From Tannerella serpentiformis (GTDB taxonomy: Bacteria; Bacteroidota; Bacteroidia; Bacteroidales; Tannerellaceae): a stretch of DNA of 64,000 nucleotides. The stretch lies in assembly GCF_003033925.1 (NCBI RefSeq), contig NZ_CP028365.1, forward strand, positions 124,001 through 188,000, written 5' to 3'. The notes under the pieces were generated by a model, which was not told where the DNA came from, did no database searches, and worked only from the letters and a program-made list of their open reading frames with translations. Of the stretch, positions 1 through 64,000 are shown in pieces. Numbering within the stretch: the first letter of the stretch is position 1; the number at the start of each line of letters is the position of its first letter. The translations under genes were made by a program, and so were the position numbers.

Positions 1-2
1 CC

Positions 3-386
3 ATCTTCAGCCGCGACGCCCTGACCGTCATTCGACGGGCCGACCGCCCGGAGACATTCTTCTATGTCGACCCGCCCTACTTCAACTCCGACATGGGACA
101 CTATGGTGGCTACACCGAGGAGGACTTCGGGCGCCTGCTTGAGGTGCTCTCCGAGGTCAAGGGGCGATTCATGCTTTCCTCCTACCCCTCGGAGTTGCTC
201 ACCGAGCGTACCGCAACACACGGCTGGCACACTGTCGAGGTAGAGCAGCAACGCTCAGCCGGCGGCGGACGCAAGATAGAGGTGCTCACGATGAACTACG
301 ACCCGTCCACCCTGACTCCAGCGCCCGACCCGACTCTACCCTCGGAGGATAGTCCTACGGGGGACAGCTCCGCGCCGACAGCATAA
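3..386 (+). CDS. DNA adenine methylase, C-terminal part (5' end outside window)
   Basis: Frame 3 is open from the window edge to a TAA at 384-386. It encodes the DPPY catalytic motif of N6-adenine methyltransferases at 69-80, followed by the conserved region after it (YFNSDMGHYGGYTEEDF). This matches the D12/Dam class, which methylates adenine in duplex DNA using S-adenosylmethionine. Such genes are common on Bacteroidota plasmids and conjugative elements, which fits the integrase and DUF3408 gene downstream. The N-terminal SAM-binding motif lies outside the window. The last 25 residues are Pro/Ser/Thr-rich and look like a divergent tail. Specificity cannot be read from this fragment. Confidence 0.8.
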   Translation: MFSRDALTVIRRADRPETFFYVDPPYFNSDMGHYGGYTEEDFGRLLEVLSEVKGRFMLSSYPSELLTERTATHGWHTVEVEQQRSAGGGRKIEVLTMNYDPSTLTPAPDPTLPSEDSPTGDSSAPTA

Positions 387-422
387 CACCCGCCCATTAT
401 CCAAGGCGGCCATGAAAAGGAA

Positions 423-463
423 GACCCCGCACCCCCAGCCATAGGCAGAGGAGATGCGGGGTC
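423..463. terminator. Hairpin downstream of the methylase gene
   Basis: A perfect 9-bp inverted repeat (gaccccgca/tgcggggtc) with a 23-nt loop lies 37 nt after the methylase stop. No T-tract follows on the plus strand, so intrinsic termination is only a guess; mRNA 3'-end protection is equally possible. Confidence 0.3.
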
Positions 464-572
464 AACCATATCTGGACAGCAGCGCACCGACGCCCCACCG
501 GGCGAACCGTTAAGGATATACAAACCACCCAAAAACGACGCGTCCGAAAAAAGCGGTGGTGTCACCCCAATC

Positions 573-612
573 TTCGGACAAATCGTTTTGAGATTTCGGA
601 CAAATCGTTTTG
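573..612. repeat. Direct repeat of 18 bp at 22-bp spacing beside the integrase start
   Basis: The sequence ttcggacaaatcgttttg occurs at 573-590 and again at 595-612. The offset is 22 bp, so the duplication shifts the reading frame entering the integrase. It may be a small tandem duplication that helped inactivate the gene, or a recombinase-binding or attachment-site repeat. Confidence 0.7.
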
Positions 613-1681
613 CGGATTATAGGTGTCAATCATGCGCTGAGTGACATCGAACAACAATTGAATGCACTCTATGAGCGCACGCTCCGGGAGGAGCGATACA
701 TCACGGCCGAGTATCTCAAGGAGCAATACCGGCTTCAGGACAAGCCGCGGCAGACGTTCGCCGACATTTACTCGGCTCTTTGTGAGGAGAAGGCGGCCCA
801 TAAAAGCAAGGCCACAGCGCGGGGCTTTCGAGACAGCTACAAGAGTCCTTGACACACGCGGGCTGCAGCGCAGTTTGCCCCACGAGGTGGACAAGGCGCT
901 GATAGAAGCCTATCGCCTCTACATGTTGCGCGACTTAGGCTATAAGATGAGTTCGGTAGCCGTCTACCTGAGGCGTCTGCATCAAGTCTTCCGGCGGGCG
1001 ATGTTAGAGGCGGGGCTGAGAGAGGATCCGTTCGACCTGATCGACATCGAGACGCCGGCCTACGAACGCAACGCCCTCAGTGCCGAAGACCTGCAACGGC
1101 TTTTGGCTTATCGCCCGCATCGCTCCGTGGACAACCATTTCCGGCTGATCTTCCTCTTGGGCTGCTTTACCGGCCTGGCATTCTCCGACCTCAAAAAGCT
1201 CCGCATAGAGGATGTTTACACGCTCAGCGACGGGCGCCGATACCTCTCCATCTGTCGCACCAAGACGCAGAGCGGCAGCATCGTGCCCCTGCTTCCCATC
1301 GCCGAAGAGATACTCGCCTACGTGGGACAGGGTCGTACTGAGAGGCTATGGTTTCGGGAGTTTCCCGTGAACAGCCACTTCAATCGCAAGATACGCGAGC
1401 TGCTCGTCAAGGCTGGTTGCTCGCCGCACACCGAGGCCAGTTCGCACACCGCGCGCCACACTTTCGCAACCACCATCTGCTTAGAAAACGGCCTGCCCAT
1501 CGAGACCGTGAGTCGGATGTTGGGGCATCGTTTTATCTCCGCCACGGAGTTATATGCCAAGGTGAGCAAGCAGAAGATCGCCCAAGAGATGCGTCCGCTG
1601 ATGGGCAGCGAGCAGACGCAGAAGCTACGCCGTGCCTTGCGAGTTTGTCCGCCGAGGAAGAGGGCGTTCGATCAAGAATGA
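610..1681 (+). pseudogene. Tyrosine recombinase/integrase, frameshifted and N-terminally short
   Basis: Two overlapping frames together encode a Bacteroidota-type phage/transposon integrase. Residues from 610 to about 845 give the SAM-like core-binding region, and the frame then jumps by one base near 840-850 into the catalytic domain. The catalytic HTARH box (H-x-x-R), the LGH box and the nucleophilic Tyr (codon 1553-1555) are present. The first catalytic Arg is replaced in TGLAFSDL, as in several Bacteroides integrases such as IntDOT. The N-terminal arm-binding domain (about 60-80 residues) is missing; the frame upstream is closed by a stop at 589, in the first copy of the 18-bp repeat. Probably inactive unless the frameshift is an assembly error. 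Confidence 0.8.
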
Positions 1682-1684
1682 CTC

Positions 1685-1870
1685 TGGCAGGCGGCCTGCC
1701 AAAGTGGTCCAACACTCCGGTGACGTTGGCAGGCCGCCTGCCAGGACTATCGGACACTTTGGTGATGCTGGCAGGCCGCCTGCCAGGGCTATCGAACACT
1801 CAGGTGATGTTGGCAGGCCGCCTGCCAGAGTCATCGAACACTCCAGCGATGTTGGCAGGCCGCCTGCCGG
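1685..1870. repeat. Five-copy, 42-bp array centred on a TGGCAGGCNGCCTGCCA palindrome
   Basis: The palindrome starts at 1685, 1727, 1769, 1811 and 1853, an exact 42-bp period. The intervening 25 bp are partly conserved (for example atcgaacactc and ggtgatgt). The first copy has a G where the others have C in the centre; both remain palindromic. The array lies just after the integrase stop. It is not a CRISPR: the linkers resemble each other and the conserved part is a hairpin. Confidence 0.9.
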
Positions 1871-2053
1871 AGAATTTCTCACGATTAAGCCCGCCTGTTT
1901 CCAGCGTTCTCCCTCCTTATCCTCAGTGTTCCATCAATCCATGGCGCAGCGTGTCCTTTCGCCGACTTTTGCTGTCAAAAGAAACAGCAAGCGCGGGCAG
2001 TCGCACTGGCTTGCTTCAATCCAATTACGCAACCTCATACTTATCAAAGCAGC

Positions 2054-2323
2054 ATGCAAATCATCCTGTTAGATGGCAAGGCTTGGGAGCGACATCGCTC
2101 CGCCTTTGCCGACTTCATCCACCGCATCGAGCGGCTCATTGGCAATCCGCCCGAGGTCGACGAATGGCTCGACAACGACGCCGTATGCCGCCGGCTGAGC
2201 ATCAGCCCTCGCACCCTGCAAACCTTGAGAGATACGGGCAAAATCCCCTTCTCCATGGTCGGGCATAAGTGTTATTACAAAGCCGGCGACATCGCTGATT
2301 TACTGAATTCAAACGCTGAATGA
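2054..2323 (+). CDS. Excisionase-like helix-turn-helix protein (HTH_17 type)
   Basis: An 89-residue protein. Its C-terminal half (WLDNDAVCRRLSISPRTLQTLRDTGKIPFSMVGHKCYYKAGDIADLL) is a MerR/excisionase-like winged helix: a division into HTH, a wing with G-K-x-Y, and a final helix. In Bacteroidota these small proteins sit next to integrases and act as excision factors or regulators. The N-terminal 40 residues are a helical extension. It is followed after 3 nt by a second protein of the same fold, so the two are probably co-transcribed. The division of labour between the two is unknown. Confidence 0.75.
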   Translation: MQIILLDGKAWERHRSAFADFIHRIERLIGNPPEVDEWLDNDAVCRRLSISPRTLQTLRDTGKIPFSMVGHKCYYKAGDIADLLNSNAE

Positions 2324-2326
2324 ACG

Positions 2327-2635
2327 ATGGCAGAGCATGCAATCATTACGGAAGAAAGCCCTCAAATGCAACTGTTTGTCCAGCTCATGGCGGGCGTATT
2401 GAAGATGCTGGAGCGCTATTGCGCCTCGGCCCGCCCCACGCTCGCAGGGGAGGTTTATCTCACTGGCGAGGAGGTTTGCGAGCGGCTCAAGCTCAGCGCC
2501 CGCACGCTGCAGGAGTACCGCGGCCGCGGCCTCTTGGCCTTCTACAAAATCGGTGGCAAGATCCTCTACAAACAGAGCGACCTGCAAACGATGCTCGACC
2601 GACATTATAATCCCATTCAAAAGCCTTCGGTATGA
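2327..2635 (+). CDS. Second excisionase-like helix-turn-helix protein
   Basis: A 102-residue protein with the same architecture as its upstream neighbour: an N-terminal helical region and an HTH_17 domain (YLTGEEVCERLKLSARTLQEYRGRG, then a wing LLAFYKIGGKILYKQSDLQ). Tandem HTH genes of this type followed by a DUF3408 gene are typical of Bacteroidota mobilizable and conjugative elements. The start is 3 nt after the upstream stop and its end overlaps the next gene by 4 nt, which points to translational coupling across all three genes. Confidence 0.75.
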   Translation: MAEHAIITEESPQMQLFVQLMAGVLKMLERYCASARPTLAGEVYLTGEEVCERLKLSARTLQEYRGRGLLAFYKIGGKILYKQSDLQTMLDRHYNPIQKPSV

Positions 2636-3279
2636 CGATAGAAGAACTACGGCGCGCCAGATTAGCCGCTAAACAGGAAGCGATGGGCGGCATGGGCGGC
2701 AATGCCGAAACCAAGCGCAAGGCGGAAGTGGAGGCGGAGGCCAAGGCGGAAGAATCGCTATTCTTTGATCCGCCCGCAAAGCCGACGGAAGAACAGCGGC
2801 AAGCCGTCTTGACCGCCAAGCTGAAAGAGATGGGCGACATGGGCGTCAAACGGCGCACGGTGGAAGAGTCGCCTTTCTTCGATCCGCCGGTAGAGGTAGC
2901 GCCGACAAAAAGCGCGTTCGATCCTTCTCCGGCGGAGGCGGAGGAGGCTAAGGAGGCAGTCATTCATCCTCAGACGGAGGCGGATAAGCCCAAGGAGGAA
3001 GTCATAGCGGCCCCACCACCCGCTCCGACTCCTCGAAGAGTCGGCAAGCTCAAGAACCACAAGGAGGATTTGGCGGCGTTCCGAGAGACGTACCTCCAAC
3101 CCGCGCGCATCAGCCACCGCAGGGCGGTCTACGTCTCTGACGAGACCCAGCAGAGATTAGACTTTGTCGTCCGCCGGATCGGCCTGCGAGGCGCCAGCAT
3201 CTCGGGCTATGTCGAGCGCGTGCTTCGCGAGCATCTCGACGGGTACAAGGACTGCATCGAAGTCTGGCGAAAGCTCTGA
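2632..3279 (+). CDS. DUF3408 protein of a conjugative/mobilizable element
   Basis: A 215-residue protein. The first 140 residues are low-complexity and rich in Ala, Glu and Lys with two repeats of an SxFFDPPxxxxPT motif. The C-terminal 70 residues (HRRAVYVSDETQQRLDFVVRRIGL ... ISGYVERVLREHLDGY) match the DUF3408 domain found beside mobilization genes of Bacteroidota conjugative transposons, probably a ribbon-helix-helix-like DNA-binding fold (inference). It overlaps the preceding HTH gene by 4 nt. No complete relaxase follows; the transfer module appears truncated after this gene. Confidence 0.75.
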   Translation: MTIEELRRARLAAKQEAMGGMGGNAETKRKAEVEAEAKAEESLFFDPPAKPTEEQRQAVLTAKLKEMGDMGVKRRTVEESPFFDPPVEVAPTKSAFDPSPAEAEEAKEAVIHPQTEADKPKEEVIAAPPPAPTPRRVGKLKNHKEDLAAFRETYLQPARISHRRAVYVSDETQQRLDFVVRRIGLRGASISGYVERVLREHLDGYKDCIEVWRKL

Positions 3280-3382
3280 ACACATGCACACTTTGCGTTC
3301 CGTGTCCATCCGAACACCTGCATGTGTTGAGTGCAAGCATTCAGGCTACGGACAGGGCCCGTTCCGGGGCCGGGCAAGGTGT

Positions 3383-3420
3383 GTTTTTGTGACACAAAAA
3401 CCGTTTTGTGCTACAAAACG
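3383..3420. repeat. Two adjacent perfect hairpins
   Basis: Two perfect inverted repeats abut: 3383-3401 (gtttttgtg, 1-nt loop, cacaaaaac) and 3402-3420 (cgttttgt, 3-nt loop, acaaaacg). They lie 100 nt after the DUF3408 gene, where an oriT or an operator of the mobile element could be expected. The sites share a TTTTGT/ACAAAA core. Confidence 0.7.
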
Positions 3421-3620
3421 CCTTGCGCCCGGAGCGGTCTCTCCGCGGCGGTTCGGCTCCAAAGTCGCCATCTGATCTTATACGACCCCCCCCCTATGAA
3501 TCGACCCAAGCTCCCCGTGCGCCCCCTCGAAGTGGAACGTCCGCACCAAAGCCGACCCGAAGCTAAAGAGGGCGATGAAAGGGAAGCGGAGGGGGCGTTG
3601 CCGTTCGTCCATACGAAAAT

Positions 3621-3660
3621 CGGGCAGGCCCGAGGGACTTTCATCCCTTCGGCCTGCCCG
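3621..3660 (-). terminator. Terminator-like hairpin after the metalloprotease pseudogene
   Basis: cgggcaggcc...ggcctgcccg, with a further near-complementary extension (cgaggg/cccttcg), forms a strong stem about 47 nt past the minus-strand stop at 3708. On the minus strand it is followed by a short T-rich stretch (attttcg). A reasonable intrinsic terminator for the 5.8-3.7 kb unit. Confidence 0.5.
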
Positions 3661-3707
3661 ATAACAGTTTGCTTGCATGCTGCTTTTACACAGCGATCCT
3701 TTCGAGG

Positions 3708-5799
3708 CTAATTCTTGATCAACTTCTCGGTATAGGTCTGTCCGTCTTTGATCACACGCACGAAATACAACCCTGCCGGAAGTCCCGCGATCGGGATCTG
3801 GAAAGTCGGCTGATTCGTCTTGAACGATTTCAATATCGTTAGCCCATTCCAAAGCTGAATCTCATACGTACTTGTAACGCCCCTTGTGGTCAAAGAGCCT
3901 TGACCTTGGGGAGACAAAATGCCATCGTCCGGTTCCGTCAGTTTGAGTGTCACTACATCCGTGGCGGGGTTGGGGGAGAGAGAAAACGTGCGGCGATTAT
4001 CAACTCTTACAGTATAAGATACGGTTTTAGAACGGCCACAATCATTCACACCGGTTGCAGATATAATATAGATACCGGCTCTCTTAAAATCATATACTGC
4101 ACTTGATTTGAAAGGGGTAATTTCACACCACGTTTTGTCATTACACTCCCAAATACAACTTGTATTACCGGAAACATGCGCTCTATAATATTCAGCCCCT
4201 GGAGCAGGCAACGATTCATATCCATCAATACCCCGAATTTCCGGTCGTTCCCCAACTAAAATATCTTTTTTTTCCACACTAATCGAGCTTCCATTGATGG
4301 TTATTTGAGCTTTAATTGCGCTTTTCCCATTGCTCCTTCTTGAAAATACGGCCTCTCTTGTTCTTTGTCCGGAGACCAATTGCAAATTACTATTGCTCGC
4401 ATTCCATCGTACAGATGCTCCAGCTGGTAAGTTTTGAATAGTGTATCTCTCTGAATTATTACAAAAAATAAAGGAAGAGCCAGAGATGGAGCAAGTAGAT
4501 AAGCATGTTGCCTTTCTTACACTATTTCGTATAACACCACCCAGCTGTGGGCCAAATCCCAAACTGAGATTAATACCGCAATCCTGCAGATGACAATAAC
4601 TCATGATTGTTCCTCCATTGGTTGGTATAGCTGGCTTTGTGCAATTCCCCTCTGTTTTATAACAGCCATCTATAGCCGTATTATTTCCATTTCAAGCACA
4701 CGCATGCGTATGCTTAGAACCTAATAGATGACCGAGTTCATGCGCCATAACATATACAGACCAGTTAGAACTTGAGGGGAGGTCATCTCCAGAACGGCTT
4801 ATACCTGCTAAACTTAACTTTCTACGTGCATCTGGATTACATAATCCATTATACCCTCCAGCTGCTAAACATCCAATGTTTTCGAAAGTCAGCAGCTGTC
4901 CAAGATCTCCATCAAAACCATCTGTTCTTTGATCTTGAAATTGCGACAATAGACGTTCTTTGTCACCACTATTAGTGTAGGGGTCTTGTTTGTTCCAGAT
5001 GTATATTTTTGATATATTCAGCTGTATGCCTTCTTTTTGAAAAAGAGCGAACAGTTGATTGACAATACTAGAAATATATTCTTCAACGGCATTAATGCTG
5101 CCCCTTGATTGATATATATTGTATCTGGTTTCAAGATAAACCCAAACGACTTTTCCCTAAATAGCCGATTGAAAGCTTTTTGAAAAGCTCTCCATTAATA
5201 TATCAGATGAATAAGATATGGGATACTCATCTGTAGTACCGCAGATGAAATCTAATTTTGAATTTAGATTTTGAGCGTCATAAACAACTATTTTATTTAA
5301 CCTTCTTATTGGTGCGATATTGTAATTACCCTCATTGGTAGATACAATGCCAAACATCTTGTCCTTATTGAAGGATATAGCAACAAAGCTATTGGGCACC
5401 CCCTCTATTATACCTCGGAAATGCCTTATACTTCTATCTGCTTTACGAACCTCTCCGTCCGGCGTTTCAACTTCGTAATCATAAAAAGGGTCCGAAGCCT
5501 CCACCAATTCCAATGCCCTGTCCCTCCCTCCAATAGGAATAGTTAATCGTATGGCTCGATTTTCAGAATTTAATTCCATGGGTGTATAATGGAAATAAGA
5601 AACACTTTCAGGATGCGTAAAATATTTCCGCATAGCAATCTCATCCCTTGCCTTGGCAAGAGATGATGAAATGTCTATAAATTCAACATTTAACCCCTTT
5701 GTTTGATACACTTTTTTCACATAGACTGTTCTCTTGCCCCAATACATATGTTATAAATGCAAAGGTAAATAGCAACACTGTCAAAAATCGCTTTTCCAT
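3708..5799 (-). pseudogene. Secreted reprolysin-like metalloprotease with T9SS C-terminal domain (broken)
   Basis: The signal peptide starts at the ATG at 5799 (MEKRFLTVLLFTFAFITYV, cleaved near LGQ). The frame slips at a run of six A on the coding strand (5712-5717), then the body runs in one frame with two in-frame stops: TAG at 5157-5159 and TGA at 4692-4694. Through them one reads an M12B-type propeptide, the zinc motif HELGHLLGSKHTHAC, then after the TGA a Met-turn (IMSYCH), an Ig-like domain, and a type IX secretion sorting domain (SLSPNPATD ... GLYFVRVIKDG) ending EKLIKN. The ending resembles the KLIKK terminus of Tannerella forsythia proteases. The TGA sits where homologues usually have Trp (HAC-x-W-N-G-N, from memory). 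Its ATG is 10 nt after the lipoprotein gene. Dead unless the stops are suppressed. Confidence 0.8.
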
Positions 5800-5809
5800 A
5801 ATCGAGTTC

Positions 5810-6772
5810 TTAATTAGTCCGTATATATATTCTATTATATGTTCCCAAAATTGCATCCGGTTTGTTTAGTCGTTTGATATCCATTGTACTTATCCCCACG
5901 AAACAAAATAGGTGCGTAGACTTTCCCCAAGCATCTATTATTGAAAGATTGGCGGCCGGAAAACATGTTGGGCAATCCGAAATCTCGCTGTATGTATATC
6001 GGTACGTGCCCAAAACAGGAGGGTACGATTGCCCCATCTCGCTCTCACCGGATACGATGAGCGTACCGTCATCGCGGAATTCGTAAATAAGATCGTGGCA
6101 TGAACAGTCTGTACTATCCTCCTTATCGTACACCATCGCTTGCTTCCATTTCCCTACAATAGCACACGTTCGATCACGACGCATTGGAGCGCGGCATAAG
6201 ATGTGATCCAATATTTGATTCCGTTGTGCTTCCAATTCATCCCGTGTTTCACTCTCTGCGAACAACAGAAAATGCCTCCCGGCTTCGTCATACAGCCGTA
6301 ATTGTTTTAATGTAGCTTCATACCGTGTCATCTTGCGTATAGCAGCTACATAGGATTTCCCCTCGTTTGATTCGTCTATTCCTAATTCAGACCAATTTCC
6401 AACGTTTATCCTCGCATTTATCACTTGAAAACTTCCCCAAATCATATTTTCGGACGAAATCGCCGTAAATATTCCATCTCTCCGAAACGTTATCGTATAA
6501 CACTTTTTGCAATCTTTAGGCTCAACTTCCCGAAATGTATTGCCGATCGCATCTCCAAAACCGATCAATTTCCATGTTCCAAGTATTTCGGAAGGCGGGA
6601 ATGAGTTCAATCTATTATCGTCATGGGGTCGCAACGCACCTGTATCGGGTCGCGTCGATATCGTATCCTGATCCACTACGACCGGAACATCCTCCTTCTC
6701 TTTTCCACACCCCGCCCCTGCCAACAGCAAAAGAAGGGCTCCGATCCATGTGATATATTTTGTTGTCTTCAT
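5810..6772 (-). CDS. Lipoprotein with two META/OB-like domains, putative protease inhibitor (potempin-like)
   Basis: A 320-residue lipoprotein: lipobox LLAGAGC at residues 17-23. Two related domains follow, about residues 60-185 (LGTWKLIGFG ... CKKCYTITF-RRDG ... RYE ... LRLYDEAGRHFLLF) and 205-320 (VGKWKQ ... CHDLIYEFRDDGT). Domain 1 is the same repeat found four times in the 9.3-10.9 kb lipoprotein. In T. forsythia each KLIKK protease has an adjacent lipoprotein inhibitor (potempin), and here the gene sits directly upstream of a KLIKK-like protease. The inhibitor role is inferred from context and fold resemblance, not demonstrated. Intact although its protease is broken. A META/HslJ-like lipoprotein of other function is the alternative. 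Confidence 0.75.
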   Translation of the reverse strand: MKTTKYITWIGALLLLLAGAGCGKEKEDVPVVVDQDTISTRPDTGALRPHDDNRLNSFPPSEILGTWKLIGFGDAIGNTFREVEPKDCKKCYTITFRRDGIFTAISSENMIWGSFQVINARINVGNWSELGIDESNEGKSYVAAIRKMTRYEATLKQLRLYDEAGRHFLLFAESETRDELEAQRNQILDHILCRAPMRRDRTCAIVGKWKQAMVYDKEDSTDCSCHDLIYEFRDDGTLIVSGESEMGQSYPPVLGTYRYTYSEISDCPTCFPAANLSIIDAWGKSTHLFCFVGISTMDIKRLNKPDAILGTYNRIYIRTN

Positions 6773-7085
6773 CTTGTTTTGTTTTTAGGGTTAATCACAA
6801 GTCCGCTGTCCCGGAAAAGATTTTTCTCGCTGCGCCTCCGGAGGTGCGGTTGCTTCAGGGCGCCCTGATGGGGCTGGTGGAGTATTATCTATGGCTTTCA
6901 TAAGACTTACCTATTAAATGTTCGACGCAAATATGGCGTATATAGTTGTGATATGAAAGTTGTTTTCTGTGCTTCTTGATATTTTATTTCTAAAAGATCT
7001 CTTTTCCCTACAAACCAAACTTTCCAATCGAAGAAGAACTTCGCTCTTCCCCTATTCTCGCTTCTCGCATCCTATAGAACTTTAG
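6773..7085 (-). repeat. Upstream leader region shared with 10876-11187
   Basis: About 310 bp upstream of this lipoprotein gene is clearly homologous to the region upstream of the second lipoprotein gene. Both contain the CGCTGCGCCTCCGG and GGGCGCCC palindromes in the probable 5' leader, the promoter boxes, and a distal block ending near cctatagaactt. The two protease/inhibitor modules were therefore duplicated with their control regions. Confidence 0.8.
6928..6958 (-). promoter_or_regulatory. Promoter of the first lipoprotein-protease unit
   Basis: On the minus strand: TTTC (6955-6958), 19-nt spacer, CATATTTG (6928-6935). The Bacteroidota consensus is TTTG-N19-TAnnTTTG. Each box has one mismatch, but the spacing is exact and the same arrangement is conserved at 11031-11061 upstream of the paralogous unit. 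The leader to the start codon is about 150 nt. Confidence 0.55.
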
Positions 7086-7347
7086 CGACATCTCCATTTG
7101 CCTGACAAACGAGGCAGCGCAATGCCTCTGCACCTCGTTAGCCGAGTGCTGCTACGGCCTGTAACTCGATACCTCCCTCGACCGCATCGAACATTGCAGC
7201 ATCTTCACCGTCATCGATACGCACCGTCTCAAGCTCGGCACGTATCGGATAGGGATCATTATCTGCCGCCTCTTCGACAGATACACCTATAGCATCCCCT
7301 ACCGAGTGAGCGGTGGAAGTGAAGGTTCAAACGTGAAATGGAGGACA
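7086..7347. other. Unassigned stretch with a coding-like remnant
   Basis: In one plus-strand frame, about 7172-7330 reads without stops (SLDRIEHCSIFTVIDTHRL then a stretch containing LGTYRIGIIICRLFD) and has codon use typical of the genome. No start codon or family is recognised and the frame is closed upstream by TAA. It could be a fragment of an element gene next to the 221-bp repeat. Confidence 0.3.
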
Positions 7348-7568
7348 GTTGTGGAAGTTTCGCAGGCTCTCAAACTTTTGCTGTGACGTTTGCTGAAGAT
7401 TTTGGCACCTTTGCGGACGAGAAATGAGATGTCTTATGACTACTGCAAAGTGACGAAAGCAGGAGTATCTCGCTCGTTTCCTATTCGTTCCCTTTGGGTG
7501 AGTAGAGCAATCCGTATCCACTCACTGGCAAGCACTTAAATCCCTCTTCTTTTGTTTTATGGGGAAAA
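7348..7568. repeat. 221-bp repeat, copy 1 (interrupts the serine protease 3' end)
   Basis: Nearly identical to 11331-11552. Both copies begin gttg[t/c]ggaagtttcgcagg and end tttatggggaaaa, with unrelated flanks outside these points. In this copy the right edge lies in the serine protease reading frame, replacing its C-terminal domain. No clear terminal inverted repeats are seen. Confidence 0.85.
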
Positions 7569-9292
7569 CGTATGTGGAATTCGGCTTAAATTGAGATCCT
7601 TCCCTCATCCCTTCAATATAATCGACTCGGGATGGCACCCCTGCCCAAACGCGATATGTAATGGTAGATGATGCAATTCTTGCTCGAATCATACATTCCC
7701 CTGAACCGTTTTTCCTGAACACAGCGGTTCTCGCTCCTTGCCCTGAAAATCAATTGCAAGTTTCCGTTACTCGTACTCCATTGCACCGAAACTCCAGACG
7801 GAAGATTTTGGATGGTGTACGTCTCCTGATCGCATACTACGGTGGGGCCGGAGATGGAGGATGAAGTATTTATAACACCAATCCCATTCCATGTTTGAGG
7901 ATTTATATTTGCTATATCAAGCCATCTTTTTAAACTACGACGTTCGTCTGGGTCATTCTTTCCAGTCCATGAAACGTGGAAATAACCATAATAGGCATCT
8001 TTTCTCGGATTATAAGTCTCGTCACAATAGCACGTTCCCGCATATAATTATCCAATAATCCTGTGCTCCGCATTAAGAAGAGGTGACCCAGATGAACTCT
8101 GTTCTATCATTCCTTTGCTCCAATTAACTTTCCAACATCTCGCAACATGGTTATTCTCAGGTTTATAGTCGACTTCTAATGGCCTATCTTTAACAATGCT
8201 GATTTTCATGGTTGAGCCAAAAGGATGATGGATAGAAGCACCTTGCCCTCCAGGATTTCCAGAACGATCCCATCCCAAATAATAAGGTGTTACTTCCACT
8301 ATACGTGAAGGATCCTCTGCCAATCTTAATAGAGCAAAATCAGATCCAGGGTTATTGGCAATAACCTCTGCTCCAGATGTCGAAAATTTTGGCTTTATCG
8401 CCGATACATATTTACAATTTGGATCTTCATAACGCCAATAGAACAACCAATCGGTTATAGCCCGATTTCCTCTAGCATCATATTTGTTGTCAAGACAATG
8501 GTTCGCTGTTAAAAATAGAGGTTCGCCATTGTTCTTTGTATTATTTATCAGAGCACCTGTTCCGATAGCCCTCTCTCCTTTGACAATCATCGCTATCGCA
8601 TTTTTTTCTTTTTGCCAATCACGCTCTTCCGGACAACTTATTTCCACAAAGCAATAACCAGGTGGAACTGGAGAATTTGAATTGGTGAGCTTTTTATCGC
8701 TTGCAATCCGCACGTATTTATACCCATGAATTACAGATGACACAGATATAATTGCCTGTTCTGTTACTTGCTTAGGTTGGTAATATTCCAGCGTAACCTC
8801 GTCTCCATACAGCAATCCCGTAGCAAAGCCCTGTACATTATCTCGACCACCTTTATTATTTATCGAAGTAAAGGCACCGATCGAATGTTTTCGGTCAGTC
8901 GTATAAATAAAAAACTTTCCTCCTTCCGGAAGCCAAAATCTATCGTAAAGCAGGTTTATGAAAAGCGCTTGTGGACAGCGTATAGTCAATTGCCACAATC
9001 TATCTCCATTGGAAAGTTCTTGCCAGTGACCGGAATTTTCCAAATCGAGGATAACCTCGTGAGGATAACCGAAGCGAGGAGGAAGTCCGTTTGCCTCGTC
9101 TTTCGCATCTTCCTGTTCGATGCGGTTCATATCCAACGCTGGCATGATCCTGATATCCTGCGATACCGAGAAGCGAGAGGGTATATTACCTTCCCTAAAG
9201 CTCACAGGCTCTTCATCGGTACTTATCTGCGCATTAACCGAAAAGAAAACGCAGATGAATAAGCTCATTAATAAAATAGTCTGTCTCATCAT
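7522..9292 (-). pseudogene. Secreted trypsin-fold serine protease (lysyl-endopeptidase-like), broken
   Basis: The signal peptide (MMRQTILLMSLFICVFFSVNA) is followed by a pro-region and an S1-family domain with all three catalytic residues: His in TANHCLD, Asp in SDFALLRLA, Ser in SSSGSPLL. A TAA at 8048-8050 interrupts the frame after HRIIG; reading continues in the same frame (LYAGTCYCDE ...) into an Ig-like domain resembling the one in the neighbouring metalloprotease. A one-base slip in an A4 run (7746-7749) follows, and from 7568 the sequence is the 221-bp repeat, so the T9SS sorting domain is gone. A CAA to TAA change would explain the stop (inference). The start overlaps the lipoprotein stop by 4 nt. 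Comparable to the miropsin type of Tannerella proteases. Confidence 0.8.
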
Positions 9293-10875
9293 TGTATCTT
9301 TTTAAACAGTAAATAATCCCTATCATTGTTGTAATATAATCTCAACCGACCTGAGACGAGTTCGTAGCGGGTGGATTGTTTTAAGGCCTTCACGTAAGTA
9401 TCGCTATCACCATATTCGCCCACCATGGTCATCCCAAAATCTCTGATGCGTATGTTGTGGCCATTGAATTGGTAGCGTGCCCATGCCTCGTTGTTGATTG
9501 TCCGTCCTGTCAGATAGCCGTCTTTTAAAAACGAGATAGTGTAGCACCGATCGCAATCTTTCGGATCCGCCTCACTCAGGATGCCGTCCGCGCTGACGAA
9601 GCCGACCAACTTCCATACGCCGGACAGCCCGGGCGGAACCCGATCGAACGACAGCGCCTTCTCGTCGCAGAACAGCAGATGCCGCCTTTGATCTTCGCTG
9701 TAAAAGGTCAGCCGATCGCCGGACAGAATGTACGTAGATATGCTGTCCAAGGCCCGGATGTATTCCCGCCCGTCGGCCGACGATTCGGCGGATTCGTTGG
9801 CGGAAAAGAGCATCACAAACGTGCCGCCGCGCACCTTGTACTGCCCCGAGATTTCGCGGGATGAGGTGCGGCCTTTCATCGTGCCGTCTTTCGAGAACGT
9901 CAGCGTGTAGCACACCCGGCATTCCGTCGGTTCGGGCTCGCGCACGGCATAGTCGAATGGGCCGCCGAAGCCGAGCAGTCGCCACGTCCGGCCCAGTAAT
10001 TCGGCCGGTGGCGCCTCGGGGATGATCTCCTCTTTCGACTCTTTCCATGCGCGGAAAAGCAGGTAGTTTTCATCGTCGTTGTAGTAGAGTTTCAGCTGTC
10101 CGTCTTTGACCTCGTAACGGGTGACTTCGGGCATGGTGGCGATGTATCGCTTACCGTCGGTAGGTTCGTCTCGGGTCGGTTGGACGGCGAAGAAGCGGTC
10201 GATCCGGATTTGATCGCCCCAGACTTCAAAATTCCCGTGGATCTCGTTGGCCGACGTGCGTCCGGCGATCACGCCGTTCGAAAGCATCTGCATGCTGTAG
10301 CATCGTCCGCAGTTCCCGGACTGCACTTCCTGCACCACGCCGTCCGCCGTCCGGACAAAGCCCGACAGCTTCCACATATTATCGAGCAGCGCGGCCGGAA
10401 TCTTGCTGTCCGCCTCCCCCCATTCACGAAACAGCAGGTAATCCTTCCCGCCGTTGTAATACAGCCGCATGCGTCGGGCGGAGAGGATTTCGTAGCGAAC
10501 CGCCGTGCGCAAGGCCTCGATGTATTGCTTGCCGTCGGGCTGCTCACCGTCTGCTGCACCGCCGATCCCTTCGAGTGTAATGTCGCCGTTATGCACCCGA
10601 TAGGAGCCGGCAAACACGGTGAGGAAACCCTGTCCGCTGATCGTCCCGTCCGCTCCTAATGCCAGGCTGAAGCAACCTTTGCACGCCATCCGCCCGGGAG
10701 GCGTCACTGTGCTGTCTGCCGCGTGGACAAAGCTGACCAAGTGCCACTGCTTGGATAATTCGGTCGGGGGAGGCGTCGGTGTCGGGGGAGGTGGCGCTGG
10801 TGTCAGCGGTTCCTTACCGCATCCCGTCACAAACAGGAGCAGGGCGGTGATCCATATCATGTATTTCGTTTTCAT
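9289..10875 (-). CDS. Four-domain lipoprotein, putative multivalent protease inhibitor (potempin-like)
   Basis: A 528-residue lipoprotein with lipobox LLLFVTGC, a Pro-rich linker (PAPPPPTPTPPP), then four repeats of about 120 residues starting near 40, 160, 285 and 405. Each begins W-x-L-x-x-F (WHLVSF, WKLSGF, WRLLGF, WKLVGF), carries a Cys pair (CKGCF, CGRCY, CRVCY, CDRCY), a DGT turn, a YxxAL-x-x-x-RYE helix region and ends L-x-L-YY-x-x-x-x-x-YLLF. It is translationally coupled by a 4-nt overlap to the serine protease gene. By analogy with T. forsythia potempins it may hold the protease inactive at the outer membrane; this is inference. Intact, unlike its protease. Confidence 0.75.
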   Translation of the reverse strand: MKTKYMIWITALLLFVTGCGKEPLTPAPPPPTPTPPPTELSKQWHLVSFVHAADSTVTPPGRMACKGCFSLALGADGTISGQGFLTVFAGSYRVHNGDITLEGIGGAADGEQPDGKQYIEALRTAVRYEILSARRMRLYYNGGKDYLLFREWGEADSKIPAALLDNMWKLSGFVRTADGVVQEVQSGNCGRCYSMQMLSNGVIAGRTSANEIHGNFEVWGDQIRIDRFFAVQPTRDEPTDGKRYIATMPEVTRYEVKDGQLKLYYNDDENYLLFRAWKESKEEIIPEAPPAELLGRTWRLLGFGGPFDYAVREPEPTECRVCYTLTFSKDGTMKGRTSSREISGQYKVRGGTFVMLFSANESAESSADGREYIRALDSISTYILSGDRLTFYSEDQRRHLLFCDEKALSFDRVPPGLSGVWKLVGFVSADGILSEADPKDCDRCYTISFLKDGYLTGRTINNEAWARYQFNGHNIRIRDFGMTMVGEYGDSDTYVKALKQSTRYELVSGRLRLYYNNDRDYLLFKKIQ

Positions 10876-11187
10876 TTCTCATCAACGTTTTTGGGGTTAG
10901 TCAAAAATCCGCTTGTCCGGATCGATTGATCTCGCTGCGCCTCCGGGGTGCGGTTCCTAAGGGCGCCCAAATAGGTCTGGCGGAGTATTCTCTATAGTTT
11001 TCATATAAATAACCTGTTGAATATTCGACATAAATATAGCATATATAGTTGTAATACGAAAGTTGTTTTCCATAATTCTTGGCGTTTTACTCTCAAAAGA
11101 TCTCTTTTTCCTGCAAATCAAACTTTTTATTCGATGAAAAACTTCGCTCTCCCCTGATTCCCGCTTCTCGTATCCTATAGAACTTAC
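10876..11187 (-). repeat. Upstream leader region, second copy
   Basis: Homologous to 6773-7085 along its whole length, including the promoter boxes, the CGCTGCGCCTCCGG element and a shortened GGGCGCCC palindrome. Homology stops near 11187, where a short unassigned stretch leads into the 222-bp repeat. Confidence 0.8.
11031..11061 (-). promoter_or_regulatory. Promoter of the second lipoprotein-protease unit
   Basis: Minus strand: TTTC (11058-11061), 19-nt spacer, TATATTTA (11031-11038). The same TTTC-N19 layout as at 6928-6958, with the TAnnTTTG box differing at its last base. Conservation of spacing between diverged copies supports function. Confidence 0.5.
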
Positions 11188-11330
11188 AGAGAGGGAAAAC
11201 TTTCTGACAAGTGATCATTCGTCAGTTACTTGTCAAGTCCGATATGAGCGCGAAGGAAACACCCTCCGCCATCGACAGCATTTCGATAAAAGGAAGCTAC
11301 GTAATCATCGAAGGGTAGGCCTCCGTAGCC

Positions 11331-11552
11331 GTTGCGGAAGTTTCGCAGGCTTCAAAACTTTTGCTGTGACGTTTGTCGAAGATTTTGGCGTCCTTTGCGG
11401 GCGAGAAATGAGATGTCTTATGACTACAGCAAAGTGACGAAAGTAGGAGCACCTCGCTCGTTTCCTATTCGTTCCCTTTGGGTGAGCAGAGCAATCATTA
11501 TCCACTCACTGGCAAGCACTTAAATCCCCATTCTTTTGTTTTATGGGGAAAA
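11331..11552. repeat. 222-bp repeat, copy 2 (replaces the relaxase start)
   Basis: Second copy of the repeat at 7348-7568, in the same orientation and 3983 bp away. Its right end (tttatggggaaaa) runs directly into codon ARGSDSAM of the relaxase gene, so the relaxase lost its native first residues. It may supply a new start or promoter. Confidence 0.85.
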
Positions 11553-12819
11553 AGCACGCGGCTCGGACAGCGCCATGACCTCACACATCGAGCGGACGTC
11601 GCATCCGAAGAATGCTGACGAAAGTCGCACGCACCTCAATCGGACACTCATCGAATACCCCGAGGGAGTGAAAGATCGCACGGCCGCCATCCAACATCGC
11701 TTGGAGCATGCCGGACTGAAACGAAAAATCGGCAGCAATCAGGTGCGAGCCATCCGTATCAACCTCTCGGGATCGCCCGAGGATATGGCACGCATCGAAG
11801 CCACAGGACAGCTCGACGCTTGGTGCGCCGACAGCCTCCAATACCTCTTCGACACCTTCGGGCGGGAAAACATCGTCTCAGCTCACCTGCACATGGATGA
11901 GAAAACACCACATATCCACGCCACCCTCGTCCCCATTGTTCAGGCGGCACGCACACGCCGAAAAAAAGAGGATCAAGTCAAGAGGCATTATCGCAAGAAA
12001 TCGGCCGACACACCCCGCTTATGTGCTGACGACATCATGACCCGCGGGAGGCTCAAATCCCACCAAGACGGATACGCCAAAGCCATGAGCCACCACGGGC
12101 TACAGCGAGGAATCGATGGCTCGGAGGCTCGACACATCTCCACTCAGCAATACTATCGCGACCTGAAGAAGCAAAGCCATGAACTGCAAGAAGACATCAC
12201 TCAGCTGCAGGCCGACAAGACCGTCGCAGATGAAGCGCTCCGACAAGCGAAAAGAGAAGTTCAGGTCGAACGTCTGAAGGGATCAGCCGTAACGGCTGCC
12301 ACCCAGATCACAGACAGCATTGGTTCACTCTTCGGCGGCGGCAAAGTCAAGGCTCTCGAGAAGGAGAACGAGGCGTTGAAAAAGCAGATTGAATCCCTCG
12401 AAAGTCAAGCTCAAAAGCGTGAACAACATTTCCGTCAGATGGAGCAAGCACATCGAGAAGAGCGTTCGCGACTGGTTGAATACATCGAAAAGGTGAAGCG
12501 CTATTTCCCTCAGGTGGAGAAGTTGCTGCCGCTCGTTGATTTCTTTCGGAAGACAATGCACTTCTCCGAAGAACTATGTCGGAAACTGTGCGGGCTGAAA
12601 CCGCTCAAAGTGTCCGGAATGCTCTATTCAGATGAATTCGACCGCAAGTTCCCGGCAGAGAACACATCCGTCGCCTTTGGCCATGAAAAGGAAACCGACG
12701 AACACTTCACGCTGCTTCTTGACGGCGTGGATTTCGTCCGATGGTTCAGACAACGCATGGATCGGTTGCGTGAGGATATGGGCATCCCTCGCAAGCAAAG
12801 CCGCGGTGTGAGGCGGTGA
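11536..12819 (+). CDS. MobV-type relaxase / plasmid recombination (Pre/Mob) protein, 5' end replaced
   Basis: About 427 codons. The N-terminal domain has the Pre/Mob signature: SDSAMTSHIERT, NADESRTHLN and the metal-binding block HLHMDEKTPHIHATLVPI. A long coiled coil (about residues 210-330) and a C-terminal tail follow. Such proteins nick oriT and initiate transfer of mobilizable plasmids and elements. Normal family members begin MGYxVxxxxKAKGSDS; here the sequence before ARGSDS comes from the 222-bp repeat (FYGEK), with TTG at 11536 as the only nearby start and an internal ATG at 11575. The catalytic core is intact, so activity is possible but expression is uncertain. Confidence 0.75.
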   Translation: MFYGEKARGSDSAMTSHIERTSHPKNADESRTHLNRTLIEYPEGVKDRTAAIQHRLEHAGLKRKIGSNQVRAIRINLSGSPEDMARIEATGQLDAWCADSLQYLFDTFGRENIVSAHLHMDEKTPHIHATLVPIVQAARTRRKKEDQVKRHYRKKSADTPRLCADDIMTRGRLKSHQDGYAKAMSHHGLQRGIDGSEARHISTQQYYRDLKKQSHELQEDITQLQADKTVADEALRQAKREVQVERLKGSAVTAATQITDSIGSLFGGGKVKALEKENEALKKQIESLESQAQKREQHFRQMEQAHREERSRLVEYIEKVKRYFPQVEKLLPLVDFFRKTMHFSEELCRKLCGLKPLKVSGMLYSDEFDRKFPAENTSVAFGHEKETDEHFTLLLDGVDFVRWFRQRMDRLREDMGIPRKQSRGVRR

Positions 12820-12864
12820 AATTCCAACTCATTAGACGGCTTATTCCGAGCATATAGAAACAAA

Positions 12865-12897
12865 ACACCCGACTTCACATTGTATGAAATCGGGTGT
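12865..12897 (-). terminator. Terminator after tRNA-Asp
   Basis: Stem acacccga...tcgggtgt with one internal mismatch, 36 nt past the tRNA 3' end on the minus strand and followed there by ttttgtttc. It could also end the relaxase transcript from the other side. Confidence 0.6.
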
Positions 12898-12932
12898 AAA
12901 CTGTGCAACGTGTTGATTATTGACGTTTGCTG

Positions 12933-13006
12933 CGGTATGGACGGGACTCGAACCCGCGACCCCCTGCGTGACAGGCAGGTATTCTAACCAGCTGAACTAC
13001 CACACC
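12933..13006 (-). tRNA. tRNA-Asp (GTC)
   Basis: The minus strand folds into a complete cloverleaf: acceptor GGTGTGG/CCATACC with one G-U pair, discriminator G, a D-loop with AGCTGGTTAGA, anticodon stem CCTGC/GCAGG with loop CTGTCAC (anticodon GTC), and T-arm CGGGTTCGAGTCCCG. CCA is not encoded. It lies next to mobile-element genes; tRNA genes are frequent integration sites, but I see no duplicated tRNA end in the window. Confidence 0.95.
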
Positions 13007-13253
13007 ATATTGGGAGCAATCTCTTGTTTGAACGTCTCTTCGTTTCCTTGATTGCGCTGCAAAGATAATGGCTTTTTCAAACGCGCAAAGCTTTCACGCA
13101 AAATTTCTCGAGAAAAAATCTCGGGAAAGAGGAGCATGCGTACATTCCGAGAGGAATACATCGCATATTAACCCCTTACCTACAATTTGAAAATGAGTGA
13201 TTTAACAGTCAATTGAGGCCTGTGCGGAAGCACAGCTCCCTTTCCCGCTGCCC

Positions 13254-15635
13254 TCATTCATTTTTTAGACTGTCCACCGGATTAGCATTAGCCGAGCACC
13301 AATTCTGGAACGTTACGGTGATAAAAGTGATGGCCGAGACTGCTACAAATGCTATCGCAAATACCCACCAACGAATCGGGGTACGGTAGGCGAAATGTTC
13401 GAGCCATTTTGTTACGCCGTAATAAGCCACGGGCGAGGCTACAACAAAGCAGATAGCGACAATACGCAGATAAGTGCGATTGAATAGGATAAGAATTTGT
13501 CCGGTAGACGATCCGAAAACTTTGCGGAGGCCGATCTCCTTCCGACGGTACTCGCTGTCAAACACCACAAGGCCAAATACGCCGACGAGAGACAGTAACA
13601 CGGCCAGCAGACCAAAAAATGTGATGAGCGTGCGTAGTGTCGTTTCGCGGTGATAAAGCTCGTTGTAGATTGTGTCGTAGAAGGTGATATCGATCGGAAA
13701 AGAGGGATCGATGGCGGCTACGGTCTTTCGGATGTGTGCTGTAGCGGCGCGAACGTCGGTGCCGGACTTTAGGCGGATGTAAGAGACGGGCAGACGGGAA
13801 CCGAGCGGACTGGCAGCAAGGCATATGTTGGTCGATTCTTGTCGCAGCGAAGCGATATGCAAGTCGCCCGTGAAGCCGACAAGGTCGCCCGAGTTGTCAC
13901 GCCAATATTTGAAAGGACCGACGGACATCTGCAGACTGCGCCGAGCGTGATCGTTGAAAATAAAGGCTGGCCGGTCACTGCGCGCATCGGCCTCGGTGAA
14001 ATCGCGGCCGTCGACTATGTGAATGCCCATTGTCCGGAGGAAGTTCCACGATACGTAGATTAGATTGTAGGAAAAATTGCGGCCGTTGTAGTCTGACGAT
14101 TCCGTCATGTAGACATCTTTCGCGCCGATCTTCTCCGAGGCAAACGCCACGTCCTCAATACCTGCGTAAGATTTCAATCCGTCGACATACTCACGGGCAT
14201 GATGACCAGCGATGGCTCCGTTGAGCTCTACCACGGCGATTTGATCGCGGTCAAAACCGATGATGTGGGTGCGCAGAAAACGGTTTTGCAACTGAACGAA
14301 GCCCGCGCCAATGATCAGCGTCATCGATATGACGAATTGCAGGCTGACGAGCATGAGCCTGAGCCTCCTTCCGCGAGGTGAGAGGCCGAAGCTACCCTTC
14401 AGCACCATCGCAGGTGGGAAAGAGGTCATGTAGTAAGCCGGATAGACGCCTGCTGCGAGGCCGACGAGTAACGATACAATGGCGGTAACCAATAAAAGTA
14501 CCGGGTGATGAAGCGGCAATGTGTCGGCCTCAACGAAAGCCAGCAAACGGCTCTGATGCATGCCCCAAACAAGTATTACCGCGAGCAAAAACGCCGTGAG
14601 ACAAATGGCACAAGCCTCGATCAGTAGCGAGAGGCGAAGAGCGGAATTTGTACTGCCTAAAACTCTCTGCGTATTGATGCTCTTCATTCTCAGCGGTGTC
14701 ATGGCGGTGCTGAAATTGGTGTAATTCACTGCTGCAATGACAAGTATCAGCAGTGCGATGCCCATAAGTAGATTTACAACATCGGCGTTACCACTCCGAA
14801 AAAGACGTCCGTCGCCGCTCTCGTTCATAAAATAGATACTGGTGAGGGGCGTGAGCTTCATCTGCTCAACCGGATGGCCGATTTGGCTAAAGTTGAAATG
14901 TCGATTGAAGTTTTCCTCTACGTCGACGGCTGAGGCGGCATTGTCCAAGCGAACGTAACAGATGAAGTTGCTGGCGTCGTAATTCTCCTTCAGAAATGCT
15001 CCATCGATGGCGGTATAGATGACGTTGCGCAGCTGCGTATTCCCCGGAAAATCACGGTAGACGGCACCCACCGTAAGCTCCAACTGCGTGCTATCGTCGT
15101 CGCGGCTTTTGCTCCAGATCGATTCTTCGGCGCGCAATGGACGCCCGACGGCCGACACGGATCCAAAAAGTCGGCGAGCCATGCTCTCGGGGATCAGCAC
15201 CTTATCCGGACTGCGGAGACAATCGGTGTCGCCTTCCGTAATGGGGAAATTAAATGTTCGGACGAGCGTCGGGTGACACGTCTGCACTGTTTCGCGGAAG
15301 CCATGACGGGTGCCGTCGTTTCCCACGACCGTAAAATAGACCTCGCCGACGAAGGGGTTGATCAGCGTGCCTGCTTCAATATGTGGGGACGAGGCGATGA
15401 CGGCCTCCACGAAGGCACGCGGCAGGACAGTGGAGAACTCGCCGGGTTGCGAGAGATCCACTCGAAAAATATGTTCGGCCTCGGGGTGACAGCGGTCAAA
15501 ATTTCGCTCGTAATCGACCTGCATGAGAATCGTCATGAAGGCTGCAAAGGCGAATGAGAGGCCGAAGACGTTGAGCACGGTCGCCACACGGAAGCGGCGG
15601 ACGATGCTGAGTAGGTTGCGGGATATCGTTTTCAT
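13254..15635 (-). CDS. ABC transporter permease, FtsX/MacB-like (third permease of the locus)
   Basis: 793 residues from the ATG at 15635 (MKTISRNLLS). Earlier in-frame codons fall in the repeat region and are not likely used. Layout: N-terminal membrane helix (about 15-40), a periplasmic MacB-type domain, three helices around 290-430, a second periplasmic domain, and three helices at the C-terminus. The conserved cytoplasmic motif EYRRKEIGLRKVFGSS precedes the last helices, as in FtsX-family permeases. Closely related to the next gene (16468-18831), with both ending NPVDSLK-N/S-E. No ATPase of its own; probably works with the ATPase at 18914-19588. Confidence 0.85.
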   Translation of the reverse strand: MKTISRNLLSIVRRFRVATVLNVFGLSFAFAAFMTILMQVDYERNFDRCHPEAEHIFRVDLSQPGEFSTVLPRAFVEAVIASSPHIEAGTLINPFVGEVYFTVVGNDGTRHGFRETVQTCHPTLVRTFNFPITEGDTDCLRSPDKVLIPESMARRLFGSVSAVGRPLRAEESIWSKSRDDDSTQLELTVGAVYRDFPGNTQLRNVIYTAIDGAFLKENYDASNFICYVRLDNAASAVDVEENFNRHFNFSQIGHPVEQMKLTPLTSIYFMNESGDGRLFRSGNADVVNLLMGIALLILVIAAVNYTNFSTAMTPLRMKSINTQRVLGSTNSALRLSLLIEACAICLTAFLLAVILVWGMHQSRLLAFVEADTLPLHHPVLLLVTAIVSLLVGLAAGVYPAYYMTSFPPAMVLKGSFGLSPRGRRLRLMLVSLQFVISMTLIIGAGFVQLQNRFLRTHIIGFDRDQIAVVELNGAIAGHHAREYVDGLKSYAGIEDVAFASEKIGAKDVYMTESSDYNGRNFSYNLIYVSWNFLRTMGIHIVDGRDFTEADARSDRPAFIFNDHARRSLQMSVGPFKYWRDNSGDLVGFTGDLHIASLRQESTNICLAASPLGSRLPVSYIRLKSGTDVRAATAHIRKTVAAIDPSFPIDITFYDTIYNELYHRETTLRTLITFFGLLAVLLSLVGVFGLVVFDSEYRRKEIGLRKVFGSSTGQILILFNRTYLRIVAICFVVASPVAYYGVTKWLEHFAYRTPIRWWVFAIAFVAVSAITFITVTFQNWCSANANPVDSLKNE

Positions 15636-16467
15636 ATCGGAGAAACTGTATTTGAATTGCTTGGATCCTTTCTCCTTTTCTTTCCTTGATGCGAAAAAAG
15701 GCGGCTCCTCTTTCTCCTTTTCTTTCCTTGATGAAAGAAAAGGAGGCAAAAGAAAATCAAGGCATCAGGGATGCCTGCCAAGTTAGCCGGGTACTTCAAA
15801 GGCGACAAAGAGGCTCGTGCTAAGTTGCATGTATCCGGCCAAAATTCGTTGGCGGCCGAAGCCGCCTTGATCTTCTTTTGCTTTCTTTTCTTCTATCAAG
15901 AGAAGAAAAGAAGGGACTCTTTTTGCGAGAAAGTAGAGACCTCTGCCAAGTTGCGGGAGACAATCATGCGCTCGAAAAAAGCACCCGGCAAACTGCTCCG
16001 CTCTCGATTTCAGGCTTTTTCTTGATGTGAGAAATGGAGGATCCTCTTTCTCCTTTTCTTTCCTTGATGAAAGAAAAGGAGGCAAAAGAAAATCAAGGCA
16101 TCAGGGATGCCTGCCAAATTGTCCGGGTACTTCAAACGTAACAAAGGGATGCCTGCCAAGTTGGCCGGGTACTTCAAACGTAACAAAGAGGCTCGTGCCA
16201 AGTTGCATGTATCCGGCCAAACTTCGCCGGCGGCCGAAGCCGCCTTGATCTTCTTTTGCCTTCTTTTCTTCTATCAAGAGAAGAAAAGAAGGGACCACTT
16301 ATGCGAGAAAGAAGGGATGCCTGCCAAGTTGGCCGGGTACTTCAAACGAAACAAATTGACCTCTGCCAAGTTGCGGAAGACAATCATGCGCTCGAAAAAA
16401 GTACCCGGCAAACTGCTCGGCTCTCGACTTGGGGCATTTTTCGTTCTTGCCGTTTCGCTATACCTTT
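15636..16467. repeat. Mosaic 42-bp repeat region between two permease genes
   Basis: Two long copies (about 15711-16022 and 16047-16442) of a block containing: a REP-like hairpin (ccttttctttc...gaaagaaaagg at 15716-15743 and 16052-16079), units of the form gggatgcctgccaagttggc followed by cgggtac, and an inverted version of the hairpin near 15871 and 16241. Unit starts at 16104, 16146, 16188, 16314 and 16356 are 42-bp multiples; 15669 and 15711 are also 42 apart. Short in-frame extensions of the permease genes through it are artefacts. Confidence 0.85.
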
Positions 16468-18831
16468 TTATTCGCTCTTGAGGCTGTCTACCGGATTGGC
16501 ATTGGCGGCGCGCCAGTTCTGAAACGTTACCGTGAAAAACGTGATCGCTGTCACGGCGATAAATGCGAGTGCGAAGATCCACCAGCGGATCGGCGTGCGG
16601 TAGGCGAAGTTCGTGAGCCATTGCGACACGCCATAATAGGCGACGGGGGCGGCTATGACGAAGCACACGATCACAATCTTGAAATAGGTGCGATTAAAAC
16701 GAACCAGAATCTGCCTCGTGGACGAGCCAAAAACCTTCCGGATGCCGATCTCCTTCCTTTTATACTCGCTGTCGAAGACCACGAGGCCGAACACGCCTAC
16801 CATCGAGATGAAAATGGCTATCGCGCTGAACAGCGTGATCAAAGAACCGACGGCGCGCTCCTTCTCGTAGAGTTGCTGGAGGACTTTATCGAAGAAAAAT
16901 ACGTTGAACGGATAGTCCGGATCCAATTCTTTCAGCACAGACTGTACATGCTCCATTGCGGCACGCATATCTGTGCCCGCTTTCATACGGATATAAACGT
17001 AGCGGGAGTTGTTTCCCCAATTTTCCTTTCCCCACACATAGAATGCCATCGGCTCGACTGCATTACGGAACGATGCAAACTTCACGTCTGACATAAAGCC
17101 GACGATTTGGGTGCTGTCGATCATCGCGCCTAATTCCAGCCCATATTCTTGCTTTGCGCGTTCATTAAATACATATGCCCCATGCCGTGTAAGGGCATCT
17201 TCCGTTCGGAACGTTCGCCCCTCGCTGACCGAAATGCCCAAAACATCGAGGAACGAAGCTTCCACGGGGATGACTACGTAATCTATCTGTTTGCCGCGAT
17301 AATCCCGGCCCCAAGTCATGTATGAATCCGCACTGGATAGGATTTGTTCGGAGCGCGTAATGCCTGAAACACCTGCGTACGACTTGATTTTGTTCATAAA
17401 AGTCTCCGGATGCAATCGGCCCTCATCGCTCAGCTCGGCAATAATGATCTGATCACGTTCGTAACCCAACGGTGCGTGCTGCATAAAGTGATTTTGCAAA
17501 TACATACACCCCGCCCCGATGATGAGCGCGAAGGATGCAAAGTATTGCACACCAATCAGGGCGTTGCGCAAGGCCCGTCCGCGTGTGGATAGGCCAAAAC
17601 TGCCTTTCAGAATGAGTGCGGGCGGAAAAGACGTCATATAAAAAGCCGGATAAAGGCCCGCTGCAAGTCCGGTGCATAAAGCAATGAACGCCGTTGCTCC
17701 TACAACGACTTTGTGCGATAAAATTCCGAGGTCGGTAGTGACTAATGCAGAAAGCGGACTACGCGCAAAGAGCGCAACAAGCCCTACCGCTAAAATGTAT
17801 GCGGCCAAACTGATCAAAGTAGACTCTGCCACCAAAGCGCGGCGGATATTCCCGACCGAACTCCCGAGTACTTTCTGCGTGTTGATGCTTCGAATGCGCA
17901 TGGGCGTGAGTGCGATGCTGAAGTTGGTGAAATTTATTCCCGCGATCAGGAGCACGACGAATGCGATGGCCGTCAACACATGCAGGGCTTGGGCGTTGGC
18001 TTTCGGCATGTTGTCAAACTGCACATTAGAAACGAAGTGCACATCCGGCAGGGGAGTAAAACGCAGGTCGGCACCTACCGCTTCCCACTCCGCGACACCT
18101 TCCGCTCCGAATTGTTCCTTCAAGACATTCGTAAAATGCTTTTTGAAGTTCTCTTCAATGGTCGGGAGGTTGGCCGCGTCGTCCACCCGAATAAAGGCGG
18201 TGTAGTTCCAATTGCCCCAGTTCGTTTTATTCTCTTGCTCTGAGATGGCGTGATAAATCACGTTACTCACCAGCGTGTTATCGGGGAAGTCGCGATACAC
18301 CGCACCCACCGTCGGCGTGAGATATGGGTTGATGAGCTTTTTCCCGACTGCTGATTCCTGGCCAAATATCTTGCGGGCCATACTCTCGGGGATCATCACT
18401 TGATCGGGAGTCTTCAAGACATCTGGCGAGCCTTCTACAAAATCAAAGTGGAAGACGTCGGTAAATCCCGGAGAAACGGTTTGATACAGTTCTCGAAATT
18501 TCTTTTTGTCAGCACCATTTTCTATGGAAAAAACAAAATCATAATCCATGTTTTGATACGTTCCCGCCTGAATATGAGGTGATGAAGCAATGAGCGTTTC
18601 AATCATGGGCCTACTAAGGATTGCTTGCACTCCGCCCTCTTTATGCACAAACTCCACACGGAATATCCGCGAATAGTTTGGGTCAAAATGATCAAAAGTA
18701 TAATCATATTCCACTTGCATGAGGATTGTCATGAAGGCAGAAAAAGCCACCGCCAACCCGCATAAATTAAAAAGGGTCGCCATCTTGAATCGGCGAAAAA
18801 TGCTCAGGAGATTTCTGTATATCGTATGCAT
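16468..18831 (-). CDS. ABC transporter permease, FtsX/MacB-like (second permease)
   Basis: 787 residues, the same architecture as the 13.3-15.6 kb gene: MHTIYRNLLSIFRRFK before the first helix, a large MacB-type periplasmic domain, three central helices, a second periplasmic domain, EYKRKEIGIRKVFGSS, and three terminal helices. It lies 82 nt after the ATPase gene, the shortest gap in the locus, so these two are most likely co-transcribed. FtsX-like permeases of this type couple ATP hydrolysis in the cytoplasm to substrate movement through a periplasmic adaptor and TolC. The substrate is unknown: antimicrobial peptides, macrolides or lipoproteins are all possible. Confidence 0.85.
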   Translation of the reverse strand: MHTIYRNLLSIFRRFKMATLFNLCGLAVAFSAFMTILMQVEYDYTFDHFDPNYSRIFRVEFVHKEGGVQAILSRPMIETLIASSPHIQAGTYQNMDYDFVFSIENGADKKKFRELYQTVSPGFTDVFHFDFVEGSPDVLKTPDQVMIPESMARKIFGQESAVGKKLINPYLTPTVGAVYRDFPDNTLVSNVIYHAISEQENKTNWGNWNYTAFIRVDDAANLPTIEENFKKHFTNVLKEQFGAEGVAEWEAVGADLRFTPLPDVHFVSNVQFDNMPKANAQALHVLTAIAFVVLLIAGINFTNFSIALTPMRIRSINTQKVLGSSVGNIRRALVAESTLISLAAYILAVGLVALFARSPLSALVTTDLGILSHKVVVGATAFIALCTGLAAGLYPAFYMTSFPPALILKGSFGLSTRGRALRNALIGVQYFASFALIIGAGCMYLQNHFMQHAPLGYERDQIIIAELSDEGRLHPETFMNKIKSYAGVSGITRSEQILSSADSYMTWGRDYRGKQIDYVVIPVEASFLDVLGISVSEGRTFRTEDALTRHGAYVFNERAKQEYGLELGAMIDSTQIVGFMSDVKFASFRNAVEPMAFYVWGKENWGNNSRYVYIRMKAGTDMRAAMEHVQSVLKELDPDYPFNVFFFDKVLQQLYEKERAVGSLITLFSAIAIFISMVGVFGLVVFDSEYKRKEIGIRKVFGSSTRQILVRFNRTYFKIVIVCFVIAAPVAYYGVSQWLTNFAYRTPIRWWIFALAFIAVTAITFFTVTFQNWRAANANPVDSLKSE

Positions 18832-18913
18832 AGAAAATCAATTACAGGGATAAAAAATGAGGATAAACGGGGGCGAAACAGCATTCGCCCCAGCCATCGT
18901 CGTCCGATACGCC

Positions 18914-19588
18914 TTATAAACGCGTTGTATTCACAATTTGTCCGTCGAAAAGGTTGATGATGCGATTCGCAAAGCCTGCATCATGCTGCGAGTGAGTCAC
19001 CATGACGATCGTCGTGCCTTCGTCATGCAGGTCGTTAAGGAGACGGATCACTTCCAAGCCATTTTTTGAGTCCAAATTTCCTGTCGGCTCGTCCGCCAGG
19101 ATCAATTTTGGATTCGCAACAACGGCCCTGGCAATTGCCACGCGTTGCTGTTGGCCGCCAGAAAGCTGCTGCGGGAAATGTCGCCCCCGATGACTGATGC
19201 TCATTCGCTTCAAGATGTTCTGCACGCGTTCCTTTCGCTCCGATGCTTTGATGCCGAGATACGTCAGGGGTAATTCTACGTTCTCAAAAACATTCAGCTC
19301 ATCGATCAGATTGAAACTTTGGAACACGAAGCCTATCTGCCCTTTGCGCACTTCGGTGCGTTCCTTTTCGCGGAGATGTCCCACTTCGCGGCCGTCCAGA
19401 TAATAGTTACCCTCGGTCGGGTTGTCCAGCAGGCCTAAAATATTGAGCAAGGTGGACTTGCCGCAACCTGACGGGCCCATAATAGCCACAAATTCTCCGT
19501 CCGCCACTTCTAACGAGACCTTATTCAGGGCGATGGTTTGGATCTCTTCGGTCTCAAAATACTTTGTCAGATTCTCTACTTTGATCAT
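18914..19588 (-). CDS. ABC transporter ATP-binding protein, LolD/MacB type
   Basis: 224 residues from the ATG at 19588 (MIKVENLTKYF); an upstream extension lacks family similarity. Walker A GPSGCGKST, Q-loop FVFQSFNL, signature LSGGQQQRVAIARA, Walker B LILADEPTGNLD and the switch His in VMVTHSQHD are all present. The size and the DEPTGNLD form place it in the MacB/LolD/FtsE subfamily, whose partners are FtsX-like permeases. It is the only ATPase in the locus and is flanked by three permease genes, which suggests it serves several of them. Confidence 0.9.
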   Translation of the reverse strand: MIKVENLTKYFETEEIQTIALNKVSLEVADGEFVAIMGPSGCGKSTLLNILGLLDNPTEGNYYLDGREVGHLREKERTEVRKGQIGFVFQSFNLIDELNVFENVELPLTYLGIKASERKERVQNILKRMSISHRGRHFPQQLSGGQQQRVAIARAVVANPKLILADEPTGNLDSKNGLEVIRLLNDLHDEGTTIVMVTHSQHDAGFANRIINLFDGQIVNTTRL

Positions 19589-19648
19589 GATGTTTTGCGT
19601 GTTATAAAAATGAATGTCTATTTGTTGTCGGTGAAAATGAGAGCACGT

Positions 19649-20010
19649 TTTTCGATCTCGAGAAAGGGTATTGCAAAAGTGCGGTATGATTCTTTTCTCC
19701 CCTATGGGAATCATGCCAAACGGCAACACACATTTTCGATTTCGAAAAGGTCTCCTGTAAAACGATTTGCCTCTTGCTCGGCTTGAAAATATTAAACCGC
19801 ATGAATCTTATTTAGTTGCTCGGCTGAAGCAATTAAGCCGCAAGAATGTTTCTTAGTTGCTTCATTAGAGCAATTAAGCCGTGAAAATGTCTCTTAGTTG
19901 CTCGGCTGAAGCAATTAAGCTGTGAAAATGTCTCTTAGTTGCTCGGCTGAAGCAATTAAGCCGCAAAAATGTCTCTTAATTGCTCTGATAGAGCAACTAA
20001 AGAAGATTTA
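19649..20010. repeat. 41-bp array (ttagttgct...agcaattaa units) plus an 84-bp-spaced motif
   Basis: ttttcgat occurs at 19649 and 19733 (84 bp apart). Units with ttagttgctcggctgaagcaattaa start at 19812, 19853, 19894, 19935 and 19976, an exact 41-bp period. The unit core is an inverted repeat (TTAGTTGCT/AGCAATTAA). The same unit, reverse-complemented, forms the array at 49622-49745. Confidence 0.85.
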
Positions 20011-20082
20011 TACGGATTACTATTTTCTCCAGAAATCCTCATTTGAAACCTTGCGTGTGAAGATCTCTCCTCCAAGCGCCTG

Positions 20083-20300
20083 TCTCGCCAAATGGCAACA
20101 TGCGCTCTCTGCTCCAAAAAAGTATCTCGCCAAACGGCGTCTCTCTTTCCGTGGCGCATAAAGGGCGTATGCCATTCGGCGCCACTATCTATCGATTGCT
20201 TTATTCTCTCTTGCATCTTCGTTTCTATCCTTTCGCAATCCGTGTGGAGATTATGCCATTCGGCGCCACTATCTATCGATTGCTTTCTTCTCTCTTGTTT
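20083..20300. repeat. 42-bp array with GCCAnnYGGC palindromes
   Basis: gccaaatggc, gccaaacggc, gccattcggc, a degenerate copy and gccattcggc again begin at 20087, 20129, 20171, 20213 and 20255, all 42 bp apart. A 33-bp stretch starting atgccattcggcgccac is identical at 20169 and 20253. Confidence 0.8.
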
Positions 20301-20382
20301 CTTCTTTTCTTCCCTTGATGGAAGAAAAGAAGGCAAAAGAAGATCAAGCCCCCTGCCGGGGGCGGGGAAGTTTGCCGGGTAC
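20301..20382. repeat. REP-like hairpin element
   Basis: cttcttttcttcc/ggaagaaaagaag stem, then ggcaaaagaagatcaag and a G/C-rich tail ending in gccgggtac. The same element type occurs at 15716-15794, 16052-16130 and 37573-37652. Confidence 0.75.
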
Positions 20383-20540
20383 ATGATGGATTCTATCTGT
20401 CCGCCGGCCGATTTTGCCTGATGCGTAATGGTACGTGTGATGACTTTCATCGGAAATACGTTTTTCGTTTTTACGAGTTCGTTTTTTACTTCTATAAATG
20501 CAATATGCAAAGGAGATGGATAGCGTAATGGGGGAGACTT

Positions 20541-20653
20541 TATAGCGTGGTGCAGATGCAAGGCGTCCAAGACCGAGGTGGAGGGAGTGTACTGAAGTAC
20601 ATGACCGAACACCGAGTGTCGAAGGCAACGCCGCAGATGCGCTGCGATATAAA
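20541..20653. repeat. Dispersed repeat, intergenic copy (also found inside cbiG)
   Basis: Contains gcaaggcg, gtggagggagtgtac, gaagtacatgaccga, cgagtgtcg and ggcaacgc in the same order as the insertion at 40813-40960 within the cobalamin gene. It lies just past the stop of the permease gene at 20663. Confidence 0.7.
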
Positions 20654-20662
20654 TGTCTCCCA

Positions 20663-23053
20663 TTATTCGCTCTTGATACTCTTCACGGGATTTTCCGCCG
20701 CCGCGCGTCGCACATGCAGCGCAACAACAACGACGATGAGGCACAGGAGAAGGAGCCCGGAAAGGGCAAAGAGGTACCACGCGAGCGAAATTTTCTCGCT
20801 GAATCCTGTTTGCCATAAAGTGGCGACGTAGGCGGCTGCGCCACAACCTACAACAAGGGCGGGCGCCGCAATGCGAATGATGTCGCGTTCAAAAAGATGC
20901 AATACTTCGCCCAGGGTGGCCCCGTTGATTTTGCGAACAGCGATTTCCTTGCGCCGGCGATTGATCTCGTCACCTGTATAACCCATTAATCCGACGAGGG
21001 AGATGAGCAGCGTAATCACAACACCGATCATGACGGCATTGCGGAAGCGCTGCGTATCAGCATAACGGGCGGCCATCTCCGCGCGCCAATCGCACAGCTC
21101 CACTTCACGGTCGGGCATCAACTTTTGAAGCTCCTGCCGAACGTGTTGCATGGCTTCGGGCGTCATGTGGTGGAACTTCAGAAGCAAATAGTTCGATTCT
21201 TCCGGATCAGAACTATAAAACAGAATCGAAGGACGCTCGTCTTCCTCTTGAATCGTTCCGATCCGAATGTCATCATAGACGCCACAGATCGTAAAAGGCT
21301 CGTCGTTGTTTGCACCACTATGTTCCGTGACTAAAATTTGTTTGCCCACAGCGCCATCCCTCCAATCTGCAAACGCTTTCATCTTATCCACAAAGCGCTG
21401 ACTGACCATCACTTCGTGCGACCATGCGACATCTTCTGTAAAGCTCTTTCCCGCGATGATGGGCACTTCAAGTGCTTCTAAAAATCCGTTTCCACACTCG
21501 TAGAGATCGGCTATGTTGAACAGCTCGCGGCTGTCATTGGGCAGATAAACATTGTTGCCAGATGTCCCGGTAAAAAATGGCTGATAAAATGTAGACACGG
21601 CGGACAGCTCGGGCAGCCTCTGCGCCTCATCGATCAGCTTGCGGCGCAGCGTGGAGTCTATCCCGCCCATACTGACATAGGCGAGGTTTTCGTAGCGATA
21701 TCCCGGATCGTCGTCGATCATGCGGCGGTATTGCAGGGCAATCACCACGAGCAGCGAAAGGAGGAATCCGACCGCCATGAATTGCACCGCCAGCAGGGCG
21801 AGCTTCCAGCGGCGCCGATGGGTCGAAAAATGGCGGAAAGCGGCGGCCACGGGGATCCGCGCGAAGAGTCTACCGGGCAATAATCCGGCCGTGAGGAAGA
21901 CCACGAGGCAAATGGCGAACAAAAAAATAAGGCTGCGCGTCGTAAAGAGTGCCCCCAGCGAGGCGTCGAGCAGCTCTTCAACCGTCGCGCGAAAAGCCAG
22001 AATGAGGGCGACGGCAAGCAGCAGTGAAAGGATCAAATGGAGGAACGTTTCGGAAAGGATCATTCGGACAATATCGCGTCCCGAGGCGCCATAACATTTA
22101 TGCACAGCCACTTCCTTCGTTCTCGACACTAAGGAAGAGACGACGATCAGCACATAATTCATGACCGCCGTAAAAACAAGCGCAAACGCAAGCAAAAGAA
22201 GCAGCCACGTCATCCGGCGCACTTCGGGCAGACTGTCGTGAAGGTCGTTCAGGGGCGTGAGGGAGTAGCTCAGCTCCACACCGGCCTTTTTTAACTGCTC
22301 CAGATCCTGATGTTTTTCCTGCATAGCGTGCATGGCGTCGGAAAGGCTATCTGCCGAAACGCCCGGCTGCAATTTGACGAAAGCCATATATCGATCGTTT
22401 CCGATCCAATTCATCGTGCCGTCAAAATCGGGCGTGCGAAGCAGATCGATCGAAATCACGGCGTCATATTTGAGCGTGGCGTTTTCCGGGATCGTCTCAA
22501 ACACGCCGCCGATGGTCAGCACCTCTCCCCCCCAGTTTTCCGCCCGGAGGATTTTTCCCACGACATCTCCCCCGAGCTTATCCGCCAACGCTTTAGAGAC
22601 CATGATCAACCGATCGCCCCTCGGCGCGCTAAGGATTTTCTCCGCGTTGCCTTGCAGCATCGGCCTCGGGAGGACATTAAAAAAGGAGTCGTCCGCCGCG
22701 ATCATATTTATCGAGATTTTTTTCTTGTCGTCGGTGTACACGTTCCCGATATAGATCCAGGTGCAACGCGTGGCTTGCTGCACACCCGCCACATCCTGCC
22801 GCATACCTACGGCCACACCGCCACTAACCTGTTCATGATTTTTGAGCTCTCCGTTTATTACATATATCTCATTCATGCGATAAATACGGTCTGCATCCGG
22901 ATAGAACGTATCGTACGACTGCTCAAAAAAGACCTTGGCAATCAGCACCAGCCCCATCGCCAGCCCGACACCGAGCGAGAGGATTTTCATGCCATGATTT
23001 CGCCCGCGTTTAGTCAGCGAACGAAAAGCCGAGAGGAAATAATTCGTCATCAT
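20663..23053 (-). CDS. ABC transporter permease, FtsX/MacB-like (first, divergent permease)
   Basis: 796 residues. N-terminal helix after MMTNYFLSAFRSLTKRGRNHG, a MacB-type periplasmic domain, central helices at about 280-430, a second periplasmic domain, the motif EINRRRKEIAVRKINGAT, and three C-terminal helices ending NPVKSIKSE. The motif differs from the GIRKVFGSS form of the other two permeases, so this is a separate subfamily rather than a recent duplicate. The gap to the adaptor gene upstream (430 nt) is filled by an 84-bp array, and the gap to the ATPase downstream holds three array types. Substrate unknown. Confidence 0.85.
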   Translation of the reverse strand: MMTNYFLSAFRSLTKRGRNHGMKILSLGVGLAMGLVLIAKVFFEQSYDTFYPDADRIYRMNEIYVINGELKNHEQVSGGVAVGMRQDVAGVQQATRCTWIYIGNVYTDDKKKISINMIAADDSFFNVLPRPMLQGNAEKILSAPRGDRLIMVSKALADKLGGDVVGKILRAENWGGEVLTIGGVFETIPENATLKYDAVISIDLLRTPDFDGTMNWIGNDRYMAFVKLQPGVSADSLSDAMHAMQEKHQDLEQLKKAGVELSYSLTPLNDLHDSLPEVRRMTWLLLLLAFALVFTAVMNYVLIVVSSLVSRTKEVAVHKCYGASGRDIVRMILSETFLHLILSLLLAVALILAFRATVEELLDASLGALFTTRSLIFLFAICLVVFLTAGLLPGRLFARIPVAAAFRHFSTHRRRWKLALLAVQFMAVGFLLSLLVVIALQYRRMIDDDPGYRYENLAYVSMGGIDSTLRRKLIDEAQRLPELSAVSTFYQPFFTGTSGNNVYLPNDSRELFNIADLYECGNGFLEALEVPIIAGKSFTEDVAWSHEVMVSQRFVDKMKAFADWRDGAVGKQILVTEHSGANNDEPFTICGVYDDIRIGTIQEEDERPSILFYSSDPEESNYLLLKFHHMTPEAMQHVRQELQKLMPDREVELCDWRAEMAARYADTQRFRNAVMIGVVITLLISLVGLMGYTGDEINRRRKEIAVRKINGATLGEVLHLFERDIIRIAAPALVVGCGAAAYVATLWQTGFSEKISLAWYLFALSGLLLLCLIVVVVALHVRRAAAENPVKSIKSE

Positions 23054-23060
23054 AGAGGTA

Positions 23061-23396
23061 TTGTTGAACTAAAAATGAAAATCTACAAACTGAAAAAGGA
23101 TCATGTAAAACGGAACAACCCATTCAGACCAATCCGTGGAACTGTTGTTGAACTAAAAATGAAAATCTACAAACGGAAAAAGGATCATGTAAAACGGCAC
23201 AACCAATTCAGACCAAACCGTGGAACTATTATTGAACTCAAAATGAAAATCTACGAGCGGAAAAAGGATCATGTAAATCAGCACAAATGATTCAGACCGA
23301 ACCGTGGAACTATTGTTACACTCAAAATGAAAATCTACGAACGGAAAAAGGATCATGTAAAGCAGCACAACCAATTCAGACCGAAAAAATAAATAC
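23061..23396. repeat. Four-copy, 84-bp array
   Basis: Units starting ttgttgaactaaaaatg or close variants begin at 23061, 23145, 23229 and 23313. Each contains gaaaatctac, gaaaaaggatcatgtaaa and attcagaccaa/g. The period is 84 bp (2 x 42). The array begins 8 nt upstream of the permease start and so lies in or before its leader. Confidence 0.9.
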
Positions 23397-23482
23397 GAAC
23401 CTATCGGAAGGACAAAAAACGAGGGCTAAAAATTTTTCATGCAGACCGGAAGCACCGTTTTCGGCTCTCTGTTTTTTACGGT

Positions 23483-24736
23483 TCACTTTTCCAGGATCAG
23501 CACCTCGCTGTCTTTATAACTCTCGTAGCCCGACACGATCACTTTTTCTCCCGGTTCGAGACCCTCGGTAACTTCATAGTATTGAGGATTCTGCCGGCCG
23601 ATCTTTATGCGGCGTCGATACGCCTTTTTCCCGTCCCGATCAAGAACGAAGATCCAGTTCCCACCCGTATTCTGGAAGAAGGTTCCTTTCGGGATAACCA
23701 CCGCCTCCGTCGGCTGACCGAGTTCGAGATTGATGTAATACGTCTGCCCACTCCGAATGTTATCCGGACGTTCGCCGGTAAACACAAAATCCGTCCTAAA
23801 CTTCCCGTCACGAACCTCGGGATATACCTTACGTACCGTCAGCGCGAAGTGAGTCCCCTGGCGATCGAACGTAGCCGGTAACCCAACGCGGACACGATCG
23901 ATGTAATGTTCATCGATCAATGCCTGAACCTTGTAATCAGAGAGGTCGTTTATCTGCCCTATTTTCTGTCCCGGTTGAACGTTCTGGCCAAGCACCACGT
24001 CAAGCAAACCCAGCTCGCCATCGATCTGGGAACGTACTTCAAGCTTGTTTTTCCGCTCGCGAATGAGCAGCACATTGCGGCGCATATTCATGAGGTTATC
24101 TTCCATCTGATCCATTTGGATAGACCGATAAAGTGAGTCCTGACGGAGCCGTTCATTAATAAGCGTATGTTTCCGCCGCGCCAATTCGTAGTCTTCTTTT
24201 GCCTGCACATAATCCTCCCGGGCGGTGAGCTTCTCGTTATACAGCTTTTCCTGTTGCCGATAATTTCTAAGGCTCCGCGTAGTTGCAAGATCCAATTGTA
24301 GCTCCTCGGTTTTGTTGCGCAAACGGTCTTGTTCCATAGTTACTTGCGTGTTTCGAAGCAGATTTTGTTTTTCAGCTAATTCCGCCTCCGCATTAAGGAT
24401 CTGCAACTCCAAATTAGCGTTGCTCAGTCGCACAATGACGTCGCCACGATGCACACGAGCGCCTTCCTCGACCACAAGTTCCTGAACAATTCCTCCTTCT
24501 TCGGGGCTCAGCTGCACAATTGTGATCGGCTGAACTTGTCCATCCACGCGGACAAAGTCGTTGAACTGATCCCGTTTTACATCACCGATGCTCAAGCTCC
24601 GGGCGTCTACGCGCAGCGTTGCAGCATGATTTCCGAACACAATCCACGACAGCAGCAAAACGACAGCAGCCCCGCCCGCAATGTATGGAAGGTGTTTCTT
24701 CCGTATTCCTTTCTTTTTTTCCAACAGTATATCCAT
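23483..24736 (-). CDS. Periplasmic adaptor (membrane fusion protein) of the efflux system
   Basis: About 417 residues. A short cytoplasmic start, one membrane helix (about 22-40), a lipoyl/barrel-sandwich half (QLSPEEGGIVQELVVEEGARVHRGDVIVRL), a long coiled-coil hairpin (about 105-225), the second lipoyl half (DVVLGQNVQPGQKIGQI), a beta-barrel domain and a membrane-proximal domain ending KVIVSGYESYKDSEVLILEK. This is the HlyD/MacA-like adaptor that bridges inner-membrane FtsX-type permeases to TolC. Either of two Met codons (24742 or 24736) could start it; MDILLEKKKG at 24736 is favoured. Confidence 0.9.
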   Translation of the reverse strand: MDILLEKKKGIRKKHLPYIAGGAAVVLLLSWIVFGNHAATLRVDARSLSIGDVKRDQFNDFVRVDGQVQPITIVQLSPEEGGIVQELVVEEGARVHRGDVIVRLSNANLELQILNAEAELAEKQNLLRNTQVTMEQDRLRNKTEELQLDLATTRSLRNYRQQEKLYNEKLTAREDYVQAKEDYELARRKHTLINERLRQDSLYRSIQMDQMEDNLMNMRRNVLLIRERKNKLEVRSQIDGELGLLDVVLGQNVQPGQKIGQINDLSDYKVQALIDEHYIDRVRVGLPATFDRQGTHFALTVRKVYPEVRDGKFRTDFVFTGERPDNIRSGQTYYINLELGQPTEAVVIPKGTFFQNTGGNWIFVLDRDGKKAYRRRIKIGRQNPQYYEVTEGLEPGEKVIVSGYESYKDSEVLILEK

Positions 24737-24771
24737 GATCAAAACCTTAATTCAAAAACCTAAAACAGAAA

Positions 24772-25023
24772 ATCGTCTGTGGAGAAGCGCAAAACGAAAA
24801 TCCAACCGCCCAAAACAGTCAAGCACTTTTTCGGGATAATCATTTTCAAGCGCCCGACGCTGTTCATTTTTCATTTTCACCGATTAGCTCCCAAAAAATC
24901 GTCTGTGGAAAAGCGCAAAACAAAATTCCAACCGTCTAAAAGGGTCAAGCACTTTTTCGGGATAATCATTTTCAAGTGCCCGACGCTGTTCATTTTTCGT
25001 TTTCACAGATTAGCTCTCCCTGA
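24772..25023. repeat. Two-copy, 126-bp repeat overlapping the 3' end of the TolC-like gene
   Basis: atcgtctgtgg starts at 24772 and 24898, 126 bp apart (3 x 42). The second copy continues past the stop codon of the outer-membrane factor gene (24990), so the repeat unit includes its final codons. One copy therefore looks like a duplicate of the gene end. Confidence 0.85.
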
Positions 25024-26339
25024 TTATAGTATGCCACCAAGCGGCGTTTAATTTCGTACGAGAGTTGTTTTTGTAGCAAGTTGGCCCGGGCTTCAATGAG
25101 CGTATTCGCGGCCGTTTGCAAATCGATTGCGGACGAAAGTCCTTCCTCATATTTACGTAACGTAACGCGGTAAGCCATCGAGTCCGCGGCCACCTTCCGC
25201 GCCATCTGCACAGCCTCTTTTTCAAACCCATCTCGATCCGCTACAGCCTGCTCGACAGCCGTCCGCAGCTGGCGAAGCGCCTCGTCACGTTGCACATCCG
25301 CCACCCGCATCGCGTTTCGTGCTCTGCGAGCCGACGTGTACCTTCCCAAGCCGTCGAAAAGGGGTATGCTGAGCGTCAAGGCCAAATATTCGCCGCGATT
25401 ATTGTCGAAGAACTGTCGGCTGAAAGCCGTCGTATGTGGGTCGGCCAGGTTGCGGAAGTAATTCGTCGAAATACCCGCCTCAAAAGTCAGCTGGGGAAAC
25501 ATCGCACCACGCGCCACACGGTACAAATGTTGCGCTGCCAACCTGCGACACTCTGCTGCGCGCATCGTAGGGTTATCTGTCACTGCGCGGCTAAAAATTT
25601 CTTCCGCCGAAAGGCTCGCTGCATTTCCTCGCCACACCGTCACGGACGTATCCATCATCAATGCATCTTCGGCCGGATAATTCATCGCCTCTTTCAGCGT
25701 CCGTATAGCTGCGTCGTACAAATTCTGCTGGTGGATGAGGTTGTAATCATCCGCCGCCACAATCGCCTCCACCTGGGCCACGTCCGCGGCACCCTTCAGG
25801 CCCAATTCCTCCATGCGGCGCGTCTTGTGCAAAGTCTGCCGACTCTCGCCCAACTTTTCGATAGCCAGCCGCACAGTGCCGCCATAATAAACCGCATTCG
25901 AAAAAGCCTCCATCACCGCCAGCGCAGCCTCGTTCTGCACCCGACGCACCTCATGCGCACCCAGCTGACGGTTGATCGCCGCCGCTTTAGCCCGGTTCAC
26001 AAGCTGTCCACCGTCGAACAGCGGCAGCGAGGCGTATGCCTGATAGGAATTATTAAAAGTGGAGACATTATTATATGTGTTCGTTTGCGGGTCGATCGAC
26101 CGCCCGTAGTTGAGTTGCCCGCCAATCCGCATCCCCACCGAAGGGAAGAAGTCGGCCATGGCGGCGCGATACTCCGCCCGATACGTATCGTCTTGATGCT
26201 TCTCGGCGCGCACCTTGAGGCTATTTTCCGCGGCGTAACGCATGCAGTCGTCCATCGTCCACGTTTTCGCCTCCTGGGCACGTGCCCCGACGAACGCCAC
26301 GCAAAGCCACCCGCTTAAGATCCATCTCTTGTACATCAT
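24990..26339 (-). CDS. TolC-family outer-membrane efflux protein
   Basis: About 449 residues from MMYKRWILSGWLCVAFVGARAQ, a signal peptide ending ARAQ. Two repeats of the OEP fold follow, with long helices (for example AQVEAIVAADDYNLIHQQNLYDAAIRTLKEA near 190-220 and ALRQLRTAVEQAVADRDGFEKEAVQMARKVAADS near 350-385). TolC trimers form the outer-membrane exit duct for the adaptor/ABC complex encoded downstream. First gene of the locus, with a promoter box 32 nt upstream. An in-frame ATG pair (26339/26336) leaves the exact start open; an earlier ATG at 26360 would precede the signal peptide. Confidence 0.9.
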   Translation of the reverse strand: MMYKRWILSGWLCVAFVGARAQEAKTWTMDDCMRYAAENSLKVRAEKHQDDTYRAEYRAAMADFFPSVGMRIGGQLNYGRSIDPQTNTYNNVSTFNNSYQAYASLPLFDGGQLVNRAKAAAINRQLGAHEVRRVQNEAALAVMEAFSNAVYYGGTVRLAIEKLGESRQTLHKTRRMEELGLKGAADVAQVEAIVAADDYNLIHQQNLYDAAIRTLKEAMNYPAEDALMMDTSVTVWRGNAASLSAEEIFSRAVTDNPTMRAAECRRLAAQHLYRVARGAMFPQLTFEAGISTNYFRNLADPHTTAFSRQFFDNNRGEYLALTLSIPLFDGLGRYTSARRARNAMRVADVQRDEALRQLRTAVEQAVADRDGFEKEAVQMARKVAADSMAYRVTLRKYEEGLSSAIDLQTAANTLIEARANLLQKQLSYEIKRRLVAYYNQGELICENEK

Positions 26340-26370
26340 TTTCGTGATTTCGTTTTGCACTTATTCATGC

Positions 26371-26378
26371 CAAAACTA
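26371..26378 (-). promoter_or_regulatory. Candidate -7 box of the efflux locus
   Basis: Minus-strand TAGTTTTG matches the Bacteroidota TAnnTTTG box perfectly and lies about 32 nt before the TolC-like start. No good TTTG box is seen 19 nt upstream, so this is tentative. Confidence 0.4.
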
Positions 26379-26530
26379 TGCCGCCAAAGGCAAGAGCATT
26401 GCTTTCAATCAGTTGCGGAAATGCACGCCAATAGTCCTTGTCAAAAACTTAGACGGGAGCGTCAACGTATTAGACAAAACGAAACGCAAAACGGCCGTAC
26501 AAACTCTCAGCACCCATTTTTTTCGGACTA

Positions 26531-26740
26531 AGAAGCTGTTTTGAATTTATTTCGGAGACTATCGGGAGGATGTTTCTGATGATTTTGTTTCATCATTTGA
26601 CGAGCATAGCCGGCTATGTGAGGATGAATGATGAAACAAAAGGGCAGAAACAGGCCCTGATAGACCCGAAACAGAAAAGAGAAAGATCCGCCCAAACAAT
26701 TCCATCAAACAATCATCCAATAAATTCAAAACAGCTTCTT
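26531..26740. mobile_element. MITE-like palindromic element of 210 bp
   Basis: The ends are perfect inverted repeats of about 20 bp (agaagctgttttgaatttat at the left). Inner parts are also complementary (ttttgtttcatcatt against aatgatgaaacaaaa), so the whole can fold into one long hairpin. TA dinucleotides flank both ends (26529-26530 and 26741-26742), a possible target duplication. No transposase is encoded. Confidence 0.8.
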
Positions 26741-26874
26741 ATTTCCTCCTGTCACGCTGCAGCTACGCCGCATGGCTCCGACCGCGATCCTTGTACTTTT
26801 GCAGCCGTCCCAAACGCCTGTCGACATGAGAGGATGATCCCGCCCGGACACCGCGCAGCGGACGTATTTGAACG

Positions 26875-28740
26875 ATGTGGAATAAAAATATGCTTGTTAG
26901 CCGGAGGCCGCTCTTCGCCTCACCGTCCGAACGGACAGAACGACGCCGTACGGCGTTGTTGTTTGGGCTGTTGTGGTTCAAATTCTTGTGGTTTGACGTC
27001 TGTTGGTGTGCCGCCTCCACCTACCGCCCCTTTTCAATGGTCGAGACATACCTCAGCGCTACGCTCGCCGCGCTCATTTTGTTGCTGCCACTCGTCATCT
27101 GGCGTATGGAGCGGACGACATGGGCCGTGGCGATCCTCACGGACATATTATTGGTATGCAATCTGATGTATTTCCGCACCTACTACACCGCCATCCCGCC
27201 GGATAGCTACCTGCTGGTGGGCAACCTCCGAGATTTTACGGATAGCGTCTGGGGGTCACTTAAAATCACCGACGCCCTCTTCCCGGCATCGACCGTCGTA
27301 GCCGCCGCACTGCGTTATCGCCGACGGGGACAAGCCTCGCGACTCCGGCGATCGGTCTTGCTGCGACGTTATACCATCGCGACGACCGTCACGACCGCCG
27401 CACTGCTGACTTTGACCCTGGTGAAGGGTGGATTCCGCGCGGCTTACGAGTCGATGCAAGGCTCGTACACCCACACGTGCGTGACGCCGATGTACACGGT
27501 CTTCGGGACGTTTTACTACGACTGTATTCGCGGCGCAGAGACGTTCACGCCGGAGGTCGGGCAGCGGATCGAGGCCTGGATGACGGCCGATCGCACCGCC
27601 CGCATGGTCGCCGACGCCGATACGTTGCTGCCGGACACGGTCGTGCGCCAACACGTCATCATTATCCTGGCCGAATCGCTCGAAAGCTGGGTCTTGGAGC
27701 GCACGGTGGAGGGGCAGGAGCTAACCCCGCGCCTCAACGCCCTGCTGCGCGACTCGCTGACGATCTACGCGCCACATATCCTCTCGCAAGCTAAAGGTGG
27801 ACGGTCGATCGACGCCCAACTCATGATCAATGCGGGGCTGCTACCGATCGCCAGCGGAGCCTACAGCCTGAAGTATCCGCACACGACGTACCCTTCGCTG
27901 GCCGAAGCCATGCGCGCGGAGTATGGTGTCGACGCGGTGCGGGCCTACGCGTTGACAGGCGACAAGCCGATGGTGTGGAACCAAGCGGTCATCGACCCGG
28001 CGTTGGGCTATGACAGCTTGATCGCAAAGGGCAGCTTCGTGAACGACGAGCCCGTGGGCCCGAGGTACCGCCCACAGATCGGCGACGTCTCCCTGCTGCG
28101 TCAGATCGCCGAAAAAATCGTCCGTGGCGAGGTCTGGGATGCGCGCCGGCACATGCTCCTGCAATGTGTCACCTACTCGGGCCACTTCCCCTTCGCTCTG
28201 CCCGAGCGGCTGCGAGAGGTGCGATTCTCCGATCGTTACCCCGAGCGTATGCGCGACTACATGGCCACGGCGCGCTACACCGATCGCGCCATCGGCCTCT
28301 TCGTCGACCGACTCCGGGCGGCCGGCGTTTACGACAACACGCTCGTCGTGATCACGGGCGACCATGAGGGACTCGGTGAGATGCGTCGGGCGTGGTGCGA
28401 GAGCACTGGCGGACGCGGTCTGGTCGCTGACCGGCCGATGGTACCCTTCATCGTCCTGAACGCACCGCGGGGAATGCGCGTGGAGGCAGTCGGCGGGCAA
28501 GTGGACATCTACCCCACCCTGCTCCGGCTACTCGGACTGCGACGCTATGCCTGGCGCGGCATGGGCCGTAGCCTCACCGACCCCACGCGTCCGCCCGTGG
28601 CTGTCGATCCATACGGTACGATCTACGGTCGGCCCGACTCCATCGCCGCCCCGACACTCCAGCGGCTGAAGGAAGCCTGGCCCGTATCGGACGCGATCAT
28701 CCGATACGATTACTTCAAACGGAAAGCTAAGAAGGGATAG
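26875..28740 (+). CDS. LTA-synthase/phosphoethanolamine-transferase family membrane sulfatase-fold enzyme
   Basis: 621 residues. Four or five membrane helices lie in the first 190 residues, followed by a periplasmic alkaline-phosphatase-fold domain. Metal-site motifs seen: IIILAESLES (Glu), GGRSID in place of the usual nucleophile region, TYSGHFPF, and ITGDHEGLGE (Asp-His). Family members transfer glycerol-phosphate or phosphoethanolamine to lipids or glycans on the periplasmic side. The Ser in GGRSID is likely the nucleophile where LtaS has Thr (inference). An isolated plus-strand gene with no recognised partner, so the substrate cannot be named. The ATG at 26875 is used; 26890 is an alternative. 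Confidence 0.75.
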   Translation: MWNKNMLVSRRPLFASPSERTERRRTALLFGLLWFKFLWFDVCWCAASTYRPFSMVETYLSATLAALILLLPLVIWRMERTTWAVAILTDILLVCNLMYFRTYYTAIPPDSYLLVGNLRDFTDSVWGSLKITDALFPASTVVAAALRYRRRGQASRLRRSVLLRRYTIATTVTTAALLTLTLVKGGFRAAYESMQGSYTHTCVTPMYTVFGTFYYDCIRGAETFTPEVGQRIEAWMTADRTARMVADADTLLPDTVVRQHVIIILAESLESWVLERTVEGQELTPRLNALLRDSLTIYAPHILSQAKGGRSIDAQLMINAGLLPIASGAYSLKYPHTTYPSLAEAMRAEYGVDAVRAYALTGDKPMVWNQAVIDPALGYDSLIAKGSFVNDEPVGPRYRPQIGDVSLLRQIAEKIVRGEVWDARRHMLLQCVTYSGHFPFALPERLREVRFSDRYPERMRDYMATARYTDRAIGLFVDRLRAAGVYDNTLVVITGDHEGLGEMRRAWCESTGGRGLVADRPMVPFIVLNAPRGMRVEAVGGQVDIYPTLLRLLGLRRYAWRGMGRSLTDPTRPPVAVDPYGTIYGRPDSIAAPTLQRLKEAWPVSDAIIRYDYFKRKAKKG

Positions 28741-28778
28741 CTAAAAACGTGTGTTCGACGTCAGAGAATGCTGTTTTT

Positions 28779-29090
28779 GAGACGCCGTCATGTCGCATGA
28801 CGAGACCAAAATGGCCGTTGAGACGCCGTCGTGTCGCATGACGAGACCAAAATGGCCATTGAGACGCCGTCATGTCGCATGACGAGACCAAAATGGCCAT
28901 TGAGACGCCGTCATGTCGCATGACGAGACCAAAATGGCCGTTGAGACGCCGTCATGTCGCATGACGAGACCAAAATGGCCATTGAGGCGCCGTCGTGTCG
29001 CATGACGAGACCAAAATGGCCGTTGAGACGCCGTCATGTCGCATGACGAGACCAAAATGGCCGTTGAGACGCCATCATGTCGCATGACGC
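28779..29090. repeat. Eight-copy, 41-bp array with GTCATG-TCG-CATGAC hairpins
   Basis: Units starting gag[a/g]cgcc begin at 28779, 28820, 28861, 28902, 28943, 28984, 29025 and 29066, an exact 41-bp period; the last copy is partial. Each holds a 6-bp stem with a 3-nt loop. It lies between two convergent genes. Confidence 0.92.
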
Positions 29091-29202
29091 TTGTTCCCTC
29101 AGGAGAGACGAGGGGTGTCAGCGCAAAGACGCCCCGCCATCTCTGGGATAACGGAGCGTCTTTTTATCGTTTCGACCTATTGCAGGGCGCGTTCGGCAGC
29201 GC

Positions 29203-29817
29203 TCACTCCTTGCGCAGGGCGCGGACCACTTCACCGATGTACATCGTGTGGAGGCCGGCCTTGCCGCGTTTGTTGTAGAACTCGCGGGGCACATCGTCTT
29301 TGAACGCGGCCGAGTCGAAGGGCGCGGCGTAGAGCAGGCGGCACTCTAGGACAAGGTCGGCCTCGGCGTAGTAAGGCGTGCCGTTCTCAGTGTAAAGCGT
29401 GTGGAGGCCGAGCGCAGCGGCCTTGTCGCCGTCGCGTCCGCTGTGGTGGCCCATGTAGCGGAGGATGCTGTCGCCCTCGGCAAAGGCCATGACGGTGAAG
29501 TAGGGCGAGCGATCCATGAACGTCTTCGTGTAGCGCTTTTCGGCCACGTAGACGGTGACGGTCGGCCGTCCCCAGAGGCAGCCCATCGCGCCCCAACCGA
29601 TGGTCATGGCGTTGCTCTTCTCACGGTCGCCAGCGGCCAAAAGGAGGCCCCCACGGAAGTAGGTGAAGGGATTGAGGGTGAAATCTTCGTTCACGGGAAA
29701 CGCTTTGAAGGTGCCGGTCGGAACAGCCGTCTTCGGGGTGTCGGCCAGCATGGATAAGGTAGGCAGGGCGAGCAGCGTCGCAACCAATAGGAGGTGAAGG
29801 AGGCGGGAGACTTTCAT
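29203..29817 (-). CDS. Exported flavin-reductase-like (FMN-binding split-barrel) protein
   Basis: 204 residues from ATG 29817; upstream in-frame codons lack a signal. The signal peptide MKVSRLLHLLLVATLLALPTLSM ends near MLAD. The body (NPFTYFRGGLLLAAGDREKSNAMTIGWGAMGCLWGRPTVTVYV) is typical of the flavin reductase/flavoredoxin family that binds FMN. Most family members are cytoplasmic, so the signal peptide is notable. It follows the HMA protein by 109 nt and may belong to the same metal-related unit. A role in metal or quinone reduction is a guess. Confidence 0.75.
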   Translation of the reverse strand: MKVSRLLHLLLVATLLALPTLSMLADTPKTAVPTGTFKAFPVNEDFTLNPFTYFRGGLLLAAGDREKSNAMTIGWGAMGCLWGRPTVTVYVAEKRYTKTFMDRSPYFTVMAFAEGDSILRYMGHHSGRDGDKAAALGLHTLYTENGTPYYAEADLVLECRLLYAAPFDSAAFKDDVPREFYNKRGKAGLHTMYIGEVVRALRKE

Positions 29818-29926
29818 CGTGAATACGTATGGGGGATAATGGATGGATAAAAACGGCAAGCAGTCCCGCCGGGTCATGTGTAGACCGACAGGACTGCTTG
29901 AATACATACATCTGCGCAACGAGGCA

Positions 29927-30250
29927 TCAATTGATCACCTCGGGCGGAGTGGCTACGGTGGCGTCTTTGCCAATCTCTTTGAAGGCGGCGATCATGCGCT
30001 TGGTGTCCGTCTTGGTGGGGTTGTAGGTGACGGTCACTTGCTGCTTGGACTGGTTGACGCGAACGTCCTTCACACCTTTCTCATAAGCGAACTGCTTCTT
30101 GATATTCTTTACGCAGCTGCTGCACACGATCTCGACGGCGAAGGTGACGCGCTCGTCTTTCTTAGGCGCCTTCTGATCCTGCGCCATCGTGTGGGTTGCA
30201 CCCATTGCCATTATCAGCAGGGCAACGATCATTGATTGAATTGCTTTCAT
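29927..30250 (-). CDS. Secreted heavy-metal-associated (HMA) domain protein
   Basis: 107 residues: signal peptide (MKAIQSMIVALLIMAMGATHTMA), then an HMA fold with the metal-binding motif CSSC (in EIVCSSCVKNIKK) and the usual VKDVRVNQSKQQVTVTYNP strand pair. Classical copper chaperones have CxxC, as here. Located in the periplasm or on the outer membrane. Encoded 165 nt downstream of a TonB-dependent receptor, a frequent pairing in Bacteroidota; copper or another soft metal is the likely ligand. Confidence 0.85.
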   Translation of the reverse strand: MKAIQSMIVALLIMAMGATHTMAQDQKAPKKDERVTFAVEIVCSSCVKNIKKQFAYEKGVKDVRVNQSKQQVTVTYNPTKTDTKRMIAAFKEIGKDATVATPPEVIN

Positions 30251-30415
30251 ACTCAGTTTTGTTTTGAGGGTGAATAATCGAATGCGCCAGTGTGGCGCGG
30301 TAGTTATAAGTCGTCATTGCAGGGGCGAGTCCGATGCTTGCCCCGAGGAGAGCGACGCCGGCAAAAATAAGATAACCGATTAACCCGCCGGCGGAAAAGT
30401 CCCCATGAAGAGAGG

Positions 30416-32641
30416 TTAGAGCGACCAGCGCAGCCCCGCGTAGATCTTCCGACCGTGCACCGGCCCCCAGACCATCGTGGCGTCGAAGTCGTTACCCCAG
30501 GGGTCGGACGAGGCGACGATCGGGTGAGCCTGCTTGAAGTTGAGCAGGTTCTCGGCGCCGAGGTAGACGGACATCTTTTTGAAGCGCTTTGTCACCTGCG
30601 CACCGAGCATCGTGTAGGGGTCGAACGTCGGCTCCCAGAGCGGGCGTGCGGCGTCGGGGGTGGGCATCGAACCGGCGCCGTTGAACTGTGCCGTGGCGTC
30701 CAGCTGCCAGCCGTAGCGCGGCGTCCGGTAGCCTACCGTGAGGAGGCCTTTGTAGCGGTTCGTGAGTGGCTTCTCCATCAGGCGCCCGTTGTAGGTCTCC
30801 TTCGCGTCCGTCCAGCGCCAAGCCGCGCGCACGTCGAGGGTCTTAAAGAAGGTGTAGGCCGCCTCGAGCTGGATGTTACGCGCATAGGCCCGGCCGTCGA
30901 GGTTGTAGAAGCGCACCCCGTGGGCGTCGGTCATCACGTCGGCCACCACCTGGTTCTGGAAATCCGTCTGGTAATACTCCGCCGAGAGCGTCAGCTCCTG
31001 CCCCGCGATGGGGAGGTAACCCGTAAGGCTTGCGCCCCAGTTCCAAGCCGACTCCATGCGCAGGTCAGGCGCCACGCTGAGGTTGCGCACACGGTTGGAG
31101 GCGAAGAGGAAGTTGTTCTCCACAAAGACGTTCACCGAGCGGTAGCCCTTGCCCACGGAGGCGCGCACGCTGAGGGCTTCGATGGGGGTGTAGTGGAGGT
31201 GCAGGCGCGGGGTGACAAAGGCGCCGTATTCGTTGTGGCGATCGGCGCGCAGACCGGCCATGAGGTCGAGGTTGCGCATCGGCTTCCACGTGTATTCGGC
31301 GAAGGCGCCAGCGGTCCACTCCGTGCGCAGGCGGAGGAAGGCGGGATCGTCGGCGAAATAGTTCGACATCTGCTCCGTGCGATCCATATTCAGGCTGAGG
31401 CCGGTGCTGATCTTATGCTTGACGCCGAGGTCGGTGTCGAAGAGCAGATTGGCGTAGACGTTCGACTGGCGCAGGTCGTAGGGGAGGGCGCCATAGGTTG
31501 CGTCCTGCTTGTGAAACGACCCAGCCAGGATGAGGGCCACGCTGCGGTTGGCCTCGTCGTCGAGCACGTAACCATTCTTCGTGAACACCTCACCGCGCAG
31601 CGTACGGATGTCGATGCGATACAGCGGATCGCCGGGGCGAGCCGGCGTGGCATGCGCCGTCTGACCGTTCTCACGCGTCTCATGGATCAGCTTCACGCCC
31701 ACCTGCGAGACGTAATTCTTGCGGTTATAAAACCAGCGATTGAAGACGTTGAACTGCTCCGTGAGCGGCAGATCGAGGAAACCGTCGCCGTCGGCGTCGT
31801 GCGACTGCTTGTCGCGCGAATAGTGGGCGAAGAGGCCCGTGGAGAGGTGTTTCGAGAGGCGGATGGCGGCGTCGGCATTGCCCTCCATGCGGCCGGCGTC
31901 GGAGGCGAAGAGGTTGAGCGTAAGGGGCGCCGCCTTCATGGGCTTCTTGTACTCCACGTTGATCTGCCCCGTGACCGACTCGTAGCCGTTGCGCACTGAC
32001 GCGCTGCCCTTCGACACCTGGATACTCTCCATCCACGGCGCTGGCACATAGTCCAGCCCGAAGAGTGAGGCGGCGCCGCGGAAGTTGGGCACGTTCTCGG
32101 TCAGCATTTGCACATACGTGCCGGGCAGGCCTAAGAGGCGGATCTGCTTGGCGCCCGTGGCCGCGTCGGAATAGGAGACGTCGACCGAGGCGTTCGTCTC
32201 GAAGCTCTCCGAGAGGTTGCAGCAGGCGGCACGCGTCAGCTCCTCATAGTTGATCTTCTCGGTCTGCACCGTGGCAATACGCGACTTGAGCGTGTTGGCC
32301 ACGCGGCCCTTGACGACCACCTCGCTCACCTGCTGCACCTCCTCGCGGAGGACGATGGCCAGCGCGTTCGCGTTGGCCGCGGTGACGTCGATCGTGTCCG
32401 AACGGAAGCCGATATAGGCCGCCACGAGTCGATCGGTGGCGTGGCTGCTGTGGAGCGTAAAGTTTCCGTCGGCGTCGGTCGTGGCCACTTCGCCCGAACG
32501 GAGCAGGCGCAGCGTGGCGCCGATGGCTTTGTCGCCGTTGTCGAGGGCGACGTTTCCTTTCACATTGAATTGTGCCCGGGCCGCATTGACGCTAAGCGCG
32601 GCGGCAAGGACGGGCAGGGTGTACTTGAATCGTAACTTCAT
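30416..32641 (-). CDS. TonB-dependent receptor with carboxypeptidase-regulatory-like N-domain
   Basis: 741 residues from ATG 32641 (MKLRFKYTLPVLAAALSVNAARAQ, signal peptide). An N-terminal beta-sandwich (about 25-110, NVKGNVALDNGDKAIGATL) is followed by the plug (about 130-235, with SEVVVKGRV and IRLLGLPGTYVQMLTENVP) and a 22-strand barrel ending YAGLRWSL. These receptors import metal complexes or other ligands with TonB energy. The linked HMA protein and flavin reductase suggest a metal ligand (inference). A 41-bp array fills the space to the divergent gene at 33110. Confidence 0.85.
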   Translation of the reverse strand: MKLRFKYTLPVLAAALSVNAARAQFNVKGNVALDNGDKAIGATLRLLRSGEVATTDADGNFTLHSSHATDRLVAAYIGFRSDTIDVTAANANALAIVLREEVQQVSEVVVKGRVANTLKSRIATVQTEKINYEELTRAACCNLSESFETNASVDVSYSDAATGAKQIRLLGLPGTYVQMLTENVPNFRGAASLFGLDYVPAPWMESIQVSKGSASVRNGYESVTGQINVEYKKPMKAAPLTLNLFASDAGRMEGNADAAIRLSKHLSTGLFAHYSRDKQSHDADGDGFLDLPLTEQFNVFNRWFYNRKNYVSQVGVKLIHETRENGQTAHATPARPGDPLYRIDIRTLRGEVFTKNGYVLDDEANRSVALILAGSFHKQDATYGALPYDLRQSNVYANLLFDTDLGVKHKISTGLSLNMDRTEQMSNYFADDPAFLRLRTEWTAGAFAEYTWKPMRNLDLMAGLRADRHNEYGAFVTPRLHLHYTPIEALSVRASVGKGYRSVNVFVENNFLFASNRVRNLSVAPDLRMESAWNWGASLTGYLPIAGQELTLSAEYYQTDFQNQVVADVMTDAHGVRFYNLDGRAYARNIQLEAAYTFFKTLDVRAAWRWTDAKETYNGRLMEKPLTNRYKGLLTVGYRTPRYGWQLDATAQFNGAGSMPTPDAARPLWEPTFDPYTMLGAQVTKRFKKMSVYLGAENLLNFKQAHPIVASSDPWGNDFDATMVWGPVHGRKIYAGLRWSL

Positions 32642-32865
32642 AAACGTAAGTCGTGTGTATAGAATCTTCGAGGGACTTTTTGTCACCCTCACTTGTCATT
32701 TGAGGGCGGCAAAAGACGTGCAATTTCCTGTGGAAAGCGCATGGATAAACGGTTTTTGAGTCTTTTGTAGAGACTTTGGGCAGGGGAAATGCGAGCTTCA
32801 AGGCCTCATCATGGAGGTTATCTCGCCGAACACTTCGACAGCCTCTCGCAGGTTTGCATGGCCTT

Positions 32866-33060
32866 GAAATACATTATTTCTGGCCGCCGCAGATTTTACA
32901 ATGCCCGAAATACATTATTTCTGGCCGCCGCAGATTTGCATGGCCTCGAAATACATTATTTCCGGCCGCCGCAGATTTGCATGGCCTCGAAATACACTAT
33001 TTCTGGTCGCCGCAGAATTTACAACGCTCGAAATACATTATTTCCGGCCGCTGCAGATGA
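32866..33060. repeat. Five-copy, 41-bp array with GAAATA-CAT-TATTTC hairpins
   Basis: The hairpin starts at 32866, 32907, 32948, 32989 and 33030, all 41 bp apart; linkers contain tggccgccgcagatt. It lies between two divergent genes and ends about 50 nt before the start at 33110. Confidence 0.92.
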
Positions 33061-33109
33061 TAAGGCTCCTATTTTTGCGGCCATCAATCACCCATTAAAT
33101 CCCATTCAA

Positions 33110-34471
33110 ATGATTACGCATGCACTCATCAACCCGCGATCAATCGCCGTCATCGGCGGCTCGAACCACATACACAAGCCCGGCGGGCGGTTAGTAAAAA
33201 ACCTGATCGAAGGCCCGTTCACGGGCGACTTATACATCGTCAACCCGAAGGAGCGTCTGATCCAGGGGCGCCCCGTGACGCGCAGCGTAAACGACCTGCC
33301 GACGGGCATCGAACTGGGCGTGCTGGCCGTCTCCGCGGCGCACTGCACGGAGGCCGTGCGCGTGTTGGTGGAAGAGAAAGGTGCGCGCGCCATCATCATC
33401 ATCTCGGCTGGCTTCAGTGAGGAGTCGACCGAGGGTGCGGCCATCGAACGGGAGATCTGCCGCATCTGCACCGCGGCCGGCGTGGCGCTTATCGGCCCGA
33501 ACTGCATCGGGCTGGCCAACCCGCACCACCATGCCGTCTTCACATCGCCCGTGCCTACGCTCGGCCCCGGCGGCATCGACCTCATCTCGGCCTCGGGCGG
33601 CGTGGCGCTGTTTATCATCGAATGCGCCCTGACGAAGGGGCTGCGGTTCCACTCGCTTTGGTCGGTGGGCAACGCTGCGCAGACGGGTATCGAGGAGGTG
33701 TTGGAGTATATGGACGAGCACTTCGACCCCTCCACCGATGCGCGCATCAAGGCGCTTTACATCGAGGACATCCGCGACGCCGAGAAGCTCGTGCGCCACG
33801 CCGTATCGCTCGTTCGTAAGGGGTGCTGCATCGCGGCCATCAAGGGCGGGACAACGGCCGATGGCATGCGGGCGTCAGCCATGCACACGGGCGCGCAGCC
33901 GACCAGCGAAGAGGAGGTGGCAGCGATCTTCCGTCGGGCGGGTATCGTGCGGTGTTACAGTCGGGAGGAGCTGATCGCTGTAGCCTGTGCCTTCGCGCTA
34001 CCACGACCGCAGGGAAAAAGTTTTGCGGTCGTCACCCACGCCGGTGGTGCAGGCGTCATCCTGACCGACGCGCTCGTGCGTTGCGGCATGAAGGTGCCAG
34101 CCTACCGTGGTGCGATGGCCGACGAGCTGAAGGCGCGTCTCTTGCCGGGCGCGTCGGTGGCTAATCCGATCGACATCCTCGGCACGGGCTCCGCGGCGGA
34201 CTTCGGTCTGGCGATCGACTATGCCGATCAGCACTTCCCGGAGACAGACGCCATCGCCGTGATCTTCGGCAGCATCGGTCTGGGAAAGATCACAGCGGCG
34301 GTGGACGTCATCCTTGAGAAGATGCAGACGTGCTCCAAGCCGATCTACCCCATCCTCCCCTCGGTGCTCAACACGGCAGAGGAGATCGCCCACTTCGTCC
34401 GCCACGGCGGCATCACCTTCCCCGACGAGGTCACACTGGCGCAAGCGCTGGGGCGGATGGCAAGCCTATGA
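33110..34471 (+). CDS. Acyl-CoA synthetase (ADP/NDP-forming), alpha subunit
   Basis: 453 residues from ATG 33110 (MITHALINPRSIAVIGGS); the open frame upstream runs through the repeat array and is not used. It has the CoA-binding Rossmann domain (about 5-130), a succinyl-CoA-ligase-like domain with GPNCIGL and SASGGVAL, and a third domain (VVTHAGGAGVILTDAL, NPIDILGTGSA). These are the alpha-subunit domains of ADP-forming acetyl-CoA synthetases, which make ATP from acyl-CoA in fermenters. The ATP-grasp beta subunit is not in this window. Confidence 0.85.
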   Translation: MITHALINPRSIAVIGGSNHIHKPGGRLVKNLIEGPFTGDLYIVNPKERLIQGRPVTRSVNDLPTGIELGVLAVSAAHCTEAVRVLVEEKGARAIIIISAGFSEESTEGAAIEREICRICTAAGVALIGPNCIGLANPHHHAVFTSPVPTLGPGGIDLISASGGVALFIIECALTKGLRFHSLWSVGNAAQTGIEEVLEYMDEHFDPSTDARIKALYIEDIRDAEKLVRHAVSLVRKGCCIAAIKGGTTADGMRASAMHTGAQPTSEEEVAAIFRRAGIVRCYSREELIAVACAFALPRPQGKSFAVVTHAGGAGVILTDALVRCGMKVPAYRGAMADELKARLLPGASVANPIDILGTGSAADFGLAIDYADQHFPETDAIAVIFGSIGLGKITAAVDVILEKMQTCSKPIYPILPSVLNTAEEIAHFVRHGGITFPDEVTLAQALGRMASL

Positions 34472-34510
34472 GTTATGTTTGCCCTATCAATCCATTAATA
34501 AAAGACGATC

Positions 34511-34759
34511 ATGACAACGATAGAATTGGGCGCCGCCATCCAACGTGAACTGGACAGAATGGAAGGCAATGAAACGATGATGAAACAAGCGCTTCAAGCC
34601 CTGCGCCGCATCGGCCGTGAGGTAAAAAAGAAGGAATACGCCGGACAGGACGACGGGGAGATTATTGCCGGCTTACGGCATGCTTTCTCGGAATGGAAAG
34701 ACGTGAAAGAGGGTAAGCTACAGACCCGATCATTAGAGGAATTGCTTGATGAGCTATAA
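34511..34759 (+). CDS. Antitoxin-like protein of a type II toxin-antitoxin pair
   Basis: 82 residues, largely helical (IQRELDRMEGNETMMKQALQALRRI) with an acidic C-terminus (SLEELLDEL). No DNA-binding motif is obvious. It overlaps the next gene by 14 nt, which is typical for antitoxin-first TA operons, and the next gene is RelE-like. Role assigned from size and context. Confidence 0.65.
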   Translation: MTTIELGAAIQRELDRMEGNETMMKQALQALRRIGREVKKKEYAGQDDGEIIAGLRHAFSEWKDVKEGKLQTRSLEELLDEL

Positions 34760-35093
34760 GCTGCGAACTATCCGCTCGTTTGATCGAGATGTCAAACGGT
34801 TAGCCAAGCACTATCACTCTCTACGCGACGATCTCCGGCAATTGGCCCGGCAACTACTGGAAAACCCGTTGCAAGGTGCAGACTTAGGAGGCGGCATCCG
34901 TAAAATCAGACTTGCTATCACTTCCAAGCAGAGCGGTAAGCGGGGCGGTGCAAGGGTGATCATCCATATCGAGCTCTTAACCGGAATGCACGAGGGCGCG
35001 ATCTGTTTCCTCGCCCTTTACGACAAGTCTGCTCAGTCTTCCATCTCTGATAAAATCATCCGCGAACTACTCAAAGAGGCCGGCATCATTTGA
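34746..35093 (+). CDS. RelE/ParE-family toxin
   Basis: 115 residues (or 114 from the second Met). RelE-fold features: YKLRTIRSFDRDVKRLAKHY, the IRKIRLAI strand followed by KRGGARVIIHIEL, and a C-terminal helix. Family toxins cleave ribosome-bound mRNA or poison gyrase and are neutralised by the partner encoded just upstream. The gene is intact, unlike the pair at 46.2 kb. Confidence 0.75.
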   Translation: MMSYKLRTIRSFDRDVKRLAKHYHSLRDDLRQLARQLLENPLQGADLGGGIRKIRLAITSKQSGKRGGARVIIHIELLTGMHEGAICFLALYDKSAQSSISDKIIRELLKEAGII

Positions 35094-35133
35094 TACCGAC
35101 CTTAATCCCCTCCTCCCCACCGGCCAGGAGTGG

Positions 35134-37449
35134 TCATAACCGCTCTAACTCACCGGTGCCCGCGCCCGTGCCCTTGTATTTACTCTTGGCCGCGTTGAAC
35201 CGGTAGCGCAGAGTAAGCTCGAACTCCTGCGAGTCGTAGCGGTCTACCTGATAGGACTCCATGCGCGGAGAGCGGTAAATGGCGCCACCCCCCTCGCCGC
35301 GAAACACGTCCCAACCCCGCAGCATCACACTCAGGCGATCGCTGAAGAACGATCGCGTCAACCCCATGTTGACCACCCACGTATTATCCGTGAGGTGCAG
35401 ATTGCGCTCGTCGCCCTTGCTCCGGTAACGCACGTCGAGCGTGAAGAGTAGGCCAGCCGGCAGCCGGAGTGAGTTGTTCAGCGAGATGCGAAAAATCGGC
35501 CTGTCATAGCGCACCGGCTTCCCGTCAATCTCCACCTCGGCCCACTGCTTGACAAACCCCGCGCTGAGCTGCGGCGTCCACACTCCAAACGTCGGCGTGA
35601 CGGTGGCAAAAGCCGTCAGCAAAGGCAGCCGATCGAGGTTGGTGTAGGTGATGAGAGACACCTTCGGATCTATTCGGCTGCGCTCCGTGCGATCAATCAC
35701 GGCGTCGCGTTCCTGCCGGTAACTTGCCGTCAGTTGCACGATGCGCCACGAAGCCGTGAGGCTTACGTCGTGCGTTAGGGTTGGCTTCAGCAGCGGGTTA
35801 CCCGTTTGCAACGTGAGGCGGTTGGCGTAATACACGTTGCTTGTTAATTGGCGATACGACGGGCGCTGCGTCTTCGCCGTGTAAGCCAGTTGCAAGTCGA
35901 CGCCCTTCACCCGCGTGCCGAACGAGACGTTGGGGAACCATTGGTTGTAGCTGCGGTTCAAGCCGTCGAGCGGTCGGCCGTCGCTGAGGTAATCGGAGCG
36001 AACGTGCTCATAGCGCAGCCCCGCGCCGAATTGCCCGATAGGCGTCTCCCGTGCATACTCCGCAAAGAGGCTACTGTTCCATTCGTCCGCGGTCATATCA
36101 GACGACGGGACAATGCGCTCAGTGTTGCTGTACACGTCTGTGCGATGCGTGCGGACATACTCTCCACCGACGGACAGCTCGCCACCAAAAACGGGGTACG
36201 ACAGGATCAGCTTCGACGCTGCGAGCCGGTTGCGCACACGATTTTCTGAGTTCACCACGCGGTCTTCCTGCATGCGACTCGTCTCCACGGCATGCGAGCG
36301 CGACGTGCTGCCACTCGTGTAGAAATCGATGTTGAAGTCGATCCCCAAGCGACCCACCGTGCCGTTGTAATACGCATTGAGACGGTGTGCAGGGTCGTTC
36401 GTCGTACGGCGCGCATTGTCGCTATGCCATTCGTCGTAAAAGGCCGAGTCGGCGTGAACCATGCTGTTGAAAGTCGTGTGGTTGATGTCGTCGCGTAGGG
36501 TTGGCGAGAGCGTGTAGCGGAGGCCGACGTAATGCTTAGGCGAGATCTCCCAATTGGTGCCAGCCGTGATGCGCATCCACCGGTCGATACCCGTGGCATA
36601 AAGCGCATTCTCCTGTTGCCAAAGTGTATCAAGGCGCGTCTGCTGCGTGATGCGACTGTCGATAAGGTACGCCCCGCGGCCGTAAAGGACGGTGCCGAAC
36701 ACGTCCCAACCGCTCTTGCGCCAATTCACATTCAACTGCTCGCGCAGGTCGGTCGTTTCGCCCTCGTACCAGCTCGACCGTGCATCGAATCCGAAGCCAT
36801 CTCCGGCATGCCGCACCGTGTTGATGCGGATCACCGCCTTCACCGAAGCCTCGTAGCGTGCGCCAGGATTGCGGACGATCTCCACGTCACGTATGTCGGC
36901 CGAGTTCAGCTGATCTAACTCCGACAGGTCGCGCACCTCACGGCGGTTGATATAGATCTTGGCCTCCCCCTTACCGAAAACGGAGATGTTGCCCTTGTTA
37001 TCCGTCGTCAGCGAGGGTAACCGGCGCAGCACGTCGTTCGCCGTGCCCGCTTGGCTCAGCATGGAGCCTTGCACCGACGCCACAAGCGCATCGTTCTTCA
37101 GCCGGATAGCTGGCCGATTCGCCCGTACCGTCACCTCGGCTAACTGCGTGGATTCGGGCTTAAGCGTGACGGTCACACCCGGCCGCGCCTCAACCGTCTG
37201 CGTCTCGTATCCCACGAAGGAGATCTTCAGAAAAGCTCGCTTCGTCATACCACCTTCTAACGTAAAATCCCCATCTGCGTCGGTGATCGTTCCCGTCACA
37301 AGCGCCGAGTCAGGCGGCGCATACAGCGCCACGTTGGCAAACTCGATGGGTTGGTTTTGCGTGTCCACCACGCGTCCGGTCAATTGTTGTGCGTAAGTCG
37401 CACATGCTGCGGCCAGTGTACCGATCAGCAAGATGTAGTATCGTCTCAT
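35134..37449 (-). CDS. Outer-membrane beta-barrel receptor of the TonB-dependent superfamily
   Basis: 771 residues: signal peptide MRRYYILLIGTLAAACATYAQ, a carboxypeptidase-regulatory-like domain (LTGRVVDTQNQPIEFANVALY), a plug (NDVLRRLPSLTTDNKGNISVFGKG ... IRDVEIVRNPGARYEASVKAVIRI) and an OMP_b-brl_3-type barrel. Proteins of this class lack an obvious TonB box and are common in Bacteroidota; substrates are largely unknown. Its C-terminus (GAGTGELERL) lacks the usual terminal aromatic residue. It stands alone between the TA pair and the cobalamin operon; the ligand might be a corrinoid but nothing in the sequence shows it. Confidence 0.8.
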   Translation of the reverse strand: MRRYYILLIGTLAAACATYAQQLTGRVVDTQNQPIEFANVALYAPPDSALVTGTITDADGDFTLEGGMTKRAFLKISFVGYETQTVEARPGVTVTLKPESTQLAEVTVRANRPAIRLKNDALVASVQGSMLSQAGTANDVLRRLPSLTTDNKGNISVFGKGEAKIYINRREVRDLSELDQLNSADIRDVEIVRNPGARYEASVKAVIRINTVRHAGDGFGFDARSSWYEGETTDLREQLNVNWRKSGWDVFGTVLYGRGAYLIDSRITQQTRLDTLWQQENALYATGIDRWMRITAGTNWEISPKHYVGLRYTLSPTLRDDINHTTFNSMVHADSAFYDEWHSDNARRTTNDPAHRLNAYYNGTVGRLGIDFNIDFYTSGSTSRSHAVETSRMQEDRVVNSENRVRNRLAASKLILSYPVFGGELSVGGEYVRTHRTDVYSNTERIVPSSDMTADEWNSSLFAEYARETPIGQFGAGLRYEHVRSDYLSDGRPLDGLNRSYNQWFPNVSFGTRVKGVDLQLAYTAKTQRPSYRQLTSNVYYANRLTLQTGNPLLKPTLTHDVSLTASWRIVQLTASYRQERDAVIDRTERSRIDPKVSLITYTNLDRLPLLTAFATVTPTFGVWTPQLSAGFVKQWAEVEIDGKPVRYDRPIFRISLNNSLRLPAGLLFTLDVRYRSKGDERNLHLTDNTWVVNMGLTRSFFSDRLSVMLRGWDVFRGEGGGAIYRSPRMESYQVDRYDSQEFELTLRYRFNAAKSKYKGTGAGTGELERL

Positions 37450-37572
37450 GTTTGTCTGGGTTTGATGTTTCTACAAACAGGACGAAGAGGCAGAGAAAAT
37501 GCTACAGGTCTATCGAGGTTGGAAGAGAAATGGGTCTATAAAACTTGATTGCTTGGGACGCATTCCCCACCC

Positions 37573-37652
37573 CCTTTTCTTGTGTCAAGACAAGAAAAGG
37601 AGGCAAAAGAAAGTCAAGGCGCCAAGGGGCGCCGGCCAAGTTTGCTGGGTAC
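37573..37652. repeat. REP-like hairpin element upstream of the outer-membrane receptor
   Basis: Stem ccttttcttg/caagaaaagg, then gaggcaaaagaaagtcaagg, a ggcgcc-rich palindrome and a tail ending gctgggtac. Same family as the elements at 15716, 16052 and 20301. It ends 4 nt before the stop of the cobalamin gene at 37656, so it may act as the operon terminator or mRNA 3' protection. Confidence 0.75.
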
Positions 37653-37655
37653 GCA

Positions 37656-39458
37656 TCAAGCATGACGATACGGGATATTCCCGTCTTCGTCGATCAGCAG
37701 GATGGTGAGATGACCGTCGGGGAGCAGGGGGGCGCAGTGGCGGTGGCAGAGGCGAAGCAGGGCGGGGAAGAACCGATCGCGGTCGTTGTCGGTGAGGGCG
37801 TGCCACAGCTCGCGGGCCAACGTGATGCCCGTGATAGCTTCGCTGGCCGACGGCGAGCAGCCCGACTCGGCAGCGACCGTTTGCAGAAATGCCTTATTCA
37901 TCACCACCTTCTTGCTGTGCGTATCCAACGAGCCCTCGGCCAGCTTCACCGCCTTGCCGACCATGATGCCCATCGTCACGTTCGGGATACCAAGTTCCGC
38001 GGCGATCTTCAGCGTCTCGCCGATGAAGTTGCCGAAGTGGACGAACGCTTGCGCGGGCAGGTCGGGGTATTCGGCCTTGACGAAACGCTCGCTGCGAGCG
38101 CCGGAATTGATGACCAAGCGCTCAGGACTGAGGGCACGGCAGACCTCCACTTCGCGGCGGATGGAGCGGACGAAGGCGTCTGACGAGAAAGGCATGACGA
38201 TGCCTGACGTACCGACGATGGAGATACCGTCCACGATGCCGAGCTTCGGGTTAAACGTCTGCCGAGCAATCTTCTCCCCATCGGGCACGGCGATCGTCAC
38301 GTCCAAGGGGGCATCGCAGAGCGCCGTCAGCTCGCGGGTGATCATCTCGCGCGGCGTGCGATTGATGGCCGGGCCACCGATCTCGAGGCCAAGGCCGGGC
38401 AACGTCACACGACCCACGCCCTCACCTTGTAGGAAGCGGATCCCCTCCCCTTCCTCGTCACGGAGCGCCACCGTTGCGCAGATCTTGCAGCCGTTCGTCA
38501 CGTCCGGATCGTCGCCCGCATCCTTGATCACTGCGGCCGTTGCCTCTCGCTCGCCGAGGTGCGTCTCGGCTATGGGTAGCGTCATCACCTCGCCGTCGGG
38601 CAGGGCATACGACACCTCGCTTTGCTCCTCGCCCGTGAGCAACGCCATCAGCGCCGCCTTAGCCGCAGCCGTGGCACACGATCCGGTGGTGTAGCCGCTG
38701 CGCAGCGGGAAGAAGCCGGGCACGAAGCGCTCGATCTGTTTGCGAAAGCCGTGGCGCCCCGTGACGGTGACAAACCCCGCGGGCATCGGCGGACGGCGGA
38801 CAGCGTACACGGCAATGCCCAGCTTATGCGCCGCCTCGACCTTATCGATAAAGCCTCCCGACTCGCCACTCTCCTTCGTCAGTATGGCCTGCGGACGCAC
38901 GCGCTCAAGCAGCGCCTCGTCGCCGCCGGGTTCGTAATAGACGATCCGCTCACGCGGGAAACCCTGCCGCTCGGCCAACGCGAGCGATGTGGGCAGGTCG
39001 AGGATGCGGAAGATGCACGCGTCGTGCGCCTGCCAATACGCCCGCAACCGGCCGATGGTCTGCACGCCGGTCAGGGCCAGCAGTCGGGTGACGCCGTCCG
39101 CCTCCATCCGACGGATGGCATCGTCGTAATCATCGCACCAAATGATGTCCGCACTGCGCGGCGGATAGACGCGCTCGTAACGTACCACCGGCAGCGAGAG
39201 CCGTTCGGCCACGACGGCCACCGTTCGATGCAGCACCTCGGCAAAGGGATGGGCGGCATCGACCAGCAGCCGGATCTCCTTCTCCCGACAGAACGCCTCC
39301 ATCGCCTCCTCATCCATCGCACCCGTGAGGCGGGTGCCATGATGACAATCCACCTGCTGGTGCGCGTCGCGCGTCGAATAGAAATACGGACTGCCCGCCT
39401 CGTCGGCCGTCTTCACGGCGGCGCGCCCCTCGGTCGTCCCCCCAAGGATCAGGATCAT
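37656..39458 (-). CDS. cbiJD: Bifunctional precorrin-6A reductase / cobalt-precorrin-5B C1-methyltransferase (CbiJ-CbiD fusion)
   Basis: 600 residues. Residues 1-245 are CbiJ/CobK-like (ILILGGTTEGRA at the nucleotide-binding start, VDAAHPFAEVLHR, LTKESGESGG), which reduces the corrin ring with NAD(P)H. Residues 250-600 are CbiD: the hallmark RSGYTTGSCATAAAKAA, GISIVGTSGIVMPFS and HFGNFIGETLK. CbiD methylates C1 in the anaerobic cobalamin pathway. The start overlaps the stop of cbiGF by 4 nt (ATGA). Last gene of the operon, cytoplasmic. Confidence 0.9.
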   Translation of the reverse strand: MILILGGTTEGRAAVKTADEAGSPYFYSTRDAHQQVDCHHGTRLTGAMDEEAMEAFCREKEIRLLVDAAHPFAEVLHRTVAVVAERLSLPVVRYERVYPPRSADIIWCDDYDDAIRRMEADGVTRLLALTGVQTIGRLRAYWQAHDACIFRILDLPTSLALAERQGFPRERIVYYEPGGDEALLERVRPQAILTKESGESGGFIDKVEAAHKLGIAVYAVRRPPMPAGFVTVTGRHGFRKQIERFVPGFFPLRSGYTTGSCATAAAKAALMALLTGEEQSEVSYALPDGEVMTLPIAETHLGEREATAAVIKDAGDDPDVTNGCKICATVALRDEEGEGIRFLQGEGVGRVTLPGLGLEIGGPAINRTPREMITRELTALCDAPLDVTIAVPDGEKIARQTFNPKLGIVDGISIVGTSGIVMPFSSDAFVRSIRREVEVCRALSPERLVINSGARSERFVKAEYPDLPAQAFVHFGNFIGETLKIAAELGIPNVTMGIMVGKAVKLAEGSLDTHSKKVVMNKAFLQTVAAESGCSPSASEAITGITLARELWHALTDNDRDRFFPALLRLCHRHCAPLLPDGHLTILLIDEDGNIPYRHA

Positions 39459-41398
39459 GGCCGGAAGAGGTGCTTAAAGTCCGACGCGTAGAGGTGCGAC
39501 AGCCCCTGCCGGTTGTCGATCGCCTCGCCGACGACGAGCATCGTGGTCAGCGTAAGGTGATTCTCCTTGACGATCTGTGCCAGGTCTTTGAGTTGCCCGC
39601 GATAGATGCGCTCATCGCGCCACGTCAATTTATAACAAGCCGCCACGGGTGTCTCGGGCGGATAAGCCTGAAGCAGCTCGGCCTGCACGTCGTCCACGAT
39701 GGCGGCGCTGAGGTAGATACACATCGTGCTCTGCGAGCGGGCCAGGAGGTGCAATTTCTCACGCTCCGGCATCGGCGTGCGCCCCTCGCCGCGGGTGAGG
39801 ATGATGGTCTGCACGCGCTCAGGGATGGTGAATTGCGAGCGGAGTGCGGCGGCTGCGGCCTGGAAGGAGGAGATGCCGGGCGTGATGTGGTAACGCATGC
39901 CGTAACGGTCGAAGAAGGCCATCTGCTCCTGGATGGCGCCGTAGATGCAGGGGTCGCCGGTGTGGAGGCGGACGATGAAGAGGCCACGGTCGTAGAAGGC
40001 TTTCATCGTCTCAAACTGCTCCTCGAGCGTCATACCGGCCGAGCTACGCACCGTGGCGCCGGGCTTGGCGTACTCCGTCAGTTCGCGGGGCACGAGACTG
40101 CCGGCGTAGAGGATCAGGTCGGCCGTCTCGAGCAGGCGTTTGCCGCGTACGGAGACGAGCTCTGGGTCGCCCGGCCCAGCGCCGACGATCTCGATGAAGC
40201 CACCACGCTGCGCATCGGCGTCGAGGGCCACAGCCAAGGTGAAGTCGCTCGAAGCGCTCAACACGCCCTTCTGCTTCTCCATGACGAGTGGCCCGAAGCC
40301 GGAAGCCCGTTGCGCGGTGCTCTCGGATACGCCCCAAACGCCCGTCGTGTCGAACACCTTCTGCGAGGGGTTGGGCACGGTGATGTCGGCCAATTCGTCT
40401 GCCCGATAAACGTGCTTTTCAGCCTCCCAAGCCTGCGCCAGCGCGTGGAAGAGCGGCTCGTCTTTCTTCAGCTCGATGGTGGCGACGGAGCGGATGGCGA
40501 GCGGCGAGAGTCGGTGCGCCTCCATGACGGCGGCCATGTGTTCGGCCACGCCCTCGGGCGCACTGTCGCGGCGGCAACCGATGCCGACGTGCAGCACGCG
40601 CGGCCGGTAATAGAGGATGGGCACGTCGGCGGTGTAGATAAAGGGCGTGACGGCGATGATGAGCCGAAACGCCTCGGGGCGGATGTTCTCAAAGCGGTAG
40701 AAGACGCTGACGTGCTCGGGCAGGGTGCGCTCCAGATAGTCCGTGCCGCGATCCTTCACATCGAGCAGCAGGGCGGTGGGTTGGTTGCCGACGAAGAGGG
40801 AGATCATATTATTCATCTCTGCATGCGACATAACCGGCGTATTGCTGCGTTGCCTGCGACATTCGGGATCGGTCATGTACTTCTTGTACACTCCCTCCCC
40901 CTTAGTCTGGGCGCCTTGCACTCCATCCGGTTCTGCACGCATGCAGCCCGTTGTTATTTCCGTGCGCCAGTCGAAACGTCGGGCCAGGGTGTCGAGTGCC
41001 CAGAGGCCGGTGTTGTCGCTCTGTGTGGTGACGACGGCCTCGCCGCCGGTGATGGCGGCCACGCGCCGTGCCCAGTCGTTGGCCCCACCGATGTGGCCCG
41101 ACAGGACGGAGATGACAAAGCGCCCGGTGCTGTCGACACAGAGGATGGCCGGGTCGGTGTACTTATCCTTAATAAAGGGGGCGATGCTGCGGATGCAGAT
41201 GCCCATCGCGCCGATAAAGACGAAGAGATCGTACTCCCGGAAGTGCGCGGCCATGAATTGCGCATACGAGGGGAAGGTCTGGCACCCCTCGAGGGAGTGG
41301 GTGGTGAACACTGGCGCATCCCCCAGCTCGTGACTGATGAGGCGCGCCGTCGGAAGTCCACCTTCCGACACTAAGATGATGGCGATGTTTTCTTTCAT
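39455..41398 (-). CDS. cbiGF: Bifunctional cobalt-precorrin-5A hydrolase / precorrin-4 C11-methyltransferase (CbiG-CbiF fusion)
   Basis: 647 residues. Residues 1-380 are CbiG (SVLSGHIGGANDWARR, then the C-terminal CbiG domain with VLHVGIGCRRDS), which opens the delta-lactone ring. Residues 395-647 are CbiF (EIVGAGPGDPELVSVRGKRLL, LHTGDPCIYGAIQEQM), which methylates C11. Residues about 147-195 (CMRAEPDGVQGAQTKG ... SNTPVMSHAEM) interrupt the normal junction between the N-terminal and middle parts of CbiG and are encoded by a dispersed repeat that is also found at 20541-20653. The frame is kept, so a protein can be made; whether the enlarged loop is tolerated is open. Confidence 0.88.
   Translation of the reverse strand: MKENIAIILVSEGGLPTARLISHELGDAPVFTTHSLEGCQTFPSYAQFMAAHFREYDLFVFIGAMGICIRSIAPFIKDKYTDPAILCVDSTGRFVISVLSGHIGGANDWARRVAAITGGEAVVTTQSDNTGLWALDTLARRFDWRTEITTGCMRAEPDGVQGAQTKGEGVYKKYMTDPECRRQRSNTPVMSHAEMNNMISLFVGNQPTALLLDVKDRGTDYLERTLPEHVSVFYRFENIRPEAFRLIIAVTPFIYTADVPILYYRPRVLHVGIGCRRDSAPEGVAEHMAAVMEAHRLSPLAIRSVATIELKKDEPLFHALAQAWEAEKHVYRADELADITVPNPSQKVFDTTGVWGVSESTAQRASGFGPLVMEKQKGVLSASSDFTLAVALDADAQRGGFIEIVGAGPGDPELVSVRGKRLLETADLILYAGSLVPRELTEYAKPGATVRSSAGMTLEEQFETMKAFYDRGLFIVRLHTGDPCIYGAIQEQMAFFDRYGMRYHITPGISSFQAAAAALRSQFTIPERVQTIILTRGEGRTPMPEREKLHLLARSQSTMCIYLSAAIVDDVQAELLQAYPPETPVAACYKLTWRDERIYRGQLKDLAQIVKENHLTLTTMLVVGEAIDNRQGLSHLYASDFKHLFRP
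40813..40960 (-). repeat. Dispersed repeat inserted in frame inside cbiG
   Basis: About 148 bp sharing ordered blocks (gcaaggcg, ggagggagtgtac, gaagtacatgaccga, cgaatgtcg, ggcaacgc) with 20541-20653. Ends carry a short inverted repeat (ctgcatgcg). It adds about 49 codons without a stop. Exact ends need an alignment to uninterrupted cbiG genes. Confidence 0.65.
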
Positions 41399-41430
41399 TG
41401 AATGATGGTGTAATTAGAGGGTGGAATCAT

Positions 41431-41562
41431 TTATAATGACTCAAGAAACCTAATGGCTTCCTTGGCATCGCGGCAAGAGGTGAACTCGCCTCTGTTATGT
41501 TGCTCCCTCGAACGTCTGATTCTTTCTTCTGCTTCAATAGATAGGGCGATATCTTCTTTCAT
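41431..41562 (-). CDS. Small antitoxin-like protein (43 residues)
   Basis: ATG at 41562, TAA at 41431-41433; MKEDIALSIEAEERIRRS then REQHNRGEFTSCRDAKEAI and RFLESL. The pattern RGE-x-x-S-x-x-x-A-x-x-x-L is common at the C-terminus of type II antitoxins. No toxin gene lies beside it. It sits inside the cobalamin operon between the array and cbiGF, 32 nt upstream of cbiGF. It could be an orphan antitoxin remnant or a spurious frame; no RBS is evident. Confidence 0.45.
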   Translation of the reverse strand: MKEDIALSIEAEERIRRSREQHNRGEFTSCRDAKEAIRFLESL

Positions 41563-41611
41563 ATGATGATTTCTATGCCATGAGAACAATCAAACCTCTT
41601 GATTTGATTCG

Positions 41612-42085
41612 AAACACGGACGTGTTTTGCTTCGCGCAGTATGCGCGGCCTCAAACGAGCGCTCGATTGACTTCGCGCAGGCCTCTGCCGAGGCCGGGGA
41701 AGTTTTGCTTGGTACCCGGACAAACTTCGCTGCCCCCGCAGGGGCCCTGTTTGGCTTCGTGCAAACTGGATTGACCTAAACAGGCGCCTGTTTGGCGTCG
41801 CGCAGACTGGATTGGCCCAAACAGGCGCCTGTTTGGTGTCGCGCAAACTGGACTGACTTAAACAGGCACCTGTTTGGCGTCGCGCAGACTGGATTGGCCC
41901 AAACAGGCGCCTGTTTGGTGTCGCGCAAACTGGACTGACTTAAACATGCGCCTGTTTGGCGTCGCGCAAACCGGATTGGCCTAAACAGGCGCCTGTTTGG
42001 CGTCGCGCAGACTGGATTGACCTAAACAGGCGCCTGTTTGGCTCCGCACAAACTGGAGTAACCTAAACAGGGGCCCTGTTTGGCT
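41612..42085. repeat. Long 41-bp palindromic array inside the cobalamin operon
   Basis: Palindrome starts at 41612, 41653, (41694, degenerate), 41737, 41778, 41819, 41860, 41901, 41942, 41983, 42024 and 42065: 41-bp steps, with one 43-bp interval. Most carry aaacaggcgcctgttt, but earlier units carry other palindromes (aaacacg-ga-cgtgttt, cgagcgctcg, aggggccct). Linkers share ggc[g/t]tcgcgcaaactggattg. It separates cbiET from cbiGF and touches the cbiET stop codon. Confidence 0.92.
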
Positions 42086-43294
42086 TCAGCGCAAAGTGCA
42101 GGCCGCCTTCATCACGTCGATCGCATTGTTCGCGTCGACGGTCAGGCGGACGCACTCCGTGATGCGACGGCCGATGGCGGCGAGTCCGTCGGTAAATAGC
42201 TGCCGACTCTCCTCGCTGACGGAGTTGAAGACGATCACGCCGCCGGGGCGCATCACACCGTCGATCTTACGCAGCATGTCCGCCAGTCGCCCACCGTGGC
42301 CGCCGATAAAGACGGCGTCGGGAGCGGGCAAGTCGGTCGTGTCGGCCTCCATAAAGTCGCCCATCACCGGCGTGATGCCCGGCGTGCCGAACCGTCGGCA
42401 GTTGGCGGCGAGGATCTCCCGACAGCCGGGGCGGATCTCGAAGGCCGTGACGCGGAGGTGTGGGAATTGCAGCCGCGCCTCGACGGACACCGAGCCGGTG
42501 CAGAAGCCGACGTCCCACAGCGACGTGCGGTTGTGCAGGTCGAGCATGCTGAGCGAGAGCAGGCGCACGGGCCGCTTGGTGATCATCTTCACGCGGCCGT
42601 CGAGCAGGTGGAACTCGCTCTCGGGGATACCGAACGGGCGTGGCCGCCGGCGGATGCGTTCCAAGATCAGGTTGTTCGGGTGCGTGAACGTGGCCGCGGC
42701 GGCTTCGGAGAGCGTAAGCGTACGGATGCGCTCGTCCGTCTCGTTGCCGAGGCGCTCACCGGTGTGCATGCGGTAATCGTCGCCGTAGCCGTATTCGATC
42801 ATCCGACGGGCGATCACGGCGGGCGTCTTCTCGCGGTCGGTGAGGATGCCTAGGAGCGGCCGCCGCTCGATCAGCGCCGCGTCGAAGTCGTCCCACGGCC
42901 GGCCGGTGAGCGATACGGGGATCATCTCGTTATACGGCATGCCGAGCCGATGGACAAGCAGTTGCAGCGAGTTGAACGAGGGGCACGTCTCGATCGCGGC
43001 GTCGGGGAAGACGCGGCGAAGCGTGACGGCGTAACCGAAGAAAAGCGGGTCGCCGGAGGCAAAGACGATGATGTCGCGGTGGTCGCGGTACTGCTCGAAG
43101 ACGCGATCCAAGGGCACCGTGATATCGATCCACACGGCGCCCTCGGGGAGCCACCCACCGACGATCTCGCGGTGACGGCGTCCGCCGGAGAAGACGTGTC
43201 CGCGGGCGATGCGTTCGCGCACCGCGGCGGGCAGTTGGACGTCGCGCTCGTCGCTGATACCGACGACGTAGAACGTGCGTCGCGGCTCAGACAT
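42086..43294 (-). CDS. cbiET: Precorrin-6Y C5,15-methyltransferase, decarboxylating (CbiE-CbiT fusion)
   Basis: 402 residues. Residues 1-200 are CbiE (VVGISDE, IIVFASGDPLFFGYAVTLRR), a tetrapyrrole methylase. Residues 215-402 are CbiT (TKRPVRLLSLSMLDL, then SAM motif LWDVGFCTGSVSVEA, DAVFIGGHGGRL). Together they methylate C5 and C15 and decarboxylate the C12 side chain, as in CobL. The start overlaps cbiHC by 8 nt. The stop codon lies at the edge of the 41-bp array. Confidence 0.92.
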   Translation of the reverse strand: MSEPRRTFYVVGISDERDVQLPAAVRERIARGHVFSGGRRHREIVGGWLPEGAVWIDITVPLDRVFEQYRDHRDIIVFASGDPLFFGYAVTLRRVFPDAAIETCPSFNSLQLLVHRLGMPYNEMIPVSLTGRPWDDFDAALIERRPLLGILTDREKTPAVIARRMIEYGYGDDYRMHTGERLGNETDERIRTLTLSEAAAATFTHPNNLILERIRRRPRPFGIPESEFHLLDGRVKMITKRPVRLLSLSMLDLHNRTSLWDVGFCTGSVSVEARLQFPHLRVTAFEIRPGCREILAANCRRFGTPGITPVMGDFMEADTTDLPAPDAVFIGGHGGRLADMLRKIDGVMRPGGVIVFNSVSEESRQLFTDGLAAIGRRITECVRLTVDANNAIDVMKAACTLR

Positions 43295-44696
43295 CGCGTC
43301 CCGGGCGCAGTTGCGCCGCGTCGTTAAAGGTGAGGGCGGAGTTGACGAGCGTCGCGGCGAGGTTGCTGCCGCCCTTGCGTCCCTCGATGATCACCTTGGG
43401 GATGTCCGTGAACGGCTTCACCATCTCCTTGCTCTCGCAGACGTGCACGAAGCCCACGGGTGCCGCCACGATGCCGCTCGGCCGCGCCTTGCCGCGACGG
43501 ATCAAGGTGCACAGCTCCATCAGCGCCGTGGGCGCGTTCCCGAAGGCAAAGAGTGCGTCGGGATGTTCCTCTACGGCCACGCGGATGCCGGCCTGTGCGC
43601 GGGTGATGCCCTTCTCGGCCGCCATCTTCACGGCGCGTTCGTCAGCCAGGTAGCACTTGGCCTCGATGCCCATGCGTTGCAGCGCGCCCTTGCGGATGCC
43701 GGACATCACCATCGTCACGTCAGTCACGATCGTCCGCGTACGCCCCGAGCTGAGTCGCTCGTACATCTCGGCCACGGCGCCCGGATCAGTCCAGAGCAGG
43801 CGCTCCATGTCGAAGTCGGCCGTCGTGTGGATAGCGTGCAGCATCGCCCACTTACGGTCGAGCGGGATGTCGGGATGCTTCAGCTCACGCTCGATGGTAC
43901 GGAAGCTCTCGATCATAATCCCCTGCCCGACGTTGACGCCCTCCTCACGCTCCATCTCGCGGTAGTATCCGCGTGGCGTGACGAAGGTGTTGCCTACGGC
44001 GTACGATTGCGAGTTGCCGATCAGCACGACGGTGAACATGTCCGCCTGCTCGGGGTCAAAGTCGGCCAACGTGGTGACGGTCGTCGTCTCGCCGTCTCGC
44101 CCAGCCTGCCGCACGATTCCCACGGGCGTCTCCGGTGCACGACGTGCCAGGAAGAGTTCCTTCAGGCGATAGAGTTGCCAGTATCGGCTGTCGCTTTTCG
44201 GGTTATACACGGCCGTAATGAAGTCGGCCTCTGCTGCGGCAATGATGCGCCGTTCGATGAGTAGCCACGGCGTCATGAGATCGGAAAGGGAGATGACGCA
44301 GAAGTCGTGTCCCATCGGTGCGCCGAGCAATGCGCCGGCCTTCTGGAAAGCGCTGATGCCGGGCAACACCTCCACCTCTACGTGGCTGCCGCGCTTGTGT
44401 TTCATCTCAAGAATGAGGGAGGCCATGCCGTAAATCCCCGCGTCGCCGGAGCTGATGACGCAGACGGTACGCCCCTCCTCAGCCACACGGAAGGCTTCCT
44501 CGGCGCGGCGTCGCTCCTGCTTCATGCCGCTGTCGATGCGGAGTGCGTCCGCAGGCAAATAAGCCTCGATAAAAGGGAAATAGTAATGATAGCCGACGAC
44601 CGCGTCGCAGTGTCGGAGTGCATCGATGACGGCCGACGTGATGTCGCCTGTCGATCCGGGCCCGATGCCGGCCACAATGATTCTTGCTTGATTCAT
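43287..44696 (-). CDS. cbiHC: Precorrin-3B C17-methyltransferase / cobalt-precorrin-8 methylmutase (CbiH-CbiC fusion)
   Basis: 469 residues. Residues 1-250 are CbiH/CobJ (VAGIGPGSTGDITSAV, VISSGDAGIYGMASLI, VLIGNSQSY), which contracts the ring and methylates C17. Residues 255-469 are CbiC/CobH (IMIESFRTIERELKH, VTMVMSGIRKGALQ, PVGFVHVCESKEMV, GRKGGSNLAATLVNSAL), which moves the C11 methyl to C12. The two steps are not adjacent in the pathway, so the fusion reflects gene clustering rather than channeling. Upstream lies the 36-residue gene, 87 nt away. Confidence 0.92.
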   Translation of the reverse strand: MNQARIIVAGIGPGSTGDITSAVIDALRHCDAVVGYHYYFPFIEAYLPADALRIDSGMKQERRRAEEAFRVAEEGRTVCVISSGDAGIYGMASLILEMKHKRGSHVEVEVLPGISAFQKAGALLGAPMGHDFCVISLSDLMTPWLLIERRIIAAAEADFITAVYNPKSDSRYWQLYRLKELFLARRAPETPVGIVRQAGRDGETTTVTTLADFDPEQADMFTVVLIGNSQSYAVGNTFVTPRGYYREMEREEGVNVGQGIMIESFRTIERELKHPDIPLDRKWAMLHAIHTTADFDMERLLWTDPGAVAEMYERLSSGRTRTIVTDVTMVMSGIRKGALQRMGIEAKCYLADERAVKMAAEKGITRAQAGIRVAVEEHPDALFAFGNAPTALMELCTLIRRGKARPSGIVAAPVGFVHVCESKEMVKPFTDIPKVIIEGRKGGSNLAATLVNSALTFNDAAQLRPGRDV

Positions 44697-44783
44697 TTAG
44701 GTGTAGTGAAAATCTATAATCTGAAAACTAAAAACGGTGGAGCGGCCATCCGAGGTCTTCGCCCATCCGTAGCTGATGCTAAT

Positions 44784-44894
44784 TCAATCATCAAGGCTCT
44801 TCAGCCATCGCTTGCCAGAGGGAGTGTAGAGCCAAAGCCATATTCCAACGGCGATAACATCGATCACTGCAAATACTATTATTAGAGAGGTCAT
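44784..44894 (-). CDS. Small single-pass membrane protein (36 residues)
   Basis: ATG 44892-44894 to TGA 44784-44786, preceded by an agaagg Shine-Dalgarno-like stretch and only 6 nt after the DUF6722 gene. The sequence starts MTSLIIVFAVIDVIAVGIW, one hydrophobic helix, then a positively charged tail with SGKRWLKSLDD, predicted N-out/C-in. No family recognised. Tight spacing suggests it is translated with DUF6722 and may be its partner. Confidence 0.65.
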   Translation of the reverse strand: MTSLIIVFAVIDVIAVGIWLWLYTPSGKRWLKSLDD

Positions 44895-44900
44895 ATCCTT

Positions 44901-45149
44901 CTACTTTAGAACCTTATTTCCTATCGATACGAATACTATGGTGCCGGAGATTCCTAATGCCACCGCGATAATGACTGCGGGTATGGAAACTTCTCCTTCG
45001 GCTTTTCCTTGAAATAACGGCGACAATCCGCCTAATACAAACGCGGCAAAAACCAACTTGGCAAAGTCGAAAAACAACTTGCCCAACAGCTCGCGGCGCG
45101 TCTTTTCTTTCTCCCGTTTGTCCTTCTGTCGTTGTAACGCCTTCTCCAT
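44901..45149 (-). CDS. DUF6722-like membrane protein
   Basis: 82 residues: a basic N-terminal helix (MEKALQRQKDKREKEKTRRE), then two hydrophobic segments (FAKLVFAAFVLGGLSPLF and IPAVIIAVALGISGTIVFVSI). This matches my recollection of the DUF6722 family of Bacteroidota; function unknown. It sits 6 nt downstream of the adenosyltransferase gene and 6 nt upstream of the 36-residue protein. Its presence in a cobalamin operon may be incidental. Confidence 0.65.
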   Translation of the reverse strand: MEKALQRQKDKREKEKTRRELLGKLFFDFAKLVFAAFVLGGLSPLFQGKAEGEVSIPAVIIAVALGISGTIVFVSIGNKVLK

Positions 45150-45155
45150 GCGGTG

Positions 45156-45761
45156 CTAATTGCCTTCGCCCCGATTCTCCGCCACGTCTTCTCGCCTCTT
45201 TCGCTTGTATCCGAAGGCCTGCCAACGCTCCTCAGAGGCTCCGGCGAGGTGTAAGTCGTAGCGCGCCATCGTAAAAAAGAGGTCGGAGAGGCGATTGATG
45301 TACGACATGATCTGTGCGGGCAGCGCATCGAGCTTATTGAGCGTGCACAGGCGACGTTCAGCGCGTCGAGCGGCTACGCGCGCTTGATGACAGAGGGCAG
45401 ATATTTCTGTGCCGCCAGGAAGGATAAAGTAACCTTCGCCGTCAGCCATTAGCAACGTCATTGCATCTATCCACGATTCGCATTGTGCCGAAAGATCGTC
45501 TGGCAACACGTTCGGGTTGAGGTGTCGCACGGAAGACGGAGTGGCGACGTGTGACATAACAACCATAAGCGTCCGTTGCACGTCATGCAACATGAATTGC
45601 CACTCGTGCGAGGCATTGAGTCGGGCGCGCAAAAGGCCAATAGCCACGTTTAACTCGTCAAGACAGCCATTGGCTTCGATACGTGGATCGTCCTTGTCGA
45701 CACGGGATCCGCCGTGAAGCCCGGTACGTCCGCGGTCGCCATTTTTCGTGTAGATCTTCAT
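45156..45761 (-). CDS. ATP:cob(I)alamin adenosyltransferase, PduO type
   Basis: About 201 residues from ATG 45761 (MKIYTKNGDRGRTGL, the ATP-binding signature of the PduO class). Further motifs: VDKDDPRIEANGCLDELN and AALCHQARVAARRAERR-like (here ALCHQARVAARRAERRL). The enzyme transfers the adenosyl group of ATP to cob(I)alamin or its precursors, forming the coenzyme. An in-frame ATG 45 nt upstream adds residues not typical of the family. First gene of the cobalamin operon, with a good promoter 63 nt upstream. Confidence 0.92.
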   Translation of the reverse strand: MKIYTKNGDRGRTGLHGGSRVDKDDPRIEANGCLDELNVAIGLLRARLNASHEWQFMLHDVQRTLMVVMSHVATPSSVRHLNPNVLPDDLSAQCESWIDAMTLLMADGEGYFILPGGTEISALCHQARVAARRAERRLCTLNKLDALPAQIMSYINRLSDLFFTMARYDLHLAGASEERWQAFGYKRKRREDVAENRGEGN

Positions 45762-45823
45762 TGCGTGGGTCGAGAATAGAGGGATGTATATATAATGTGT
45801 AGCCAAAAATCAAAACTCGCGGG

Positions 45824-45854
45824 CAAAGATAGGCTCGGGGGCATGAGCTGCAAG
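45824..45854 (-). promoter_or_regulatory. Promoter of the cobalamin operon
   Basis: Minus strand: CTTG (45851-45854), exactly 19 nt, TATCTTTG (45824-45831), a full match to TAnnTTTG. The leader would be about 55 nt, too short for a B12 riboswitch, and no B12-box sequence is visible. Confidence 0.65.
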
Positions 45855-45961
45855 CATGGGGGCGGAAAGTTGGGCCTCCTGACAGGTTGCACGGGAATAG
45901 CTATCGGTTTTCGGCCGTGCCGTACTTTTGTCCGCTGAAAGAATCAAATAAGTAGTTCACA

Positions 45962-46189
45962 ATGAAAGAGTGCACCTATCCTCCAAAGACGAAACAAGGC
46001 CACGTGAAAGAACCCATGGCTGAATATGAAGTGGATACGAGGGCCGATGAAGATGACATCGCCCCTTTTCTTCGTGTGCCTATCGAGGAACTCCGGCGGC
46101 AGGTCTACGAAAGTTATGAAGGATGGCTGCGTGGCGAACGCACCTATACGACCGATGAAATAAAAAAGATGAGACCTGAATGGACATAA
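45962..46189 (+). CDS. Antitoxin-like protein paired with the ParE-like pseudogene
   Basis: 75 residues, acidic (VDTRADEDDIAPFL) with a short helical region (PIEELRRQVYESYEGWLRGERTY). It overlaps the following ParE/RelE-like frame by 10 nt. No DNA-binding motif seen. Assigned as antitoxin from size and order. Confidence 0.5.
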   Translation: MKECTYPPKTKQGHVKEPMAEYEVDTRADEDDIAPFLRVPIEELRRQVYESYEGWLRGERTYTTDEIKKMRPEWT

Positions 46190-46505
46190 AAGTTCGTTGG
46201 ACAAAAAGGGCTTGGATCACTTTGAATGAGATCTATTCGTATCATGCAGCAATTAGTGAACAAGGTGCGAGACATTTATTGAAGCGATTATTGAATGCTG
46301 CAAAAACGCTTTCCATCTTCTCCACCGCAGGACGAATAGAAACCGATCTGAAGCACCCCATCTCTCCCTATCGATCGTTGCAGACAAGCGCTACAAATTA
46401 ATCTATCGAATAGAGAATCAAGGTTTGGAAGTCATTATTCATGACGTTTGGCCGTGCAGAAGAGATCCCGAACGCATGTCTTCATCGATCAAGCAAGACT
46501 TATGA
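46180..46505 (+). pseudogene. ParE/RelE-like toxin, frameshifted
   Basis: The first part (MDIKVRWTKRAWITLNEIYSY ... IETDLKHP) is ParE-like. Near 46360, in a CCCC run, the frame shifts by one and the C-terminal half continues (SIVADKRYKLIYRI, then EVIIHDVWPCRRDPERM) to TGA at 46503-46505. The joined product would be about 108 residues, the normal toxin length. One indel, either a real inactivation or a sequencing error. Confidence 0.7.
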
Positions 46506-46576
46506 CGAATAGAGCTGAAAAATAGTCTCTTAAAACGTATCACATACAACCCCTAACTATATAATAGAACAATCAA

Positions 46577-48028
46577 ATGGAGAATTTGGCAGACATCGGG
46601 CTGATCGGACTCGCCGTGATGGGCGAGAATCTGGTGCTCAATATGGAAAGTAAGGGCTATACGGTGGCCGTGTATAACCGTACGACGGAAAAAGTGGACC
46701 ATTTCGTGAACGGGAGAGGGCGCGGCAAAAAATTTATCGCCACGCATACGATCGCGGAGTTTTGCAGGGCCATCCGAAGGCCGCGAAAGGTGATGATGCT
46801 GGTCAAGGCGGGGCCTGCTGTCGACGATTTGATCGAGCAGCTACTCCCCCACCTCGAATCTGGCGACGTAATTATTGACGGGGGAAATACGCACTTCCCC
46901 GATACGATCCGAAGAACGAAGTATGTGGAAAGCAAGGGCTTATTTTACATCGGAACAGGCGTCTCGGGCGGTGAAGAGGGTGCTCTTAACGGCCCGTCGA
47001 TGATGCCGGGAGGTTCCACGGCCGCATGGCCGCTCGTGAAGCCCATCTTTCAATCCATCTGCGCCAAAGCCGACGGCATGCCTTGCTGCGATTGGGTCGG
47101 CGAGGACGGCGCTGGCCACTTTGTCAAGATGGTGCACAACGGCATAGAATATGGCGACATGCAATTGATCTGCGAGACGTACCAAATCATGAAAGATTTG
47201 CTCGGAATGTCGAACGCGGAGATGCACGACGTGTTTGCCAAGTGGAACGAGGGAGATTTGGACAGTTACCTGATCGAAATCACCCGAGATATTTTGGCCT
47301 ATCGCGACGACACGGGCGCATATACGCTCGATTATATCCTCGACGCGGCCGGCCAGAAGGGCACCGGCAAGTGGACAGCCATCGCGGCCCTCGACGAGGG
47401 TGTCCCCCTGACGCTAATTACGGAGGCGGTGTTTGCCCGCAGCCTTTCTGCGATGAAAGAGGAACGCGTGGCGGCCTCCGCAGAACTTTCTGGGCCGAAA
47501 AAGACGTTCGCGGGCGATCGCGCGGCCTTCCTCAGCGACCTGCACGACGCCCTGTACGCCGCCAAGATCGTTTCTTACGCCCAAGGTTATGCCCTGATGC
47601 GTCAGGCGGCCCACACTTACGGCTGGAATCTCAACAACGGCGGCATCGCGCTCATGTGGCGCGGTGGATGCATCATCCGGTCGGTCTTCTTGGGCAAAAT
47701 TAAGGAGGCATTTGACCGCATGCCGAACCTCACGAACCTTCTTTTGGATCCATTTTTCAAGGAGAAAGTTCTCACGGCCCAATCTGGTTGGCGAAGCGTG
47801 GTGGCGTCGGCCGTCACGAACGGAATTCCTGTGCCATCGATGAGCGCGGCGCTTTCCTACTTCGATGGTTACCGCACGGAGCGTCTGCCGGCCAACCTCT
47901 TACAGGCGCAGCGCGACTTTTTTGGGGCGCACACTTACGAACGCGTCGATCGTGAGCGCGGAACCTTCTTCCACACCAATTGGACAGGAAAAGGTGGCGA
48001 CACATCGGCCTCAACCTATACGGCGTGA
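46577..48028 (+). CDS. gnd: 6-phosphogluconate dehydrogenase, decarboxylating
   Basis: 483 residues, full family length. NADP-binding start IGLAVMGENLVLNM, substrate-site GTGVSGGEEGALNGPSMMPGG, catalytic region GHFVKMVHNGIEYGDMQLI, and the C-terminal FFHTNWTGKGGDTSASTY. It oxidises 6-phosphogluconate to ribulose 5-phosphate and CO2 in the pentose phosphate pathway, giving NADPH. Followed 24 nt later by a strong intrinsic terminator, so it is a monocistronic gene. Confidence 0.95.
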   Translation: MENLADIGLIGLAVMGENLVLNMESKGYTVAVYNRTTEKVDHFVNGRGRGKKFIATHTIAEFCRAIRRPRKVMMLVKAGPAVDDLIEQLLPHLESGDVIIDGGNTHFPDTIRRTKYVESKGLFYIGTGVSGGEEGALNGPSMMPGGSTAAWPLVKPIFQSICAKADGMPCCDWVGEDGAGHFVKMVHNGIEYGDMQLICETYQIMKDLLGMSNAEMHDVFAKWNEGDLDSYLIEITRDILAYRDDTGAYTLDYILDAAGQKGTGKWTAIAALDEGVPLTLITEAVFARSLSAMKEERVAASAELSGPKKTFAGDRAAFLSDLHDALYAAKIVSYAQGYALMRQAAHTYGWNLNNGGIALMWRGGCIIRSVFLGKIKEAFDRMPNLTNLLLDPFFKEKVLTAQSGWRSVVASAVTNGIPVPSMSAALSYFDGYRTERLPANLLQAQRDFFGAHTYERVDRERGTFFHTNWTGKGGDTSASTYTA

Positions 48029-48051
48029 AGAAATATAGCTAAAAAATGACC

Positions 48052-48101
48052 GTCCTGCCAGATGTGGAGCTTCATTTTCTCCCTCTGGCAGGACTTTTTT
48101 T
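48052..48101 (+). terminator. Intrinsic terminator of gnd
   Basis: Ten-bp perfect stem gtcctgccag/ctggcaggac (48052-48061, 48085-48094) followed by seven T. Confidence 0.85.
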
Positions 48102-48449
48102 GCCCCTATCGTCCCTTTTTCCCCTTTAATCTAAACTATTTCCACCTCACAACAAAGAAAAATACTCCCTCAAAATAAGTGCCTCAAAAACACCTCTCAA
48201 AAACATGTTCCAGAAATCTTTTCCTGCCGTTTCGCATACTCCTTTTTCGATTCAAATAGAGGTATAATCGATTCTGCATAACCATTTTCCAGATCAAAAA
48301 AATGGTCATGCCGTTTCGCATAACATTTTTTCGATTCAAATAGAGGGATAATCGATTTTGCATGACCATTTTTTAGATCAAAAAAAGTGTCATACCATTT
48401 CGCATAACCCCAAAATTGATCCTAGGAATAGACCTTTTTGTCCGTCAGG

Positions 48450-48546
48450 GTAGGGGCGTATTGCATACGCCCCACATGTACATAGATTTCTAATCATACG
48501 TTCCTTTTGGGGACATCCTAAGGGGGCGTATGCAATACGCCCCTAC
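48450..48546. repeat. 97-bp element with perfect 24-bp terminal inverted repeats, copy 1
   Basis: Left end gtaggggcgtattgcatacg with four further bases, mirrored exactly at the right end (48523-48546). Each end is itself nearly palindromic (ggggcgtat-tgc-atacgcccc). Identical-length copies follow at 48828-48924 and 49206-49302. Confidence 0.85.
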
Positions 48547-48827
48547 AGAAATATCTGCTATATCGTTTCACATGACTATTTTTTAGATCAAAAAAAGGGT
48601 CGTTCTATTTCGCATAACTATTTATCGATTCAAATAAAAGGTCAATACATTTTGCATAGGTCTCTGTTTGATCAAAAAAAGGGTCGTGCCATTTCGCATA
48701 ACTCTTTCTCGATTCCAATAGAGGTATAATCGATTCTGCATGAACATTTTTCAGATCAAAAAAAGGATCATTCCATTTTGCATAACCCCAAAATTGATCT
48801 TAGGGATAGATCTTTTCGTCCGTCAGG

Positions 48828-48924
48828 GTAGGAGCGTATTGCATACGCTCTACATGTATCTGGATTTCTAATCATACGTTCCTTTTGGGGACATCCTAAG
48901 GGGGCGTATGCAATACGCCCCTAC
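48828..48924. repeat. 97-bp terminal-inverted-repeat element, copy 2
   Basis: Same element; the left end carries two changes (ggagcgtattgcatacgctc) that keep the internal palindrome paired. 378 bp from copy 1. Confidence 0.85.
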
Positions 48925-49205
48925 AGAAATACCTGCTATATCGTTTCGCATGATTATTTTTTAGATCAAAAAGAAAGAGATGAAATTTTTCATGATCATT
49001 TTTCAGATCAAAAAAAGGGTCGTGCCATTTCGCATAACTATTGTTCGATTCAAATAGAGGTGTAATCGATTCTGCATGACAATTTTTCGATTCAAAAAGA
49101 AGGTCATACAATTTCGCATGACCATTTTTCAGATCAAAAAAAGGGTCATACCATTTTGCATAACCTCAAAATTAATCTTAGAAATAGATCTTTTCATCCG
49201 TCAGG

Positions 49206-49302
49206 GTATAGGCGTATTGAATACGCCCCACATGTACCTGGATTTCTGATCATACGTTTCTTTTGAGGATGCATTGAGGGGGCGTATGCAATACGCCCCT
49301 AC
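49206..49302. repeat. 97-bp terminal-inverted-repeat element, copy 3
   Basis: Same element with small changes at the left end (gtataggcgtattgaatacg). 378 bp from copy 2. Confidence 0.85.
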
Positions 49303-49580
49303 AGAAATACCTGCTATGTCGTTTCGCATAACCCTTTTTCGATTCAAATAGAGGGATAATCGATTTTGCATGACCATTTTTCGGATCAAAAAGAAGGTCA
49401 TGTTGTTTCACATGACCCTTTCTCGATTCAAATAAAGGGTCGATACATTTTGCATAGGTCTCTATTTGATCAAAAGGAAGTTCATGCCGTTTTGCATGAA
49501 CTTTGCTTTGATTCGGGCAAGTCTGAATAGGTTTTGCAGGACTATATCTTGGATCGAAAATACTAAATCACATTCATGTT

Positions 49581-49760
49581 ATTTAGTTGCTCTGATGAAG
49601 CAATTAAGAGACATTTTTACAGCTTAATTGCTTCAGTAGAGCAACTAAGAGACATTTTCTCGGCTTAATTGCTTCAGTAGAGCAACTAAGAGACATTTTC
49701 TCGGCTTAATTGCTTCAGTAGAGCAACTAAGCAACATTCCTGCAGCTTAATCGCTTCCGG
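49581..49760. repeat. 41-bp array, reverse-complement relative of the 19.8-kb array
   Basis: gcttaat[t/c]gc starts at 49622, 49663, 49704 and 49745, a 41-bp period. Units (gcttaattgcttcagtagagcaactaag, in parts) are the reverse complement of those at 19812-20010. The array ends about 215 nt before the MMPL start. Confidence 0.88.
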
Positions 49761-49974
49761 AAGATACACTAAAAAACATTCATCTCGCTTAGTATTTTGA
49801 GCGATGGATGGCTTCCTGAAGAGGTGCATGACCCTTTCTATCGGCAAAACGAGGGCGCTGCATTTTTTCGGGGGTCATATATGGGCAAATGAAATTAGTA
49901 CGCCATTTTTGCAGTCGCCTACATCGGATGATACAAAGGCATTTCATTTTTCAATATCCATTTTTTACTCGCCC

Positions 49975-52900
49975 ATGAGCCATCTTATACTTTCCATCTA
50001 TGATTTTTTCGCCCGACATAGGGCGCTGCTTTTTGTGCTATTGCTCTTTCTCACAGCTTTTTGCCTCTTTTCGGCTTACCGGTTAGGATTTAAGGAAGAC
50101 ATTGCACGCTTTCTGCCTAACGACAGCGAAAATGCGCGCATAAATAATGCCTATCGGGACGTGATCCTCTCCAATCACATCACGGTTTATTGCAGCGCAA
50201 CCGACACGACCGACGAAGCGCGGGCCGAACAGGTGGAGGCAATCGACGCGCTGGCCGAACGGCTGCGAACAATGCCCGACGCGGATCGCATACAGCGTCT
50301 TCGCTATCGAATTGACCCCGCGGAAATGATGGAGGTGGCTGAATTTGTGACAGATAACATGCCGTACTTTCTCACCGATGAGGATTATCAGCGAATAGAT
50401 TCCACGCTGAACCGCACGGCCATCGCTCGTCGCTTGGAGGCGGATCGGGACATCCTCACCTCGTCCGTCGGCATGATTTTAAGGCCGCAGCTATTGGCCG
50501 ACCCCCTCCGATTGACCGAAGGGGCGGTGGATCGGCTTCGCAACATGCAAGCTGGCGGACGTTTTAGCCTCTTTCAGGATCACATCTTTGCCGATGACGG
50601 GCGTGCATTGCTCATGATCGAATGCAGCATCCCCGCCAGCGAAACATCTGCGAATGAGCGCTTTATCAAGAACCTCAAAACGTGCATGGCGGAGACCGAA
50701 CGGGAGTTCAAGGGTGTCTCATTCCATAGTTTTGGAGCCGTGGAAATCTCCCTCTCCAACGCCAATCGGATTAGACAAGACGCGCTGTTCACGGGCATCC
50801 TTTCGGCCGTCATTATTCTTGCGCTCCTCATTTATTCCTTCCGGAGTGCGCGAGAAATAGGTCTTGTGTTTGCAGCCGTCCTTTTCGGTGGACTTTTTGC
50901 GCTTGCTGCGCTTCATCTTATTCGCGGCGAGGCCTCTACAATTGCCGTTGGCATTAGTTCCATCATCTTCGGTATCGCAATAAACTATCCGCTGCATTTC
51001 ATTGGCCATCACCATCATACGCCCGACCCCCGTGCAGTAATAAAAGACATCGTCCGGCCCCTAACCGTGGGTAATGTGACTACGGTTAGCGCCTTTATGA
51101 GCCTTGTTTTTATCAATTCAGATGCGATGCGAGATCTCGGTTGGTTTGCATCGCTTCTGCTCGTTGGGACGATCCTTTTTGTGCTCCTTTTTTTGCCCCA
51201 TTTACTTCCGCATAGGGCCGTCCCACGCCCTGATTATTCGCCTTTTAGATGGTTTACGTCTCGCCCGTGGGGAAGTAATCGCGTGGTGATCGGCGCGGTG
51301 GTCTTTCTCACCATTTTATTGAGCTTTTTTTCTGACGGATCGTCTTTTGAGGCCGATATGGCACGCATTAATTACATGACGGACGCCCATCGGAAAGATT
51401 TTGCGCACCTGCGGGCCATGTTGAGCGAAAATCAACACATTCTTTATTACGTGACGGAAGGCGCCACGCCCGATTCGGCCTTAGAAGCCAACGAACAGAG
51501 TCTCGCGGCCCTCGCTGACCTGAAAAAAAGAGGCGATATCAGTCGCGTGGGAGGCATTGACGGCCTGATTCCTTCGCGCGCTCGTCAAGCAGAGCGTCTC
51601 GGCCGGTGGGAGGCTTTTTGGAAAACGCGGCGAGACTCTGTGCTACATATTTTGAATGAAGAGGCTTCTCGGCTGGGTTTTCGTGCCGACGCATTCGGTG
51701 CTTTCAATGCGTCCGTAAGCCGATCGTGGTCGATCGAAGGGCTTGAATTTTTCAATCCCCTTCGCCAGACCGTAGGCGGAAGCTATGTATTTGAGCGGCC
51801 CGAAAAAACGATGATTGTCAACCTCTTGTATCTTGACGCCGACCGTGCTCCGGCCGTAGAAAAGGCCCTGAACGATCGCAACACCGCCTCTATCGCCTTT
51901 GATGCTGAGTCGATGACCCGCCGCATGATCGCCTCCCTGTCGGATAACTTCAATTATGTCCTCTACGTCTGCGGTTTCATCGTTTTTATCTTCCTGCTGT
52001 TCTCCCTGGGTCGGCTCGAACTCAGTTTGATAGCCTTTCTACCCCTCGCGCTCAGTTGGGTTTGGATTCTTGGATTGATGGGCATTTTCGACATGAAATT
52101 CAACATCGTAAATATCATCCTGGCCACGTTTATATTCGGTCAAGGCGACGATTACACCATCTTCATGACGGAAGGACTCATTTATGAGTACACTTATCGG
52201 CGCCGCACTTTGGCATCATACAAAGACAGCATAGCCCTTTCTGCCGCCATTATGTTTGTGGGCATGGGTGCGATGATTTTTGCCCGTCACCCAGCGCTTC
52301 GTTCCCTCGGCGAGGTAACCGTGGTGGGGATGTTTTCCGTGGTAGTTATGGCGTACATTTTTCCGCCCTTTCTTTTTGGTTTCCTGACGTCTACGCGCGG
52401 GAAAGCTCGCCGCATGCCTGTAACACTCCGCAATTTGCTCATAAGCATCTATGCGTTTACGTATTTCCTCGTCTTGAGTTTTGGATTGACCGTTGTAGGA
52501 TGGGTGATGTTCACTTTGGGCAAAAAAACGAGTCGTAAAAAAGCGGCTTACCATCGCATGCTTTACAGCGTGGCCCGTTTCACCATGCACCACTTCCCCC
52601 AAGTGCGTACTACGGTGGAGAACACCTGCGGCGAGGATTTTCGCCGGCCATCTATCATCCTGTGTAACCACCAGTCTCACCTCGACCTCATGTGTTTACT
52701 CATGCTCACCCCCAAGCTCATCATTTTGACGAACGATTGGGTGTGGCATTCTCCCTTCTATGGCCAATTGATCCGTTACGCAGACTTTTATCCTGTCACG
52801 GAGGGACTCGACCGCACTTTGGAACACCTGCGCGAGGCCAAACATCAGGGTTACTCCATTGCAATCTTCCCGGAGGGCACCCGCTCCCCAGATTGCTCGC

Positions 52901-53454
52901 TATTGCGCTTCCGGCGAGGTGCATTTTTTCTGGCTGAACAATTAAATATGGACCTGCTACCCGTCGTGCTTCACGGTACGGGACATGTTTTACCCAAGCA
53001 AGACTTCATGCTTCGCCGTGGCAGCATTCACGTTCGCGTGCTCCCTCGCATCACCCCCGCTGACACGCGTTTTGGCACGGACCACATCGCACGGGCCCGC
53101 CAGCTTCGCCAATTCTATCGTGCGGAATACGAGGCCCTTTGCCGCCGCGTAGAAACGCCCGCGTACTTCTCCGACCTTGTCCTCCACAACTATATTTATA
53201 AGGGGCCATCCGTCGAACGAGCTGTTCGCTACGCATTAAGCCAGCACGACAACTACACGGCCGAAATTTCCGCCCTGCCCGACAGCGGCGAAGTGACCCT
53301 ACGCAATACCGGCTACGGGGAGCAGCCCTTACTCGCTGCACTCGTCAAGCCCCATCTACGAATCACCGCCGTAGAACCCGACGACGATCGCCGTGCCATC
53401 GCCATGCATTGCGCCGCCCGCCCCGACAATCTCCAGTACGTCAGCGAGACCTAA
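49975..53454 (+). CDS. MMPL-type lipid exporter fused to an acyltransferase and a short methyltransferase-like end
   Basis: 1159 residues from ATG 49975 (MSHLILSIYDFF). Residues 1-800 are an RND/MMPL-like transporter with two halves of one plus five helices (IVNIILATFIFGQGDDYTIFM in the second half carries charged membrane residues). Residues 830-1060 form a PlsC-like acyltransferase with NHQSHLDL (NHxxxxD) and FPEGTRSPD. The last 90 residues (NTGYGEQPLLAALVKPHLRITAVEPDDDRRAIAMHCAA) look like the start of a Rossmann methyltransferase that ends early. MMPL-acyltransferase fusions occur in aryl polyene/flexirubin-type clusters, but no other such gene is here. Likely moves and acylates a lipid at the inner membrane (inference). 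Confidence 0.8.
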   Translation: MSHLILSIYDFFARHRALLFVLLLFLTAFCLFSAYRLGFKEDIARFLPNDSENARINNAYRDVILSNHITVYCSATDTTDEARAEQVEAIDALAERLRTMPDADRIQRLRYRIDPAEMMEVAEFVTDNMPYFLTDEDYQRIDSTLNRTAIARRLEADRDILTSSVGMILRPQLLADPLRLTEGAVDRLRNMQAGGRFSLFQDHIFADDGRALLMIECSIPASETSANERFIKNLKTCMAETEREFKGVSFHSFGAVEISLSNANRIRQDALFTGILSAVIILALLIYSFRSAREIGLVFAAVLFGGLFALAALHLIRGEASTIAVGISSIIFGIAINYPLHFIGHHHHTPDPRAVIKDIVRPLTVGNVTTVSAFMSLVFINSDAMRDLGWFASLLLVGTILFVLLFLPHLLPHRAVPRPDYSPFRWFTSRPWGSNRVVIGAVVFLTILLSFFSDGSSFEADMARINYMTDAHRKDFAHLRAMLSENQHILYYVTEGATPDSALEANEQSLAALADLKKRGDISRVGGIDGLIPSRARQAERLGRWEAFWKTRRDSVLHILNEEASRLGFRADAFGAFNASVSRSWSIEGLEFFNPLRQTVGGSYVFERPEKTMIVNLLYLDADRAPAVEKALNDRNTASIAFDAESMTRRMIASLSDNFNYVLYVCGFIVFIFLLFSLGRLELSLIAFLPLALSWVWILGLMGIFDMKFNIVNIILATFIFGQGDDYTIFMTEGLIYEYTYRRRTLASYKDSIALSAAIMFVGMGAMIFARHPALRSLGEVTVVGMFSVVVMAYIFPPFLFGFLTSTRGKARRMPVTLRNLLISIYAFTYFLVLSFGLTVVGWVMFTLGKKTSRKKAAYHRMLYSVARFTMHHFPQVRTTVENTCGEDFRRPSIILCNHQSHLDLMCLLMLTPKLIILTNDWVWHSPFYGQLIRYADFYPVTEGLDRTLEHLREAKHQGYSIAIFPEGTRSPDCSLLRFRRGAFFLAEQLNMDLLPVVLHGTGHVLPKQDFMLRRGSIHVRVLPRITPADTRFGTDHIARARQLRQFYRAEYEALCRRVETPAYFSDLVLHNYIYKGPSVERAVRYALSQHDNYTAEISALPDSGEVTLRNTGYGEQPLLAALVKPHLRITAVEPDDDRRAIAMHCAARPDNLQYVSET

Positions 53455-53482
53455 TCCGCCCCGCACCCTTCCCTATCGCCCA

Positions 53483-53533
53483 TAAAAAAGTCCCCCGCGC
53501 TAAGGATTGCTCCTTGCCCGGGGGACTTCTTTG
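53483..53533. terminator. Bidirectional terminator between convergent genes
   Basis: Stem aagtcccccg/cgggggactt (53489-53528) with A6 to the left, giving a T-run for the minus-strand gene, and ttcttt to the right for the plus-strand gene. Confidence 0.8.
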
Positions 53534-53613
53534 GATATGCCGAATGGCGAATGGCCAATACTTAGCCCAATTCAAGCGTTGCCATTGGCCATTAATCGTT
53601 AGCCGTTAAAAGA

Positions 53614-56589
53614 TTACTCCACGGCAACCTTCTCGGTCAGCGATCCGACGCGAACGATGTAGATACCCGACGGAAGCGATACAGACGTGTCGCCAGCGGG
53701 AGCAGTGAAGGAGCGAACGAGCGTACCCGAGACCGCGTAGATCTGTACGTCATCCGACGCGGGCAGCGACAGGTGCAACTGGCCAGCGGTGGCGTACACC
53801 TTCAGGCCGGAGAACTCCATGTTTGCTTGCGGGATAAGTACGTCGATGATGCTGGTGGCCTTTACGCCGCTGCCGTCAGCTGCGGTGGCGGTGATCGTCA
53901 CTTTGCCCTTCTTACGACCGATGGTGACGAGTCCCTTGGCGTCAACTTTGGCGATCGAGGTGTCGCTGCTGGCCCATGTCACGTTTTTGTTCGTCGCGTT
54001 GTCTGGCTTGACAGCTACCGAGAGCTGTACGTTCTTCTCTCCGTTGATGGTCACGTTCGGACGGTTCATTGTCAGGGACGTTACCTTGACCTCGGCGGCG
54101 CGCGGCGTCATTTTACCGCTGACGTTGTACTGCTTGATGACGACTGTGTCAAGGGCCACGCCATTGGTGGTTTTGAGGATCAGCAGCGCCTCACGAGAAA
54201 GCTGTGTCTTGTTCGGCTTGACGACGATCTTGACAGTGCCGTTGTAGCGGGAAGGTCCTGCCTCGCGGTCGTAGTTAACGGTGAGCCAGGTGAGCGTTGT
54301 GTCCGTGCCGGATACGCCCACGCGAAGCAGCTCAGCAGTTGCAGCGGGGGCAGCCGCCACTTCGCTCAGCGTAGGCAGCCAGGGTTGTTCGCTGTTGACG
54401 GTAACGGTACGCTCGCCACCCTTTTCGGAGGTCGACTCGAAGAGATTCTTGTCGTAGACGGTGGAGAAAGTGCCGTCCTGGGTGAGGGTGAACGAGGCAG
54501 CTTCTTTTCCCAGCTTGGTGAGGACGGTAACGGTGGCCGTACGCGGCTGGATGCTGGGGTTCTTTCCGGCAGCGCGGAAGGTGATCAGGGTGTCGTTGAC
54601 CGCCCCCGTGGCAGCCTTCTTCTTATCGACGCGGAGCCAGTCGGCTGAGATGCGAATGTTCCACTTGGCGGAGCCACTGATGCGGACCTCTTTCGTACCG
54701 CCGTTGACGGGGATTGTTCCCGGGGTAATGATTTGGACATTGATCTGGTTGCCCGTCTGGGTGACTTTGCGCGTTTGGACGAGTGCGCCGCCGTAGTAAA
54801 CACGGACGTAGCCTATGCGCGGACCGCCCGTCTCGTTAGCCTTGACGAGGAACTTGAAGGTGCGCGTGCCGCCGGCATAGCTGATGGAGTCCTTCTCCAC
54901 CTCGGCTTCTTTGATCTTTAGCCAATCTGTGTTGCGGGTGGACACGGCATAATTTGCGCTGCCGCTGAGGGCGAGGGCGAACTCTCCGCCAGCAGCGTCC
55001 ACGGGCTCGGGCAGACCGTTGATATTGAAGCTAAAATCGGTGGCAGACTGGCTGACGTTAGCCGTCCGCGTGATTTTGGGCACGCCCGTTTGCTCTGTCT
55101 CGACGGTGATCTTGGCCGTGCGACCGATGGTGGCGAGGTTCGGCAGGACGCGCACGGTAACGGTCTGGTCGTTGCCGCCCTGGCGGGCTGTCTGCGGGTT
55201 GCCCTGCGTGTCGAGGAACTGGATCCAGGGGCCGGCGTCGGACGTGATTCGCCAGCGGACGTTGCTCTTGACCTTGATCGAGATATTGCTGCCGGTGAAG
55301 GGCACATTCCGCAGCTGGGCGGTGTCTTCGAGCTCGAGGACGGCGCTTCCCGCGGCCTGATTGACGGTGACGGTGACGGTCGTGTCGTTTGCGGCAGTCT
55401 TGAGTGTCACGGTGGCCGAGCGGGCGGCGGAGGTGTTGGTGGTGTAGGTGAGGGTCACGCTACCGTTACCCGTTCCCGTCGTGGCACCCTCGGCGCTGAG
55501 CCAGTTTTGTCCGGCTTGCACGGTGGCCACCCAAGCGACGTTGGAGGCGATGTTGATCGTGTCCCTACCCGATCCGCCAGAAGCGGGGTTGGAGAAGGTT
55601 GTCGGGGTGACGGTGAAGGTGCGAGGCGTGCCAGCGGCGGGTTTGATGTGCAACCGGTAGTTGCTTGTAAAGTTTCCATCGTCTGTCTTCACTTGAATGA
55701 CGGCATCACCCACAGTAAGCGGTTTTACCGTGGCCGTAAGTCCCGAGCCCGGCTCGACGGCGGCCACTGTGGGAGTCAGACTTTCCCAAAAAACAGTCTT
55801 ATTTGTCGCCGTGTCCGGGGTGATGGTCGCCGTGATTGTGCGATTACCACTGTTGAGGACAACGGTGTCCTTATCCGGAGAAAAGCTCACGCCTGTAACG
55901 GGCACTGCGGCGGCATTGACAGTTACATTACAAGAGGCCGTGAAGTTACCATCGGCCGTCTTTACGCTAATCGTGGCTGAGCCTGCAGTGAGTGGAGTAA
56001 CCGTAGCCGTAAGACCGCTTCCGGAGACGGATGCTACCCCTGATGCAGAGGTTTCCCAAGTTACGCTCTTGTTCGAGGCGTTGATAGGAGCGACGGCTGC
56101 GGTCAGCGACAGGGTGGCTCCGCTCGCGGTAAGCGTTTCGTTAGATTTGTTCAGAGAGACTCCCGTAACGGCTATCGTGGCCGGCGCTTGGGCCTTCTGG
56201 CTGATCGTAATTATCTGCTTCAAAGCGGAACTATCCGTGGCGTAAACTTCGATTGTAGCTGTACGTGGGGAAGAGGTCGTGTTGACAGCGACATCTACGG
56301 TCACCGATCCTACACCCTTAGACCCGCTGGTTTGGGAGAGCGTAATCCAAGCGGGAACGGTTGACACTGACCACGCGGTATCGCTTTGGATAGTGAGAGT
56401 CACCGTGCCTCCAGTGTCGGCCACGCTGTCGGTTGGGGCGGCCGTGACGGTCAACTGCTTCGGTGCAGGCGCCGGGGCCGGAGCGGGGGCGGCCCAAGGT
56501 GCGAGATTCATTTCGCTGGCGGCCCAGAGGGAGCCGCCGATCGTGGTGAGGCAGGCCAGCGCCACGATCCAAGGGGTTGTTCTTTTCAT
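53614..56589 (-). CDS. Secreted BACON/Ig-like multidomain protein with T9SS-type C-terminus
   Basis: 991 residues from ATG 56589 (MKRTTPWIVALACLTTIGGSLWA, signal peptide), then a Pro-Ala linker (APAPAPAPAPK). It has about ten beta-sandwich domains: BACON-type repeats (for example SDTAWSVSTVPAWITLSQTSG) mixed with BIG2-type Ig-like repeats (VTGVSLNKSNETL, VTWETSASGVASVSG, and near 860-930 VTWASSDTSIAKVDAKGLVT). The C-terminal 75 residues end SGIYIVRVGSLTEKVAVE, a sorting-domain form of the type IX system. BACON domains are thought to bind mucin or carbohydrate. Probably a surface adhesin; no enzymatic domain is visible. Confidence 0.82.
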   Translation of the reverse strand: MKRTTPWIVALACLTTIGGSLWAASEMNLAPWAAPAPAPAPAPKQLTVTAAPTDSVADTGGTVTLTIQSDTAWSVSTVPAWITLSQTSGSKGVGSVTVDVAVNTTSSPRTATIEVYATDSSALKQIITISQKAQAPATIAVTGVSLNKSNETLTASGATLSLTAAVAPINASNKSVTWETSASGVASVSGSGLTATVTPLTAGSATISVKTADGNFTASCNVTVNAAAVPVTGVSFSPDKDTVVLNSGNRTITATITPDTATNKTVFWESLTPTVAAVEPGSGLTATVKPLTVGDAVIQVKTDDGNFTSNYRLHIKPAAGTPRTFTVTPTTFSNPASGGSGRDTINIASNVAWVATVQAGQNWLSAEGATTGTGNGSVTLTYTTNTSAARSATVTLKTAANDTTVTVTVNQAAGSAVLELEDTAQLRNVPFTGSNISIKVKSNVRWRITSDAGPWIQFLDTQGNPQTARQGGNDQTVTVRVLPNLATIGRTAKITVETEQTGVPKITRTANVSQSATDFSFNINGLPEPVDAAGGEFALALSGSANYAVSTRNTDWLKIKEAEVEKDSISYAGGTRTFKFLVKANETGGPRIGYVRVYYGGALVQTRKVTQTGNQINVQIITPGTIPVNGGTKEVRISGSAKWNIRISADWLRVDKKKAATGAVNDTLITFRAAGKNPSIQPRTATVTVLTKLGKEAASFTLTQDGTFSTVYDKNLFESTSEKGGERTVTVNSEQPWLPTLSEVAAAPAATAELLRVGVSGTDTTLTWLTVNYDREAGPSRYNGTVKIVVKPNKTQLSREALLILKTTNGVALDTVVIKQYNVSGKMTPRAAEVKVTSLTMNRPNVTINGEKNVQLSVAVKPDNATNKNVTWASSDTSIAKVDAKGLVTIGRKKGKVTITATAADGSGVKATSIIDVLIPQANMEFSGLKVYATAGQLHLSLPASDDVQIYAVSGTLVRSFTAPAGDTSVSLPSGIYIVRVGSLTEKVAVE

Positions 56590-56738
56590 TTTCGTAGATA
56601 TTTTGTTGTGTGTGTAATACGTGATCTGTGATGCGAAAAACGCAGCCAAACGCTGCGTCGGGGAAGCTAAAAAATGAAAAACGGAAAGCTAAAAACAAGT
56701 CGGGGAAACGGATAAGTGAAAAATCAAAAGCTAAAATC

Positions 56739-56990
56739 AGTAGGACTCACGCGTAAACCACAAAACGAATAGCTAAAAACAGTAGGGCTCACGCGTAAAC
56801 CGTAAAGCGAATAGCCAAAAACAGTAGGGCCCACGCGTAAACCACAAAACGAATAGCTAAAAACAGTAGGACTCACGCGCAAACCACAAAGCGAATAGCC
56901 AAAAACAGTAGGGCACACGCGCAAACCGCAAAGCGAATAGCCAAAAACAGTAGGACTCAAGCGTAAGACGCAAAACGAAAAACGGCCGGG
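56739..56990. repeat. Six-copy, 42-bp array
   Basis: agtagg starts at 56739, 56781, 56823, 56865, 56907 and 56949, all 42 bp apart. Units carry cacgcg[t/c]aaacc and cgaatagc[c/t]aaaaac. It lies between two co-directional minus-strand genes, upstream of the BACON gene. Confidence 0.92.
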
Positions 56991-57055
56991 CACCTGCGGG
57001 GTGAACGCATGCGCACGGCGTTTCTCGCTCTTAGACCATTGTCTCTCGTCTCGTC

Positions 57056-58039
57056 TTACTCTTCCGGAAGGTGGATGTCGGGGCCTCCGTCGCTGCCGCC
57101 CGGTTTGGGTTGTTCGCCGCCCGGTTTGGGCTGCTCGCCGGGGCCGGTGCCGGGCTGCTTGGGGTCCTTCGGATCCTTGGGCGCGTCGGGCTTTTTCGGG
57201 TCCTTGGGGTCTTTCGGATCGGCCGGCTTTTTGGGCTCCTTCGGCTCCTTGGGTCCCTTGGGATGCTTCTCGGCGGCGGATTTCTTCTGGGCCTCACTGA
57301 CGTTGTGGCGCGACTTGTAGCGGAGGGTGACCTGGTTCATCTGTTCGGCCAGGGCCTCGATGGCCGTGCGTTCCTCGTCCTTGGTGGTGGTCAAGTAGTT
57401 GGCTTGGAGCACCTGGCAGGCCACCAGATGGATCTTGTCGATGGCATCTCGGACGTCCCGAATGGACGGCAACTTGCTGCGTTCGATGATTTCGGCGTCG
57501 CTGGCTCCGCCCAGGGTCATGTATTCCGCGTTGACGGTGTGCAGTTGGCTCAGGGTGTCGGTGAGTCCCACGGCTGCCACGTCGGCCGGGGCCTTACCGA
57601 GGTCTTTTTCCAGCCCCAGGATGAGCCCGGATTTGATGTCGCAGCGCTTGTCGCGTGCTCCCAGATAGGGGGCCACGATGATGCTGAGGCGTTCGGCGGC
57701 TTCGATGGTCTCCTTCTTGGGCGCGTACTTCTGCTGGCGGATCATGCCGAAGAGGTGTATCAGCAGGCGGTCGCGCTCCTGATCTTTCTTCTGCTTGGCT
57801 TTGGTAAGGCCCGAAGTGGCGGTGACCTTGTTGATCTCCATCCCGACACCGTTCAGGCGATCCCACTCCTCAGCCATGCCGGCCGGCAGTTTGATCTTCG
57901 TTTGGTCGGCTGCCTTGACGTGCTTGAAAAGCTCTACTTGATAGGGTACATACTCCTCTGCGGAGAATCTCGAGGTGTTGGCTACGATAAAGTTTACTGT
58001 TTTTGGGAGCTCGTAGCTGCTCACTTTTTCTTTCGACAT
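57056..58039 (-). CDS. DUF6261-like protein with a Pro/Lys-rich tail
   Basis: 327 residues. A helical N-terminal domain of about 240 residues (VNFIVANTSRFSAEEYVPYQ ... DKIHLVACQVLQANYL) resembles the DUF6261 family of Bacteroidota (from memory; function unknown). The last 85 residues are a low-complexity Gly/Pro/Lys/Asp repeat (PKEPKEPKKPADPKDPKDPK) with GEQPKPGG. No signal peptide. A TAnnTTTG-like box (CATATTTG, 58066-58073) lies 26 nt before the start. The tail could be an interaction region. Confidence 0.65.
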   Translation of the reverse strand: MSKEKVSSYELPKTVNFIVANTSRFSAEEYVPYQVELFKHVKAADQTKIKLPAGMAEEWDRLNGVGMEINKVTATSGLTKAKQKKDQERDRLLIHLFGMIRQQKYAPKKETIEAAERLSIIVAPYLGARDKRCDIKSGLILGLEKDLGKAPADVAAVGLTDTLSQLHTVNAEYMTLGGASDAEIIERSKLPSIRDVRDAIDKIHLVACQVLQANYLTTTKDEERTAIEALAEQMNQVTLRYKSRHNVSEAQKKSAAEKHPKGPKEPKEPKKPADPKDPKDPKKPDAPKDPKDPKQPGTGPGEQPKPGGEQPKPGGSDGGPDIHLPEE

Positions 58040-58065
58040 AACATTACATGGTCTAGAATTGTGTG

Positions 58066-58073
58066 CAAATATG
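58066..58073 (-). promoter_or_regulatory. Candidate -7 box of the DUF6261-like gene
   Basis: Minus-strand CATATTTG, identical to the box at 6928-6935. A TTTG (58090-58093) lies upstream but at 16 nt, shorter than the usual 19. Confidence 0.35.
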
Positions 58074-58140
58074 GTGAATTTTACTCGAACAAATCTCTCA
58101 TTGTCTGAAGCGCGAAAAAACGTCTCTTTCGGGAAGCCTC

Positions 58141-58400
58141 TCCCACCTCAGACAAGGGGCGATCTGACGGCCCCAAAGGTACAACCATTTCTGACATAGA
58201 GAAGCTCTGCATGCAAAAAACTTTTACGGTCTCTGTCAATAAGAGATTTTAGACCCCCAAAGGTGACACTTTTTCAGACATAGAAAGGCTTCACGCATAG
58301 AAAACCCTTACAGCCTCTGTCAATAAGAGGTTCCGAGCCTTCGAAGGTGACACTGTCTCGGGCGCGAGGAGACTTCACCCCTCGGAGGGAGTCATTGTCT
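58141..58400. repeat. 84-bp array upstream of the DUF6261-like gene
   Basis: [a/g]aaggt starts at 58175, 58259 and 58343, 84 bp apart (2 x 42). Each unit repeats gacatagaaa-type and ctctgtcaataagag blocks. From 58400 to 58661 the sequence holds further scattered partial repeats (tattcaatgt, cattgtctcagacaat) but no regular period and no gene that I can support. Confidence 0.8.
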
Positions 58401-58661
58401 GAGATAATAATAAACAACTCATGCAGGTATTCAATGTTTCCGGAGACGATAATAAATATCGACGCTCTTATTTATCGTTGATTCGATCAATGATAGATAG
58501 TTAGATTAGGTATTTATCATTGTCTCAGACAATATTGAATACCTTAATCAGGCATTTAGCATTGTCCGAGACAACGGGTCTTTCCAAGCCTTCGTATCTC
58601 CCACCGACAGCGACAAGCTCGCGTCCCCGCACGTCTATACCTATATATATAGGCGCAAGGG

Positions 58662-59069
58662 CTAAACCTCGACCAATTCACGGCCAATGGAGCGCACCGT
58701 TCGCACGATCTCCTCAAAGCCCTGCTCCGACAGCTGTCGCGCCCCGCTGAGGTACTGGGCGAGGAGGCTCTGCGGCATTTTCATCCGCCGGGCTACAGCC
58801 GAGGCGTCCAGCTCCGGGTGCGCCATGAAGAAATCGTACAGCGGGCTGTGCGTCTTAGGCGTAAAGAATCCCTCGTAACAGAGGTCTTCATCCAGCTCCG
58901 GCCAGTGTATCCCCGCCCCGTCGGCCAGATAACGGGCGCGCTCGTCGGCGGTAGCGCGGGCCAGTCGCGGGTAGTCGACAAAGCGTTCGGCGGCCTCGCG
59001 TCCGTCCGCAGTGCGTATCCATATGGCGTCGTCGGTCAGCCAGATCTTTTCAATGTGTAGCATATCCAT
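58662..59069 (-). CDS. DUF2442/helix-turn-helix protein
   Basis: 135 residues. N-terminal DUF2442 (LHIEKIWLTDDAIWIRTADGREAAERFVDYPRL, about 1-75), then a helix-turn-helix-like C-terminus (ASAVARRMKMPQSLLAQYLSGARQ). It lies 5 nt after the DUF4160 gene on the same strand. DUF4160/DUF2442 pairs recur in bacteria and have been suspected to be toxin-antitoxin-like modules; this is not established. Confidence 0.75.
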   Translation of the reverse strand: MDMLHIEKIWLTDDAIWIRTADGREAAERFVDYPRLARATADERARYLADGAGIHWPELDEDLCYEGFFTPKTHSPLYDFFMAHPELDASAVARRMKMPQSLLAQYLSGARQLSEQGFEEIVRTVRSIGRELVEV

Positions 59070-59074
59070 TTTGT

Positions 59075-59314
59075 TTATCTTGATTGGTTAAAGAACCGAT
59101 TCCAATGCTCGGCAATGATTTCTTGATTCTCACGGATCACATGCTCTACGAGCTTGAGCTCCGATGGCTTCAGTCCGTGATTCTGCACCAGTGTGACGGG
59201 AAAGAGGTTGAATTTGGCTCGGATGTCTCCTTTTGTCACATGCACATGGATGGGTTCGTGGTCGTTAGAGTAAAACATGAATCGGAATCCGAAAAGGATG
59301 AAGATGGTGGGCAT
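59075..59314 (-). CDS. DUF4160 protein
   Basis: 79 residues with the DUF4160 hallmarks: FMFYSNDHEPIHVHVTKGDIRAKFNL and a C-terminal ENQEIIAEHWNRFF. The two conserved His in PIHVHV and the EHW motif define the family; function unknown. First gene of a two-gene unit, with a TATCTTTG promoter box about 28 nt upstream. Confidence 0.85.
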   Translation of the reverse strand: MPTIFILFGFRFMFYSNDHEPIHVHVTKGDIRAKFNLFPVTLVQNHGLKPSELKLVEHVIRENQEIIAEHWNRFFNQSR

Positions 59315-59341
59315 ACATGCAGGGGATATTTAGTGGTAGGG

Positions 59342-59349
59342 CAAAGATA
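59342..59349 (-). promoter_or_regulatory. Candidate -7 box of the DUF4160-DUF2442 unit
   Basis: Minus-strand TATCTTTG, a perfect TAnnTTTG match and identical to the box of the cobalamin operon. No clear TTTG at 19 nt. Confidence 0.45.
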
Positions 59350-59511
59350 CACGAGGAATCCCGATCGGCCTTCCCCCGCTCCCGGCCCTCCCCCACCCTA
59401 TTCGGCGCGACAAGGAGAGATCTTTTTTGCATTCGGGCTTCATTTTTTCGATTTTCATCCCCTTCTTTGCCCACGTTTTCAATAGACATCTCCACTTTTA
59501 TACCACACAAG

Positions 59512-61581
59512 ATGAAATATCAGTACTGGCTCCCGATGATGCTGTTCGCTGGAACAGCGGGGCGGGCACAGGTCGAGTTTCGACCGCCGGCAACCCCCCA
59601 ACATGCCGTAAGAGACACGATTCACAATGTTGTCTTTACCGACCCCTACCGATGGCTCGAGGATAAGGACGATCCGGCCGTCGTGGCCTGGTCAAAAGCG
59701 CAGCATGACTATGGTATCGAGTACCTCCAGAAGACACAGCAGGTGCATCCGGGCGTACGTGAACAACTCGCAGCCTATATCGACCGCGATTATGAGGGAC
59801 CGCTGACCAACGTCGGCGATCGCGTTTTTCAAACCGTGAAGATGAAGGGCGACAAGCAGTATCGCATCTACACCATCCTGAACGGCAAGCGTGTACTCAT
59901 CTGGGACCCGGTGGCCATCGACCCCACGGGCAAGACGTCTACCTCCGGCGTGGCCTATACCTACGACGGCAACCGGGCAGCAATCAGCGCTCAAAAGAGT
60001 GGCGCGGAGATCTCAACGACGTATTTCATTGATACGCGCACGGGGAAACAGATCGGCAAACCGCTCGAGAATACGTTCGACTTTAAGTGGACCAAGGACC
60101 AGAAGCACGCCTATGTCACCTTCCGTTCGCCGGAGGACGTGGCTGCCCAGCGCCCCCTCAAGACGTATCTCTGGGAGTTCGGCACCCCAGCCTCCAAAGC
60201 GCGTCAGATTGGCACCACGGACGACGCCAAAAACAGCTTTTTCATCTACGATAACCGATACGGCGACATGACGGTCTATGGCGAGAGCGATTTTTACTCC
60301 AACAAGGCCTACATCCGTCGCACGGGCACGAACGAGAAGGGACGACTCATCTATGAGAGCACCGTATCGAACGCCTATCCGCAGATCATTGGCGACCGCA
60401 TGTATATGTTCACCAACGATCACGCGCCCAACTTCCGCCTAATGACGGCCGACGTGGCCCGACCCGAATACAAGGACTGGCGGGTGCTTATCCCCGAAGG
60501 CGAGACCGTGATGCAGAACTGCGTAGTGACGAAACACAACATCATCGTCCAGGACAAGAAGGACATCCAGAGCCGCCTCACGCTCTACGACCTGGAGGGC
60601 CATCGGCAGCGCGAAATCGAGCTGCCCGAGCTGGGAAACGTGGGCGGCATCAGCTATGACCGCGAGAAGGATTCGATCTACATGACCCTGAACACCTTCA
60701 CCACGATGCCCAAAACCTTCGTGGCCTCGCCCAAAGACTTCAAATGGAAGCTCTATTTCGCCCGCGAGACGCCGATAGACATGAGCGACATCGAGGCTAA
60801 GATCATTTTCTACCCCTCAAAGGACGGCACGAAGATCCCCGCCTTCATCTACCACAAGAAGGGACTCAAAATGGACGGCAATAACCCGGTGCTGATCGAC
60901 GGATACGGCGGATTCAACGACGGTATCGCGCCCAGCTACATCGGATTTTACCGCTCACTGCTGGAACGCGGAGTGGTCGTGGTGGAGGCCGGTATCCGCG
61001 GCGGCGACGAGTATGGCGAGAGCTGGCACCGCAGCGGTATGCTGGACAAGAAGCAGAACACCTTCGACGACTTTAACAGCTGCGCCGAGTGGCTCATCCG
61101 CGAGAAGTACACCAACCCCACCCGCATTGCGGCTAAGGGAGGCAGCAACGGCGGCCTGCTCATGGGCGCGATCGCTACGCAGCGGCCGGACCTCTACCGG
61201 GCCATCGTCTGCCAGGTGCCACTGCTGGACATGCTCCGCTACCACCGCTTCCTCATCGCCCGCTACTGGATCCCCGAGTATGGCTCCTCGGACGACGCCG
61301 AACAGTTCCGCTGGCTCTTCCCCTACTCGCCTTACCATAACATTCGCTCGGGGGTCAACCTGCCGACCATGCTCGTCACCACCGGTGCCAACGACAGTCG
61401 TGTCGACCCGCTCCACGCCAAGAAATTTGTGGCGGCCCTGCAGAACAACCCCGGTCAGCTGAACCCCGTCATCCTGCATATCGACTATGATAGCGGCCAC
61501 GGATCGGGACAAAGCACCGAGCAATCGATAGCTAACTGGTCATTCATTTTCGAATTCATCCTGAACCAGTTAGGACTCTAA
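59512..61581 (+). CDS. Prolyl oligopeptidase (S9A family), exported
   Basis: 689 residues from ATG 59512 (MKYQYWLPMMLFAGTAGRAQ, short signal peptide). A seven-bladed propeller region (about 70-430) precedes an alpha/beta-hydrolase domain with catalytic Ser in GGSNGGLLMGA, Asp in TGANDSRVDPLHA and His in DSGHGSGQS. The N-terminus HNVVFTDPYRWLED is typical of POPs. Cleaves short peptides after proline, likely in the periplasm as part of amino-acid fermentation. A hairpin follows 16 nt after the stop. Confidence 0.92.
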   Translation: MKYQYWLPMMLFAGTAGRAQVEFRPPATPQHAVRDTIHNVVFTDPYRWLEDKDDPAVVAWSKAQHDYGIEYLQKTQQVHPGVREQLAAYIDRDYEGPLTNVGDRVFQTVKMKGDKQYRIYTILNGKRVLIWDPVAIDPTGKTSTSGVAYTYDGNRAAISAQKSGAEISTTYFIDTRTGKQIGKPLENTFDFKWTKDQKHAYVTFRSPEDVAAQRPLKTYLWEFGTPASKARQIGTTDDAKNSFFIYDNRYGDMTVYGESDFYSNKAYIRRTGTNEKGRLIYESTVSNAYPQIIGDRMYMFTNDHAPNFRLMTADVARPEYKDWRVLIPEGETVMQNCVVTKHNIIVQDKKDIQSRLTLYDLEGHRQREIELPELGNVGGISYDREKDSIYMTLNTFTTMPKTFVASPKDFKWKLYFARETPIDMSDIEAKIIFYPSKDGTKIPAFIYHKKGLKMDGNNPVLIDGYGGFNDGIAPSYIGFYRSLLERGVVVVEAGIRGGDEYGESWHRSGMLDKKQNTFDDFNSCAEWLIREKYTNPTRIAAKGGSNGGLLMGAIATQRPDLYRAIVCQVPLLDMLRYHRFLIARYWIPEYGSSDDAEQFRWLFPYSPYHNIRSGVNLPTMLVTTGANDSRVDPLHAKKFVAALQNNPGQLNPVILHIDYDSGHGSGQSTEQSIANWSFIFEFILNQLGL

Positions 61582-61596
61582 CAGAAATTGCAATTA

Positions 61597-61632
61597 GGGC
61601 GCGCGCCAGCGTGTGACATCTGGCGTACGCCC
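61597..61632 (+). terminator. Hairpin after the prolyl oligopeptidase
   Basis: gggcg..cgccag/ctggcg..cgccc stem with a 2x2 internal loop, no T-run. May be a terminator or a decay-protection element. Confidence 0.4.
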
Positions 61633-61958
61633 ACTCATACTACGCTATCATAAGGCTCCATCGACCAACCGACTTGCGATAAGTCCGTCCGGAGTTGTTT
61701 CATATACTATAAGCGATCATTTTGGGGCGCTCATCTTCCATAGGACTTGCGAAAGTCATCCCCGAGTGCCTCGACTGATGTCAATCATCAATGAAGTGCT
61801 CCCCGCGTAGGGCTTGCGAAAGCCATTGGGGGTACACAACATTGAATACCAACAAGAGGCTGCCTGCCGGGGAGATCCCGCCGGGCGGCCTCGCTCGTTT
61901 TGGCCGCTACCCCTCGCCTGCGACGGACGGTTTGCCCCGCTCCTCGCACGGGAGCACA
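61633..61958. other. Intergenic stretch with compensating inverted repeats
   Basis: No gene is seen. gacttgcgaaagtc (61744-61757) and ggcttgcgaaagcc (61811-61824) are hairpins of the same shape with a paired change at one position. A GC-rich block at 61861-61935 holds further inverted repeats (gccgggcggcc). Confidence 0.5.
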
Positions 61959-61997
61959 TAAAAAATGCCGGGCATCCGCGATCGGGATACCCGGCAT
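61959..61997 (-). terminator. Terminator of the M24 peptidase gene
   Basis: Stem atgccgggcatcc/gggatacccggcat with one mismatch and an A-run at 61959-61965, giving a T-run on the minus strand, 42 nt past the stop at 62039. Confidence 0.8.
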
Positions 61998-62038
61998 AAG
62001 CGCTAACGACGGACAACTAACGGTCCGTCATTCCGTCA

Positions 62039-63418
62039 TCAGCCCTTCCGCAGCTCCTCCAGTGCGTCCGCATGGCGCAGGATCTTCTTGCCTAAGAGAC
62101 GCGCACCATCGGCAGTGATCAAGTAGTCCTCTTCGTTGCGGATACCGCCGAAGTCTTTGTAGGTGATCACCTTGTCGTAGTTGATGAAGTCTGCGAACCG
62201 CTTCTCTGCGTGCCACGAGTCGATGAGCTGCGGGATGAAGTAGATACCCGGCTCAATGGTCAGCACAAATCCTGGCTCCAGCTCACGGGCCAACCGCAGC
62301 GACTTGCGTCCGAACTGTTTGCTCTTCGGTTGGTCGCCATAGCCGACGTAAGCCTCGCCTAAGTTCTCCATGTCATGCACGTCGAGGCCCATCATGTGGC
62401 CCAGTCCGTGGGGGAAAAAGAGCGCATGCGCACCGGCCTTGACAGCCTCCTTGGCGTCACCCTTCATCAGCCCTGCGCTTTTCATGCCCTCGACGATCAC
62501 CTCGGCCGACAGGTCGTAGACTTCCTCGAATCGGATGCCGGGACGAAGCGCCTTGACAGCTGTCTCGTGGCTGGCCAACTGGATCTCGAACATTTCCTTC
62601 TGGCGTGCGGTGAACTTCGGATCGGCAGGCACTGTGCTCGACATATCGCCCGCGTAGCCCATCTCTGTCTCTGCGCCCGCATCGAGCAGGAAGAGTTGCC
62701 CGCTACGGATCACGTTGCTGTGGTCGTGGTTGTGGAGCGTCTCGCCGTGCACTGTGGCAATGGTCGGGAACGAGAGCATGAAGTTGTGCGCAGCCGCCAC
62801 TTCCTGCACAGCAGCCGCCACTTCGCACTCCCGCATTCCCGGACGTACCATCTGTAACGAACGTAGATGCATGTCGGCCGTCACATTGCACGCCCTTTCG
62901 ATCTCTACAATCTCCTCGTCCGACTTGTAGTTCCTCATATTCACCACTGCCTTGATGAACTCCACCGACGGCTGCTCTGCACCCGGCATAATACCCAGCA
63001 GAGAGAGCAGTTTGATGCGATGTTCGGGGCGGTAAGTCGGCAGGTAACGCACGGGCTGTCCCTTGCGGGCGGCTGCCTCGAGGTAGGGTTTCAGCTCGGC
63101 CGACGGACGGACGTCTTTAATGCCGGCAGCTTCGCTCTTTTCGTGGAGTGTCGGCTGCACACCCATCCAGACGATGGCGTCGATCGTCAGTTCGTCGCCG
63201 AAGATGATCTCGCGGTTCTCATCGATGTCAATGACGGCCATTAGCCCCGCATAGGGCAAGCCAAAATAGTAGAGGAACGTAGAGTCCTGACGGTAGGGAT
63301 AGAGGTTGTCCTCAAAGTTGCAACCCGCTTCGTCGTTACCCATGAATAACAACAGGCCCGTGCCAACAGCCTTCTTCAGGGCCTCACGCCGCTGAATGTA
63401 AGTTTCTTTCTTGAACAT
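62039..63418 (-). CDS. Xaa-Pro aminopeptidase family protein (M24B)
   Basis: 459 residues, no signal peptide. An N-terminal creatinase-like domain (1-175) and a pita-bread catalytic domain with the five metal ligands: Asp in LFLLDAGAE, Asp in GYAGDMSSTVP, His in HGLGHMMGLDVHD, Glu in LTIEPGIYF, Glu in GGIRNEEDYL. It removes N-terminal residues preceding proline, complementing the prolyl oligopeptidase encoded next to it in convergent orientation. A TACTTTTG box lies 32 nt upstream, and a terminator lies downstream. Confidence 0.93.
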   Translation of the reverse strand: MFKKETYIQRREALKKAVGTGLLLFMGNDEAGCNFEDNLYPYRQDSTFLYYFGLPYAGLMAVIDIDENREIIFGDELTIDAIVWMGVQPTLHEKSEAAGIKDVRPSAELKPYLEAAARKGQPVRYLPTYRPEHRIKLLSLLGIMPGAEQPSVEFIKAVVNMRNYKSDEEIVEIERACNVTADMHLRSLQMVRPGMRECEVAAAVQEVAAAHNFMLSFPTIATVHGETLHNHDHSNVIRSGQLFLLDAGAETEMGYAGDMSSTVPADPKFTARQKEMFEIQLASHETAVKALRPGIRFEEVYDLSAEVIVEGMKSAGLMKGDAKEAVKAGAHALFFPHGLGHMMGLDVHDMENLGEAYVGYGDQPKSKQFGRKSLRLARELEPGFVLTIEPGIYFIPQLIDSWHAEKRFADFINYDKVITYKDFGGIRNEEDYLITADGARLLGKKILRHADALEELRKG

Positions 63419-63449
63419 AGTAATTATCGTGTTTTGAAATCAGATGGAG

Positions 63450-63457
63450 CAAAAGTA
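63450..63457 (-). promoter_or_regulatory. Candidate -7 box of the M24 peptidase gene
   Basis: Minus-strand TACTTTTG matches TAnnTTTG. No TTTG box at the right distance; the upstream sequence is the hairpin ending the neighbouring gene. Confidence 0.4.
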
Positions 63458-63462
63458 AAAGG

Positions 63463-63507
63463 AAAGCGGCAAGGCCGTATCACATTGTACACTTGCCTTG
63501 CCGCTTT
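63463..63507 (-). terminator. Terminator of the thioredoxin-like gene
   Basis: Thirteen-bp perfect stem aaagcggcaaggc/gccttgccgcttt, followed on the minus strand by ccttttactttt, 32 nt past the stop at 63539. Confidence 0.8.
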
Positions 63508-63538
63508 ATCATACCTATACACAAAGTTTCGGGGAGGA

Positions 63539-64000
63539 TTACTTCTCGGCCAACAGTTCGTCCAGCTTCTTATTCAGCTCCTCGCCAAAGAGGTTGTGAC
63601 CGACAATCGTACCGTCCTTATCCACCAAGAAGGTGTTCGGGATTGATCGTACACCGTAGAGAGCTCCGCCAGCCGACTGCCATCCTCTCAGGTCGGACAG
63701 GTGGATCCAGTTCATCTGCTTGTCCTTCACGGCTGCTTCCCAGGCGCCCTTCTCCGAGTCAAGCGAGATTCCGACGATCTCGAATCCCTTCTTGTGGTAG
63801 GTCTCATACGTTTTCTTCAAGTTCGGCACCTCCTGCATGCACGGCCCACACCACGACGCCCAGAAATCTACCAGCGTCACGTTGCCCTTGCCTACATAGT
63901 CCGACAGTTTGTGGGTGTCACCCTTCAGGTCGACCATCTCAAAGTCTGAGAACTTCTGTCCGACGGCCACCTTCTTCATAGCCTGCAAATGTTCGGCTAT
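63539..64000 (-). CDS. TlpA/AhpC-like thioredoxin-fold protein, C-terminal part (continues past the window)
   Basis: About 153 codons are in the window; the frame stays open to the edge, so the true start is probably outside. Thioredoxin fold with the redox motif WASWCGPC, KGFEIVGISLDSEKGAWEAAV and the cis-Pro region SIPNTFLVDKDGTIV. In Bacteroidota such domains usually follow an N-terminal DUF4369 domain and a lipid or signal anchor, and reduce periplasmic disulfides. Whether this one has that extra domain cannot be seen. Confidence 0.88.
   Translation of the reverse strand: MAEHLQAMKKVAVGQKFSDFEMVDLKGDTHKLSDYVGKGNVTLVDFWASWCGPCMQEVPNLKKTYETYHKKGFEIVGISLDSEKGAWEAAVKDKQMNWIHLSDLRGWQSAGGALYGVRSIPNTFLVDKDGTIVGHNLFGEELNKKLDELLAEK

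Follow-up and report, generated by a model that had tools for sequence, protein, structure and literature searches.

Mostly unrelated intergenic repeats of Tannerella serpentiformis share a four-turn length, suggesting that something reading the DNA helix sets their spacing

The tandem arrays between genes of the oral bacterium Tannerella serpentiformis raise the question of how units that mostly share no sequence come to share one length. In a stretch of 64,000 nucleotides from this genome, referred to here as the window, a preliminary description had listed intergenic arrays with a period of 41 or 42 bp or exact multiples of it, and had proposed that a protein or machinery sets the spacing. 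We analysed the window together with 60 stretches spaced evenly along the genome (1.2 of 3.01 Mb), for a total of 1.264 Mb or 42% of the genome, detecting arrays with TRF and, for those in the window, also by printing rows by period. Overlapping TRF rows were removed from the counts, genes were called with our own codon-usage heuristic rather than a published gene finder, and a copy limit of 2.2 to 2.8 was applied in the shared-segment, array-end, dyad-axis, register, half-replacement and AA/TT spectrum tests. Because unrelated units share a four-turn length, often with palindromes two turns apart, the results suggest that a candidate factor reading the DNA helix sets the spacing.

Most of the listed arrays were recovered by TRF or period rows. 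Both identified a 42-bp array of 4.4 copies at 1685-1868, where the dyad TGGCAGGC(G/C)GCCTGCCA opens each unit; 84-bp arrays at 23059-23382 (3.9 copies) and 58171-58329 (1.9 copies); 41-bp arrays at 32847-33058 (5.2 copies, dyad GAAATACATTATTTC) and 41746-42095 (8.5 copies, dyad AAACAGGCGCCTGTTT); a 42-bp array of 6 copies at 56657-56979, preceded by a row that retains the first 12 bp and the register and not the remainder; and, at 48225-49499, a 42-bp register of about 30 rows with a higher-order period of 378 = 9 × 42 (42/84/378), which takes in 3 rows (126 bp) of REP-pair sequence unrelated to the rest. TRF recovered a 42-bp dimer at 15668-15747 (1.9 copies, 79% identical), a 42-bp array of 2.5 copies at 16103-16205, whose unit reappears in register 336 bp (8 × 42) upstream at 15767 and 168 bp (4 × 42) downstream at 16313, and a 126-bp array of 2.0 copies at 24769-25016, between an HlyD-like gene and the next gene. 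Three 41-bp arrays were also found by TRF: one at 28777-29089 (7.6 copies, dyad CGTCATGTCGCATGACG), with 12 more matched pieces elsewhere in the genome and 0 in 40 relatives, and two at 19774-19985 (5.1 copies) and 49599-49757 (3.9 copies), which form one family with L015:1561. Some listed positions did not hold: the start at 41612 was too early (lag-41 identity 0.37), and both the pair at 19649/19733 (identity 0.38, z 2.4) and the 42-bp spacing from 20087 (0.43, z 3.3) were weak and lacked a TRF row, although a decayed 42/84 register, likewise without a TRF row, occupies 20171-20296, with 98% identity at lag 84 between the rows starting at 20171 and 20255.

The shared period proved real and reached beyond the window. 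Among 197 arrays with a period of 39-43 in the 60 stretches plus the window, 179 had a period of 41 or 42, and TRF returned 0 rows scoring at least 60 when the 1.264 Mb were shuffled. Outside the window (1.2 Mb, n = 431 non-redundant arrays), periods 41 and 42 accounted for 51 and 64 arrays, with multiples at 82 (8), 84 (21), 123 (15), 126 (6) and 168 (4); any single period between 24 and 39 held just 0 to 4 arrays. Periods of 40-43 made up 77 of the 89 intergenic arrays with at least 4.5 copies, and the peak sharpened with copy number, from 35/43 at 4.5-7 copies to 42/46 at 7 copies or more. Intergenic DNA that TRF had not assigned to arrays also showed 6-mer autocorrelation peaks, at lag 42 (39.6 per 10,000; median 4.6), 84 and 21. 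Coding arrays showed no 41-42 peak (period 42 in 3/61), and a general 42-bp duplication bias was rejected on this ground. As described for the window, arrays lay at co-directional (119), convergent (20) and divergent (37) junctions; 17 of the 197 were unclassified, and the 4 coding arrays were left out. Array blocks cover 67,106 bp of the 1.264 Mb (5.3%). Extrapolation from the sample gives hundreds of arrays genome-wide.

We next considered how far the units are related. The 197 units fall into 82 sequence clusters, in line with the earlier statement that they are mostly unrelated, which nevertheless needs qualifying, as significant shared segments were detected in 245 of 15,225 unit pairs (null, 0/4,000) and dispersed modules, absent from the preliminary description, are common to many arrays. 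On the two points that could have overturned it, the preliminary description stands, since a sharp 41-42 peak marks the period histogram of the 42% of the genome covered, and no single ancestral sequence aligns with all the units. Unit length appears constrained, because indels are rare relative to substitutions (0.051, 95% CI 0.037-0.065, n = 213 arrays) when compared with other intergenic arrays (0.177, 0.126-0.237, n = 54); constant length within one array can also stem from concerted evolution. A segment of up to 26 bp, at a mean identity of 95%, is common to 82 unit pairs, and in 68 of these the remainders have no detectable similarity; the AAACAGGCGCCTGTTT module of 41746-42095 is also present in L048:7889 and L055:6560, where the second halves differ. 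Lengths agreed within 1 bp in 80 of the 82 pairs, every unit in this half-replacement test having been pre-selected at 40-43 bp. Where arrays are interrupted, 8 of 13 resume no more than 1 bp from a whole number of periods (0.9 expected).

Symmetry is a second common property. Array blocks hold 11.3 dyads per kb, against 2.7 for the remaining intergenic DNA and 1.2 for shuffled sequence, and a strong dyad was present in 91 of 154 units tested (54/77 with period 41, 37/77 with period 42), AT-rich 42-bp arrays being among those without one. Where present, the strong palindrome spans about 15-16 bp. The remaining bases pair about a second axis, placed exactly half a period (20.5 or 21.0 bp) from that of the main dyad, and tend to form a second palindrome, with unpaired linkers of about 5 bp between the two. 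Counting only groups that share no segment with one another, a main dyad was found in 29 of 59, and the far-pair excess at the half-period axis was 1.89 ± 0.23, positive in 28 of 29, compared with values between −0.51 and 0.45 when the partner was slid by 1-3 bp. The two dyad windows of a unit are only 26.7% identical in these independent groups. When the second dyad was allowed anywhere in the unit there was no excess (12% vs 13% in a control keeping the first dyad), and we rejected two strong palindromes per unit as a general rule; the excess is specific to the exact half-period position. Stem positions vary less per base than the rest of the unit (0.0445 vs 0.0858), and pairing survived in 24 cells altered on both sides, against an expectation of 8.8 for double changes of every kind. 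A/T content follows a wave about the axis in 41-bp units (0.63-0.77 at 6-7 bp, 0.22-0.31 at 10-11 bp), which is weaker in 42-bp units (0.59-0.75 and 0.33-0.42). An AA/TT spectral peak at P/4 (z = 10) was set aside, its control consisting of mononucleotide shuffles only. Together, the few indels, the register kept across unrelated inserts and the dyads half a period apart, which the preliminary description did not mention, support the idea that helical phase is conserved.

We take as established the common period, the few indels, the half-period axis rule and the absence of arrays from some orthologous gaps of relatives. The explanation we favour, to which we give a little less than an even chance, is that the arrays are lattices of in-phase dyads in double-stranded DNA, read by a putative sequence-tolerant dimeric protein and spread in part as MITE-like elements; that the arrays are such lattices rather than one repeat family carries the same near-even judgement, made jointly with the whole. 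The array would repeat a four-turn unit (41 or 42 bp) in which a second, unrelated palindrome tends to form half a period away. Dyads two turns apart would share one helix face and could be occupied by side-by-side dimers of one or a few such proteins, with selection presumably retaining phase and dyads as the sequence itself changes. Tandem amplification may create new arrays from a unit in which an existing palindrome module has been fused to fresh flanking DNA, and MITE-like elements with IS-type terminal inverted repeats may spread some of them. Possible roles of the bound lattice are compaction, insulation or silencing between genes. Among the points against it, a sequence-tolerant dimer that requires dyads is unusual, and not all arrays have a strong dyad.

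A turn-counting repeat generator, as also proposed earlier, is less well supported, given that coding duplications have no preference for 42 bp, and survives at low probability in a palindrome-dependent form. Here replication or repair at a palindrome would copy a set length of about four turns, whether through a hairpin stall, by switching templates or by rolling synthesis around a small folded circle, so that any intergenic palindrome could yield a 41/42-bp array. Such a ruler would account for unrelated units of one length with one strong palindrome each, for the joining of an old palindrome to a new flank, and for the joint increase of period sharpness and copy number. We nonetheless consider it quite unlikely: array ends fall at no significantly fixed phase (KS p = 0.23, n = 68), and a self-complementary 42-nt circle, which predicts pairing across the whole unit, is disfavoured by pairing about the main axis that falls at 9-12 bp and climbs again at 13-19 bp.

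Paired double changes in the palindromes would also be expected if the arrays were strings of RNA hairpins in untranslated regions or small RNAs. On the sense strand the raw count of G-T over A-C (91 vs 56, p = 0.005) points the same way, as do the 25 arrays with more G-T than A-C against 12 with fewer (sign test, p = 0.047). The raw bias lost significance when each event was counted once (64 vs 48, p = 0.16), and we rejected this reading, which we hold to be very improbable: the stem bias is not distinguishable from that of transitions outside stems (398 vs 382, Fisher p = 0.27), the sense strand is more stable in just 0.40 of 119 arrays, 37 arrays lie at divergent junctions, RNA does not require exact half-period spacing, and an Rfam search of the window gave only a tRNA. 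Of 113 pairs of co-directional arrays from one family, 71 have the same orientation with respect to genes (naive p = 0.008; pairs non-independent). Together with the per-array G-T excess, this means that strand signals persist in part, which counts against a lattice in double-stranded DNA.

Descent offers another account, in which all arrays are functionless selfish minisatellites derived from a small number of 41/42-bp repeats carried by MITEs, as in Porphyromonas, hopping between genes and diverging fast while unequal exchange within each array maintains the period. In P. gingivalis, MITE464/MITEPgRS and BrickBuilt are minisatellites within IS5-type MITEs, comprising one 41-nt family (MITE464/PgRS, with IS5-like ends) and one 23-nt family of about 10-20 copies each (PMC4596501); P. 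gingivalis repeats are also the subject of PMC5771137. In line with this, and beyond the earlier claims, some arrays appear to lie inside MITE-like elements with terminal inverted repeats: by eye, a 20-bp inverted repeat brackets two arrays; inverted flank similarity scores at least 15 in 22 of 169 blocks (2.2 expected; direct similarity likewise at 14), part of these matches being REP palindromes or neighbouring repeats; and of the 16 sampled copies of the 12-mer ACGTGAGTTCGA, with which P. gingivalis MITE239 begins, 9 lie at array flanks facing inward and 0 facing outward. Of 7 gaps that hold an array here and could be compared, 4 measure only 24-104 bp in the relative, such shorter gaps being seen only in diverged species; at the gap orthologous to that of 24769-25016, G014 carries a different 42/21-bp array (G014 stretches reading N were left out of the analysis). 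The T. serpentiformis genome has 15 DDE_Tnp_1 matches.

Even so, we regard descent alone as fairly unlikely. Most blocks lack recognisable ends, and of 393 genomes surveyed in the order 26 contain the MITE239-type 15-mer, which occurs once in the T. serpentiformis genome and therefore marks no special link. Replacement of one unit half while the other is retained also counts against descent, and an unrelated second palindrome at the exact half period in independent groups and in-register resumption past unrelated inserts are not predicted by it.

Returning to the lattice, a broader possibility, which we advance tentatively as somewhat unlikely, is a chromatin code in bacteria, written in hundreds of intergenic arrays that share only geometry, with dyads that would lie every two helical turns across four-turn units, read by a putative protein polymer sensing dyad and phase rather than sequence. 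If so, each species of the genus would build its lattice anew from other sequences, in some cases at another multiple; G016, of the same genus, has periods of 21 and 63 bp. Repeats are normally recognised by shared sequence; these arrays share length and symmetry and therefore form a class that sequence comparison misses. If a generator sets the length, a bacterial machine would be measuring four turns; whether it is a generator or a protein that does so, the answer bears on the evolution of intergenic DNA.

Among known systems, the 41-nt repeats of the P. gingivalis MITEs and sopC of plasmid F come closest. MITE464 and BrickBuilt resemble the present arrays in being dispersed and in the same order, and perhaps in their IS5-family-like terminal inverted repeats, and one of them has 41-nt internal tandem repeats; compared by description, the present arrays differ in their many unrelated families, their extrapolated number in the hundreds, half-period dyad rule and mostly unrecognisable ends. 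Our search of the open-access literature found these MITEs, and nothing on a period common to unrelated units or on half-period dyads. SopB on sopC may be the nearest working model for a bound lattice. According to PMC6238139, plasmid F parS (sopC), bound by SopB/ParB-F, has twelve 43-bp tandem repeats that contain ten 16-bp inverted repeats, or roughly one dyad every four turns, and the title of Lynch and Wang 1995, cited there, states that SopB can silence linked genes. The likeness of roughly four-turn repeats with an inverted repeat of about 16 bp each holds only for the 91/154 strong-dyad units. At sopC, moreover, one motif recurs at a single site and has its cognate ParB, whereas here there are 82 unit clusters and many unrelated motifs, and units often hold two dyads. 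We rejected a cognate ParB family because the T. serpentiformis genome has a single ParB_N match, and an HU expansion was rejected on 5 HU-type matches within a range of 3-11 over 8 genomes of the genus, unrelated to arrays seen; there is therefore no obvious specialist binder. The proposal that a protein or machinery sets the spacing is supported in part, by the signs of phase conservation, and no binder or enzyme was identified.

The regular palindrome-plus-spacer layout recalls CRISPR, whose unit is usually about 60-70 bp; here the 'spacer' is identical in all units of an array, and whole units repeat in the arrays printed. The palindromes resemble REP/BIME elements in being intergenic and at times clustered (PMC3733652). 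Their tags are GTAG and CGTC, which we found at the palindrome edge in 0/112 and 2/112 palindromic units, within chance, and REP/BIME identity was rejected. GTAG-type elements are present beside and inside arrays of the T. serpentiformis genome.

To measure the period, we ran TRF on 60 stretches of 20 kb, spaced evenly along the genome (3,013,500 bp in a single contig, the window being bases 124001-188000), which together with the window amount to 1.264 Mb. Outside the window we recovered 431 non-redundant arrays, 51 with period 41 and 64 with period 42, and further period peaks at 82, 84, 123, 126 and 168; a shuffled copy of the sampled DNA yielded none. When periods of 39-43 were preferred, 197 arrays were counted, window included (81 at 41, 98 at 42, 10 at 40, 7 at 43 and 1 at 39), which scales to an estimated 470 or so genome-wide. 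Among intergenic arrays, the fraction with period 40-43 climbs with copy number, from 9/50 below 2.2 copies through 22/77, 26/58 and 35/43 to 42/46 at seven copies or more. Coding arrays had period 42 in 3 of 61 cases, and the coding autocorrelation of 12.3 at lag 42 had near values at lags 36, 39, 45 and 48 (9.9-10.7). The 41/42-bp peak is real, genome-wide and intergenic; the common period that the preliminary description had reported for mostly unrelated arrays is confirmed and deepened.

Of the arrays, 119 lie at co-directional, 37 at divergent and 20 at convergent junctions; 97/455, 29/87 and 16/85 of the respective gaps are occupied. In 80 loci from other taxa (1.34 Mb), no array had a period of 40-42 and one had a period of 43. 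Among named records, gnd was most similar to its counterparts in a Tannerella and in a Tannerellaceae MAG (78 and 77%), in keeping with a Bacteroidales genome. Tannerella BU063 is presumably the organism now named T. serpentiformis. GC content is 56.6% in our sampled stretches and 47.9% in the sample of G014, a same-genus genome; PMC3925233 gives 55-56% for Tannerella BU063 and 47% for T. forsythia, so the two genomes probably belong to these two taxa, respectively.

We then compared the units themselves. The 197 units fell into 82 clusters, 47 of them single-member, at a threshold not reached in any of 3,000 shuffled comparisons. When 41- and 42-bp units present in 2.4 copies or more were linked through any shared segment of score 12, 59 groups still remained. 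A segment of score at least 13 was common to 245 of 15,225 unit pairs (null, 0/4,000); in 82 of those pairs it spanned at most 26 bp, with a mean identity of 95%. In 68 of these 82 short-segment pairs, the remainders were not detectably more alike than shuffled sequence (p > 0.05), and unit lengths differed by at most 1 bp in 80, a constancy that is partly built in because units were pre-chosen at 40-43 bp. Independent evidence for length constancy comes from the rarity of other periods among long arrays. The AAACAGGCGCCTGTTT module of the array at window 41746-42095 recurs with two different partners, in sampled loci L048 and L055. This array falls inside a run of cobalamin genes (window 37656-44696) with fused domains: CbiJ-CbiD, CbiG plus methylase, and methylase plus CbiC.

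Unit length in the arrays is constrained. Adjacent copies in the 41/42 class differ by 0.051 indels per substitution (CI 0.037-0.065; 213 arrays), compared with 0.177 (0.126-0.237; 54 arrays) in other intergenic arrays and 0.134 (41 arrays) in other taxa; in G014 the values are 0.061 (8 arrays) versus 0.340 (18 arrays). Register also outlasts unrelated inserted DNA. By eye, rows of 42 hold across window 48225-49499 although three in each nine rows form a dissimilar REP-pair block, and L060:11999-12964 keeps period 42 across 168-bp blocks. Where an array was interrupted and then restarted, the distance lay no more than 1 bp from an integer multiple of the period in 8 of 13 cases (0.9 expected), which are not independent, since several share loci. 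Of the other five cases, three have distances of 210 or 252 bp, both exact multiples of 42, and were judged by a TRF period of 40 or 41; the remaining two, in L061 and L062, have lost the register. In the stretch L062:3666-4330, a succession of three distinct 41-bp arrays keeps to rows of this length; by eye, the first two have their main palindromes on a common axis, and the third has its own displaced by about one helical turn.

Dyads number 11.3 per kb in array blocks, 2.7 in other intergenic DNA and 1.2 in shuffled sequence, with a main dyad of score at least 6 in 54/77 units of 41 bp and 37/77 of 42 bp. Pairing falls to 0.22-0.39 (41-bp units) and 0.27-0.46 (42-bp units) at 10-12 bp from the main axis, where 0.25 is expected, and climbs back to 0.5-0.65 at several positions 13-19 bp away, which is equivalent to a second dyad exactly half a period from the first. 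The far-pair excess per cluster was 1.16 ± 0.30 for period 41 (22 clusters) and 2.00 ± 0.44 for period 42 (17 clusters). A main dyad is present in 29 of the 59 groups that have no segment in common. In these 29 the excess was 1.89 ± 0.23 pairs, with a positive value in 28; when the partner was displaced by 1-3 bp, it ranged from -0.51 to 0.45. Identity between the windows of the two dyads is 26.7%, so the second is no duplicate of the first. An earlier, looser search for the best second dyad anywhere in the unit was negative. A/T content is highest 6-7 bp from the axis and drops at 10-11 bp, a pattern that is clearer for the 41-bp units than for those of 42 bp, among clusters that are not fully independent. 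Few indels, kept register and half-period dyads all support the importance of helical phase; for the proposed protein or turn-counting machinery that would set the spacing, no agent was found. In the same-genus genome G016, AGGTACGTACCT dyads form a 21-bp lattice on which a higher-order period of 63 is superimposed (L191:1858-2273), and adjacent strict dyads in six of its arrays are spaced 10.5, 21, 42 or 52.5 bp.

Such dyads might instead serve as RNA stems, a reading favored by the raw mismatch count (G-T over A-C, 91 to 56) and by the per-array comparison (G-T above A-C in 25, below in 12; sign test p = 0.047). With each event counted once on the sense strand, however, G-T and A-C stem mismatches did not differ significantly (64 versus 48, p = 0.16), and the sense strand was not more stable than the antisense. 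The arrays probably act as DNA rather than RNA, with mismatch signals partly contrary.

Comparison with relatives bears on where the arrays came from. G014 preserves 30 adjacent gene pairs, and five of these enclose an array in our genome; G014 has some tandem repeat in three of these gaps, and the other two are short (75 and 24 bp versus 519 and 615 bp). In G016 and in G041, one gap with an array in our genome was comparable, measuring 104 versus 873 bp and 58 versus 299 bp, respectively. Judged by the relatives' short gaps, four of the seven comparable cases suggest that an array was either gained recently in our lineage or lost from the relative's. Both species carry arrays in the gap at window 24743-24989, with different sequences and periods (126 bp here, 42/21 bp in G014). 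A probe from the array at window 28777-29089 matched 13 pieces in its own genome and none in 40 same-genus genomes. G014 has arrays of its own (periods 41, 42, 63, 82 and 84), as does G016 (21, 42, 63 and 126); small samples of G041, G018 and G023 (144, 46 and 60 kb) contained no 41/42 arrays.

Some arrays sit within MITE-like elements: a 20-bp inverted repeat flanks both L050:10695-11117 and L061:6473-6811, and the 12-mer ACGTGAGTTCGA, which matches the end sequence shown for P. gingivalis MITE239, faces inward at nine array flanks and outward at none. A 15-mer from this end turns up in 26 of the 393 genomes searched in the order, with one copy in our own, and ends of this type are therefore widespread. 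In P. gingivalis, the 464/PgRS elements have internal 41-nt tandem repeats that bear no relation to the 23-nt BrickBuilt repeats (PMC4596501), and a 41-nt minisatellite inside a MITE is therefore already known. In the open-access papers searched, we found no description of a period common to many unrelated units or of a half-period dyad rule. Plasmid F parS, with twelve 43-bp repeats and ten 16-bp inverted repeats (PMC6238139), illustrates how such an arrangement can work.

Other repeats accompany the class. GTAG-tagged REP-like pairs (GTAGGGGCGTATTGCATACGCCCC ... GGGGCGTATGCAATACGCCCCTAC) lie at window 48450-48545, 48828-48923 and 49206-49301 and at L060:12213-12677; their 12-mer GTAGGGGCGTAT has 81 copies in the sample, and the single Y1_Tnp match in the genome (G000:C1:1380004-1380351) is putatively RAYT-like. 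CGGTAGTTATGCGCC and GGAACGGTATTAAATACCCCTC are examples from a separate set with units of about 22, 44, 66 or 88 bp (L014:19296, L026:11099, L009:17856 and L066:4954, among others). In intergenic DNA outside TRF arrays, 6-mer autocorrelation peaks at lags of 28, 35, 49, 56, 70, 77 and 91 reveal 7-bp based repeats, and 12 period-7 arrays score 60 or more.
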